Shown here: positions 1-64,000 of the stretch, piece by piece
Layout of the letters: every line of letters starts with the position of its first letter
How positions within the stretch are numbered: position 1 is the stretch's first letter
Assembly: GCA_032622095.1 (NCBI GenBank)
Contig: CP136065.1
Coordinates: 205,632,151-205,696,150, forward strand
Reading direction: 5' to 3'
Source: Siphonodentalium dalli
Lineage: Eukaryota; Mollusca; Scaphopoda; Gadilida; Siphonodentaliidae
Length of the DNA: 64,000 nt
Notes under the pieces: model-generated
Database searches by the model: none
Seen by the model: the letters and a program-made list of their open reading frames with translations, nothing else
What the model was told of the DNA's origin: nothing
Made by a program: the position numbers and the translations under genes

Positions 1-2540
1 AACATATAAGGGACCGGATGAATTGACTGATTACGGGATTAATTATCATATAATTAAGCCTTCTTCGCCCGGTGATTGTATGCAGACTGGCTGTTTTTGC
101 CTTGTTCATAGAGATAATTGTGATTATAGTTCCACTCGTGCAAAACGACCACGAGACCAGATGATGAGTATAACTTGCCATGCATCGTAAATGCATTTGT
201 TATCAGGGACATTATTTGTTTTGTTGGGGGAGGGGTGTGTCTTTCAACCTCGGTCAAACCATTCAATAGAGAAAAATGTATACCATAGCACATGGTGGCA
301 ATCAAGCGAGCAATTTCCAATGATAATTCTGATACAAAACATCGCAAAAAAGACAAATAATTATGCGTGCTCTCTATCCGCGAACATATATTCTAGGCTA
401 CAACCGAAGATAACGTGTTCTTTTCTCTTAGTCGGGTAATCATCCACTCTGTTATAGGGATGTGGCAGTGGTGTGTTGGTGTAACATAACACCTCCCCAG
501 ACGCCGGTCAACACTTTCAACATTTGGAAATGTCTTTCCCGACACAACCTAAGTTTGAAATTTCATTCTAAAAATTGGTTCAATATTTTTTTAGTATTTA
601 GTGTGTAAATTGTTCTCAGACAAAAACCTGCATATTTAGATAATTTAAATAATTTCGGCAAAATTTGTGAACTGAAATGATCATCAGGTGAAAAAAATCT
701 AAACTTGAACCTAACATGTGGGTGCATATAGATGTTCCTGAAAGGTGGTGTATTAAGAAACTATAGGTCATCACCACCAACAGGGACCCTCTAGCCACGT
801 CCCTGCTAACTCATGATTTATACTGATTTAATGTTTCCCTTCGTTGTACAGTTCCGGGCCTATAATGTCGAATAAAACATTGTAACCTATACTATTAATA
901 TGACATCAGAACATAAAAACACAAACAAACATACACATTTTCACCCTTGCACACGCACCCTCTCTCTAAGGATGAGCCATGTGCAGGCCTGTCCGAATGA
1001 TATTTGGAATATTTTCAAGCAGAAACGTTCAAAATGTGAAGTATATCATCTGCATCTTTGACATCCCAGCTCTGGTTTGGCGACATCTCATCGCAGGATC
1101 TATCTGGGGCTTTGATACCCGAAATGTTATGGATTCACATTTCAGATGACATTCGTTTTGAAAACTCATCAATAGTCATTAAGTACTACGCATATTTACT
1201 GCACAGATGATCGGCGTTTGGTGACATCTTCATCTGCGGCATTAACATCTTTCTGGACCGACAGCGGTCCATCCATATCGCGCGGATATTGAGAGCGACA
1301 CTGATTTTTTAAATTCTGTTCAATCCTATGCTTCATTGACAGATTCATATATATACCGGCATTTGTTTTGGCAGCGTGGAAGTCCAGGAACTATACTAGT
1401 GGGTGGATGTTCTCGAAAAATTTAGTGAGCAAAAGCAAAAACACTATTGAAAAAATTCGCCAAAAAATATTAAATGGTTTGATCTGGGAAAACTGATTGA
1501 CAGCGGGTGGATAAATACTCCTGCTTCATGTGGACATACCCATGCGTTGTTCGTTGTCTGTTTTACGATGAGAAACAAACATATCCCCATATCATATACG
1601 TGAAAATGACTTTCCCAAGTTTCCCATTTTCTCGGTTTTGGCGATACCCTCGGTTTTGGCGATACCACGTACACGGGGGTGAACAAAGACATTTGTATTT
1701 TAAATTGTATGAATATTGAAAGATGTACATATTTCCTGTATTATATTGTTTGATGTTCATCCTTGGGTTGAAATGTATAGAATTTCTGGGACCTCATATA
1801 ATAAAACGACGAATAATTGAACAGACCTTGCTCATTGTGAGAATTACAAAATTTGATTTTGGGATTCCCATTTCTACCATTTCAAATAATACAAGTAGGG
1901 CCAACTGAGTATATGGTCCGTGGCGGAAACCATAAAGTAGATAAGCAGCACTAATCTGCGGAGGCGTATGGATCTGGACATAAGATATTTCAATTTACCT
2001 CAATTGACTCTCTCGGATAATCACTTCCAACGACACCTGACGTCGCATCAGAACTATAAGGTCGTAACTCCATTTTGGCGGGAAATGAGTATTTGATATA
2101 ATTCGAATCGTGACAAAAATCCAATCCGATGGGCCAAACTGCATTGGATGGCAAATATTCACACAAACCAGTGACATAAATGTCGTATCTCCAGAGATCT
2201 TCACAATTATTCGTGTTATAAGGTCGTATGTCCAACAGCAGCCAATCGGGTGCTTCAGGTTGTCCACGTGACTTCTGTTTTGTGTTTGTAAATTCTCAAA
2301 TGTGTGCTATATGGTCGTATCTCAATGTTGGTCACGTGATCATTTGGTGATTTAAATTTTGTGATTGTTCCACAAATTTCTGTATGATGATGCACACAGT
2401 GAATATTCATAATGTAGAATAGGCACTTTTTAGTTCATAGACACATGCGATTGCCACCACATTTAGCTTACTCTGTATATATTAGCACAACTTCCTAAAA
2501 GCGCGGAAACCAATCGTCGTTGGCGTATACACAAATAGGA
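1..2540. other. Non-coding DNA with recurring GGTCGTATCTCC motif
   Basis: No gene seen. From about 2040 a short motif close to GGTCGTA(T/A)CTCC recurs near 2067, 2184, 2221, 2312 and 2538, in a run that looks like a degenerate repeat. A related segment (GCATCAGAACTATAAGGTCG) is found in inverted orientation near 3926-3955. A short direct repeat CTCGGTTTTGGCGATACC lies at about 1630-1665. Confidence 0.6.
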
Positions 2541-2552
2541 CGTATCTCCAAA

Positions 2553-3359
2553 CAGAGGCGGACTGGGCTAAAAATCCGGCCCGGGAAATAAATATAATAC
2601 CGGCCCATCTGTTCGGGGTGTATCTACAGTCCACCTTGGAAATTCCAACTGCACCCCCCCCCCCCTTGAATCAGAATCAGACCAAATACATGTTTTGCGT
2701 AATTTCATTTGCACCCCCCCCCCCTTGAATCAGATGTCCAGACCAAATACATGTTTTTGCATAATTCCGTTTCCACCCGTGGCTAACATCCTATATATAT
2801 TCATAAACCATGGTTCTATATATTCCCGGTATGAGACCATTCAGATATTTTTACCTGAACAATTGCATAAATTCGAACATCTAGCAGTCTAACTCCAGAC
2901 AAATGCAAACGGCTACGGGCAAGAGAACATGACACACCGGGCTGTTCATGGTTGAGAAATTTTGAAAACTATATATACAAAAACATCGCGAATCCTAGCA
3001 TCTAGACTGGCATCAACTGAAGCGTTCCTATTTTGTTGTAAATTTCAATTGGGGGAGAGTCCGGGAGGGGTGGGTGAGATTTTTTTCGGATTTACAACTG
3101 GGAGTTACCGTTAAAATCTCGAGATTAGCGGGGTCTTTATGTGGTGTTATATGATGCTGACAAGTTCAATTAATGACAAAATTACGATTAGCCAGTTCGG
3201 CTCGTTAAACAAAACATGTGGCGGCCCACGTCCGGAATTTTCCCGGTCTCCCGATCAGTCAGTCCGCCTCTGCCCCCCCCCCGAATGTCACATTATACTC
3301 ACATGGGGAACCTGAAAAACTTAAATTCTGTCATTCCTCGCCGGTTTTCCGCTTCTCGG

Positions 3360-3393
<34 letters not shown>

Positions 3394-3759
3394 CAGTACA
3401 CATTATCCGAAGTAAAACATTTTACATGTGGAATAATTTCCGAATCAATATATTCTTGTTTAGTGACGGTTCCAAATATGGTTACAATCTGGAAATCTCA
3501 GACGCCGTTATAAAATGGAATTCACTTCTTGAATTTATGTGAGAAGAGTGCTGGTTACACAACACATGTGGCGGCCCACGTCGGCTTCATTCGCGGCCCA
3601 TGTTGTGGTTGGGCGGCCCAACCATATATACCCCCCCCCCCAACCGTAAAAAGACCCATCGAATTCTCGCTTGATAGAAAATCACGTGGAATCAGAATTT
3701 TTCCGGCCTCCGGCCCATCGGGAAATTTCCCGGTCTCCCGATCGGCCAGTCCGCCTCTG
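2553..3759. mobile_element. hAT-like non-autonomous transposon
   Basis: Ends are CAGAGGCGGACTGG on the left and its complement CCAGTCCGCCTCTG on the right, a CAGAGG start typical of hAT elements. The flanks are TCTCCAAA (2545-2552) and TCTCCGAA (3760-3767), an 8-bp target duplication with one mismatch, the size expected for hAT. The body has GGCCC-rich segments, poly-C runs, an AT microsatellite (3362-3391) and an internal copy of the right end finishing near 3272, so a second related element is probably nested. No transposase reading frame. Confidence 0.75.
3362..3391. repeat. (AT)n microsatellite
   Basis: A pure alternating TA run of about 30 bp inside the hAT-like element. Confidence 0.95.
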
Positions 3760-4174
3760 TCTCCGAACAAGTTATTGCTTTTTAAAAGAAAGCGAGGGAG
3801 TAAATAGACAAAATATGTCGTTCAATGGACAGCTAATGCCAGTTTTCATTGGGATACATACAACGATACGTCATGCTTTGTCAACATGAGAAATGTTGTC
3901 TAAAACTTCAACCTACATTTTCTCGGAAAGTTACGACCTTATAGTTCTGATGCGACGACCAGTCTCCCTCGATGGGCAAACTGGCAGACACACCAGGATC
4001 CATCTACATCCATTTCCTTCATTGCAATGTCCTTCAATGCTTATGTAATATGAATTTGAAAAAGTCAAACAGCCCGATGTTTCTCAGAATATGTATCCGG
4101 CAGTAGTCATTTTGATCTGAATTTGGATTTCCATCTTACTCATTTCGGACGGTTTCCTCCATGGACATGGCTAA

Positions 4175-5821
4175 AGGTTGTTCCACACCGGGCGCGAGCG
4201 AGCGATTATAACGGCCGTTTTCTAACGTCCGTAGCAGTTCAAAGCGCGCGATTTTTATGTTCACACCGCAAGCGACCGACTCGCTGACCACGATGCGATT
4301 ATACCAGTGATTTTATGCTTCGTCGAATTGTCGCTTTGTTGCAAACCAGCGAGATAATTGGACGGCTCTCAAATAGGTGTTTATACGACCGTTATTTTTC
4401 TATTTGATGACGGCACACTGATTTGTCGCCGCGATAATGGAGGACTTTAGCGAGAGGCTAATATGTGTGTCTGTATGACTGTGTGTGTCTGTATGACTGT
4501 ATGTATGTATGCAGGTATGCCATGTGTGTCTGTATGACTGTATGTCTCTATGACCAAATAATTAAACCATTTATTTTTGTTATTTTTCGTGACTGAAATT
4601 CCACCTTAGATTATACTATATTCATTTATTCCTTGTAAAGAACTAAAATCATGGACCGTATAATCTGCTCCATTGGCTGGTGAATTATATTTTGGTATAA
4701 TCAGGGGAAATGATAAAGAATATAACGAGGCTAGTTCATTCCAAAAGACGTTGCGGTAAACATGAGACAATGCATTCATCAACTAATAATAATCGCGTAT
4801 TACCGGGTGGGAGCACTATTACAACTAATGTGTACACACGATTACACATCAAATGTGTATACCCGGTTAATACTCATAGCAATGTGTAGTTTTACATACA
4901 AATACATTGACCAAGTGCCGTTCTACACATAATGTGTACATTTTATTACACACACTTGTGTAAGAATGTAGATCGTGCGCAATGCGTGCCTTCAGTTTCA
5001 TAGTCTGCTACATGACGACGATATTGTTTGAGTATATGTTTTGGAATACAATTTACAACTGTCTCAATACCCATGTAATTTTGAGTGACGAGAATAAACA
5101 AATTGTAGACAAGGAATGTAAGTTCAGAATTCCGACTTGTGAGTATTGTATTAATGATATATGAGGATATATTTGTTAAAACTTTCATGAAGAATACTGC
5201 TCTTACTCTTGTTTATATGATTGTTGTAATACGTTAATACTAATCACGTGCAACCACGCCACGACCATGGTTTGTTCATTTAAAACGAAAACTCACACAT
5301 GACAGAGCAAAATATTACGTACCATTGTACGCCATGAAAGTTTTAACTTATAAATCTCCATTTGCCATGAATACTATATACCCACAGTTCGGTTAACTTC
5401 GGAATACTGAACTTTACATTCTTGGTTACGATATATATGTGTAAGAATGTACACAACATGTGTAAGGCATAGGTGTTGATTTTATGCACACCAGTGTGTA
5501 TACATGTGTATAAATTGACCCATTTATTGTGTAAAATATGTTTAAGATAAAAAATGAATAATGGTTGTGTAGCAGGGCTACACGTTGTTTGTAGAAATCC
5601 TACACATTAGTCATAAGTGTGTGGGGGTGGGGGTATCCACCATGCAGCCACCTGACTCCCCTGAAATTAGCGTACACACAGAATAATAACCTGACTATCG
5701 CGCGCTACGAAGCGTTTCAGTCGCTTGTGATGTGGACATAAAAATCGCGCGCTTTGAACTGCTACGGACGTTAGAAAACGGCCGTTATAATCGCTCTCTC
5801 GCGCCCGGTGTGGAACAACCT
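4175..5821. mobile_element. Harbinger-like non-autonomous element with about 90-bp inverted ends
   Basis: The left end (AGGTTGTTCCACACCGGGCG onward, 4175-4266) matches the complement of 5730-5821 almost base for base, both arms including the segment AACGGCCGTTTTCTAACG. TAA flanks both ends (4172-4174 and 5822-5824), the 3-bp size used by PIF/Harbinger elements. The interior is AT-rich with many TGTGTA/TACACA motifs. No transposase frame is present. Superfamily assignment rests only on the 3-bp duplication. Confidence 0.65.
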
Positions 5822-6467
5822 TAAAACCCACATTATTTAAAACCAATTCATTCATTGTGAACAGCTTAAAGACCAAGGGATGACACATTTTATTGCTTAT
5901 GTGACATATTACACGATCAATTAAGATACAAGCCACACTGTTTCAGCATTCAGCAAAAATACTGTTCTAGGGTTTACAATTTCTCCATTTCGGAGAACGT
6001 GGGGGCATACAAATTGTCCACTCCAAAAATTTACATAATTTCACGTAGTATCCACAAATACACACGTATATATATTTCACAGGATGTGCCATCTAAAATC
6101 CACATCAAACCAATAGCGCCTATTCTGAAAACATCAGCAATTTTGGAATTTCGACCCTTCTGTCTACCCGGCCTCTTTTAAAATGCTTACATTGCTTAAA
6201 ATTTTGGGTATATATATATATATTACGGAAGAGAAATTCGAAAAGTTAAATTCTGGGGTAGGGGTCCGGGGATACCTTCATAGATCACCTCGGGTTTTAA
6301 AATATTTCACAGGCTGAAAATTGTTGTGGTCCATATGCAAATCGAATTGCGTTAAGGTGAGATCTGTGTTATGGTTATTTGAATTTCCAGTTTGTCCGGA
6401 TGGTGAGTGGAGAATAGCTGGATGAAACCACGTGGTATTTGGTTACTGGTGCCACTGACGATAGTCA

Positions 6468-6754
6468 TAATAAACGAGATCACTGAGTCGCGGCCATATT
6501 GGATTCATCCAGCCCTTCTCATTCCACGGTTTAAGTGCGACAGATCAAAGTTATGGAGGCGCTTTCCATATATTGAACTTTTGAATACTCATTATTCTAT
6601 ATATGGAAAAAAGCTCCATATAAGGAATCATGAATATTCAAAAGTTCCAAATATGGAATGCCTCTCCAAAACTTTGACCTATAGCATCTAAACAGTGGAA
6701 CGGGGGTTGGATGAATCCAATATATGGCCGCGACTCAGTTAACTCGATTATTTT
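6468..6754. mobile_element. Foldback MITE with GAGTCGCGGCC arms
   Basis: Arms of about 120 bp, imperfectly complementary, share ACTGAGTCGCGGCCATAT, TTGGATTCATCC and GAACTTTTGAATA on opposite strands with a short spacer at about 6590. Ends read roughly ATAATCGAG. Target duplication is unclear. No coding capacity. Confidence 0.7.
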
Positions 6755-7229
6755 ATAGATTTTTGACTTATTCATAAGATACACATCTCTTGGTCTGCTG
6801 GCAAAAGGGGTGGGGGTAAAGCGCTGCGCCTTTCCGTTTTTTGGAAACTCTCGATCAGCCCAATGATATGAATTTAATAAACAGCTAATTCGTATGAATT
6901 CTCATCTTTATTTACAAAACAGTTTATTGACATTGATATTATAAATAGATGATGGATGACGGTATAATATACATGCATGGGTGAAAGTGGAGGGAATGGC
7001 AAATCGTTACATGCGATGCACTGTGATAAATGTTATGGTAAATGTCATGGTAACGAGTATAGCATCGACAGCAGAACCGCGCTCATGCGGTCATTTTAGC
7101 ATGTATTATATAAAGGCTACAATTCAAATTGTACAAAGAGTTGAGCGAAAAGTTGCCCCAATTTAGGAGATTCTGGTGAGGTCAAGCAGTTTACCAACTT
7201 GACTGGCACAAGTAAAGATACATTATTAA

Positions 7230-7431
7230 CCCTATCATGGCGGCAGCTGCGCTGGTGCTGTATTAAAGATCATGTGCTAGTGCACTGCATTATCTTATAT
7301 ATGCATACTTACAAGGTCAAGGTAGATAGTGTAAGGCCAATGCATTCTCTCACATATGCAAGGTTCCCTATGGGAGACTCACATATATAAGAGCATGCAT
7401 TGGCACAGGGTTTTCGCCTGCCATGGAAGGG
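7230..7431. mobile_element. TTAA MITE, CATGGCGG family
   Basis: Flanked by TTAA at 7226-7229 and 7432-7435. Ends are CCCTATCATGGCGG and CCATGGAAGGG. Inside is a hairpin at about 7336-7404 related to the 69-nt hairpin of other MITEs here, with arms GCCAATGCATTCTCT. TTAA duplication with a CCCT start points to piggyBac-type mobilisation. Confidence 0.8.
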
Positions 7432-7859
7432 TTAAGCATACGTTTGAACATCTAACTTCTGCCCTTGTAAGTTGGAAGGAGGTATGACAGGCCAATAAGT
7501 ACACGAAACATCGATCTATATTGAAACAACTTGCTAAAAAATCCTAGCAATTTTCCAGCCATTTAAAAAAAAAATTTGCACCAAAGTGAAAGAAACGCTC
7601 TTTATTTTTACCATATCAGGAATTGACTAACAAGAATCGCTCTTTATCGTTCCATGCTGGAGATAGCAAATTCTGTCTTTTTGTCAGGCTTTCTCTACAT
7701 GTGGATTATTTGCGTCATGAATACATATTAAACCTCAGAACATGAAAATCTGTGGAAAGCAAATCTGGGAGCATTCTGGTTAATTGTAGAAAACCATATA
7801 GAGATACAAGTTATAGATGTAATTTTCTGGTGTATGATTTTCATCCGGAAACGATTTAA

Positions 7860-8269
7860 CCCTTTACCCAACAAAACGGCCAAAAACGCCCAAATAAAGC
7901 TTCAACAGCCTAAACTATCTTCGGTCTGTCTCAATAACACCAGACAAATATGGATATCATTGGAACCGGTTCACTGACCACATTGTGATGGTTACAGTTA
8001 TGCCCTGTGCCAATGCATTCTCTTATATATATTGCATTGGCCTAAAAAAACACTTTTTACCATTTTTTCTTACATTCTTTAACAATTTTATAATTTTTTC
8101 TTACATTTTTTTTAAAATTTTTATAATATTTTTCTACATTCTTTGACAATTTTATCATTTTTAATATGTGTTAAGCCAATGCATTCTCTTATATATGCGA
8201 GGCGACCTATGGTCGACTCGCATATATAAGAGAATGCATTGGCACAGGGCCGTTCTGTTGGGTAAAGGG
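7860..8269. mobile_element. TTAA MITE, CCCTTTACCC family (copy 1)
   Basis: TTAA at 7856-7859 and 8270-8273 flank ends CCCTTTACCCAACA and TGTTGGGTAAAGGG. Contains a shortened hairpin (8011-8042) and a full 69-nt hairpin (8175-8243) separated by an AT-rich spacer with repeated TTTTTCTTACATT. piggyBac-type termini; no transposase. Confidence 0.88.
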
Positions 8270-8357
8270 TTAAACAAATTTTTAACAATAATTATTGGAG
8301 CCATTTATTCGCCAGGATATTCCAGTCCAATCAATTGGGATGTATTTTGATCTATAT

Positions 8358-8925
8358 GCAGGGGGGGGGGGGGGGGGGGTGAAAACAAAATTTCCGGCAC
8401 GTATGCCGGGGTGGGTGGGTGGTCAAAGCCACCAACAAGCAATTTTTTCCGCAACTTAAAAAAAAAAATTCCTGCTTGTTTTTTTTAGTGTTTTGGCAAT
8501 GAGTTGGGCTTCAAAACCACTTTGAATGGGAGAAATAAGGTAATTCTAACTGGTAAACTGACTGCAGGCAGTTATCGTGTTGTATTTTGTTGCAAATTTT
8601 GAAATCCAAGATGGCCGCTGGCAGCCATGTTTTTTTGGCCGAATGACCTCAAAATGACTCATTCCTATTTACATGTCCATGTTAACATCCATGATAAATA
8701 GTATGCACAGAAATTCATATACAGCTGTTTACAGTGAATTTCCCCTGCAAATCTCTGTATTAGTGTTAAAAGGGGTGGTGGGTGGGTGTACAAAAATGGT
8801 CGGAAAAAACTGCCGAAAACGGAAAAAAATTTGGCGGTGGGGTGGGTGGGTACAACAATTGATCGAAAGGGAAAAAATGCCATACGTGCCTGAATTTTTT
8901 TTCCGACCCCCCCCCCCCCCCCTGC
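8358..8925. mobile_element. Foldback element with poly-G/poly-C ends
   Basis: Ends are GCAGGGGG and CCCCCTGC with long homopolymer runs, followed inward by inverted GGCACGTATG motifs (8396 and 8881 regions). TATAT flanks both sides (8353-8357 and 8926-8930). The middle contains GGTGGGTGGGT tracts and the phrase ATCCAAGATGGCCGC, also seen near 49835. Non-coding; superfamily not assigned. Confidence 0.65.
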
Positions 8926-9305
8926 TATATGGAGAATTATTGTTTCAGCGGATCGCCTTGGGGATGATTTAATCGAGTTTGCCACTGTTTATTAAGAGTC
9001 CTAATATAGGACTCGTTCTAACCTGTTCTATCCCCGAAGCAACTTTTTTAAAGCTAAAACGCACATTGTTATAAATCCAGTCTAAAATATCTATTTAAGA
9101 TCTGGGATCGCATGTCATCAATATTTTATCAGAAAACCGAGACGCGCATTTCTCGAATGGTGACAAATGGCACTTGCGTGAGGAGAATCTATAATTGCTA
9201 CTAAATGTACAACATAAGTGAACAGTTCATAATTGAAGATAGGACCCGTACTGAAAATAAAATACGTTTGTCAATATGACTAACATATAATAGTCACATC
9301 CTTAA

Positions 9306-9753
9306 CCCTTTCAGTGCCAGGGGCCGATCTCATCGGCCCGATTTACGGTCTGTAAAATCGGCCCTAAAACAATAAAATAAACATTTTTTGTTTTGTTTTG
9401 TTATAGATTTTTTTGGGTTGAATTGTTTTTGGGTATGCTTAAGCATGCTATAGCGAATTTAAAAACAAACTGGATAAAACCTTAGGGGCATGTTATAACT
9501 CAAAACTATCACCAAGTATTCACAGTAATAATTTTTATGCATAATGAAAAACGTAAGATTCCCTGGCACTAAACCTACAAAATAAGTCTGTTAAAGAATA
9601 TCAGATTGTTTTTTTTTAAATTGTAAAAAATTGTAAAAAATAATAACAAATGATGAAAAATTGTTAGGCCAATGCATTCTCTTATATATTCGAGGCGACC
9701 TATGGTATAGGGTATATGGGTTGATACAAAAATCGGTCTTGGCACTGAAAGGG
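9306..9753. mobile_element. TTAA MITE, CCCTTTCAGTGCC family
   Basis: TTAA at 9302-9305 and 9754-9757 flank perfect ends CCCTTTCAGTGCCA and TGGCACTGAAAGGG. The interior has a GGGCCGATCTCATCGGCCC palindrome near the left end and a broken half of the shared hairpin at about 9664-9705. The termini resemble piggyBac-like CCCTTT-TGCC ends. Confidence 0.85.
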
Positions 9754-10780
9754 TTAATCAATATGAAGTTGAAAATGAAGTTAGTCAAACAGTAGTTAGT
9801 CACAAAGTCACTATGACTAATTTATTATATAGTTTTTATTTCTCATAGTGACAAAAATGAGACACACGTTATCTTTTGGTGTAATCGATACAAGTAATGT
9901 ATGCCTATCATACATTGTATTATAGTGTGGTCCAGGGGTTACATCATCACCAGGGAATTGAAAGTGCATACCCCAAGGATCAGATGGGTATCTTCGTTCC
10001 TGTCCGCCCCACCCTTTTCGTTAGTAAATGTTGCAACTTGTAATTAAAAGTAGAAGTTTCAATATAATTGTAAACCCTATTGAAGCATATGGTTATAATA
10101 ATACTCTATGTTGACTAAGTTAGGCACATGCAGTGACTAACTAATCTTAGTCGCAGTGACTAAGTTCAAAGAAAGATAACTCTATTTACAGCACACTTCT
10201 TTTATAGTGATGAATATAATACATCGCCAGATGTTTGATATTAATTCACCATTCCTACCATTATGTTTGGTCTGTTGTTGCATAATTGAGGCGGAAAGAG
10301 ATAGGGGAATACATATAATGCTTCATCTTATTTATTGAAGACTAGAATGTTTGAAGAACATCAATTCGTAGACACCAGAGACATTCATGGGATGAACCAA
10401 ATTACCAAATTGACATTTTTTATGATCTATCAGACCATTATTATAATCTGCCATTGGGGATTTTATTGAAAATTGCTCCTGATTCCAATTAGTCTCTGAA
10501 TCCGAATATAACGTCTGAATCAGTTTCCGAATTGAATTACTTCCATATAAATTCTGGTAACTTTCCATATTCAAATATCACTTGTTGGTCAAAATAACTA
10601 AGTTGATTTAATCAAAATGACTAAGTCAAAAGTTAGTCAGTTTGATTAAGATAAATAGGTTAATCTGAGGACACGTGTTTGACTAATCAAAGTTAGTCGC
10701 TCTGACTAAGCTATATCTTTCAGACCGGAGCTGCTGAACTGCGTACAAATCACCGACAATCCCAAGCATTCGTAGATTAA

Positions 10781-11237
10781 CCCTTTACCCAACAGAACGG
10801 CCCTGTGCCAATGCATTCTTTTATATGTGCGAGTCGACCATAGGTCGCCTCGCATATATAAGAGAATGCATTGGCTTAACACATATTAAAAATTATAAAA
10901 TTGTCAAAGAATGTAGAAAAATATTATAAAAATTGTTAAAAAATGTAAGAAAAAATTATAAAATTGTTAAAGAATGTAAGAAAAAATGGTAAAAAGTGTT
11001 AAAAAAAGATTGTTTTTAGGCCAATGCATTCTCTTATATATGCGAGGCGACCTATGGTCGACTCGCATATATAAGAGAATGCATTGGCACAGGGCATAAC
11101 TGTAACCATCACAATGTGGTCAATGAACCGGTTCCAATGATATCCATATTTGTATGGTGTTAGTGAGACAGACCGAAGATATTTTAGGCTGTTGAAGCTT
11201 TATTTGGGCGTTTTTGGCCATTTTGTTGGGTAAAGGG
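10781..11237. mobile_element. TTAA MITE, CCCTTTACCC family (copy 2)
   Basis: Flanked by TTAA at 10777-10780 and 11238-11241, and inserted in the opposite orientation to copy 1. Two full 69-nt hairpins lie at 10807-10875 and 11020-11088 in inverted orientation to each other. The segment AAGCTTTATTTGGGCGTTTT marks the right arm. Confidence 0.88.
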
Positions 11238-11504
11238 TTAAGCCAACCATTATCTTCAACACCAAGTCCAGGTTTTTCACTTTTGTTGCAATCGAAATAG
11301 GCTAATAAACATATATTAAAATCATAATCATGCACGCTTTATATGATACCGAAAGACTTACTGGTGTTATAGAAATTAATCGCTTTAAACATATTCTGCG
11401 CGTCTCCATAGTGACCAACGCTGACACAGCGGAAACAATAGAGAGTGTTTCCTATTAATTGTTACCGGCACGGCAAACAGTAAAGAGCGCTCTCAGCATT
11501 AACG

Positions 11505-11690
11505 ATCCTGTGCCAGTGCATTCTCTTATATGTGCAAGTGTACCATATGGAGCATCGCATATATATATATATATAAGAGAATGCACTGGCTTACACGGTC
11601 GTGATAAATATTGTTAGGCCAATGTTTTATCTTATATGCGAGGCTCCATATAAGGGAGACTCGCATATATAAGAGAATGCATTCGCGATG
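11505..11690. mobile_element. Truncated CATGGCGG-family MITE
   Basis: Carries GATCCTGTGCCAGTGCATTC and two hairpins like the family member at 11741 but lacks the terminal CCCT blocks and TTAA. The right flank (GTCAAGCAGTTTACCAACTT) also precedes the element at 7230, so both sit in copies of one host repeat. Confidence 0.6.
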
Positions 11691-11740
11691 AGTCAAGCAG
11701 TTTACCAACTTGACTGGCACAAGCAAAGATAAACTATCAA

Positions 11741-11999
11741 CCCGTTCATGGCGGAGCTGCGCTGGTCAGTATTAAAGATCCTGCATGTGCCAGTACATTC
11801 TCTTATATATGTGAGTATCCCATGGCGAGCCTATCATATATAAGAGAATGCACTGGCTTACAATGTCAATGTAAATATTGTTAGGCCGATGTATTCTCTT
11901 ATGTATGCGAGGCTCCCTCTGTGAGACTCGCATATACAAGAGAATGCATTGACACAAGGTTTTCGTAAAATGTCAGGAAGCTCCAGCCATGGTATAGGG
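11741..11999. mobile_element. TTAA MITE, CATGGCGG family
   Basis: Ends CCCGTTCATGGCGG and CCATGGTATAGGG. The right flank is TTAA (12000-12003) and the left is TCAA, one base changed. Two hairpins inside with arms TTCTCTTATATATG and variants. Confidence 0.75.
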
Positions 12000-12003
12000 T
12001 TAA

Positions 12004-13210
12004 AGGTGGATTACAACTTTAATCTCAAACTCTATGCAGGATTTACCTCCCTTGGTGACTCGGCAAGACCGCTGCTACCGGCGACATTTCACCCACATTT
12101 GGTGGACTTCCGCGATATTAAAATATATTCTAAGCGAACAGAGCAACATGCTGCCCTTGTTAAGCACACAACATATCGAACAAAATTTGTATAATTTTGG
12201 ACCTTATGTTTGAAAAGTCCCACTAAAACCGAAGAACTATATTTCGAAACGGTGTGATTCGGTTCTCCGATATTTTTTTATCATCACAAAAGTATAAACG
12301 CACGTGTACGACATTGTCACAACTCGAACGACAAGTCAAACACAAGAGTTATAATTTGCTGCAATTTTGACGACTGGCTTGCGAAAATCGTCAACAAAAC
12401 TACCGCTCTGATTTCGCATTCTGTCATTATGTTTTAGTGTGGGAATTGTTCTCAAAGCACATAGAAAATTTGACTTTGGAGCGATCAGGTTTCGCCATTT
12501 TTGCTGGAAACTCCCATTCTAAATATAGAAACACGGACTATATAGTACCCAGCCGGTTACAGAGTCAGAAAGGAAGCATGACTGGTGCACTGTGGTAGAT
12601 ATTGCTTTAATCTGTGGCCGCTTTAGGTGTACTGGAACACGTCTGTAACACTACTGTAACATGACGTAAAACACATAGCAACGTATCATGCACCATGACG
12701 TAGAAGTTTTAAATCTAAGCATTGAAGCCATAACTCATATCAATACAGCACAGGGCCTAACGATCGAGATCCCGATAATGTTGCAAAATGAGTTATGTAT
12801 TTAACATTGATACATGGTGGTTAGTTCATGAAATATTCATGAATTAAGGACTTGGTCTGCGAAGAAAGTCATTTCGTGCAAGAAAAACGAGACAGGTCGG
12901 CTAACAATCATTAAGAATATATTATCTTTTTGCTGACTGCATCGGACATTGATTGTTGCTGCCGAGGGCACTATACGAGTTTTCGTGCATCTGTACTGGC
13001 TGGGATAACAGCACTTCGCAAGAATTCGGGCAGTCGAAATCAAGAAGTAAACACACCTCAGCCAGCTTGGGATTTCCCTCGAGAATAAATGCTGGAAAAA
13101 ACGAAAACATTAATTTTCACACTTTTTGTACACTGAATAAATTATCCCATTCAGTTATAACATTATACATTTGAATGGTTTATTATTCATCTGTAGGGAT
13201 TTTCAGGGAA
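12004..13210. other. Unique AT-rich DNA
   Basis: Short open frames only, none recognised. No repeat structure seen by eye. Confidence 0.5.
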
Positions 13211-13213
13211 CAT

Positions 13214-13674
13214 ATGTGACCCGCCATATCAAATCCAGTCGTAAGTCGGGATTGTTTTACCTTGTGCCAATGCATTCTCTTATATATGCGAGTCGACAAT
13301 AGCTCGCCTCGCATATATAAGAGAATGAATTGGCCTAACAATGTTTTATCATTTTTGTTAAATATATGTTTCTTACAATTTTTAGGACATAAAATAAAAA
13401 AACATCCATTACACTGCAGGGAGCCCCACACATATATAGAAGCATATAGAAGAGTGTCGTATGCTCGTGTTTGTCTGGGGCTCTGTATGGGTGAAATTAT
13501 AAAATTGTTAATGAATACAAGAAAAAATTATTAAAATTGTAAAAAATTGTTAGGCCAATGCATTCTCTTATATATGCGAGGCGACCTATTGTCGACTCGC
13601 ATATATAAGAGAATGCATTGGCACAGGGTAACAAAATCCCGACTTACGACTGGATTTGATATGGCGGGTCACAT
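13214..13674. mobile_element. GTGACCCGCC-family MITE (copy 1)
   Basis: Inverted ends of about 40 bp begin ATGTGACCCGCCATATC and continue AAATCCAGTCGTAAGTCGGG. Two copies of the shared hairpin (13266-13334 and 13554-13622) lie inside the ends, and a third weak hairpin in the centre joins GGAGCCCCACAC to GTCTGGGGCTC. Target duplication is not clear (AT/TA). Confidence 0.85.
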
Positions 13675-14036
13675 ATTAAGCAGTCTGTTGAACTTATTCT
13701 TAACTTTTCCTAAGGGAACAACTCGTTAACGAATAAGTAAGGAAATGATTAACTGAGATACATAATACATGCTAATGAGGTATATGTCAGATCAACTTAT
13801 CAGAATACCACCAATCTTCAACACCAAATTGTGTCATATTGAAATCCGAAAACTAGCGAAACATGTACATCTCAAAAGCATATGCATGAGAATAGCGAGG
13901 TTCATTTTCACGTATTTTTTAACGTGTAAAGTAATACATGTATTGTCAAATAAACGAACTGACTCACTCGATCCACGAAAAAATATGTTAGTCAAATAGC
14001 CGGCCTTGAATTAATAACAAAGACATCCGCTATGTA

Positions 14037-14248
14037 CAGTAATGCTCTAATTAATCGACCCCTTAACCACAGCAGAATTATGGGTAACTTTTGAGGATTT
14101 AGCTGGAAATATGACTTGTTCCATTCATCGGAAAGCTCTCGGCGAGAGCTTTCCGATGAATGGCAACAAGCCATATTTCCGACTAAATCCTCAAAAGTTA
14201 CCCACAATTCTGCTGTGGTTAAGGGGTCGATTAATTAGAGCATTACTG
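14037..14248. mobile_element. Mariner-like foldback MITE (copy 1)
   Basis: Near-perfect inverted arms of about 100 bp start CAGTAATGCTCTAATTAATC and meet at GAAAGCTCTC. TA lies on both sides. A TA duplication with a CAGT start is the Tc1/mariner pattern. Related copies are at 27961 and 31577. Confidence 0.8.
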
Positions 14249-14649
14249 TACGTACGAATAGACCCTTTACAGCTATAATAGCGCTGCCCGGAGGCTTAGA
14301 AATATAAAGGTGTATAGTTTTGATGCTACTGAATAATAAGACTTCACGCGCCGGATACATTCCAATATCAATATGATAGTAATGCACACCGCAAGCTACA
14401 CGTACCCGAACATCGCTAATACCCAAACGGTTGTTTTACACGTATTATCAGTTCATTGTTTTACAGATACGTAAGAGGCGTTATATATAGGTAATCGATA
14501 TCACTTCCACTGTCGCGGAATTATGACAACAGAGAGATGTTTAGTTTGAAAACATATCTAACTTCGCACGTCAGGCATAACATACTATATATCTGTGTCC
14601 CCGATGCTGGGAAATATTATCCAGTATATATAGTCAGAGAGGTTATGTT

Positions 14650-14871
14650 CACTCTAAATCGCCTTGGGTAAAATTTTACCCAACACAATGGTGCATATAT
14701 AGCTACCCTGCGTAACGGCTGCGTTGAGTAAAAACATTGCCCAACAATGGGTGAAATTTACCCAACGTTCGCATGGTGCTTTTTGCACCATTGTGTTGGG
14801 TACCCAACGTTCGCGTGGTGCTATATGCACCATTGTGTTGCTTAAAATTTTACACAACGCGATTTAGAGTG
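14650..14871. mobile_element. Foldback element with CACTCTAAATCGC ends
   Basis: Inverted ends CACTCTAAATCGC and GCGATTTAGAGTG. Inside are several copies of GGGTAAAATTTTACCC and CACCATTGTGTTGGG-like palindromic blocks. Target duplication is short and unclear. Confidence 0.65.
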
Positions 14872-14879
14872 TTCTATTT

Positions 14880-15115
14880 CCAAATGACAACATAGCGATT
14901 TTGAGAGTTGTCAATGAGACACGAAGCGTGCCATATGAAAGTCAGCATTAAATAAGGCCCCTACTCGTGTGTAATACATTCGCACTCGGCGTTATGTGGA
15001 GTTTATCAACAGACTACAGTTGTTCTACGATAGGCCACGATCTCCCGCCACCGTGGCGAATAGTATAGACTGATATTTCTTGACTGGCGAAGTTAGAAGT
15101 TTTCAATCTATATGA
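14880..15115. repeat. Diverged repeat, partner of 19350-19800
   Basis: Shares with the later segment, in the same order, GAGTTTATC, CTACGAT, TATAGTCTGATATTTCTTGACTGGC-like blocks and a CTACTCGTG motif. The remainder to 15734 is unremarkable DNA downstream of the receptor gene. Confidence 0.55.
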
Positions 15116-15734
15116 CTGACAAAGAGTGAGGGGATATGAAGATATCGTGATCTTATTAAAGCCGAGCAGCATAGGGAAAGGCGATCAAAGCGTAAATATA
15201 GCTGTAAATGTGAAATGTGATGTGCGACATATGTGATCATGAATTCATGCATGTATCAGTGCATGGATGAAGCGGGTGTTCCAACGTCCATTTCAATTAC
15301 AGCACATTGTTGTAACATTTCGCAAGATCACATTTGAAGTGGAAGATCCGTGGCTACCTGATGCAGCGTCTTCAAATTCAGAGTGAAAAATAGTTTTAAC
15401 CGATAATTGATCCCGAGTCTACACTGCGAACGTCATATGGTTATCGAAGACTCACAGACTTTCCCTCGAAGGGATCACTTCTTTCCACATGTGAAATGTA
15501 TCCGACTTTTCGACGACCTTCAAACAGTAGATCATATCATGTATTCCCATTGCACCTTATCCGCATCCAATTATCTTCACAGTTCACTCAGCCGTCAGTA
15601 GACACCATATAACAGTCTGAATACGCATTCATTCGACACGGGCGATAACTCTAACAAGTTCCAGGCATCGTCTGCTTTCAAATTTCGGAGCCATTTTCCC
15701 AGAGTATGAACACACATTATAGAATATATCACAT

Positions 15735-16121
15735 CTATTTTGCCACGAATGTATAGAATCCCCAATATACCATGTTAAATATGATAAACAAAAGCGGGAA
15801 AATCAGCCGGGCATATTTGTCTATAGTATTAACATCATGAATTTTAGGCATTTTAACTTTAATAGATTTCGCCTTCTGCTTAACGTTCGTTAGAAATTTC
15901 TTCCGCTTTGGGTTACTCCCAGTTTTTCGTCTTATAAGGTTATTACACACATAACCCCGCGTGCTGGGATAGGTACTCCGAGGCAAATGTGGCGACATGC
16001 GCAGTGAAGGTGGCATCTCTGATTGTTCCTCCATGTCATAATGAAATGTCTGTTGGTTTCTTAAGCCAAGAATAGGTGACATGCGAACACTCTGCATCTC
16101 TATAGATTCACCATCATCCAT
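15735..16121 (-). CDS. GABA-A receptor beta/LCCH3-like subunit, last exon with M4 and stop
   Basis: The terminal exon encodes the rest of the cytoplasmic M3-M4 loop, M4 and a TAG stop at 15735-15737. It starts in phase 0 after tttcag (16122-16127). About 128 residues: an acidic, Met- and Ser-rich stretch with the repeated motif R-M-S-P, then a Lys/Arg-rich region (KRKKFLTNVKQKAKSIKVK), the conserved pre-M4 block MPKIHDVNTIDKYARL, then M4 (LIFPLLFIIFNMVYWGFY) near residues 104-123 and a short extracellular tail. VNTID and the M4 start match beta-type GABA-A subunits. The whole M3-M4 loop is about 130 residues across the two exons. No clear AATAAA-type signal was found within a few hundred bases downstream on this strand, so the UTR end is not placed. 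Confidence 0.94.
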   Translation of the reverse strand: MDDGESIEMQSVRMSPILGLRNQQTFHYDMEEQSEMPPSLRMSPHLPRSTYPSTRGYVCNNLIRRKTGSNPKRKKFLTNVKQKAKSIKVKMPKIHDVNTIDKYARLIFPLLFIIFNMVYWGFYTFVAK

Positions 16122-16185
16122 CTGAAATTATAACAGGAACCACGTGATCTAATGTCGTTATCGTGACATGAAGTGTATATCTTAA

Positions 16186-16376
16186 CCATTTCATGACGCG
16201 GGAGCCGAGCTGGTGTAGCATTAAAGATCCTGTGCCAGTGCATTCTCTTATATATCGTATATAAGAGAATGCACTGGCTTACAAGGTCAAGGTAAATTGT
16301 TAGGCCAATGTAGTATCTTATATATGCGAGGCTCCCTAAGGGAGACTCGCTTATATATGATAATGCATTGGCACAA
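16186..16376. mobile_element. Truncated TTAA MITE, CATGGCGG family
   Basis: TTAA at 16182-16185 then CCATTTCATGACGCGGGAGC, GATCCTGTGCCAGTGCATTC and two hairpins. The right terminal block is missing. Lies just 5' (plus strand) of the last exon's acceptor. Confidence 0.65.
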
Positions 16377-16536
16377 TGAACTGTTCAGAGGCTAGGTCAA
16401 CTCTCTAAAATATGTTTTTATCAGATTATCCACAGGTTTTATGTCCTGCGAATCAACGAGAAATATTAGTGATGTTTCGCAACTCGCGGAAAAAGTTACG
16501 ACTAAGTTTAACTAATCGTAGTCTTAAAATTATGTA

Positions 16537-16870
16537 GGGTAGTCGGTAGCCGAGAGGAGAGGTAGCGTACTGGTCTCTCGTGCTAGCGGACCGGGGGATC
16601 AGAATTCGGTCAGATACCATGTTTGTCAGGCTGAAAAGTCTCATTCGAGATCACAAAATAAAGATTCGTATGCAAAATGCCGACTTGTCCAGGTATGTTG
16701 TCGTGGTGCAGTACGCTGTCCGATCAGGCGCTGACATTAATGGCTGATCCGTGTAACCGCCTCGGTTTGTGCACGTTAAAGAACACTACTGGAGTCACCA
16801 CAGGGTTATCAAGTTACCCGGCCGTGGTTGCACCTGGACCAGTCAAAAACCGTCAGGCTCATGCATATGG
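16537..16870 (+). mobile_element. tRNA-derived SINE
   Basis: The head resembles a tRNA gene, with an A box-like GGTAGCCGAGAGG near 16545 and a weaker B box-like ATCAGAATTCGG near 16600. The body contains GTGCACGTTAAAGAACAC, a segment seen in marine invertebrate SINEs. The head is not a functional tRNA: no cloverleaf could be completed. Confidence 0.6.
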
Positions 16871-17689
16871 ACATATCTACAGGTACATATACAGCCAAAA
16901 CAATTCGTTTCGCAAAAATAAGGACGACGATTAGGGAACACGGTAATGAATGGCTAATCGTGCGCAGTGTGATTTTCGCTTTGCACGATCTAACAGATTA
17001 AGCACAACGCTCACAATTATCTGTTATTCAATCGGCCAATTGAGGATTGTTGTCCGAGGCTTGATAAGTGATGGATGTATGATACCACAAATTAATTGAC
17101 TGAGTGTATATCTTTAAATGAAGTGTTTGGTACGAATCGGAGAAATTGATAGCCTGTTTGTTGTCACCAGTTAGGAAATCTCGGCTAAGAGCGCATAATT
17201 TGACGAGAACGTGCGCACAGTTTGATGACGTAGTACCCTAAATGTATAGTCGCAACTCTATCCGTGAGTTTTGCGAAACATCTCTATTATGAGACTTTAA
17301 CGGGAATACATGCCAGTGCAGGCTGAAATCGCCGAATCCGAATATCGCCATATTCATTCTCAGCAAAACAAGATCGTCAAATTATGATGTCATTTGTGGC
17401 CATCCATAATCCATTGTGCATATTTCTTTGAATTTTGCGTCGATCCATCAAAATCATTATTCTGCTCAATAAATTTCCAAATTCGCCTTCCCATGACACT
17501 GTTTCATAGCTTGAAACAATGTATTACGCACATGCAGAAGAGTTCAAAACAAGTATTTCTCGATAAAAATAATTCAATCACACACCGTACATGTACTACT
17601 ATATACCGATTTTTTCTCTTTGATAACTTCATCGTGGATGATAATCCTGAATGGGCAATGTACTGATTCTTCAAAGTTCACATTGATGT

Positions 17690-18376
17690 ACCATGAAAGT
17701 TACATACTACATATCATCACTGCTGTTTGAGTTATATGGGCGTGGAAATCGCGTGTTTACCATGAAAGTTATACACTTCATATCATTACCCGAAGTTTGG
17801 GTTGTATGGCCATGGAGATACCGTGTTTACCATGAAAGTTACACATTCAATATCATCACTGCTGTTTGAATTATATGGGCGTGGAAATCACGTGTTTACC
17901 ATGAAAGTTACACACTTCTTATCATTATCCGATGTTTTTTATTATATGGACATGGAGACACCGTGTTTACCATGAAAGTTACACACTTCTTATCATTATC
18001 CGATGTTTTTTATTATATGGACACGAAGACACCTAATTGTTTACAATGAAAGTTACACACTAATACCATTACCTGATGTTTTTTATTATATGGACATGGA
18101 GACACCGTGTTTACCATGAAAGTTACACACTTATTATCATTATCCGATATTTGGTTTATATGGACACGAAGACACCTAATTGTTTACAATGAAAGTTACA
18201 CACTAATACCATTCATTACCTGATGTTTGAGTTATATGGGCGCAGGAAATCGCGTGTTTGCAAGGGAAGTTACACACTTAATGTCACCACCTGATGTTAC
18301 ATGGGCGTGGACATCGCGTGTGTAACAGGAAAGTTACACACTTATTGCCATTACCTGATGTTTGAGTTGTATGGGC
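17690..18376. repeat. 70-bp minisatellite abutting the M2-M3 exon
   Basis: About ten diverged copies of a roughly 70-bp unit (63-74 bp) run on the plus strand, each starting ACCATGAAAGTTACACAC or a variant and continuing CATTACCTGATGTTTGAG and ATATGGGCGTGG. The last unit enters the exon at 18355-18376. On the minus strand each unit contains a version of CATCAG/GTAATG, the donor of that exon, intact near 18210 and altered in several others. The array fills a third of the 2.2-kb intron between the last two exons. Confidence 0.9.
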
Positions 18377-18620
18377 CTTTCTTCTTCCTGGTGATTATTC
18401 TGTTTCATATGAGCCTGTCTTTCTCGTAAGCGCTTGGCTTTCCGTTTTGCTCTAGCATTCCAGTATGTATAGTTCACCGCGGCATATTCAAGCAACGCAG
18501 CAAATACGAATACGAAACACATCACTAAGTATATGTCTATAGCTTTAACGTATGAGATCCTTGGCAACGACGCTCGCACACCGTTGCTGATCGTTGTCAT
18601 GGTGAGCACGGTTGTGATAC
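18355..18620 (-). CDS. GABA-A receptor beta/LCCH3-like subunit, M2-M3 exon
   Basis: The exon completes the Gly of M2 and reads [20 protein letters not shown], then [20 protein letters not shown], then [13 protein letters not shown], followed by a very basic start of the M3-M4 loop ([14 protein letters not shown]) and a Gln-rich stretch. M2 lines the pore (6' Thr, 9' Leu) and M3 follows. VKAIDIYL and EYAAVNY are typical of beta-type subunits. The acceptor is ttccag (18621-18626). The donor chosen is CAG/GTAATG at 18354, which gives a phase 0 end that fits the phase 0 start of the last exon. The 3' boundary is the least certain: the last 20 or so exon bases and the donor match the unit of the minisatellite at 17690-18376, so related donor-like sites recur downstream. 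The 5' part is certain. Confidence 0.9.
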
Positions 18621-18820
18621 CTGGAAAATACATATATGAATAAATTGTCTATGAAACACTCGCAGTGATTAGATTGCCTGTCATCCTCTACCGTTCTACG
18701 ACCATTCACATACGCTAGTTATGTTCAGCCACATGTATACGTGTAACTTGTAACTTGGCAACTTAAATCACCCGACTGACTTGACCAGTTCGTCTACACA
18801 TACACGGTCAAACCGTTTAA

Positions 18821-19299
18821 AGGTACTCAATCCGTAAAGAGGGTCCCCATCTCAACAGATTCCAACAACAACAATCCGATCAGAGGGTCCTATATTACTA
18901 TTTCTTTGGCTTTGGGGGTAAACAATATTTGATTCGAGTCGAGGAACCCATCAAACAAAGCTCAGAGTTATTAGATATTGATTTTTGAAATTTGTTAATT
19001 GCTCGAGATGAGTACTAATAACTGCCGTCAATTTGGTAACCTGCTCGAGATTTTACGCCAAAACTCTATTCAAACAGACAAGGATGGATAACACTATAAT
19101 CAAGTGGTAATAATATCGAAATTTTGACTGTCTTCTGGGCCAGAAAGAATTCCCGATAATGAAAAATAATAGATTTATAAAATCGATATCTAACAAATCT
19201 GAGCTTTGATGGGTGACTTCCTCGACTCGAATCAAATATTTTTAACCCCCGAAGCCATTGAAATAGTAATTGAGAGGAGTTTTATCTGATTGAGTACCT
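18821..19299. mobile_element. TTAA foldback MITE with AGGTACTCAATC ends
   Basis: TTAA at 18817-18820 and 19300-19303. Long imperfect arms share AGGTACTCAATC, TATTTGATTCGAGTCGAGGA and TTAGATAT. The AGG start next to TTAA resembles the elements at 59607 and 60052. Confidence 0.82.
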
Positions 19300-19349
19300 T
19301 TAAAAGTTTTGTGTCCAAAACTTGTAGCAACGAGTATGTTTTATTTCAA

Positions 19350-19800
19350 AACGAAGTCCGTGAAACATTCACAGCAATATACTTGGTTGACAATGAGCCA
19401 CGGAACGTACCATTTTAAAGACAACATCACATAATACCGCTACTCGTGATTAATATTTACACTTGGTGTTGTATCGAGTTTATCTACAAACTATATTTGG
19501 TCTACGATTGTTAACAAACTTGAGTTTAGTGTGCCCGTCATTTGCAGAATGAGGTCCCCAGCGGGTGAAGTTAGTGACGCTATCCCGCATAGCGGGCTAG
19601 CATCACCTAATTCACCCTCTGGGAGCTCAATCTGCATGGCCTCATCTGCTATGGGAGACCTTTAGGCTCAGATTAAAGTTCCCAAATGGTGAATAGTGTG
19701 ATGTACATCCATTGGGAACCTCGATTATGCAAAGTGTCGAAAAGTATAGTCTGATATTTCTTGACTGGCTAAGTTATAACTTTTACAATCTATAAATCTC
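19350..19800. repeat. Diverged repeat interrupted by a hairpin insert
   Basis: Copy of the segment at 14880-15115, interrupted from about 19510 to 19735 by a block with a strong inverted repeat (CCAGCGGGTGAAGTTAG against CTAATTCACCCTCTGG, about 19556-19632), likely a later MITE insertion. Confidence 0.55.
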
Positions 19801-19889
19801 TCTATTGAGATGCATAGACATTTACAATTTCCCCCTAAAATTTGGGTTTATAGAGTATCACAACTTGATCCACAGGCGGTGTATATACG

Positions 19890-20790
19890 TATTATACGGG
19901 AGACATATATATTCAAAAGATTCAAAAGAAAGCGAAGACAGAAATTTCCATTGGTTTCCATGACAGCCACCAAGATACATTGAATTTACTTCTATGAAAC
20001 TGACAGGGCTCAATTGAACCTCCGACAAGCTAACAATCTTCATCCAAAAACTATATCACCGTTCATCTATTCATATTTCAGTGAGAACATCCGGTATACG
20101 TGTATATGACCATATATTGGGGTGGTATATATGGCTATATAATATAATAATGAAATACTATACCTATCTATATCGTTTGTTTACTATATAAGTATCCATT
20201 TTAGTTTCATTAATTGTCAAACATGATGCTATATATGGTACATGTATATGTGTGGAATATTATAATCCCACAACCTTGATCGTGTAATTAGTAGTGCTTT
20301 AGCAATATTTACAGAGGTTGTAATTGAGTATATTTGTAGGTCTTCAAAATTGTCACGGTAGCGCGATATGCACACTTCAGCAAATATCCCAGTTAAAATG
20401 CAAACGCTATCGGCAGAATCGCTAACGAAGTTTAAAATATCGTCGACCCAGAACAGATCATACACAGTGGCAGTGATTGGTTTTACGGGCGCTTAATCAG
20501 ATATGGTATGGCGGATTTAACCCTTCGAAATCGATTTGAAAGATGACACATCATCCATAATTGCGATTCCCTGTTTGTTCCAGATAGTGCAGCAACTTTA
20601 ATTTGTGCATACATTTTGGTAAATTGCGCCAGAAGAAACACATTTTCCATAGGTGTAGGGAGAAAAAGATACTCAATATTCAGAAGAAATCGAAGACAGG
20701 AATTCCATTTGTTTCCATGGCAGCCACATTGAATTTACTTCTATCGAATGGACATGGCTCATTTGAAACTCCAAATTATGCCATGGGCGA
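19890..20790. repeat. Direct repeat pair
   Basis: Segments 19910-20040 and 20665-20785 share GAAGACAG, TTTCCATGGCAGCCAC-like and TTGAATTTACTTCTAT blocks in order. Between them is unique AT-rich DNA. Origin unknown. Confidence 0.55.
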
Positions 20791-20915
20791 ATAAGATAGG
20801 TTGGTAAATATATACGAAATGTCGATCTAACTCCCGGTTAAACAAGAGCATACCATTCACTCCCGGTTTTGTGATTCAACCTATGGTGTTTTGTGATTTC
20901 ATTTAGTTTCTGTAA

Positions 20916-21300
20916 ATGTGACCCGCCATATCAAATCCAGTTGTAAGTCGAGATTGTTTTACCCTGTGCCAATGCGTTCTCTTATATATGCGAGTCGACC
21001 ATAGGTCGCCTCGCATATATAAGAGAATGCATTGGCCTAACAATTTGTTATCATTTTTTTAAAATAAATGTTTCTTACAGTTTTTAGGACATAAAATAAA
21101 AAACATCCATTACCCTGCAGGGAGCCCCACACATATATGTTTGTCTGGGGCTCTGTATGGGTGAAATTATAAAATTGTTAAAGAATACAAGAAAAAATTG
21201 TAAAAAATTGTTAGGCCAATGCATTCATATATAAGAGAATGCATTGGCACAGGGTAAAAAAAATCCCGACTTACGACTGGATTTGATATGGCGGGTTACA
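20916..21300. mobile_element. GTGACCCGCC-family MITE (copy 2, shortened)
   Basis: Same ends as the copy at 13214. The first hairpin is complete (20967-21035) and the second is collapsed to AATGCATTCATATATAAG. About 75 bp shorter than the full element. Confidence 0.82.
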
Positions 21301-21960
21301 AATATGTTATTTCTGTTAAAAAAATATCACCGAATTTCGACTTTTCAGTCATCACCCTTTGAAATTCATCAGTACACATAGTTCATGGAAATTATACAAT
21401 CCAATGCAATAGCAGGCCTCAAGTATTTCGATTTTCCAGCTGTAAGGAATTAATATGTCACAGGGGATGGAACAATTTATCACGTGATTGCTACCCATAT
21501 ATAGGTCTGGGATATAAGCGATGCAATTTGCCTTTCTATAAGCTATTAATTAAGAACGGTCGTGGAATCAGTGTCACGTCAGTCGACGTACATCCCTGGA
21601 TTCTCTGTCCAATTCCCCGCGACACGCCGACGAACGTACTTTCTGTGGACAACAGAGGGCGCTATCTATACGACAGGATCAGTAAATAAATGAAAGTTTG
21701 TGACGACTGGACCCTCTCCGCAGGCTTAGAGAATTACGATTTCAATGAATATCCATTGCGCAGGGTCTGTCATCATCGCTCTTGATGGTATAGACCCCGT
21801 CACGTGACGATAAAGACCTTATCGCATATGTGAATTCCAAGTCGGTCACCATATATACACGCTATTATTACGCCACATGATGGTGTAAGTTGTTTCGGAG
21901 ATTTTGATTTCCTGTGGTCGACTGGGCGAATGTATTGTGAGAGATTTTTTTTGTACCTTA

Positions 21961-22130
21961 CTCAACCGTACCGATATAATCACGTAGATGCTGAAATTGT
22001 AAAGTTAACACCACCGGTGTATAATATGTTTTTGAAAATATGACTCAATCGTATCGATGGAGTCATGACAGGCTGAAATTGTAAACTTAAAGTCACCGGT
22101 GTAATAATATGTTGTGAAAATATAAATAAT
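21961..22130. repeat. Tandem duplication, about 90 bp
   Basis: Two copies share CTCAACCGTA/CTCAATCGTA, GCTGAAATTGTAAA and CACCGGTGTA.ATAATATG. Confidence 0.7.
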
Positions 22131-22599
22131 CTGATAGCCTGAAAATAATGTATAACCCATTGGGAGCCCCTGGTTTTTAATAAGAGTGCGCATGCCTGTT
22201 CTGTTGGAGTAATCGCGATCTTTTATTTTCTGGTCATCAAGTCAAAATTGTATCGTATACACACTGTGTTTGTACCGATGCATGTATCGTGACTCGATGC
22301 GTTTTCGTGGTCATATAGGCCCTACATAAGATATGATCACGAAAACGAGCAGTCGCGAAATATGATAGAATCGTACACTCACTTTCAATAGTATAGATTC
22401 TCTTAATCTGCCGCGGATTTCCCAAAAATTGTACTTTCATTTTCAATAGGATTCTCCGAATTTTCACTTTTACTTTTCATTTTTACCTCGCAAAGCGACC
22501 TTAGTTGACACATATATATATGACACACTGGCTGAGTCCATGACAAATAGTTGATATATAGCATTGCTTCTTTCATTTAATTAAAGCTCACCTCCCTAT

Positions 22600-23325
22600 T
22601 TGCGGAGATCACTTTGCGGAAGTCCCCGAATTCGCGGATGCCTCTAAAATGGGTGATGTAGATTTTAATGGGGGAACGGGTGCGTATATGTCAATTGATA
22701 CGTATCTTGAACAAATAACGACACGACCATCACAATAGAGGTCTAGCTGTTCTATCAATTATATATGCGCCGAGTTCACTTGGTACAAATCAAACGGCGA
22801 TAAATATTCTCGTGTGTCAGAAGGACTCCTTAAAGTTGTGAATAAGATGAAGAATATTTATTAGATGTTATTTATTTATTAAGTCAATCAAATAATGTTA
22901 TTCATTAGTTATATATATATATACACTCCCGGAGATTGCTGCGCGGGTATCCTGATCACGCAAATTAAATCGCGGAGATCCCCTAAAATGGGCAAATTAT
23001 GTTGATTTTAATGAGGGAACGGCTGCGAATATGTCAATTGATACGTATTTTAAACAAATAACGACACGATCATCATAATAGAGGTCTGTTCTATCAATTA
23101 TATATGCGCCGAGTTCACTTGGTGCAAATCAAACGGCGGATAATTAAACATTCTCATGTGCCAGAAGGACTCCTTAAAGTTGTGAATAAGATGAAGAATA
23201 TTTATTAGATGTTATTTAACAAGTCAAATAATATAATTTGATTGACTTGGTAAATAACATCTAATAAATATTTTTCATCTTATTCACAACTTTAAGGGAG
23301 TCTTTCTGGCACACGAGAATATTAT
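22600..23325. repeat. Tandem duplication followed by inverted copy
   Basis: Segments 22600-22890 and 22925-23220 are direct copies sharing TATGTCAATTGATACGTAT, ATGCGCCGAGTTCACTTGGT and GAAGGACTCCTTAAAGTTG. The end of the unit recurs inverted at 23240-23320, giving a long potential hairpin around 23230. Confidence 0.75.
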
Positions 23326-26300
23326 AGTCAATTCAGTGTCAAATCGCGCCTTTCGCCGGAAAGCAGATGGGAACAGCCCGGACGAAGTCGGGCCCACCAG
23401 CCAGTGTAATAAAAAGCGAGACAGCTTGAAGAATGTATGTATAACACGAGAAACTGGAAAACGTGGTATATGGAAGTATCCAAATTTCCCACATGGAATT
23501 TGAAAGCTAGTTTATATTATAATTATATTATTATTTATATTTATGGCTAATAATATGATCTTGGTGGCGTTACCATTTCTGACTATGGTTTTATTGTTAC
23601 GCCATGTGGGTGTTTATTGCTACGCTGATCTGGCCGTGCCAATGGAGCTATGGGGATATATCGCAGAACAACTCATTTCTGGTTTCACGCGATGCGAGTT
23701 ATTTTAGGAAACATGATTAAATACATGTATGTACTAGCTATATTGCGTACCGGTTAGACATTTTGCAGGATGTATGTATTCGCGGATGTCTCATTGTTGC
23801 AGAATGTAACTTTTATGACCACATTAATTGCTTTCGATATTTAGGTGTGAACAATGACTGGGCCATTCTTGAATATTTTATTGCGAGAACACAGTGCATA
23901 ATATAACAGCTAACATTGCTGATGAAGTATGTCTCCGTTGGAATACTAAAGGTCGTATTGCGAAGTATCGGGTGTGTATTTAATCCGATTATTATATTTT
24001 TGGTCCGCATTTAGATGATTTCTGATGTGGTTAATGAGAAACCTGCATACTATTTTGCCGTAGATGTTGTAATAATTTGAAGGATTAGTTGTTTTAACGG
24101 AATTCTGAAGTGTTGCATACATGAAACCAATATATTTTATATTATAATTTATATATATATATATATGCCTAATAATATGACCTTCAGGGCGTTACCATTT
24201 CTGACTATGATTTTCTTGTTAGTATTATTGTCTATCTTTTAAAACTAACAAGCGTTCTTAGTGGTGGATCTGTGATGTTTTATAGGTACGAACCATCAAC
24301 ACAGAAGATAGTGGTATAGGCTAAATATCGTATGGAAATCGCCTGCAAGTTTTTTTCTCCATTGGGTGAGGCTTAGTGATCCGGTAATTACTGTCCATAA
24401 CTGCACCATCGTAATATATTTCTTGGATGCACGGCATAGCCCTCTTTCCAACGATATATGATACTACCAGATCAAAAGTATAGTGTCATTTCAAATGGGA
24501 ACATTTCTTCGAATTATCACGAACAAAATATTGCGACGTCACATAAGTTTAGAGAAATCGACAACTACATTCAGAACATATCAACATATGGTGTATTCGT
24601 TCATTGTAAGACGGAATCACTCGATGTTGGACTATATTGGAACGTTTGGTGTTGCAATAACCACTCCGCGGTAATCGACAACAAACGTCGTTAAATTTGG
24701 AGAGGTGATCTTGGAAATAGGGCCCAAATCCATAATTGGCTGCCACATTTTGCTGTGTGAAAAACGAATTCGGAATCAGTGATAATTTTGCCATAAGAAA
24801 ACGCTAGTCCAAGTAATTCCTTATTTATGACGACACTCCCTCCACCTACGCCTAGACTAAAATCGAAATAAAAACTATGTTCCTTATATATCACCAGTTT
24901 TTTATGCTGGTGTTTCTATAGTCACTGTAGAGTATGTAAAGAGACCAGACCCTCTTACAGGTTGTGGATTTTGGTAACAAAACACTGATTATAAGATCGC
25001 CAATTATCGTACCTGCACCGAACAGTAGATTAATATACACTGTGACGTAATCGACATAAGAACAACGCTGCATATTTAAAAATACACATCTATAATGTAT
25101 ATGTCCTGTCTGTAGTTTGTCTGAACATGTAAACTAACCCTCATATATATATCGGGAAAACACCAATATTATTTAATGGAGAATACTATTATCTTCTTCT
25201 ACTATATATATTGAGACTTCCGGATATATGTGCGCTATAGACTCGAGAACTGCTCGGCCGATTGAACCCAAACTTGCTGTGAAAGGGTAAAAACCCACAG
25301 GCAGTGCACTCAGACCATTCGCGAGCCCGTGCGACCACTCCTTCAGCCTTCAACTGCCACCGTAATGGTGATTGATGGGTTAATGATTAAAGAGCGTTCG
25401 TATCTGCGGTGTCGTTGTTAAAGAGCGTTTATATACACGAGTATAAATACGGCTCAATCGACAGTCTCGAAAACTGGGGATATCTAGACGAAATTTCGTA
25501 CTTAGGGCTTCCAAGGAACTGGGGTGATTTTCGTCGGGTCAGTTTGTCCGCCTGAGGTGACATTGACCTTAAAACGGGTACCCACAAATGACCTTGGGTG
25601 ATATCTCGGTCGTCAGCGGTGACATCGACGTGAAATTTTGTATGTGTGGTCAACTCGGGACGGGGAATATTTTTGTCGGGTTATTTTGTACACCCAACAT
25701 GACCTTGAACCGGGTACCCGCAATGATAGCATGCTGTCGGCGTGCCTGTACGAGGTTACCTTGAAAAACAAAAATTAATGGATCGACCAAAGCCATGGGA
25801 CCAATCCTGCCAGTGGCGGGCTAATCTGCTAGTACTTTATATATCGAATGCTGAATATATCGGCCTATTGTAACAGCTATAAGTTAAGGCTACAACGTGG
25901 GTGACCTTATCCACATTCGAGAGAACGTGTGTGACTTTATGCGTATATGGGAGATCTTACAATTGGTAATTTTATGCATGCATATCCATGCGACAATCAC
26001 GAAGCCGGCGTCTTCGGCTGTGTTCCCAGCACAGTGTCACCCCATGCCATGGGAACTGAGGTAGAACAATTCACCAATTATGTTTCCAGATATGTCTGAG
26101 ATTCTTTCGCATCTGCATAATTCCCTGAGCGCTAATCGTGGCATCAGTGGTCGACTTATGGCGCCTTCTGTTCTGACAAAGCAGACGACAGCACACAATC
26201 AGATCGATACCGGGTCGGATTCAAGTCCTCGACAGCGTCGGAGCTCAGAGCGAGGCCAACCGACTAATCAAGTAAGCTATGACCGATTTCATTTGCTACA

Positions 26301-26419
26301 TGCATTTTCTCGTGTGCACTTCCGACTTATTTTCGTCGAATGGTATATTTTTTTAACAAACCATCACAATGCAGACATTTCCGTCCCACTTTTACCCCAG
26401 GTAGATTGCTAAGATTTAT

Positions 26420-26726
26420 TGACTGGGGTTTAATGTCGCGTTCAGCAACTAAGACCATATCACGATATTACCAGTTTTAGTGGCGGAGGCGCATTTTGGT
26501 TTAATCTAATACTGATTTCAATGGCTGATAAACTCGTCGATCAGGTGCGGCAAACCACCGGCCATCGGCCAGTAAGTGGCAAGTCCACCAGATAACAATT
26601 TCGAGTTACATCGAGTTACACAGTCCTTCATGGAAACAAGTGGATTTGAACCCTCATCGCCAGCGCTGGAGGGCGAGGCGGCTTAGAGTTGTACCCATAA
26701 CCGATTGAGCCACCGAGAGCCCCCCT
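26420..26726 (-). mobile_element. Mollusc-type tRNA-derived SINE
   Basis: On the minus strand the head reads GGCTCTCGGTGGCTCAATCG and the B box GGGTTCAAATCC lies near 26650. The 3' end finishes GACATTAAACCCCAGTC. The GGTTTAA-CGCCG type tail is, from memory, widespread in mollusc genomes. Confidence 0.7.
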
Positions 26727-26814
26727 CAGTTCGTATGACATTTTCGAAAATAGCGATCGAACACATTTCGGTTCCAACAAAAATATATGATAAAATATAA
26801 ATAATTTACCTCGT

Positions 26815-26850
26815 CGTGATATTGCTTTGTTGCTAAAACGACGTTAAACC

Positions 26851-26891
<41 letters not shown>
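26815..26891 (+). mobile_element. SINE tail with (AATC)n
   Basis: ATATTGCTTTGTTGCTAAAA followed by CGACGTTAAACCCC and about seven AATC units is the 3' end of a related SINE on the plus strand. Confidence 0.65.
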
Positions 26892-26893
<2 letters not shown>

Positions 26894-27112
26894 TCTACCA
26901 TGGGCACACCTCAAAAAAGTACCCCCGATATGTTAAGGGGATATTTTCAGATGTAGTAATCAGACTGAAATGACAAGTCGGGAAGATAATCTCTTATAAT
27001 TATGTGACCAACATATCTTATAACTAGTGGTATGGTGAGTGGCTACGTATTTGAATGATCACCAATTGAATGGTAAGTGTCAACTTTACAACAAAATCAC
27101 TGGGTTCATTAA

Positions 27113-27328
27113 CACGTTGATGGCGGGATCTGCGCTGATGGCTGCGTTAAAGATCATGTGCCAGTGCATTGCCATGTATAAGCGAGTCACCCATAGGGAG
27201 CCTCGCATATATAAAAAATGCACTGGCTTACAATGTCAAGGTAAATATGGTTAGGCCAATGTATTATACATAGAGTGCATTGGCACATTGTTTTCGCTAA
27301 AGCTCAAAAAGCTCCAGTCATGACAGGG
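27113..27328. mobile_element. TTAA MITE, CATGGCGG family
   Basis: TTAA at 27109-27112 and 27329-27332. Ends CACGTTGATGGCGGG and CCAGTCATGACAGGG. Decayed hairpins. Diverged relative of the element at 7230. Confidence 0.78.
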
Positions 27329-27960
27329 TTAAGAGGGAACCTGTTCACATATTATGAACATTTGGTCATGTTCAAATGTCAGATTCTCAGGCAACGACAT
27401 GTGGACGTTTCCTATGTGAATTCATGGCACCAAAGGGAGCGAGCAGTGTACACAATAGTGGATAGTGGCACAAAACAATACGAAATTCCTCATTTGTCTA
27501 CCAGTTCTGGCTATGCAGTAGTGAGTCTGGAGTATTTGGGGGGGGGGATTTATATTACCACCAGCATAATTACGTCAGTCTCACCAAATCACAACATCAT
27601 CAGGAAAGCGATGTATCCTATCAGGCGATTTTTGGAATGCCTTTACAGTGGTATATTCGTCACATTGCTAAAATAGCGCTTAAACAGTATCTGCCATACT
27701 GTTACACTGCATGCGTTCCTTGCAGAAATTATTTTTAGCCACAGAGAGCTAACTCTTGATGGTGGTATTAGATATCCCCCAAATACTCCAGACTAACTAC
27801 TGACTGCATAGCTGTGGAGTCCTTGTTTTTACCAGAACTGCTATTCTATAAGAGGAATTGACAGCCTCGTGGCAGTATTGAATCCATGCAGGGCCATGCA
27901 GATATATACTTATTATTATGAGGGTACTGTGCCTCCAAGTCTCGTCGTGACATGGGTTTA

Positions 27961-28129
27961 CAGTAATGTCCTAACTAATAGACTCCTTACCACAGCAAAA
28001 TTATGGGTAACTTTTCAGGATTTAGTCGGAAATATGGTTTGTTGCAATAAGCCATATTTCCGACTAAATCCTGAAAAGTTACCCATAATTCTGATGTGGT
28101 TAAGGAGTCGATTATTTAGGGCATTACTG
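27961..28129. mobile_element. Mariner-like foldback MITE (copy 2)
   Basis: TA-flanked, CAGTAATG start, arms identical in type to 14037-14248 but with a shorter loop. Confidence 0.78.
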
Positions 28130-30479
28130 TACACGCAGAACTAAGCTGTTCTTCGCATGAAATTTAAATGAGTTTTCTACTCTTCATAACAGTTTGTGAC
28201 ACAAACCGAGCTCAGTCAAGCATGCAATCACTCACCGCATCGCCATTATTCCACTTCATAAGATATAATATATACTGAATATACATGCAAAAGATCCAGA
28301 CAATCCGCTTCCCTTACGTGGAACACGTCGGGAATATAACTATATAGAGGATCTACAACTCGTCCCCAGTTTATAGCGTAATTTACAAAACGAGTCCAGC
28401 AAATTAGGTCTGGACCGAGCCTTTGGCGAGTGACAGACATAATTTACTGGATGAGTAAATTTATCACATGATCCAAAACCTCGATAAAAACATACTTAAA
28501 TCAACAAATGGGCCCTGAAACTAACATAGTGAAACTAACATCGGCTTCTATAAGGCATGCGATGATTTTTCAGGTAACTATGCGTTGTTTACCCGCGTAA
28601 AGAAATAGTCCCAGATAAATAGAGACACTTTGACCTAATTAATGGCGTATATTTAATGAAATTAATTACATTTTCAAGCTTTTCATTCATTACAATGTTT
28701 GGAAAACTACTGGAAGCCATAGTATTTTTGAAACGCAGCGTACATAATAGAAACAGATGACAAACCAGAAGTCAAAGGCCACCTGGCACTATTTCCTGTT
28801 ATGCAACGAATGTTTCACATCACATTTTATTGAATGAATGTATTGAATGGAATAGGGGAAGGATCATGTAATATATATTCGCCATAGCTGGACTGCTTTT
28901 AACCGCATATAACGCTATGTACCTCACCGAGCGAGCATCTACACTTCAAGTTGGAGTTCAAATGACCGAAAGCATGATTCACGACTACCTCCCACGCTGG
29001 CCAATATATGATTGCCGATGTTGAAAAAAAAAGAACTAAATTTATGGCCACATCATGCAGTAGGTAGAGGAAGTTCAACGTCACTCGTTTGGATAACTAT
29101 ATGGGAGCACTCCGTGGGCAAAGTAGCATATCTGCAACCACAATTTGATTTCACTTAGTGCATCGGGAGCGTTCGCCGATTCCAGACACATATTCTTCAT
29201 TGTCGCCAAATCCCCGGATTTAGAGAGGATAAGCGTCGTTGCCGTGCATGAAAGCCGAACTGATGACCCAGTAAGAATACCGATACGTATACTAAACTAT
29301 TCCCGCAAACCAATACCCCCACAAGCATATATGTTCCACAGTCTGAGGCACACTCGAAAAATTCTCCCAAACCACTCAGACTCCCAGGGCTCGCATTCCC
29401 CAGCGTGGTCCAGGCAGTATACACCGGGCGAGACTGATTACCTAGTGTATATATATGGTCGCTGCTCGGGGCGAGACGAATGGTCATTTTTCGCGTTAAG
29501 AGAAAAGCGATAAGCTTATGCGTTCATGGCGATTTTATAATATTAATATTTATAACATAGTTTTATAATACCGGGGATAATCCGTGTCGCTACCACAGCC
29601 ATCGATGACCACATAAAACATCGACGACCACACATAACGTCGACGACCACATATAGAAATAAATAATAAAGCACACGCATGTACATAACGGGAGCTGCAC
29701 TGGTGCGGCATTACAGACCCTGTGCCGGTGCACAGGAACAGGAACATGCCAAGAACATCGTGACGCCAGTTTTTCAGGCTATTAGTTTCACTCAGTCCTT
29801 GTTTCGTTGGAAGTGATAGTGTCAACACGCGAACATGGCCGACATGGTAACCCCAATATACTCTTGGTCTCTTCTCAGTTTTCGAATCAGATTTGCAATG
29901 CACATGTACATGTAGGACTTGGTAACTCGACGTCCACGAACGTTCCAACGCGGCTTCTATTTTACATGCCCTTATAGTATCGTCTGCTCGCGTGTGAAGC
30001 GGAGCGCGCGGTTAACCAAACGAGAAAGAAACACAAGAGAATGACGCGACTCAAATTAAAGTTTAAATGATCCATCGAATCCCTTGACGGCGTCTTCTCA
30101 CGTTCGTCTAAACTCGAGCTCGGGTGACCTAGTTCAGGCGAAATTACAAAGGACAAGCTCGTTCGCAAATCAAATTATATTCACTAAAAATCAAAATCAA
30201 TCATGTCAAAGTAATTCCAACAATGAAGACTGTTCGCCAAGCCTCCAATGAGGTCGACTATATATACATGTATATCCTTAATAGAGATGGGATCGAGTCT
30301 TCAAACCCGGCGGAAAATACGTTTAGAGTACCAAACTATTATCTTCCATAAATTTTGATAGAAACGTGGAGCCCAAATGTCCACATCATCAGAGCCGGAA
30401 CCTACGTCATAATTGGCACGAACATGATAGCAAGATGTCTCAAATCGAAGCGAATATATATTTATCGTGTTCTTCACAT

Positions 30480-30940
30480 ATGTGACCTGCCATATCAAAT
30501 CCAGTCGTAAGTCGGGATTTGTTTTACCCTGTGCCAATGCATTCTCTTATATATGCGAGTCGACCATAGGTCGCCACGCATATATAAGAGAATGCATTGG
30601 TCTAACAATTTTTATAATTTTTTTAAAATAAATGTTTCTTACAATTTTTAGGACATAAAATAAAAACATCAATTACCCTGCAGGGAGCCCCACACATATA
30701 TAGAAGCATATAGAAGAGTGTTGTCTGCTCACGTTTGTCTGGGGCTCTGTATGGGTGAAATTATAAAATTGTTAAAGAATACAACAATTTTTTTTTTTAA
30801 ATTGTAAAAAATTGTTAGGCCAATCCATTCTCTTATATATGCGAGGAGACCTATGGTCGACTCGCATATATAAGAAAATGCATTGGCACAGGGTAAAACA
30901 AATTCAGACTTACGACTGGATTTGATATGGCAGGTCACAT
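30480..30940. mobile_element. GTGACCCGCC-family MITE (copy 3)
   Basis: Ends ATGTGACCTGCCATATC and complement. Hairpins at about 30534-30602 and 30820-30888, the first with one arm base changed. Confidence 0.83.
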
Positions 30941-31576
30941 ATATATAAGTAACACAACCAATAAGGATAGCAAATGAGCTATGTTTCAATTTTTACTATA
31001 TGAGTTGTGTCCACATATATAAATATGACTATTGATAAGATGCACCTATGAGTGTTAAAGTGACTTCGGTTATAATTTTTCGAGATATGAAATTTGAACG
31101 CCAAAATCACCTTAAAAAGAAATCTATTAGATGTCCGGTTTTACATGCAGTATCTCAGGCGAGTTATTGGGATAACTCATATCTTTGGAAAATATAGAGA
31201 AAAAAAACGAATGATGAAATTGCCAGGTGTGATATCTTGCCGCAATTATTATGCAAATTATGACGTAGGTTCCAGGAGCTAATCATACAGAATTAGCAAC
31301 AGGTGACAGGTGATGCTCTGATGTGATGTCCCGTCATATTAATGTCCACATATACGCGCAGCTCCTGGTGCGTCTTAATCCATGTCGATAGACGTGGAAG
31401 TTTCCATGCATGCGCAAAAATAAATTGAATTGACCATAACATGATAAAATATGAGTTAAATTAAGTTCGATGGATTGATGTGCAAAGCAAGCGTATTGCG
31501 AAATGTGTTGTCGTTATCATGCTAACATGACCACTTGCGTCATAGCTACATTATATATAGTGAGTTTCCTATACTA

Positions 31577-31779
31577 CAGTAATGGTCTAAGTAATCGACT
31601 TCTTAACCACAGCAGAATTATGGGTAACTTTTCAGGATTTAGTCGGAAATATGGCTTGTTGCCATTCATCTCCGGGAGAGCTTTCCGATGAATGGCAACA
31701 AGCCATATTTCCGACTAAATCCTGAAAAGTTACCCATAATTCTGCTGTGGTAAGAAGTCGATTACTTAGAGCATTACTG
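31577..31779. mobile_element. Mariner-like foldback MITE (copy 3)
   Basis: TA-flanked. Arms CAGTAATGGTCTAAGTAATC and so on meet at TCTCCGGGAGAG. Lies only 25 bp downstream of the last decayed M1-exon copy. Confidence 0.8.
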
Positions 31780-31805
31780 TATGTTTTGCGCAAGCACAAA
31801 CTCAC

Positions 31806-31894
31806 CTTTAGCAACACTCGACGACGTGGCTTCGTGGTTGATCCAGAATGAAACCCTTGATAACATCATAATCAAGTTGGAATGAAGATAATTC
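31806..31894 (-). pseudogene. Second decayed copy of the 3' half of the M1 exon
   Basis: The third unit of the 120-bp tandem array is more diverged than the one before it: the Trp of LSWVSF has become Arg, and the end reads S-S-S-V-A-K-G instead of S-A-R-V-A-L-G. The GTGAG donor is still present at 31805. Spacing from the previous donor is 121 bp. The growing divergence with distance from the real exon indicates two duplication steps followed by decay, with no sign of protein-level selection in this copy. Confidence 0.82.
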
Positions 31895-31926
31895 TATATA
31901 TAGTGAATGTCCCCCAGACTACTCAC

Positions 31927-32015
31927 CTAAAGCAACACGCGCCGACGTGGCTTCGTGGTTGATCCAGAATGAAACCCATGATAACATCACAATCAAGTTG
32001 GAAGGAAGATAATTC
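31927..32015 (-). pseudogene. First decayed copy of the 3' half of the M1 exon
   Basis: Immediately downstream of the M1 exon donor, about 120 bp of exon 3' half plus intron start is repeated. The copy encodes [20 protein letters not shown] and keeps the VALG end and a GTGAGT donor at 31926. It lacks the first part of M1 and has an Ile to Asn change before LIV. Upstream of the homologous block is TTTATAG, which could look like a weak acceptor. It cannot replace the real exon because the loop C and early M1 codons are absent. Confidence 0.85.
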
Positions 32016-32046
32016 TATAAATAGTTAGTGTCCCCACACTACTCAC

Positions 32047-32199
32047 CTAAAGCAACACGCGCCGACGTGGCTTCGTGGTTGATCCAGAATGATACCCATG
32101 ATAACATCACAATCAAGATGGAAGGAAGATATGTCTGGAATATGAAGTATCCAATGTTTCGCTGAAGTCGGAAGCTCAACGACAGGCGCTGGTACTCCC
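32047..32199 (-). CDS. GABA-A receptor beta/LCCH3-like subunit, M1 to start of M2 exon
   Basis: The exon encodes the end of loop C ([10 protein letters not shown]), the pre-M1 RNIGYF segment, M1 (about [20 protein letters not shown]), the M1-M2 linker and the first residues of M2. The linker reads [14 protein letters not shown]. Position -2' is Ser, -1' Ala, 0' Arg and 2' Ala; 2' is the site of dieldrin resistance in insect RDL. From memory, TSARVALG is the form in insect LCCH3, whereas RDL has PAR. The acceptor is tttcag (32200-32205). The donor GTGAGT starts at 32046. The length is 153 bp, as in vertebrates. Two tandem decayed copies of the 3' half plus donor follow at 31927-32015 and 31806-31894. 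The Tyr of G-E-Y matches a GABA-contacting Tyr of vertebrate beta subunits. Confidence 0.95.
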
Positions 32200-33239
32200 C
32201 TGAAAGACAAGAACCATTCATCTGATCAACTGATTGACATTCGCTTACCACATTGGTCTCATCATCAGTTGATGTCTACATGTAAGTAGAACTGTGATTC
32301 TCGTCATATGGCCATTAATGGGGTGATTAATTGTGTAGCATGGGGTACATAATGGTACCTTCAAGGCTGACAAAATCCAACACATGACATTGAGAAAAAG
32401 AAGTGCCGCAATCAATTTACCACTGTAATTGTATATCTTTGACACCCATATCCAAGTTCAAAGACCCATATAATGTGTTTATTCCCGAATTGCCACTCGT
32501 CATACGTGGAGGGGTAAACAAATAAATTACAATCACATAACGGAATAAGCACATATCACATGTTTTCTTCCCTCTAAATCAAACACTAATTATTCCAGGT
32601 TTCAGAAAATGATTGATGGTAAGAATATGTCTGAGTATCACTGCGCAGGATTTGGTTAGTAAGTGTAGCTCCGGTGCAAATGACTATATTAACCGGACAC
32701 ATGGTCAACATTGAAAATAACTCATTCCAACGAGCCTGTGTTGTGTTGCTAATAAATTTAAGTTTTGTGATTTAGAACTGGCCTTTCCAAAATTCGAAAA
32801 TTTAAATAATTCTCCTCGCCACGTCTCTAACCGGCTACAACTCCATTGGATATTGTTTCTCCTGGATTTGTATGTCATTGGAGAGGTTCCACAAACACAC
32901 GCATAACAATCACGAAATATGTTTTGATCCTGCAATTGTAACTATTACCAATTAAAATATATACACTATATACAGACTTAACTGGGTGTTTTGGTCTTAA
33001 TTATCCGGACTCGTTTAAGTGACTACTTGTACAGCATCCGCAAGTCAACTTAAGTTCAGCCATAACAGTTCAGCAGTAAGCCATTAGCTACATGCTGGTT
33101 GGGGGCTTTCGAAACCTTCCCAATGTTACCGTGTTACCAATATATGTTCAAAACTTGTTCGTAAAGAAACGGTTAGGTTCTAAACCTCATGATTAAAACA
33201 ATGACAATCACGACACGAAGAACTGAAAGACATCATCAT

Positions 33240-33240
33240 C

Positions 33241-33282
<42 letters not shown>
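33240..33282. repeat. (AAC)n microsatellite
   Basis: About 14 AAC units, followed by two short CAATAGCAGCACCAA repeats. Confidence 0.95.
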
Positions 33283-34375
33283 AGCAGCACCAAACAACAA
33301 TAGCAGCACCAACAAGAACGAAGTCGAACTAAACTTGACAGTGAGATTTTTTGTTGTGAGAAATCAGCCATTGCAGAAATCTCAAAAACAAATCATCTTA
33401 AAATCATCTGTCTTCCTCAATCTAACTGAGCACGCAAGCGGAGTTATTTTGGCTATATAGCTGCGGAAGGTTTTTTCCGGGGAGACATCAATCAATTGAT
33501 TCCTTCCAGCGTAAATTTGTGAATTTAGTTTCATTGATACTGATAATCAACCGACTTGTGCTTTGGGATTCGTGGCATACTGGTCTAATATGCCACGTTC
33601 ACGCTATAGTACATCAGCAATGCTATCGATCTTGATTTTGAAGTTTTTTCTAAGTGGTGTAGAGACAAGATTCTTCCCCCGAAGACTAAATTATATATGG
33701 TTTTCCCTGAAGGCCAAATTAAATATGGTTCGTAGTTTTCGTTTTCACCCCAAGCATGCGTGATATAGCGCGAAACATGCATATGGGAAGGACGGTAATC
33801 AGTAAATACGTCACAGACAGAATGCATGAGAATCACAGAGTCCCTCGTGGGATCTTCAGACGACAAAAGCGTTGTTCATGGTGTCTTATCTCAGAAGGAA
33901 TTATGCACAGCTGGAATATCAATTTGTTCTCACCATTGTATACTGAACGCGAGAAAACGAGAGAACACAATTGAATTACATCGCGAAAACAAGAGGAATC
34001 GACCACAGCATACGATCGGTGACGATCGCACCTTTTTGGATTGGAGGCTGGTTCATGGATGAGGTGGGTGTAAAAACTTGTTAGATTGTCGATCATGGGT
34101 CGTATATATATAGGATGATAATGGCCGATAAGGGCATTCATCTCCCTGGCCAGGAAAAAAACATCACAGATTCGCCACCGTTCACGAGTTTTACGAGTCA
34201 CGAGTGTGACTAAACACCGCTCGGACCAGCCCGGACCACTCTTGTGGAGTATAGGGGTGATTATAGTGGCAATATCTGTGTGGGGGGTGTCATGGAAACC
34301 CCACAACGCACGGACAGGGGTCGCGGCCACACAGAAGTGTCACCATTAACCCTCAAAATGTCGCCATCGGCGAAT

Positions 34376-34835
34376 ATGTGACCCGCCATATCAAATCCAG
34401 TCGTAATTCGGGATTTTTTTTACCCTGTGCCAATGCATTCTCTTATATATGCGAGTCGACCATAGGTCGCCTCGCATATATAAGAGAATGCATTGGCCAA
34501 ACAATTTTTTATCATTTTTTTAAATAAATGTTTCTTACATTTTTTAGGACATAAATAAAAACACATCCATTACCCTGCAGGGAGCTCCACACATATATAG
34601 AAGCATATATAAGAGTGTCGTCTGCTCATGTTTGTCTGGGGCTCTGTATGGGTGAAATTATAAGATTGTTAAAGAATACAAGAAAAAAATATTAAAATTG
34701 TAAAAAATTGTTAGGCCAATGCATTCTCTTATATATGCGAGGCGACATATGGTCGACTCGCATATATAAGAGAATGCATTGGCACAGGGTAAACAAATCC
34801 CGACTTACGACTGGATTAGATATGGCGGGTCACAT
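34376..34835. mobile_element. GTGACCCGCC-family MITE (copy 4)
   Basis: Full-length copy with hairpins at 34430-34498 and 34715-34783. The flanks CGGCGAA and TTCGCCG are complementary, so the inverted ends may extend further. It sits between two related host segments (34222-34320 and 34867-34935) that share GGGGTGATT and GGGGGTGTCAT. Confidence 0.85.
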
Positions 34836-37706
34836 ATGTTCGCCGCGAATGAAGCTAACTGCCCTGACCGCCCATGTGGTGTCCAGGGGTGATTTTAGTT
34901 GCCATAACCGTGCGGGGGTGTCATAGAAAGCCATCGATACACGCAAGTAAGCGTCACATATACATAATATTCATTTACAATTGCAAACAAGCGGCACCCT
35001 GGATTTTTTGTTTTATAAAAGTGATCAAAATAGATCAAATATTTTCCGCCGTAAAACTATCCGAGGTAGTTGCTGAAGACAACTTGGTGACAGATAGAAA
35101 AAAACCCTGTCGATACCCACTAGACCTTCCGACATAATATAAATGCATAGTTTATGAAAAACAGATTATCTAAATATACATATACATTATATTAACTCTC
35201 AGATATGGGTTAAATTTGATGGGTAAACTTTCATAACAATGGGTATATATACCGCGAGACTTTAGAAGATTTAGTGGTCAGAAAAATACCGGACAAAGAG
35301 CTAATTGCATCACTCGGAAGTTGCACGTGGCACGGTGAAACTTCTGATAGGCAAATTCCACACTTGGTCAAATGCACGAATCTGGGAAACCCCCTCCATT
35401 GGCTGGAACACCAATCCAGTGACATCTGGATTAGATCCATATCCGTGAGTGCTGAGTCCACGACTTATACATATATATACGCCTTCATCCGCGATTCACC
35501 TTCCCGACTTAGACGGGGTGCCTAAGATCCTCGACATATACCATGATGGACGTACACTATAGAAACAGTTTGGATCCAGACACTATATTTAAATGCCTGG
35601 AGTCCCAGAGTGTTTCATTGTAGACAACACCGAAAAGATTCTGGATACGGCAATCTGTGTATAAGAGTGTAATCACGACATCATCGTGTCTTCTGATAGA
35701 TATTCGATAATTAATATCGCTCATCTGATCACGTGGAACATGTGTTCATCGGCGTGGAAACTATTGATGATCGCCGACAATGGTGAAGATAGAACAATTT
35801 ACCGCTATGATGAGTCTATGAGAAATCGATGATGAGATAAGCTTTCGGGAGTCTATCGTGAGAATATTATACAGTTTACCCATTCCAGTGAGTTTATATC
35901 CAATGATCTGTAGCCAAGTATAACCACGTGAAACACAAAGACGGCATGCTTAGTCTTGAGTTTAAACGCAGTTTAGACCTAAAATTGGCGTGTTCCCTCT
36001 ATAAAACATATATAACGATTACGAACATGAATAGCGATGTTCATGCGTTTGACACACAATATCGATAGCAATTGCCGGTCGGTAGTTCGGGAGAAAATTT
36101 GCAAATTTGTTTCCTGCATTAAAATCTGTGATGCCTCGAGTATAATTCGTCGACTTGTTTAATGACATACTTTTAAAATATGTTAAAATAACGTTGAGCC
36201 AGGTGATTTACACTGAAATAACACGAGTTTCGTGTCGATGTGCCTGTTTTTTTTGTGCCCAGTTTTGGAAATATTTCCAACAGTTGGAAAGATTGAGGTA
36301 CATTTCTGGTTTTCGCATATGTATCTTCGCCGATGTCTCATGGTTACAGTGTGTAACTTTTATGAGCGCGTTAATTTCTTTCGATTTGCTAGATGCTGAC
36401 CACCACCTGTATATGAGCAATTATCACTGCGCTGGCGCTTGCTGGTTATACCAGCGCTGGCCAATGCTGGTATAATACCGGCTTGCCGATGCAGCATGGT
36501 ATACCTGCTGGGACCGTACCGTGCGTGCATGCGTGCAAAACATCACGGCACCAGAACGGCGAACCGGCATGTTTATACTGGGTCACTGCTGTGAATTATT
36601 TTGGTTATATACAACACAGCTGTGTGTTACATCTACATGTATAATATTTAGTATATTATAATAATATCATGATTTATTATTGCGTTATGGTTTATTAACG
36701 GACCGACATGAATGACTAACAACCCGAGGGTCTCCGTCGACGGCCACTAATGTAGACACAACGGGCTGTTAATCATTCCGCGAGGACCGTTAATACGCCC
36801 GACAAAGCCATGTTATTACTATTATTATCAGTGACATGGTGACGCATCGGGCGGGGGGGGGGGGGGCGCTATTATTACCAGGCGGCCCGGTGTTCGATGA
36901 CGTTGAAACGCCACGAAGCACTCCGTTAATGGACAATAGGGAACGCCCTATAAAGTGATAATAATTCATATTCAAAAACTATTTATGTATGACGTTAAAG
37001 CGAACAAGATGTACGTCAATTGTGTTTATTCTAGTTTCACCCCATTCCGATCATGTACCTAACTGTTCTGGAACATCACACGACTCTTAATAAGTATAAC
37101 ATCGAAAGTTTATACACACGGGGCGCATGCGTACTAGTCTAGCAGGTTTAACTTCTGTGTGATTTAATAGCAACGATCTCAGTCTGAGAATATTAAATCA
37201 GCGACTGTTCAAAAACTTCAAGGATAAGAGGTTTCCTTGACATTAATATTGCCTCTATATATTTCCCTTCAAAGTCGTTAGCACTGGCGGACTTGGTGTA
37301 AATAATATACCTATATATTATTAATGTGAATCTATCGGATGCGATGATACATTTGCGGTTAATTTCACGGTACTGGGGTCTACGCTGTTAACGATTGTTT
37401 GAAATTCGAATTTTCATTGATCTTGTAATAGTGAAATGAACTTGATGGGAGCGATAATAATATCGACAGATATATCGAGAATCTATATATATTTCCGGTT
37501 GTCGGATTATTGCTTGATAAAAATAAATCATTTGTAAGGCCAGTTTGAGCGTCGAAATTAGTTTTGATTCCGGTGGTCTATATACTGTTTCAAGCCGTTG
37601 CTGTGACCGATTGGTATGTCACTGTGTTGTTTCGTTACCCCAAAACTGTATGTCGCATTATATGAAGGAATAACTGATATGAGCCACATCAGTCTTATTT
37701 CCTTAA

Positions 37707-37961
37707 CCCTTTCTATGCTAAATACTCATAGCTCAGTATTCAGTAGTTCTCACATAAAATGTTTTGATAATAAGTTCAACAAACGACCACATTTGTTGCA
37801 CTTATTATCTGAATATTTCCCACCAATGAATATAAATCCTTCCTTGTGTTATTTGTTCGTATGTCTGTCGCCTGCTCAGTTTTTTTCTGGACACCCTCCA
37901 AATGAATTCTAGACTATTCCAGTGTATAGTGGGCGAGAGAAGCCATTTCGTATAGAAAGGG
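37707..37961. mobile_element. TTAA MITE, CCCTTTCTAT family
   Basis: TTAA at 37703-37706 and 37962-37965. Ends CCCTTTCTATGC and complement of CCCTTTCTATAC. Lacks the shared hairpin. Confidence 0.82.
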
Positions 37962-38349
37962 TTAAAACAAACCTGGCAGGCAGGGCATATATGATTCCTT
38001 ATGTTTTATAAGTCTGTCGATACCGGATACTACTATTAATTACTGCATGTATAACCATATTACGCTATTTATTTGGGCTGCCCAATTACTTGTATCAATT
38101 TCCATGTGATTCCAGGGAGCTACCTATACGTCGATTACTTCCCCCCAGATATATTCATACATACATACATACATACATGCATATATGTCATAATCTATTC
38201 TATTACACGAATAACACTGAAAAATAGGCCGTTCCTCCATCTCAATCGGTGTTATATTTTTCAAGCCGTTGCACATTCGTGGAATGAAACGACGTCGACG
38301 CCACAAGACATAAATGACGTTGGCCTCGACTATGAAACTGTAACTTTAA

Positions 38350-38574
38350 CCCTTCCATGACTGCAGCTTCCTCAAATTTTGCGAAACCCCTGTGCCAATG
38401 TGTTCTCCTATGTATGCGACTTTCCCATTGGCCTAACAATATTTACCATGACATTGTAAGCAAGTACATTCTCGTATATACCCAAGGTTCCCTATGGGAC
38501 ACTCGGATATATTAGAGAATGCACTAGCACATGATATTTAATGCTGCACCAGCGCTGCTCCCGTCATCAAAGGG
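38350..38574. mobile_element. TTAA MITE, CATGGCGG family, reversed
   Basis: TTAA at 38346-38349 and 38575-38578. Ends CCCTTCCATGACTGCAG and CCCGTCATCAAAGGG. Diverged hairpins. Lies 455 bp from the loop F/C exon donor. Confidence 0.8.
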
Positions 38575-39028
38575 TTAAAATAAAATCATCATCACACATG
38601 CCAAGTCGAGAAATCGAGAAATATCATGGAATAACTCTTCAGAAAACATAACAAATGAGAAGTTAGGAGATGTCGGTCGGGCGTGTAATAAACACAGAAC
38701 CGCACATTTGTGTTACTGGCTGCTAGTTTATGGCAGTCGGACGATCGCATTCGACCTATCGTGCTAACAGTTTGCTATCACACTCGTTTAATAAACTGAC
38801 GGTCAGGAACACGCAAGTGCGGTTCTTTGTATACAAAGAAGTGGGACACACTATTAAACACACATATTATACGAGGAGTATATTCTATAACCAAAATGGG
38901 CACACAAATCAACTGTTAAAAATGAGAGGATATATCTGCATTTTATTTCCAGCTGAATATGGACGCAAGTGGATATTATTGATAACGAACCATACTAAAA
39001 ATAGCGACCAACATACTTTTGAACGCAC

Positions 39029-39166
39029 CTGTAAGTACAGCCTCTGTTCTCTGTAAAGTTTCGTAAGCCACTATTGAAAACTGCGGAAGTTCAACTTTGT
39101 CGACCCCTTCAACGGCGTGTTTGTTGTGCCGCCAATACATCACAAGGTCTTGTTTGGTATAACCAT
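39029..39166 (-). CDS. GABA-A receptor beta/LCCH3-like subunit, loop F to loop C exon
   Basis: This is the second exon in the window and follows the Cys-loop exon after a 22-kb intron. It completes the loop B Tyr and reads GYTKQDLVMYWRHNKHAVEG, then VDKVELPQFSIVAYETLQ, then RTEAVLTG. GYT and ELPQFSI are beta-subunit hallmarks, and the closing L-T-G begins loop C of the agonist site. The acceptor is tttcag (39167-39172). The donor begins GTGCGT at 39028. The length is 138 bp, the same as the vertebrate counterpart, and it ends with the first base of a Gly codon. It is the one donor-bearing exon of this gene without an obvious duplicated copy beside it. Extracellular domain; confidence is high because length, phase and motifs all agree. 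Confidence 0.94.
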
Positions 39167-40044
39167 CTGAAAGAAATGAGTGAAGAGTAAGAGAGGTAAA
39201 GGTCAAGTTTTCCTAACTCAATTCCCAATAGATCACGACAGAGAAAGGGAACACATGTGTTCAGAAATCCAAATAAATGTGTTCGCTCTAATTTGACACT
39301 GATTTTTTATGCTAGGCCGTGTTTCGTATATGTTTCAGCCTACATCTTGGATTGGCTGAATCTACAATTTGGTGTAACATACAGTTCACAAATGTTCACT
39401 ATCCACATGACTGTTTATTTTCAGTTGGATTATAAGAATGGCAACGACTCTGGAATGTTTGTAGATTCTCCGCGGGAGTGCGTGCAAGGATAGGTTGTGT
39501 TGCTACCGCATCTAAACATATAATAAAATGACAGCCATTTCAATACTGCAAAATCTCAAGAATATGACACAATATCTTTCAATTTAATCTGTGATATTGC
39601 TTTGTTTGCTATGGGCCCATGTGACCCCCGTATAACGCGGAAACCAATACGTTTGTTCAATAGAACAAACAATTAGGCGACAGATTCTTAAACATCAGCG
39701 ACATCCTCGTGTACACATATATCCAAAAAGATCCAAAAACTCATCACAGACAAACATAAAGTATAGGCAATATCCCTACAGTGCATGAACAGGAACCTCG
39801 CGTCATGGAGACGTCTGAAAAGAACCAGTCATCAAGTCCGTTATCCGCTCCACGCATGGCAGGAATAATGCTGATCTGCTGGCTGATCTGTCAAGAATTG
39901 ATGTAGAGCAGACGATTTCAATAGCTGCAAGTTTTGTGTAAATGTCAGCCCCACCGAGACAGGAAATGAATGCCCCCGCTGCCGATGTTCTGTGTAGAAG
40001 GTAAGACGAGCCGAATCCGGAATTGAAAGTCTCGAGTTAATTAA

Positions 40045-40371
40045 CCCTTTACCCAACAGAAGGGCCCTGTGCCAATGCATTCTCTTATATATGCGAGTCG
40101 ACCATAGGTCGCCTCGCATATATAATAGAATGCATTGGCTTAACACATTAAAAATTATAAAATTGTTAAAGAATGTAAGAAAAAATGGTAAAAAAAGATT
40201 TTTTTTAGGCCAATGCATTGGCACAGGGCATAACTGTAACTATCACAATGTGGTCAATGAGCCGGTTCCAATAATATCCATATTTGTATGGTTTTATTGA
40301 GACAGACGGAAGATATATTAGGCTGTTGAAGCTTTAATTGGGCGTTTTTGGCCGGTTTGTTGGGTAAAGGG
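40045..40371. mobile_element. TTAA MITE, CCCTTTACCC family (copy 3)
   Basis: TTAA at 40041-40044 and 40372-40375. One full hairpin (40071-40139); the second is reduced to CCAATGCATTGGC. Confidence 0.85.
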
Positions 40372-40664
40372 TTAAGTGAAAATGTTCGACATTCTCCGAA
40401 ATCGATGGAACAGCTTGTGCGTAAATGAGCGACCGTTGTATCCTTGACATCGCAGCATGCCAATTGACTTGAATCAAATGTGTTAATACTCAACTCATAT
40501 TATCGATACACTCAACAGTCGATCCACTGATACCATGACGTGTCTCCATCATATGGTTTTTCGTCAGTACTGCCGAAATCTTAGTTTAGTTTATAGGGCT
40601 TACAGCTGCTTTCGGTTTTACAAATGGAACACCACACATAGGATTACTTTCACCCGAAATCACC

Positions 40665-41330
40665 CACTGTACGTAGAAGCAACAGGTCCCGTGGTGCGAT
40701 ACCCCCACCATGCGTATCCATCTTAATACCTTAATACAAGGTTTCTATCAATCGGACCAGTATTGAGCATAGACTCATGCGATCAAAATTTATGAAAATC
40801 CCCTGTGCATGAGATAATGCCACATTTATTTAGACCATATTTGCACCATTAATATGATGTATCTCCCGCGTCGATAAATTGAAGATCATCAAAGGTATAT
40901 ATGAACAGATGCATACTTTCCAAACCGGACAAACCCTTGAACAGATTCTCATCAAATAAAGCACTGCAGAATTCCACTTGTCACAATGATTTACCATGTA
41001 TGGTCTTGTCTGTGTGACCTCAGCAGAGTAAATTCTGCAGTGCTACTATGCTATATTTGATGAGAAACTGTTCAAGGGTTCGTCCGATTTCGAAAGTATG
41101 CATCTGTTCATATATATCTTATCGATGCGGGAGATAAATCAAAATAAAGGTGCGAATATGGTCTAAATAACTGTGTTTGTGGCATCATCTCATGCACAGG
41201 GGATTTTGATGAATTTTGTACGCACGTGAGTCTATGCTCAATATTGGTCTGAGAGATACAAACATTGTATTAAGGTGTATACTCATGGTGGGGTTGTCGC
41301 ACCAGGGGACCTGTGGTAGAAACCATGTGT
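40665..41330. mobile_element. Long foldback, about 300-bp arms
   Basis: The left arm (40670-40985) is an imperfect complement of 41010-41325; shared blocks include CATGAGATAATGCC, GAACAGATGCATACTTTC and TGAGCATAGACTCA. Only about 25 bp separate the arms. Non-coding. Confidence 0.75.
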
Positions 41331-41334
41331 CGCT

Positions 41335-41640
41335 GATTTGCCCACTGTCCACATCAGGTTACTACCCGTGCGTGATACGCCCATATCGGGATTAGAACCA
41401 GCACCGTTGGACGCCTTACCAACTGAACCACGGGGCCCACAACGTTGGACGGCTTACCAACTAAACCACCGGGCCCCAACGTTGGACGCCTTACCAACTA
41501 AACTACCGGCCCCCCAACGTTGGACGGCTTACCGACTAAACCACAGGGCCCCAACGCTGGACGGCTTACCAACTAAACCACCGGGCCCCCAACGTTGGAC
41601 GGCTTACCAACTAAACTACCGGGCCCCAGTACTTTAGTCT
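41335..41640 (-). mobile_element. tRNA-derived SINE with its A-box head amplified six times
   Basis: On the minus strand a single B box-like GGTTCTAATCCCGA (about 41392) is preceded by six tandem copies, 37-38 bp each, of a unit reading GGTGGTTTAGTTGGTAAG then CCGTCCAACGTT. The unit holds an A box-like TAGTTGGTAAG. The tRNA 5' half has thus been multiplied while the 3' half is single. Unit boundaries are clear on the plus strand as GGACGGCTTACCAACTAAAC. Confidence 0.75.
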
Positions 41641-41654
41641 GCCATTGAGCTCAA

Positions 41655-41772
41655 ACAGATACCATTACCAGCATACGGTATGAATGGACCTGAAGGAAGG
41701 AATGTCATATACCTGTGGATGATCTGAATCAAACGCATTCGATCTCTGTCATCAATCCCTCGTGAGTGGTGA
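41655..41772. repeat. Left part of a repeat split by a LINE
   Basis: Matches 44518-44640 closely (ACGGTATGAATGGACCTGAA, GATGATCTGAATCAAACGCA). It continues at 43758 after the LINE. Confidence 0.75.
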
Positions 41773-43378
41773 AAAAAAAAATATTTGAGAAATGTATCTT
41801 TCGACATTTATCAAAATACTTATACGAAAATAAGCTCCTAACAGATATACAATCGGGTTTCACTCCAAATGACAGTACTGTATTCCAACTAACAGACATA
41901 TATAATTATCTTATTTCATCTTTAGACGAAGGAAAAGAAATAAGGTGTCTTTTCTGTGACATCAGCAAAGCTTTTGATAAAGTTTGGCATAAGGGATTAT
42001 TGTCCAAATTAAGTAACCTAGGTGTGTGTGAAAACACATACGACATTTTGAAAAATTATTTGGAAAATCGACAACAATGAGTCATTTTGGAAACTACCCA
42101 GTCGTCTTGGAAATCTGTAGAATCTGGTGTCCCCCAAGGGTAAATACTGGGTCCCCTACTATTCTTGATATACATCAATGATATAGCAGACGATATAACA
42201 AGTAATATCCGACTTTTTGCAGACGATACCTCCCTTTTTCTAGCAGTAGAAGATCCCATAATGGCTGCTGACGTCCTAAACAAAGATATATCGAAAATAC
42301 ATGATTGGTCTAACAAATGGCTTGTTAAATTTAACCCATCCAAAACTGAATCCCTCTTAGTTAGCAGGAAAGAAATTAAACCTAGCCACCCCATCTCAAA
42401 ATGGCAAATCAGCCAATATGCGAAGTAGCGACACATAAACACCTAGGTCTAACCTTTAGTTCCGATGGTAAATGGAAATACCATATCGCAGATATTGAAA
42501 AACGAGCTTATAGTAGGCTGTCCCTGCTGAGGAGGCATAAATTTTACCTTGACAGGAGGTCACTAGAAAGAATATATTTATCATTTATTCGTCCTGTCCT
42601 GGAGTATGCCTCCTCAGTTTGGGACAACTGCAGCAACGAAGAAGCTAATGAATTAGAAGAAATCCAATACGAAGCCGCAAGAATCGTAACTGGCGCGACA
42701 AGAAGCTGTAGTAAAGAGGGCTTGCTCCACGAAACTGGGTGAGAGACACTTACGAATAGACGCCGAAAAACCAAGCTAACTCAATTTTTCAAAATGGTGA
42801 AAAAGTCAACACCCGCCTACCTATACATATATGTTTCCCCTATATCAGGGAGTTTAACAAATTACGACTTCAGACCTAAAGACATGAAACCGGTTTTTTG
42901 TAATACTGAATCATATAAAAAATCCTTTTTACCTGCAGCTGTGAGTCTATGGAATGATCTACCACCGGAGGCTAAAAATTGTGAAACCATATCGGACTTC
43001 AAATCTTTTCTTAATACTGACCTCGTCGTGAGCCCCCGTTACATGGAATTTGCTTACACAAGACGAAGTCAAATTTTTCATTGTCGACTACGACTAGGGT
43101 GTAGCAATCTGAACTACGACTTATATCTCAATCATTTGCAAGACAATCAATATTGTATATGTGGCGAAATTGAAACAGTATCACACTTCTTGCACTATTG
43201 CCCAGTCTTTGAAGCCGAGAGAGATATATGTCTCAGCAACCTTAATAATTTGGAAACAAAAACACTCTTAGAAGGTTCAAAATCACTTCCCTTGTCCAAA
43301 AACATTGAGATATTCGCTAACATTCAGAAATATATAGAACTAACTGGCAGAATCAAGCCATATTATGCACAGACCTGA
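41773..43378 (+). pseudogene. Broken LINE reverse transcriptase
   Basis: Motifs in order: CDISKAFDKVWHKGL (RT motif A), SGVPQG, LFADDTSLF (catalytic FADD box), the thumb-type segments HKHLGL and RPVLEYASSVWD, then SLWNDLPPEA and a C-terminal C-x-C...H...C cluster (CICG with HFLHYCP). Broken by in-frame stops near 42078, after PQG near 42139 and near 42740, and by a frameshift near 42420. The last 194-residue part is still open (42794-43378). Not able to mobilise itself. Confidence 0.88.
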
Positions 43379-43757
43379 TGTATACGACCTTAGGCTACGT
43401 ATGGAACAAATTAAAAACGCATTAAAATCAAAATTAAACTAAGTGTAACATCAATCCCAAAAGTACCCTGCCAAAACCTGCTACGATTGAGGGGGGGGGG
43501 GGGGGGGCTATCAGGCACATTATAATTAACAATAACAGTAAGTAATTTCTTGAGTTGTATACATTCATATACATCGAAATGTACGTTCTAGTTTTGTCTG
43601 TATGAAACGGTCACCATTCATTATTTCATACGTGTAGGTGATGGCTTAAGATAAGCATTATGCTTACTGCCAAATCCCATTATAACCATCAATATCTCTC
43701 ATCATCATACCGTGAATTTTGTACATTATATTGGTTAAAATAAAATATGTTTAAACT
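41773..43757 (+). mobile_element. 5'-truncated dead non-LTR retrotransposon (LINE)
   Basis: Inserted in a repeat whose uninterrupted relative is at 44518-44885, so both edges are defined to within a few bases. It begins within the reverse transcriptase domain; endonuclease and RT N-terminus are absent. A poly-G run lies in the 3' region (about 43492-43507) and the end is AT-rich (AAAATAAAATATGTTT). The clade is uncertain, CR1/Jockey-like by general look. Confidence 0.85.
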
Positions 43758-43975
43758 AACACAGAATCCATAGTTAACTTACTCGGGAGATAAAAGTGCA
43801 TGTCTGATCTCCCGATCCGATGGAGAAGTGTAAGCGGAAGCACACAGTCGGTAATGGAAAGTGGCTGACGTGAAAGCCCATAAGTATTTTATGTGTAACC
43901 ATTTAAGGTAAGTGGGTGTCTGACCGGGTAGCAAAACTTCCAAGGTTAGTGACCCCACACCTAGCACACTAGAAT
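43758..43975. repeat. Right part of the LINE-split repeat
   Basis: Matches 44633-44790: ATAGTTAACTTAC, GGAGATAAAAG, GAGAAGTGTAAGCGGAAGCA and GGTAATGGAAAGTGGCTG in the same order. Confidence 0.7.
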
Positions 43976-44517
43976 GACAGAGAACAAGTCAGAGCAATGC
44001 ACTGGCAGGTGGACCAAGAATGCCTTTTAGAAAGTCAACTAAGGAAAAAAGTAAAACAGATAGGAACGCATTTGTCATAAGAATTTTCCACACAATATAT
44101 ACTGGTAGGTGCAAAATGAACGGAATATATGGCAGAGTATGCATTGATTGTCATGTATAGCATTACACATACTAGGATTTGTCACAGTAATCTTAGTTGC
44201 CCACACCATAATGTATCTATATTATATATCATAATGTGCAGATATGCGCACGATGGGGAGTATAGTCTCCCGAACATTTAGCCATATATATTATGATTAT
44301 GATTATGATTATTTATTCATAACTCAATATAACATATATTTTTACACAATTAATGTATAAAAACAACGAATTAATATATATATATATGTGATACGAAATG
44401 AAGTTGCAGCTTATCCTATATATATCGTTTTATATTATTAGTTAAAGGCATAGCCAAGTTTATAAATATTATGAGTTTAAACCATGGATGTAAATGCACC
44501 GTTGTGTAAAAGTTAAA

Positions 44518-44885
44518 GACAGATACCATTACAGCAAACGGTATGAATGGACCTGAAGGAATGTCACATAGCTGCGGATGATCTGAATCAAACGCATCCG
44601 ACCTATGTCATCAATCCCTCGTGAGTGGTGAACACAGAAGCCCTAGTTAACTTACACGGATCTCTATACGTAATAGGGAGATAAAAGGTGAATGTCTGAG
44701 CTCTCGATCCGGTCTCCGTTATAATGGAGACTGATGGAGAAGTGTAAGCGGAAGCACATCGTCGGTAATGGAAAGTGGCTGTCGTGAAAGCCCAGAAGAA
44801 TATGTGCCAAGGACACGGCGATTGATTACAGGCAATAACTGTCAGATCAGAAACTGTTCCCGCGACACATATATGCACCACACAT
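44518..44885. repeat. Uninterrupted copy of the repeat
   Basis: Shows the empty site GTGGTGAACACAGAAG corresponding to the LINE insertion point. A more diverged third relative is near 45290-45420 (AATACAGGCAATAAC, CGCGACACACAT). Confidence 0.7.
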
Positions 44886-44996
44886 CCCTATACCATTATT
44901 TGTATCCATATTAGCAAAACATAATAATTGTATACGTGTAAAAAGCTTTAGAGTAATATCCCGTAAGCGTGTGCAAATATCTTATAGTATACCATT

Positions 44997-45255
44997 GGTT
45001 GTCGCGCTGAAGAGATCCTAAGCCAAGGAAATATGACAATTATGTCCACGTATTATTTGTAATTTTGTTCTGTTTGTTCAAATAAAATATTGTTTAAACC
45101 AAATATGTTAATTATAACCACTAGTTATTGGTTGTCGCGCTGAAGAGATCCTAAGCCAAGGAAATATGTTAATTATGTACATGTATTTTTTGTAATTTTG
45201 TTCTTTTAGTTAAAATAAAATATTGTTTAAATCAAATATGATAATTATAACCACT
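44997..45255. repeat. Tandem duplication, about 129 bp x 2
   Basis: Both units start TTGGTTGTCGCGCTGAAGAG and end in AATAAAATATTGTTTAAA with ATAATTATAACCACTA. The unit ends look like a retroelement 3' end. Confidence 0.8.
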
Positions 45256-46133
45256 AATTAATCAGTCAGAGGAAACGTTGCTTTAAAAAACGTGAATACA
45301 GGCAATAACCAGCGGAGATGTTGCCAACAGCCTGTCGCGGTATCACACAAGACGGTGGGTTCGCGACACACATTTTATGTGCATAGTCCTAGACCATTAA
45401 TATCCCATGTGGAATTATACCCATCAATGTCGCACAGAAGGGGCGCTTTTTGTCTGGAGAAATAAGCGGGGGCGATCATATTTCACACACGGATGATAAT
45501 TATAATCGTGATTAAATCAGACGGAACAGTTCTACTGCAATTAAGTGTACCAATAAAAGGTGAACAAATGTAGGATTTTATTAACATGTTGCGTACCAAG
45601 CTTAGAATCGCTATCATCTAGCTGGTTTTGAGAAGGCGAGAACTATTGTGGTAGAGTATATATCTAACTGAGTCGAACACAGATAAATATACCGCCACAT
45701 TTTTCATACCATCTGAGAGAATTAACTTGTGACAAATGACACTGACCGCTTAATCCGCAATATAGTGATGCAGTGGGCAATGGTCGTAAGAGTTTGGTGT
45801 AGCCGATAGTCAAACCGATAATGCCAATTCCGATCTGAAAGCTCTTGTTGGATCTAAGAATATAAAAATTCTGGCCAGGGGTAATTGGGTGGGAAGAAAA
45901 GAAAAAAAATACAGCCGTACGTTCGGAGGTTTGCGGCATGCAAACGGTGAGATGTATCCCCTTTTATAGGACAACAGGCAAATATTATTTTGGATATGAC
46001 TGATAAAAAATAGATATTTCAGAGTCAAAGTTATTCTGTATTTTTCAAGTTGACAACGAGGACGCTCTAAATGTACGTGGGGTTTATAAGAAGAGCAAAA
46101 TATAGACAATCTCTTGCGACCATTTCAAATTAA

Positions 46134-46504
46134 CCCTTTACCCAACAAAACGGCCAAAACCGGCCAAATAAAGCTTCAACAGCCTAAAATATCTTCGGTC
46201 TGTCTCAATAGAACCATACAAATATGGATATCATTGGAACCGGCTCCTTGACCACATTGTGATAGTTACAGTTATGCCCTGTGCCAATGCATTCTATTAT
46301 ATATGCGAGTCGACCATAGGTCGCCTCGCATATATAATTGAATGCATTTAACACTTTTTACCATTTTTTCTTACATTCTTTAACAATTTTATAATTTTTA
46401 ATGTGTTAAGCCAATGCATTCTCTTATATATGCGAGGCGACCTATGGTCGACTCGCATATATAAGAGAATGCATTGGCACATGGCCCTTCTGTTGGGTAA
46501 AGGG
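46134..46504. mobile_element. TTAA MITE, CCCTTTACCC family (copy 4)
   Basis: TTAA at 46130-46133 and 46505-46508. Hairpins at 46283-46350 and 46410-46478. Nearly identical at its left part to the copy at 60401. Confidence 0.88.
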
Positions 46505-46582
46505 TTAACGATGTATACGACAACATCAGCAGAAGACGAGTTGCGGGTAAAATTAAAATTAAAAAGAGTTCAAACTATCGTT

Positions 46583-47123
46583 CGCATGGTCATGTAGATC
46601 ATACCATGAATATCTACTCTGACTAACGCCCGTAGAGATCATATCCCACCAGTACAAAACCTTGGAACATTTTGAAGTTTTGACAGGGAAACTTATAAAG
46701 TCGAAAGAATAACTCAGTGAATATATTTCTTAGTAATTACCTGTTCCTTAATAATGTAATTAACTGTAGGTGAAGATCCCAACAAGGAAATTTCACGATT
46801 TAAGTGACTTTGTGAGCGATTTTGCTTTGCGTCGCTGTCAATTATCGAGTTTCTCCTGGGTAAATAATTCTATGTTTATTGCGATATTGGCTCACAAAAA
46901 TCACAGAAAAGCATGCAATTTCGAGTTGGGACCTGTACCTGCAGTGAAGTACATTATCAGGAACATGTAATAACTAAGAAATATATTCCCTGCGTATTTT
47001 TTTTCGACTTGATAAAGTTCCCTGTCAAAACTTCAAAAAGTTACCAGGTTTTGTACTGGTAGAATATGATCTCTCGGACGTTAGACAGAGTAGAGATTCG
47101 TGGCATGATCTACATTGTCATGC
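46583..47123. mobile_element. Foldback element, about 150-bp arms
   Basis: Arms share CATGTAGATCAT, AGATCATAT, CAGTACAAAACCT and AACTTCAAAA-type blocks in opposite orientation. The central 250 bp are unique. No coding capacity. Confidence 0.68.
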
Positions 47124-49789
47124 AGTTGAAAAAGTCGGGGAATATCCCATTCAATCTAGGCACGTCTAAATAACTGCGGGAATAACTCCGGCGTCCAGCT
47201 ATACTACAATCCTGCAGAAACGAGAGATTGCTACATCACTTATTGCTACTTGGACCCACGGAAAGAAAGCGTCGCAAAGAAGTCAAACGAAGAAGGACAA
47301 GCTGATAAATAATTCAGCAGTCTATTACCATTTTACCACATTTAGATTCATCGAAACACATCGTCGTTTTAACAAAACTCTCTCAATCATCGTACAGACC
47401 CGGAGGACATAGCCACACACATGCGCAATGTGGGTTTCTATTGACAAATATCGAATAACTGGCACCAAGAAATATTCTCTATTTCCATTAATGCGTCCCC
47501 GTGAGTCGATAAATTGCTTACGACACCTCTCCGCGTCGGCTGCACAGAAATGAAAACTGTAGTTTTGACTGCCAGGTCCCCCAGGCGCATTTTTCTTGTT
47601 AATGCAACTTAACTTTCCTGATGAACAAGCCAAACAGCATTATAGCGAGATGGTACGTTCTTGATATGTCGGTCCAGAAATGACATGACTGGTCCCCAGA
47701 CTATAATTCTCTCCAATGCTCTTCGTCGGGTGTCATAATGCGTCAGATTCGCAGAGCTTCAGCAATCAGTCTTTGGATCTAGCCCACAATATGTCGATAG
47801 TGTTTTAATACCATATCTTCAAATGAATGACACATCACTGTTGTACAATAATGTTGCATCGTTTATACGCATTATGTTGTTTGTTGGGTGCAACAAACTT
47901 TCAACTAGCAACAAAATCTTAAATTATTTTTAGATCTGTAGCCAATCACGTTACATAATCCAATCACGTGACTGTCGTCTGCTGAAAATAACTCTGGGCT
48001 TTCCCCAAAAATGTTCGAGGCGGACATTTGAAATTCGTCTCAGCTGAGAATAAAATGCATTTTCAAATATAATCCCGATTATACATCAATCACTATCTAG
48101 TCGAGAACCCCGATTAATTATCTTTCGCTATTCAATCATGTGCATATTAGGTGATATTCCCATGTATGTAGCCTATTCCGATAACATAAATGTGACACCA
48201 GCGAACATATGCTACGCTAAGTACTGTGGCTTCGCTTCAAATTTGAATATCAGTTCTTTGGTTTTACCATTCAACTCACCCTTATATGACAGAATTATCT
48301 CCATTATGCATATATTGATTTCGCACTATTCTCATCATGTTGTCAAATATAAGATGGCAGTGCTATTGGCCCCACCTGCTCCACATGGCACGCACACCGA
48401 GACAGTCCCATTGCCTTACATTGATGTCTGGTGCATTCCACACTTTGTGTGATCTACATCCCAAATAAGAGAAGACAGTTATCAATAGTTGTGGGTCCCT
48501 TGTGACTTTGGTGAGAACATTGATTCTCATGGTTCCCGTGTACTGTAAAGTGGTATTCGTGCAATATTTAATTTCTATCAGGGATGCAACACAGTCTCAA
48601 CGGCTCAACCATTTCCACCACCGCGTAAGGATACAATACATGGTCCTGGTAATAAGGCGAGGGGCCTGACTCGTTGGTGTATATATAAAAATGTGAATGG
48701 AGCAGCATGGCTGTACCAAATTTGAATGGAGATACATCGGTGACTCGTGGTTGATTTGCAGGTACAATTGTCTAGAGCTGAATTTGGACACGTGTTAATA
48801 TTTTCTGCCCCAAAAAATAGGCAAATTCGGGATTGACTCTAAACTAACTAACCACCCGAACCTATAAGGATGAGAAGTGAAGCCAAACTACTATTAGGTT
48901 TTAGCATTGTATTATTCACATGTTAGTGAGATTAATATTTTCTGTATATGTCATTTATAAGTTTAGCAAAATTTGATTGGTGGTTGAGTCGAACTTACAA
49001 ACCAAATTTAGTAAAAGTTGGATCATGTCCGTTGGAGTGAAATGTGTTGACATCGAGACGTAGTCCAATAACGTGCGGAGATATGGATTCCCAGTAACCT
49101 TCAACAAACCATAGGTCAAGGTGCTGACACGTCTCGACCATATTAAGCTATTCAAAGTCAATACACTAAGTGTCCAACTTTAGTTCACGGTCGGTCATAG
49201 ATCATGAAAACGTGTTTTATCAGACCGGTTGTATGGAACAGAACATGGGAAACAAGTCAATCTCCGAAGCCAATCCAAAAATAGCCAAAAAATCTTTGTA
49301 TCCAGGAAATTAGAAATATATTGGCGGCTTCAACACTAGAAGACATACTAAACATAACAGTTTATTCTTACTCCATTAGAAATGGTACAAAGAATGGATC
49401 CAACAATACATGATACGACACATACATAAAAGCTAATCGACAACAGTATGTGTGCATCCTATTAGGGACCAAATCGCCCACTTGTTGCTCGCTCCCAGCA
49501 CACGCCCACCGCTACTGTGGTCGGCTCTTAGAGTCGAACTCAGTAACCATGGTTATCCGATGGTAGCGTCCAACAACATGAGCTATCGTTCCGAATCAGC
49601 TATGTTCAGATGCTAAATTATGGAAAAGACATCTCAACCGTATACTCGGCAGAACTACCAGTTTTTTTTCATTCAATAAAATTAACAAATTTAGTCAGTT
49701 TCTTCAACACTGATGTCTTTTTTGAGGTGAGCAAGATAAGGATTTTTGCGCTATTAGGATATTTGTGGTATGCCTTCGGGATATTATAT

Positions 49790-49975
49790 CTGTAGCCCGT
49801 GCCAAAGGATTTAGTCATGAAAAGAGTAATATCCAAGATGGCTGCCGGCGGCCATGTTTTATGGCCGAATTACACAATATGACTCGTTCACATCTACATG
49901 TCAATGTCAACGCCCATGACAAATTTCATAATGATCGAACCATAGGTACGACCTGTAGCCCGTGCTAAAGGAAAT
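49790..49975. repeat. Repeat containing ATCCAAGATGGC
   Basis: Resembles 8605-8700 (ATCCAAGATGGC-GC and GGC-GCCATGTTTT, then ACATGTC-ATGT-AAC). Bounded by direct repeats CTGTAGCCCGTGC-AAAGGA at about 49791 and 49953. Confidence 0.5.
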
Positions 49976-51069
49976 TGTTAACGGATGCACACATATATAC
50001 ACACAAGGACAACGGATACCAAGCCATGGTAATAGCTCAAACTGTACAAGTAAAGTTGAGCTGAAAATGTTAACATTTTAGTGAGAATGTACACGAAAAC
50101 GGGCAACAAAAACATGGTTTTCTCGCGAATGCGCAACTCCCGAAACCAGAACACTTTACAATCTGTTATAAGAAAGCAATCTTGCTATGTAGTACACTAA
50201 AAGTTGCAGACAAACTTTTTTCTAAGCTTCCTAGGATTTTCATCCCATGGTCTATGTAAATTAAGTGTGATGTCACAATTACGCACGCTCGCCCGTTACA
50301 TACACGACATACACACACGCGCCGAGGTGGGGTCGTTATACTACACGGACGTCATGCATCTCGTCGAATATAACACGGTGGTGTCAATTTAGACATGGCC
50401 ATCGCTAACTGCCCGACGTCCAGTCTAGTTACTGACGCAGACATTGTCATCAGACTGGTTCGAGTGCAGACGTTCTCTCAGACATATATATACCCGAATT
50501 ATTGGATTGTAACGACATTAATTCGCTATAGCTTCACTGAGTGTATATAGTAGCCCAAATTAGCAAGTTATATAGATAGTTGCCACACAAAAAGAATAAG
50601 AATGAGATAGTCTGGGCTCCTAATTGAAAGTGATCCTGGGAAATTGAATGACTGAATATGCAATAAAAGCGTGATATTTTCTTGTAAGGGACCGAGGAGA
50701 GGAGGGGGGGGGGGTCTCAAACTCACAAGTGTCCAACTTGTATCTCTCCCAATGGATCAGAATAGTCTGGTTATGGTACTTCAACTTGCATTCTTCAAGT
50801 TATCTAACTGATAGAAACAAATCACCGCGGCACTTTGAACGGCATTTTCCGGCTATGGAGTATGTTATAGTGTGTAAGTATGGAATATAATCGACATTTA
50901 TGCACAGTTAGCTACATACTCGACGCACGCTACAATTGTTTTCGCTAATTATATGTAAAATCAGAACAATATCAAAATAAATTGTTTCAGTCTGAAATGA
51001 AATTAACAACTGCTGAAGATAAAATACTGTTGCATCTATCTGCATATTAAATACATATCCGGATGTCAT

Positions 51070-51506
51070 ATTAGACCCGCCATATCAAATCCAGTCGTAA
51101 GTCGGGATTTTTTTTTACCCTGTGCCAATGCATACTCTTATATATGCGAGTCGACCATAGGTCGCCTCGCATATATAAGAGAATACATTGGCCTAACAAT
51201 TTTTTACAATTTTAATAATTTGTTCTTGTATTCTTTAACAATTTTATAATTTCACCCATACAGAACCCCAGGCAAACATGAGCAGACGACACTCTTCTAT
51301 ATGCTTCTATATATGTGTGGTGCTCCCTGCAGGGTAATGGATGTTTTTAATTTTATGTCCTAAAAATTGTAAGAAACATTTATTTAAAAAAAATTATAAA
51401 AAATAATGCGAGGCGACCTATGGTCGACTCGCATATATAAGAGAATGCATTGGCAGAGGGTAAAAAAATCCCGACTTACGACTGGATTTGATATGGCGGG
51501 TCACAT
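51070..51506. mobile_element. GTGACCCGCC-family MITE (copy 5)
   Basis: Same inverted ends, body in the opposite orientation to other copies. Full hairpin 51125-51193; the second hairpin has lost its left arm. Confidence 0.83.
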
Positions 51507-53062
51507 ATTAGACAGTGTGCTCTGCCGTATGCACTTTCATTGATACACACGTATTTCATTGTACACATGCAACTAAGTTTCGCAACAGCATATAACATCA
51601 CTTGATGCACTTGCAGAGCCTTACTCGTTCATCGTTGACAATGCTATCACACGTACAGAAACCGCTACATTTCGTGCTTATGTGTAAGGAGGATATCCAT
51701 TCATTGGATTATGCACATTATGCACATTATTTTGGATAAAACAAAACAAACAAAAAACAACACGCACACATTATGGAACTGTTGCGATACATTGTTCTCT
51801 GCGTGGGTCTTTCCGACTCTTTCGTGTAACCCACACACCCTTTCAGTTTTTGGCCCCTAGATTTACCGGTAGATTGTGATACAGTAGCAATACCCCTTTA
51901 AATATTGAAATCCCATCCTTCGAAACGAAACAAAATACAGAGCGCACAGTGAATATATAGACGTTGGAAGGGAATTGTGATCATTTGCTGGTGGCAGTAA
52001 CGATTAATACATCGATCACCACGAAAGGAGGGCATTCAATGATTGAAGACTGCAATTCGCCTCGATATTGCTCAATATCTCCACAAATGTAAACAAGAAT
52101 AGAGCGAACCATGTTTTCTTAAGTACTCGAGTTTATTAACATTAAGGCGAAACACGGGCAGTTCGATGCACATTCTCAACGTAACCCGATTACGAAATTG
52201 AAAACGTGGTTTGTCTTGCCTTGTTCAGTTTGAAGGGGAAATATTTGATGTGCGGATGTTTAAACGGTTCAGTGGTAATTTGCTGACAGAAATCCATATC
52301 TTAGAAGGAATCTCCCCAGGCAGAACGGAGGGGGTTGCCGAAGCTTAATGAGCAGATGCTGACATTTTGTGTGCGATGTTTAACGAGAGGCTAGCTCAAA
52401 GGGTTTGTACGCGGAGAGAAGTGTCCAATTAGAAGAAGTGAGTGGCGGGGGTGGCCAGTCGCGCGGTTACGAAACCAGCTGTATTACTCACTATATAGTA
52501 ATCATGGGGCAAATTAATCCCCAGTTTAAACCCCAGGGTTTAAGGTCGAAATTGCATTGGTAGCTTCGCCTTTCGTCTATAGTAAAAACCGCCGATATAT
52601 GCCCGGCAACGCTTGGATCAGAGGCTACCGTATGAATGAATCGTGACCGTATTAATTCGCTCCCGTGATGTTAGGACTTTTATTTTATCCGGTTTATACT
52701 CAGTTACTAGGCTCACGCAATGCATAGTCTATGTTGCAGCTCACACATGTATTTCGGAATTCACATCGATTCATCCTATGATAATCACACACCCTCTCCA
52801 TCCACACAATTAGCGCCCGTAAGAATGAGTAAAATCGCCAAACGGTTTACACGAACATTTCGGATGTTCATCGACTGCATCCACCACTTACGTCACTTCA
52901 AGCCGACCATTTATACTAATACATGCGCTCGCTGCGTGTTGTTATTGTGAAACTGTGTTGGTATCTGAACAATCTGTTACTTACTATTGTTTTGTTAGTT
53001 TTGATAAGTTGTTCATGTTATTAATGCTCCAATAAAATGTACTGATATAGGATTGTAAGGAA

Positions 53063-53192
53063 TGACTTGAAGATCGATTGGGGTAATTTGTTTTGACCGG
53101 CAGCGTAATTAAACAAAGTTCGCGATTCACACACTTTGTTTAATTACTCTGCCTGTTAAAATACAATCACCAACTCGATCTACAAGTCATTT
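53063..53192. repeat. Short foldback
   Basis: GACTTGAAGATCGA and TTAATTAC-type blocks recur in inverted order around AAAGTTCGCGATTCACACAC. Possible small MITE. Confidence 0.6.
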
Positions 53193-55250
53193 ATTATATG
53201 GCCTTTGTAGCCTGGGGTTTCCAAGTCGGATTTACGTAACATTGTGACGGTGTAATTTAGCCCTAGTATATATATAACTAATACAAGTTAATACTGACAA
53301 CTAGCAGCTAACATATTCATCCAAATCACCGGTATTTACGACATCCCGTTTACCCTCTCAACTTTGCTATTTTCGATCCGTCCCTGTAACTATTACTCTG
53401 TCACTTCAGCCCAATGCTAAACGCTCTAGTATCGCTATGTCAAATAGCACAGATAAGCTCGTCGCTGATTGGATGACAAACAGCCGCGCGTAAATTATCA
53501 AAAGGTCAAATATTTCGCGGGGTTTCCAGATTGTTTTACCTGTCTTGTCAGAAAGTTATTGTCTTCAAGTTTGAGTTTATTTTGTCGTAAAGATGTCGCC
53601 AAGTTTTGATTATGGTTGAACGCAGATTATGCTGACATAGTGGCCTATGTCCCATTGAACTGGTATGTTCACAGTTTCTATATTTTATCGTTATAATCAT
53701 GTTTTTATTAATACTTTTGTCTTCAAGTAGTTCAGCATAGAGTTTGTCCATTTTGACATAAAGTATATACAGCCCGATAGTTAGGAGTATATTTCTTATT
53801 TTAATTATATTTTAATATGTTTACTTTTGTGAGGTTATCTCCCGATAACCTGAGATGCCAGTTTGTAGATATCTCAATTAGATAGATTGGATATCTGGCA
53901 TCTCTTGTATTTTCAGGAACTCCTCAAGTTCCTTTAACATATATTTGTGTATGCACATATGCGTGCTTATCATGTATGCAAATGGTAATATATTTGCATT
54001 TGGTTGCAGGGCCTATTCTATGCCTATACTGGTGTATTATAACACTCTGTGTGTTAGGTGTTTACTGATGTATTATCATACTATGCCAGTCTGTGGATGA
54101 TGTTCGATTGTATGTGCTGATGGTGATGATGATGATAATAGAGATATGTTATTCTTGTCTAAAGATAAATAAATGCTATATGAAGACTTACAAAGGTAAT
54201 ATGAACTTTCTATAGACCCTGCCCACCAAGACTGAGAATTCATTGACAGAGCCCATACTGCCAAAGCTAACTTTATAAATTTAATGTCAAAGGCTCGAGG
54301 ACATTAATACTTAAATGGACCCATAGTAACCCTCTGACAACATTATAATATATTTTTGATGTCTAATATGATTTGCGACAGCTTCTCCACTCCAAATATA
54401 TGGAAAACACCTTTGCGGCATGAAAATCAGCAGTACCGTTTATCACATTCTCATAATATGTTACTGCAAAACCAAGGCTGAATCATGCGATTTAAAGTCG
54501 AGATGACAAGCGGACCACTATGTCCAGTTTAAGTTACGATTGTTAAATTTATTTCGGAACTGGACACGCTTGGTTAATTAACAAACAGTTAAGGCATTGT
54601 TCACATGGTAGCGTTTTTGTCCAGGACCCCCCACCTATAAAGGAGATTAGATGAGGTTCTATTGTAATGAATGAGCCTTGCTCCAAGACCGTCTAGTCTC
54701 CATATCTTCATTTCACCATTTCCACCATGCTTGTCAACGTAGATTGTATATATATACACACACCGAGTTATGTTTCTGTAATGTGGAATATTAATACTGC
54801 TTAACACAACAAGTTTATAATAAAATGGATATTGTGTTTATGTGCGACTTGTTGTGAATATATGCAGCCGACAATTCGAATCCTTTTACAGACATTTAAG
54901 AAATGGCGGGTTTTGTTTACAGCTATATATAGGACAATCACTGCGTGGTTAAATATTTAAATCGGACCACCCAGATTGATCGCACGAAACTGAGGTAAAC
55001 GAAACATATCCATTCACCCCATGATTTGGTTGGACATCTAAACATTGCCTATACACAGGATACCGAATCTTATCAAAATGTTAAGGCGACCATGACTGTT
55101 TATGACAGATGATGTTGTTCCTAAGTGGACAATCGTATTACATGTCGGAACGTCGGACTTGTCTTGTTTAGACGACAACACTGATATTTTTATCGAGAAA
55201 GAAGCGAACGTTGCACACAAGTTGTGATAGTAGAATAGTTTTATTGGCAG

Positions 55251-55340
55251 GAGAAATTGAGCCATACTCTGAACATAAGTTTGGACCCATTCGGGCAAAC
55301 CTATTACACAAATACGTGGATGTGTACTTTGCTGGACATG
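55251..55340 (+). pseudogene. Exon-like block, possible metallophosphoesterase fragment (copy 1)
   Basis: Between a TTATTGGCAG acceptor and a GTCAGT donor lies a 90-bp open block reading EIEPYSEHKFGPIRANLLHK then YVDVYFAGH. LLHKY-VDVYFAGH resembles the C-terminal GH[DE]H metal-binding region of purple acid phosphatase-like metallophosphoesterases, and the donor would split an Asp-type codon after G. The rest of such a gene is not visible and the block lies inside an intron of the receptor gene on the other strand. It could also be chance. Confidence 0.3.
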
Positions 55341-55528
55341 GTCAGTGCACGAGTATCTTGTACATGGCCGTGCACGAGTACTATGAACATCAATTATATT
55401 TCGTCTAACGCGGGAAGCTGGAGCTGGGCAGAGACTCCTATGATAATCATTAACACTGATATTTTTTATCGAGAAAGAAACAGACATTGCACACATGTTG
55501 TGATAGTATAGAATAGTTTTATTGGCAG

Positions 55529-55618
55529 GAGAAATTGAGGCATACTCTGAACATAAGTTTGGACCCATTCGGGCAAACCTATTACACAAATACGTGGATG
55601 TGTACTTTGCTGGACATG
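55529..55618 (+). pseudogene. Exon-like block, possible metallophosphoesterase fragment (copy 2)
   Basis: Same 90-bp block with the same acceptor and donor dinucleotides and one visible residue change (Pro to Ala after EIE). Preserved frame in both copies is mild support for a coding origin, but they are too similar for this to be a strong test. Confidence 0.28.
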
Positions 55619-56185
55619 GTCAGTGCACGAGTATATTGTACATGGCCGTGCACGAGTACTATGAACATCAATATTATTTCGTCTAACGCGAGAATTTAGA
55701 GCTGGGCAGAGACTCCCATGATAATCATTAAGAAGCCACATATTAGTGGCTCAATTACGCCTTAGGGAGGACAAAAATCACGCAACACGACCAGCGAAGA
55801 CGTGAAGTATCCATCGTAAAATGTTGGCGAGCGAACGTGCAGTCAATTTTATGTTTTTGTGTGAACTACTTCCTCTCATAATTACGAAACCACCGACAAC
55901 ACTTTGGCACGGCTAAAAATGCTGCATGGTTTCGATCCACAGTCCTGCAGATGGCTGGGGTTTTATGCCATTTTATGCCGATGACGACGCATTTATTGAA
56001 AGGAGAAAGATCACACAAGCTAGTTGGATCATTGTTCACAGTGTATATTGACCATTAACCGTGAACACATGCTACATGTAGCTTTACATGGAACAGCAGT
56101 TACATATCCGATGTATAGCACGCGGCCGATGGCGCTGCGTGCTCGTGTAATCAATCCCGTGTTATATCTGCTTCATGAAAACGGA

Positions 56186-56282
56186 CGAGAGAGAGAGGGG
56201 GGAGAGGAAAGAGATGGGATGGGAGGAGAGAAAGAGAGAGAGAGAGAGAGAGGGGAGGGGAGAGGGGAGAGATGAGAGAGAG
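56186..56282. repeat. GA-rich simple sequence
   Basis: Purine-only tract of GAGA, GGGGAG and AAAGAGAG units. Reading frames across it are spurious. Confidence 0.9.
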
Positions 56283-57587
56283 AAAGTTCTTACAACCACT
56301 CAACGAAACACAGGTAACTCTAGACAAGATTCGAGCGCCCGTTTTTTCACGGAGGAAGGTCAATCGATTGCGGCGGAAAACGAATTGTCTGGCCAGTGGT
56401 CTCTATACACTAAACTCAGATTTCGTAAATAGGATGGCCACTTAGCCAGATGCCATGTCTGTGATGTTAATGTTGGCTCTTAACTGATGTTTCAACTGAA
56501 AATCAAGAATCTGTCGAAGTCAAGAATCTGGCGAAGGCTTGGTCGGAATACCAAATAATGTCATAATGTAGTGCACATGCAGAACGGGTATACATTGTTC
56601 GTATACAGCCCAATGTTCACTGAAACATTATCATCATCATAATATTCATGGATAACGACTGCCCACCGTCCTATGTAAATAAAAATCAAGACAGAAACAT
56701 TATATAGATGCAACAGCGAGTCTACTGATTTGCTGACGTCAGCCTTGTCTATGGACACTATTCTGGTGTGTATTGCGGTTTGTCTATAATGTCTTCCTAT
56801 ATATTATGGAAAGCCTCAAGGGCACACCAGCTACGTGACTATATTGTCAATTTTGTCTCAAGAGTATATTATATCCTGTTTCCTCAATTTGTCGCGTTGG
56901 AGAATCCAAATGCCATCTTGGCGGCTGCTGCTTATAGCTCATCGTGTTCTGTCACAGGGAATGTTCATATTCATTTTAATGCCAATCACTTTTCAAGTTG
57001 ATAAAATCCACATTAGTGTTACTACATCAGTGTGGCCGTTGGGAATAATCACAGATAAGGCATATCTCTCCAAGTTGTCATAACCACGATGACTCACACA
57101 GCAAAGGCCACTGGGAATACGGATGGATTTGTGATTCTCATACAGAACTGTTAATAATAATTCCGTCGGGTTTTAGAATCAGACGTCTATAATATGGACA
57201 GTTGCCAAGTCGTCATTAAATTACAGAAAACATACGCGATATCACGAAACAAGGATGATGATCACCGAATCCGTGATCGCCAATATATATAGGAATCACT
57301 GCATGAACTAAATGGTTTTCCATAGACGACCGCGTTAACGTTTCAGCCAAATTCACTGAAATGAAGCCTGCGGGCCATTCCAGTGATGTTTACCCAGTTA
57401 GATTGACATCAGGTGATCATGAAATTTCAACCATAGGTCATGTGTTTACATTTAAAAAATAAATTCCCAAGTGTACGACAGGGATATCCCGCAGCAAACT
57501 TGTACCTGGAAAACTCCAGAATTACAGCAGCTAGTTAAATAAATTTCCCCACTCACAAAAATCCATTCCGCCACTAATTCACCAGTT

Positions 57588-57753
57588 TAAATTATTTACA
57601 TATGATGTACAAATCAAATAAATAAGATTTTATCCTTTAGTAACGTGTCAATGTATGTCGATGGATCTAAATTATTTACATATGATGCGAGTGTACAAAT
57701 CAAATAAATAAGATTTTATCCTTTAGTAACGTGTCAATGTATGTCGATGGATG
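57588..57753. repeat. Tandem duplication, about 83 bp x 2
   Basis: Units share AAATTATTTACATATGATG and TTTTATCCTTTAGTAACGTG; the second has an extra CGAGTG. Confidence 0.9.
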
Positions 57754-57858
57754 AAACTTGTGTGAAAGAGAACAAGACATTCTATTGTTGTAGCCAAGTG
57801 CTATACCCAATCAAACACAGTTAATCAAGGGCAACCAACCGCGGTCATCGGGATTTTG

Positions 57859-57889
57859 ATTGATAGATAGATAGATAGATAGATAGATA
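57859..57889. repeat. (GATA)n microsatellite
   Basis: About seven GATA units. A poly-G run follows at 58020. Confidence 0.95.
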
Positions 57890-58950
57890 TGTTTAATCTT
57901 CCAACCAAGATATACATGGTACGAAGAAAAGAAAAAACAAACAAAACTGAATGACAATAAACAATACCTATCCTTAGCCACGCGCGGTGAAGTGGAGTCT
58001 CGATTCTTATTGTTGCTTTGGGGGGGGGGGGGGTAGTGGAGTAGACCAAATTATTGGCGATGGCTAAATTTGACAATTTGATTAGTCTTTTTCCGCTTAT
58101 ATAGGGACCCACTTGTCGGAGCATGGCATAGGATTTAACAAACTAGTATATGGAACTGTATGATATGATGAGCTGGCAGATAGATTGACTGCAGTCGTTC
58201 AATTGTAAAGCAGTCTGTGCTATTTAGACACGGGCAATTATAGTATGCATGCATAGATGCTAATTTAAAATTAACATGTTATCCGATCTCGGGGCTGCAA
58301 TAATTTGCATGTGTGAATGAGCAGATATATGACATACCTGGGGGTACACCATTGTAAATAAGTGTATATATCACCATAACCACAAATATATCATCTTCAA
58401 CACCATTATCATAATCTTCATCATTATCACCATGTAACTAAATTATTTATATATTAACTTACTATTTTACATATTGATTTATGGCTAAGCCATAATAAAA
58501 CATTGAAACATATCAGATGAAGGCCAATCTTCGGTTATACCTTCAACTACATCATTCCACGGTGCACCCGACCCTGGTACACATTTAGCTCAATGATTAC
58601 TGGTGTTCGGATGATATCATAGCACTTCCTGTTATGTTGCAACGCTTACGGCATACAGCGCCTTGAGCTGGTTAATATTACCAAGACACATTTCTCAGAC
58701 TTCAAAAGCATCACCAAAAATTAACAGCTTGTCACAATTTTATCCAACAATATCCCCAATATATGCCATTCAATTTGCCATATGAACCGCGGATTATTCT
58801 CGGCACGCGATGAGTATCGTATAGTTAATAATAATCAATGAATACTTGTAGACGAGTCGACCCTTTGCACACGCAGCTCCTCTGAAGTAATACGTTACCT
58901 TATATTAATATCATATATATTAATGTTTACTACACAATGTAGATTTATAT

Positions 58951-59256
58951 GTTAAAGTGATGTGAAACACTCTGATAGGGTGATCAAATAGAAATTAAGA
59001 ATAATCTTGCTCAAAGTAGTTATTTGTTACGAATATTAATCCAAATTGACGATAAACACCGTCATTCTCATATAGTAATTAAATGCAATGACTCTCGATG
59101 GCGAAATCATTTGTATCAGATTATCGCCCATAGTTGCGTCCCGAATCGAGATGTAAATATTTACAATTGGGCGTAGTTCAGACGATGTTTTCTATGGAGT
59201 GGTATGGTCGATTTCTTTGAAATTTTCGGCGATGCTAGTAAAATGCGACATTCCAT
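58951..59256. repeat. Left arm of a 3.2-kb inverted pair around the Cys-loop exon
   Basis: Imperfect complement of 61888-62167, sharing TTAAAGTGATGTGAAACAC, ATCGAG-TGTAAATATTTAC, GACGATGTTTTCTATGGAGT and CGGCGATG. Confidence 0.7.
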
Positions 59257-59606
59257 AGGTTGGCATAGCTCCTGAGTGCTAACTTATCAATTTCACGCAC
59301 AAGTCCATAATATGTCTTTAATCTGTATGAATAATGTACGGTATTGTCCAATATTTCTCTCAAAGCTGATATTGACAATTTGTGCAATGTGCGACACTAC
59401 AAAAATATGAGTGCTTTTATTCTGTTAAATGTTTATATTTGGGACATTTTCCCCATCCAAACCAATTTCCTGTTAGTTGTCTTAAACTAGAATTGTCTGC
59501 CACCAACGTAAAACATTTGCGTGTTGCTGCAAATCTGTGTTACAACAATGAGAACAATGACTGCGCTTCTTCGCAAATAATGATTGGATCAAACATTACT
59601 CTTTAA

Positions 59607-60047
59607 AGGCCCACTTAATTTTCGAATCACCTTATCACATTATATACAACATAGTCCATATTATATACCATTTGAAAGAGGTAGCTCCAACGCATTGTAT
59701 CATCAACTTATCCGGTCGAATAAAATGTGAACATGTTTTTGTCAAGGTATCGACGTGTGTTCTGTGTTTAATTCGAGGTGGTCTGTACTGCCAGTTTATT
59801 ATTTTAGATGCATCGAAGGGGAATAACTCTATCTCTTATTTGTGATCTATGATGCATTCTGGAATAAATAACGGGGGAAATCTTGGGGTGAATCTGAGAA
59901 TCTCTATCACTTGGTTGGTACTCCTAGGTCACAGCTGTTCCGTATTGTGGTGGAATATATATATTTTTGGTTCCTCTTCCAGATGGTATATAACATGGAA
60001 TATGTTGTATATAATGTGATCTGGGCATTCGAAAATTAAGTGGGTCT
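59607..60047. mobile_element. TTAA foldback MITE A (first of three joined)
   Basis: TTAA at 59603-59606 and 60048-60051. Arms of about 85 bp start AGGCCCACTTAATTTTCGAA and continue CACATTATATACAACATA. Shares its right TTAA with the next element. Confidence 0.88.
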
Positions 60048-60051
60048 TTAA

Positions 60052-60396
60052 AGGGGTACTCTACACTAAATCCGACCATGTATGGGACCATCTTCTTTTA
60101 TATTCAGCATAATATATGCAAGAAATGAATGAATTTGAGCCATGGATTAGTGCAAAATACAGTTGTGTGCTCAGTGAACGATGCAAACAACCTGATATTT
60201 TAATGAAAATGCATTTATGACTCCAGTCATAAAATCGTTTTCATTATAATTACCATGTTGTTTGTATCGTTCACTCGGTAAGGGAGTGTATTTTGCACTC
60301 ATCCATGGCTCAAATTCATTCATCTGTTACATATATTCTGTTATGTATAAAAGGAGATGGTGCCATAAATGGCCGGATTCAGTGTCGAGTGCCACT
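60052..60396. mobile_element. TTAA foldback MITE B (second of three joined)
   Basis: TTAA at 60048-60051 and 60397-60400. Arms of about 160 bp start AGGGGTACTCTACACT and contain TGAATGAATTTGAGCCATGG. A 28-bp remnant of its right end recurs at 61133-61160 beside the intact Cys-loop exon. Confidence 0.88.
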
Positions 60397-60400
60397 TTAA

Positions 60401-60792
60401 CCCTTTACCCAACAAAACGGCCAAAACCGGCCAAATAAAGCTTCAACAGCCTAAAATATCTTCGGTCTGTCTCAATAGAACCATACAAATATGGATATCA
60501 TTGGAACCGGCTCCTTGACCACATTGTGATAGTTACAGTTATGCCCTGTGCCAATGCATTCTCTTATATATGCGAGTCGACCATAGGTCGCCTCGCATAT
60601 ATAAGAGAATGCATTGGCCTAAAAAAAATCTTTTTTTAACACTTTTTACCATTTTTTCTTACATTCTTTAACACTTTTATAATTTTTAATGTGTTAAGCC
60701 AATGCATTCTCTTATATATGCGAGGCGACCTATGGTCGACTCGCATATATAAGAGAATGCATTGGCACAGGGCCATTCTGTTGGGTAAAGGG
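60401..60792. mobile_element. TTAA MITE, CCCTTTACCC family (copy 5, third of three joined)
   Basis: TTAA at 60397-60400 and 60793-60796. Hairpins at 60550-60618 and 60698-60766. The paralogous site at 61157-61164 reads CCTTTAAGAG with a single TTAA and no element, which directly shows the insertion and TTAA duplication. Confidence 0.93.
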
Positions 60793-60814
60793 TTAAGAGT
60801 AATATTCCTACTAT

Positions 60815-60897
60815 TACTTTCTATTTCCACCATGCAGTTCTGAACATCCAGTGGGTAATTATGTAGGTCCATCATACACGCTAGCGTAGTGGTGAAC
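60815..60897 (-). pseudogene. Damaged tandem copy of the Cys-loop exon
   Basis: This is a second copy of the exon at 61230-61312, about 415 bp downstream in the direction of transcription. It keeps the acceptor (tttcag) and differs from the intact exon by one base in the body, changing the Thr of N-C-T to Met and so losing the glycosylation sequon. At the 3' side about 47 bp present beside the intact copy are missing. This removes the GTAAGT donor, leaving AGT followed by AATAGTAGG. The nearest GT would shorten the exon and break the phase. It is therefore very probably a non-functional pseudo-exon of recent origin. An assembly duplication of two haplotypes is the main alternative. Confidence 0.85.
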
Positions 60898-60909
60898 CTG
60901 AAATAAACA

Positions 60910-61129
60910 GATAACCAGGTACCTATTTCGCGTCTAGGTACGACGAAGCGAGCACAGTACAAGTGACCTTGCCCAAGGGTCACAACCTGGTGCGAGATTT
61001 AGCACACACCGCTCAATTCGGCCAAGCCACTGTTGTGGACACAATAGTCCACCGAGCGAGGCGCGAACTCACGCCGGTGCATTAACACCATTACAAGTCC
61101 GACACTCTACCCACTGGGCTACCACATCC
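60910..61129 (-). mobile_element. tRNA-derived SINE between the two Cys-loop exon copies
   Basis: On the minus strand the head is GGATGTGGTAGCCCAGTGGG with an A box TAGCCCAGTGG and a B box-like GAGTTCGCGCC. The body includes TTGGGCAAGGTCACTT, and the 3' end AATAGGTACCTGG is shared with many marine SINEs. It separates the intact exon from its damaged copy. Confidence 0.78.
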
Positions 61130-61229
61130 ATAAATGGCCGGATTCAGTGTAGAGTGCCCCTTTAAGAGTAATATTCCTACTGTTCCATTATTTCAGTGAT
61201 ATGGCTTTAAAGCTTTATAGTCAACTTAC

Positions 61230-61312
61230 AACTTTCTATTTCCACCGTGCAGTTCTGAACATCCAGTGGGTAATTATGTAGGTCCATCATACACGCTAGC
61301 GTAGTGGTGAAC
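61230..61312 (-). CDS. GABA-A receptor beta/LCCH3-like subunit, Cys-loop exon
   Basis: This exon encodes the disulphide loop of a Cys-loop receptor in the extracellular ligand-binding domain. The reading is [20 protein letters not shown] followed by CTVEIES; the two Cys are 13 residues apart and the second sits in an N-C-T glycosylation sequon. The acceptor is tttcag (61313-61318). The donor is GTAAGT, starting at 61229. The 83-bp length equals the matching vertebrate GABA-A exon. It begins with the third base of a codon and ends with the first base of a Tyr codon completed by the exon at 39166. E-S-Y at this junction is loop B of the GABA site on beta subunits. It is the most upstream exon found here; the earlier exons lie beyond 64000. 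A damaged second copy is at 60815-60897. The family call is firm, and the beta/LCCH3 assignment rests on the downstream exons. Confidence 0.93.
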
Positions 61313-61887
61313 CTGAAATAAACAAATATAGATGGTTGAAGAAATAATGTTGTTAACATTTGGACACGAGACACAATCCTACGGACAGCCAAATAATCAC
61401 ATGCATTCTCAAATAAACTTGCTTGTCACATTGCAGTCTCTGAAATATATCTACGAAATGCATCAAAATAAAATGGTTTGCTGGTGAAAAAGGACTATGT
61501 AAACTGCATCTCTACTTTCATCTCATTTTCAACTGTGTATATTGTGTTAAACGCTCTGTATGTTTTGACATACCAAATGTGTGGAACACATCTGGAATAC
61601 ACCCGTTATACGGGTCCTTACAGGTAGAGACTGGAGAACAAAATTGTATTTTCTGTGATTGAGGACGAATTACAATGGGACTTTCCACAGCTGTTAATCA
61701 AATAAGTGTTTGCAGATATTTTCTACCAATCAGCGACTGAGCCGATCGCTTACTGCATTGAACTCCTTTGTTCACCCTAATTTTGATATCCGCGCATATA
61801 TACTTAGTGTTTAATTGCCTAATTTACAGACATATTATGTACGTGTTCCGGTGCGTGAAACTGATAAGTTAGTATTCTACAATATGA

Positions 61888-62167
61888 CATCGCCGAAAAT
61901 TTGAAGCAAATCGACCGTACCACTCCATAGAAAACATCGTCAGAACTACGCTCAATGGTAAATATTTACTACTCGATTCGGGACGCATCTATCAGCGATA
62001 AACTAACGAAAACGATTTCGCCTTCGAAAGTCACTGCATTTAATTCATATATAAGAATGATGGTATGTGTTAACTTGGATATACTATTTGTAAAAAATAC
62101 TACTTTGAACAAGATTATTCTCCATTTCTATTTGATCACCATACCCGAGTGTTTCACATCACTTTAA
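61888..62167. repeat. Right arm of the inverted pair
   Basis: Complement of 58951-59256. A third, partial copy in the left-arm orientation follows at 62309-62400 (CTAAAGTGATGTGAAACCCT), just after TAGCAGGGTTACCCGGCTTTG. Confidence 0.7.
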
Positions 62168-62400
62168 TTGCCTAATTTTTGTTGTCAAATGATAATTTAA
62201 ATGATTTGTGAAATTATTTGTGCAACGCGGATTTTGGTATATAATGCTATATATACCGCAGATGAAATATTCAATACTAGCAGGGTTACCCGGCTTTGCC
62301 CAGGCTAAAGTGATGTGAAACCCTCTGTGGATATTTGGTGGGAATAGAGAATACTCTTGCTCTCAAAGTCTTACACGTATTCTCATAAATTGTATATCCA

Positions 62401-64000
62401 AATGGCATCACAAAACATGATTCTTACACATGGAATATAAGTGGTGGCTCACCTTGTCAGGTCAGAGCGATTATCATTTTGTTTATCGCGTTTAATCCGT
62501 CCCACCAATAATGAAGTATTTATTTATTTACAACTGCGCATACTGCAGACGTTACAGCATGAAACATGAACATCATTAACACATTAGTTAAAAAAAATAA
62601 AAGACGACAATTGTGTTTTACATAGAGATGTATCAATCAATCAATCAATCTAGTTTATCATATCTTCATGAAGATACAGATGTTTTAAAGATATGTCCAG
62701 GTGCTCATCTGTTCTGGTGCTATATATTGGCTAATCATTTTCAGTTTAAAAGAATTGTTGTTATGCATGTATAGCAGCGACATGTGCCCGACACAGCGAG
62801 ATTTTGAGTTGTTTATGTTAGGCGATGAGTCTGTTCTAAAAACTGAAAGAAATCCTCTGTATCGGGCAGATATACCCTTGTCAGATGTCAATATTGGAGG
62901 ATCCTGAAAAGTCATGTGCTACGGACTGCGATTTCCTTTATCTCAGAAGTAACCATAGTTGACTGCACACTATGACCACTATTTTTGAACAGGCCTGCTC
63001 TACATTTCCATATCTCTTGGCAATTATAACTTTTTTATGTGGAAACTATATTGAATGGGACAGACTCAATCGTGTTATAATATATACATGGGCCATTCTA
63101 ATATGCAATAATCTGACGATTCAAGGTCCCTCAGTTTGAATGAATATATGTATCTCTTAAATAGATTGATATAAATATACTTTTAATGCTTTCTTCTATG
63201 TATCTGTGTTGCTGGATCATTATAGGAATGCCCTGATTTCCATCCCCATATAAATATGACAGTTGAGAAGATATAATTATTCAAGTGACTTAATTCGGTC
63301 ACCATTTGTCGAGATTGTGAAATTGAAATGCCAAAAACTTCGTAGAACGACATGGAGATGGCCTGGGAAATGACTATATATAACTTTGTTGGATATCGGC
63401 GAACTGAACAATCTTATAAATACCAGAGAATCTCCTCTCGCCATCCATGACCCAAAACGACCCCAAATGTGATTTAATTCATCATATCATTAGAGAAGAA
63501 CGTGCATGAATTTGGTAGAATCAGTGCTAAATATATTTGTATCAACTTTGGTGCAACTCCCCTCATGCATGACTTGAACCGGGCCACTTTTGTCATATTT
63601 AAACCACGTCTATTAGACTCATGCATGCATTATATAATGGAGATGATTATATATAAGTTTGGTGGTAATCGGCAACTAAACAAATTCTTATCATAGTTAT
63701 TACCCCCCCCCCTTTCTCACCCAAACGGCACCAATTTCGCGTCTTAAATCACACGTTTATATTCCTCGTATCACGGAGAAGAATAAATCAATTTGGTCGA
63801 AATATGTGCTAAAAATAGCCCCTCCCCTGACACAAACAACGTCACTTTAGAAAATTTTATCCCTCACCATATCTTACTAGTAAAAAGTTACCCATGTTAG
63901 ACCGACTTAATTGGTGCCATCTCGATTGTACCCTAAAGTTATATATAGAACACAGACAGATATTCGCAAATATTTGATTCATTGTATCATTTGAGAAGAA
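62401..64000. other. Intron DNA, nothing recognised
   Basis: Short open frames at 62701-62907 and 63502-63696 have no motif I can name. Contains an AATC run near 62634. The upstream receptor exons were sought on the minus strand and not found here. Confidence 0.6.

Follow-up and report, generated by a model that had tools for sequence, protein, structure and literature searches.

A receptor gene with copied exon ends

The stretch of DNA analyzed here (64,000 nucleotides; hereafter, the window) contains five exons on the minus strand of a predicted GABA-A beta-like receptor, found by a tblastn search with a GABA-A beta3-like query. These exons encode the Cys-loop ligand domain and the M1-M4 channel region, and Pfam identified PF02931 or PF02932 in all four of the scanned exon ORFs. 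The top PDB matches were beta-3 and beta-1 (E about 2e-59); judged by these closest matches, the host gene probably encodes a beta-like subunit, with its N-terminal exons outside the window. All five predicted exons join in frame, with no stop before the terminal TAG, and four of the five have a donor within the window, the same count as in an original prediction made on this DNA.

Table 1. Exons, copies and nearby elements at the receptor locus.
Feature	Position	Strand	Boundaries or description	Basis or identity
Cys-loop exon, 83 bp	61230-61312	-	acceptor TTTATTTCAG; donor GTT|GTAAGT	tblastn and boundary call
Stretch between duplicated Cys-loop segments	60914-61127	-	tRNA-SINE-like	by eye only
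Cys-loop exon copy	60816-60913	-	82 of 83 exon bases (60816-60897) and acceptor TTTATTTCAG; donor deleted	98% over 98 bp
Insertion in Cys-loop copy flank	60401-60792	.	inverted CCCTTTACCC ends, flanked on each side by TTAA; piggyBac-like	by eye
Loop exon, 138 bp	39029-39166	-	donor CAG|GTGCGT	tblastn and boundary call
M1 exon, 153 bp	32047-32199	-	donor TAG|GTGAGT	tblastn and boundary call
M1 copy 2	31927-32011	-	85 nt of exon 3' part, then donor TAG|GTGAGT	
M1 copy 3	31806-31890	-	85 nt of exon 3' part, then donor AAG|GTGAGT	
Palindromic MITE-like element	31575-31781	.	interrupts intron tail of M1 copy 3	
M2-M3 exon, 266 bp	18355-18620	-	donor CAG|GTAATG	tblastn and boundary call
M2-M3 array	17689-18376	-	ten units, each about 70 bp, starting with the exon's own	
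Last exon	15735-16121	-	M4 and stop codon TAG	tblastn, Pfam, reading frame

The original prediction held that three of the four exons with a donor carry tandem copies across or beside it. This stands for M1 and M2-M3 but not for the Cys-loop exon, where the copy is one of the exon with its acceptor. Local duplication does touch three exons of one gene, as proposed, and the units are unrelated, with no sequence in common.

At M1, 85 of the 153 exon bases (32047-32131) and the donor are present three times in succession at a spacing of 120-121 bp, just as predicted (two extra copies of the 3' half plus donor, about 120 bp apart), with the extra donors following 31927 and 31806. Over a 91-bp core, identity is 98% between units 1 and 2, 90% between 1 and 3, and 92% between 2 and 3. 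We do not claim a recombinant origin for copy 2, because in an alignment of three units each variable site sets one unit against the other two, and no pattern among the sites can prove it. Both extra units have GT in register and all three keep AG|GTGAGT. Scored with a donor matrix, both extra donors equal or exceed the real one, the farther reaching 12.35 versus 10.89. In the unit alignment, the Ile of the PSILI motif is replaced by Asn in both extra copies. Translation past the first M1 donor reads G-E-stop; this immediate stop, together with a 121-bp period that is not divisible by three, rules out the copies as in-frame additions. The MITE-like element beside copy 3 has relatives at 14035-14253 and 27959-28131.

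The array at M2-M3 was likewise correctly foreseen as about ten units of some 70 bp that include the donor; we count ten, spaced 64-74 bp apart, to which the exon contributes only its last 22 bases and the donor. Among the nine extra units, four have GT in register, three have AT in its place, and two have lost one base, which shifts GT one base upstream, into a weaker sequence context. (The donor pattern search listed eight of these nine; the other, d4, was seen in the alignment.) Five of nine extra donors are thus lost from register, in two shared types of change that may represent as few as two events, and selection keeping the array donors is unsupported given these losses. Units differ from one another by 4-48%, and mean identity is lowest in the outer ones (d2, 0.600; d10, 0.708; d1, 0.710), compared with 0.748-0.798 in the other seven. 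Past the first M2-M3 donor, translation reads V-M-A-I-S-V-stop.

The Cys-loop copy is offset 415 bp from the original, leaving about 330 bp between the two exon copies. It had been predicted near 60815 with loss of the donor, and the donor is indeed lost, but the prediction overlooked that nearly the whole exon is copied along with its acceptor. This extent and this distance rule out a tandem donor-side copy. The copy was also the only one of ten longer ORFs to match Pfam at E 0.01. The tRNA-SINE-like stretch beside it matched only itself in the window, where it is single copy, and neither ARAGORN nor Rfam (gathering threshold) gave a match over the window. Two element patterns likewise had no match in the scanned genome contigs or viral contigs.

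Placement of duplications relative to donors

We compared exon boundaries with two sets of local duplications. Those defined by BLAST, under six settings with distance limits of 300, 500 and 1500 bp, cover 6-9% of the window; TRF arrays with units of at least 50 bp, eight after hand merging, cover 3.9%. Two of the four donors lie strictly inside BLAST-defined duplications (shift P 0.026-0.046). Three of four lie within 10 bp of one at the 500- or 1500-bp limit (P 0.003-0.008), and two of four at the 300-bp limit (P 0.03). Within 50 bp, the count is three of four (P 0.008-0.021), falling to two of four at the 300-bp limit (P 0.05-0.06). The loop exon donor has no BLAST-defined duplication within this distance. 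TRF arrays also hold two of the four donors (shift P 0.012), and six of the eight arrays contain none.

Acceptors are less often included: one of five, that of the Cys-loop exon, lies inside a BLAST-defined duplication, none of five does at the 300-bp limit, and none lies in a TRF array with units of at least 50 bp. No BLAST-defined duplication was found at the last-exon acceptor. Every shift P value here tests an idea that arose from this very sequence. We regard the excess at donors over chance as modest and post hoc.

This bears on the most credible alternative, which concerns only where the copies fell and is compatible with our preferred reading below: a duplication-rich window in which three duplications happened to touch exons. 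We consider such coincidence somewhat short of an even bet. Depending on how they are defined, duplications make up 4-9% of the window, and the hypothesis followed the data; moreover, the tests that go beyond donors are weaker, with exons touched in three of five cases (P 0.03-0.06) or two of five at the 300-bp limit (P 0.12-0.13), and with all nine boundaries taken jointly in TRF arrays giving P 0.096. Against it stand the donor-only tests (P 0.003-0.046).

Probably tolerated duplications resembling lancelet mirages

The original prediction called such repeated events at exon ends unusual, but they have a precedent in tandem repeats over exon-intron boundaries in several lancelet genes. As described in PMC3087553 and PMC3902484, these "mirages" are exon-intron boundaries duplicated in tandem, in the manner of minisatellites, in Adh3, the globins BflGb6 and BflGb9, and TnC. 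PGBD5 has similar repeats (2 x 60 bp and 3 x 108 bp) that overlap two of its exons, the 3 x 108 bp set adjoining a 5' splice site. Units span 10-160 bp, and many, though not all, carry AG/GT. The same papers describe 5' and 3' boundaries as both open to such duplication, inner units as homogenized to the exclusion of boundary units, and cluster length as varying between haplotypes or cells. The portion seen of a lancelet huntingtin paper reports tandem repeat elements and assembly errors and does not mention exon-boundary repeats.

The duplications are real, and in their anatomy they come close to the published mirages. Both the M1 donor and the M2-M3 donor fall within arrays, the unit sizes (121 bp and about 70 bp) fall in the published range, GT is in register in two of two extra M1 units and four of nine extra M2-M3 units, and more than one boundary is affected within one gene, as in PGBD5. 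The lowest-identity units (d2, d10 and d1 at M2-M3; u3 at M1) agree in direction with mirages, as judged from mean identities only and with d2 being the second unit rather than the first. Two features differ: there is no acceptor-side tandem array here, although the Cys-loop copy includes an acceptor, and that copy, a nearly whole exon without its donor, does not fit. In a lancelet, this locus would enlarge the list of mirage genes by a neurotransmitter receptor that has two boundary arrays plus a copied exon; in another animal, it would carry mirages beyond the lancelet genes found in the open-licence literature.

We therefore favor, at a probability of about 75%, ordinary local duplications straddling exon ends that have been tolerated, of the lancelet mirage kind. 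A tandem duplication from an exon into the following intron would keep the original acceptor, the full exon and the first donor, and therefore would not change the message if the first donor is used. That donor is presumably the one used at each exon. Arrays could then expand and turn over, perhaps by unequal exchange or slippage, as the extra donor signals decay, probably with no selection on the copies. In support, the first donors give an in-frame join to the stop, both extra M1 copies carry the Ile-to-Asn change, and most TRF arrays in the window lie away from donors. Because read-through meets an early stop, use of a later M1 or M2-M3 donor would truncate the protein; this, with the loss of five of nine array donors, leads us to regard the copies as neutral, their added splice signals being most likely passive leftovers. 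Two observations run the other way: the donor-only excess, which pure coincidence does not predict, and the intactness of both extra M1 donors, the farther outscoring the real one under the matrix used.

At M2-M3 the direction may have been reversed, an older intronic minisatellite having supplied the donor as the exon grew 22 bases into its first unit. We view this as doubtful, though compatible with tolerated duplication at M1. The array takes in just those 22 exon bases, which lie in the M3-M4 loop, and ATATAA, which holds an in-frame stop, occurs in seven of nine extra units versus ATACAA in the exon; yet one base change is compatible with either direction, d9 also has ATACAA, and the idea is inapplicable to M1, where the copied part is conserved coding sequence.

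Wrong joining of allelic or repeat copies during assembly is improbable. In the published lancelet work, one mirage cluster was apparently misassembled in a draft assembly and PGBD5 copy number differs between two assemblies, but similar PGBD5 repeats were confirmed there by new sequence data, and here the M1 copies differ by 2-10%, the array units by up to 48%, and other elements sit inside and between copies.

In the AGGT model of intron gain by tandem duplication, too, extra splice signals arise when an exon boundary, or sequence next to it, is duplicated; here, however, the predicted gene model needs no new intron, and the copies are predicted to remain within old ones. Such arrays could supply raw material for new introns and new exon ends, which would make them suitable places to watch intron gain as it happens.

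Retained donor-like copies could possibly affect splicing, judging from their sequence. Still, it is very unlikely that they are functional, whether as dual-specific AG|GT sites or as poison extensions that tune receptor level through nonsense-mediated decay: AG|GTGAGT in all three M1 units, the early stops on reading into the copies, and the reported enrichment of dual-specific AGGT sites in tandem-repeat genes (PMC10809524) are outweighed by the loss of most array donors, the lack of any sequence common to units of the three exons, and the suggestion for published mirages that regular splicing is undisturbed. Equally improbable is the joint proposal that exon ends, above all donors, are favored for local duplication here, for example by transcription- or splicing-linked breaks, and that the M1 donors form a regulated ladder of dual-specific sites giving unproductive messages. 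UBC shares AG|GT within tandem units, but in that gene such sites mark off the coding ubiquitin repeats, and isoforms spliced there are on record, whereas use of the putative sites at M1 and M2-M3 would truncate the protein.

Gene model and donor-side arrays

By tblastn, the window contains five exons of an animal-type gene for a GABA-A beta-like receptor subunit, and with exact boundaries all five form one continuous reading frame as far as the stop. A PDB sequence search with three of the exons placed beta-3 and beta-1 nearest among the best 60 of 261 matches, and each of the four exon ORFs scanned carried a Pfam ligand-binding or membrane family. This model covers the window part of the gene, with exons farther upstream falling outside, and that part looks intact, its splicing being a prediction.

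Receptor exons located in the window
Exon	Position	Strand	Basis
Cys-loop	61230-61312	minus	tblastn + exact boundaries
Loop	39029-39166	minus	tblastn + exact boundaries
M1	32047-32199	minus	tblastn + exact boundaries
M2-M3	18355-18620	minus	tblastn + exact boundaries
M4, ends in stop	15735-16121	minus	tblastn + exact boundaries

The original prediction, that three of these exons carry duplications on their donor side, held as stated for two, M1 and M2-M3, each with donor-side tandem copies; the third, Cys-loop, is duplicated in a different form. At the M1 exon we found three units of 121 bp, each comprising the 3' 85 exon bases, the donor, and about 35 intron bases. Copies 2 and 3, the two extra units, share an Ile to Asn change in the PSILI motif, and copy 3 additionally has Pro to His. 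A palindromic element splits the intron tail of copy 3, and in the alignment the original tail appears to pick up again past it. This element (31575-31781), next to the M1 array, belongs to a family of long palindromes (MITE-like) represented three times in the window; the other two, at 14035-14253 and 27959-28131, are 77-88% identical to it.

The M2-M3 array consists of ten units (d1 to d10, d1 being the exon's own) at a spacing of 64-74 bp, with pairwise identities of 52%-96%; the last 22 exon bases sit in the first unit. We read the donor state for all nine extra units, including d4, which the pattern used for donor scoring had missed. A GT in register with the donor is kept in four (d2, d3, d5, and d9), three have AT instead (d4, d6, and d7), and the remaining two (d8 and d10) have lost one base, leaving a GT one base upstream. 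Identity is 91-96% among d4, d6, and d7 and 83% between d8 and d10, so two events may be enough to account for the five losses, with turnover of the array spreading them. Thus, donor decay in this array is real, but is weak evidence on selection. Part of the array (17754-18213) also has a higher-order period of ~144 bp, or two units.

Both arrays share three of the defining features of mirages, the tandem repeats described across exon-intron boundaries in lancelets, and very probably belong with them, adding to a kind already described. In one lancelet gene, PGBD5, imperfect tandem repeats of 2 x 60 bp and 3 x 108 bp are reported with support from re-sequencing, each lying directly against a 5' splice site; in another assembly the copies number 7 and 6. 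That study cites Adh and TnC (PMC3902484). Related ideas are intron gain by tandem duplication (PMC4974935) and dual-specific AGGT sites within tandem repeats (PMC10809524). Two element patterns from our window had no match in prokaryote and viral collections.

The Cys-loop exon copy

The copy of the Cys-loop exon is an exon duplication in its own right, distinct from the mirage-like arrays. It lies 415 bp from the original (60816-60913), is 98% identical, and includes nearly the whole exon (82 of 83 bases) with the acceptor, the donor being gone. Further matches lie downstream, one between 60363-60400 and 61128-61165 and another, found by eye, being AGTAGGAATATTACTCTTAA; these suggest that a segment of ~200 bp was duplicated and that one copy later shed ~50 bp including the donor and gained a TTAA-flanked insertion. 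Sequence of ~215 bp, SINE-like by eye only, separates the two segments.

The insertion (60401-60792), which by eye is piggyBac-like, has inverted CCCTTTACCCAAC ends and a TTAA at either side, and holds a palindrome with CCAATGCATTCTCTTATATATGCGAG; similar stretches were seen by eye near 16230-16375. A palindromic element was likewise recognized by eye at 60050-60400, and its end also occurs beside the Cys-loop exon near 61128-61165.

Predicted splicing consequences

Reading through the M1 donor would add Gly-Glu-stop, and reading through the M2-M3 donor Val-Met-Ala-Ile-Ser-Val-stop; by eye, the Cys-loop exon joined to its copy's acceptor would meet a stop after five codons in the copy. Given these early stops, no site considered other than each exon's first donor is predicted to yield the receptor. 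Donor-matrix scores are 10.89, 10.89, and 12.35 for the three M1 units, the highest being the farthest copy, and 7.47 for the M2-M3 donor, equaled by two of its copies. Because some copy donors score as high or higher, strength by itself fails to distinguish the first donor, a choice that would need to come from position or exon definition. For lancelets, the authors of one paper state from Adh3 data and their RT-PCR that regular splicing is apparently undisturbed by mirages, and allow that the copies could serve as cryptic sites and a source of new introns (PMC3087553). The bolder ideas, attraction of duplications to donors or regulation of the receptor by the copies, look unlikely from the evidence here.

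Donors in local duplications relative to chance

We shifted the donors circularly over BLAST-defined local duplications, using three distance limits and two score limits. Two of four donors fell strictly inside duplications (P 0.026-0.046). Within 10 bp there were three of four (P 0.003-0.008) at the 500- or 1500-bp limit and two (P 0.03) at 300 bp; within 50 bp, three (P 0.008-0.021), or two with the 300-bp limit (P 0.05-0.06). Local duplications touched three of five exons (P 0.03-0.06), or two with the 300-bp limit (P 0.12-0.13), and contained one of five acceptors, or none with that limit. No BLAST-defined local duplication was found at the loop exon donor.

TRF arrays with units of at least 50 bp, eight after merging and covering 3.9% of the window, contain 2/4 donors and 0/5 acceptors (shift P 0.012 for donors and 0.096 for all nine boundaries; P 0.010 with random array placement). 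The donor excess over chance is suggestive only, because the test uses the sequence that prompted the hypothesis, in a window that came along with the finding. Away from the exons found, a 278-bp unit is tandemly duplicated at 55177-55731 with 93% matches.
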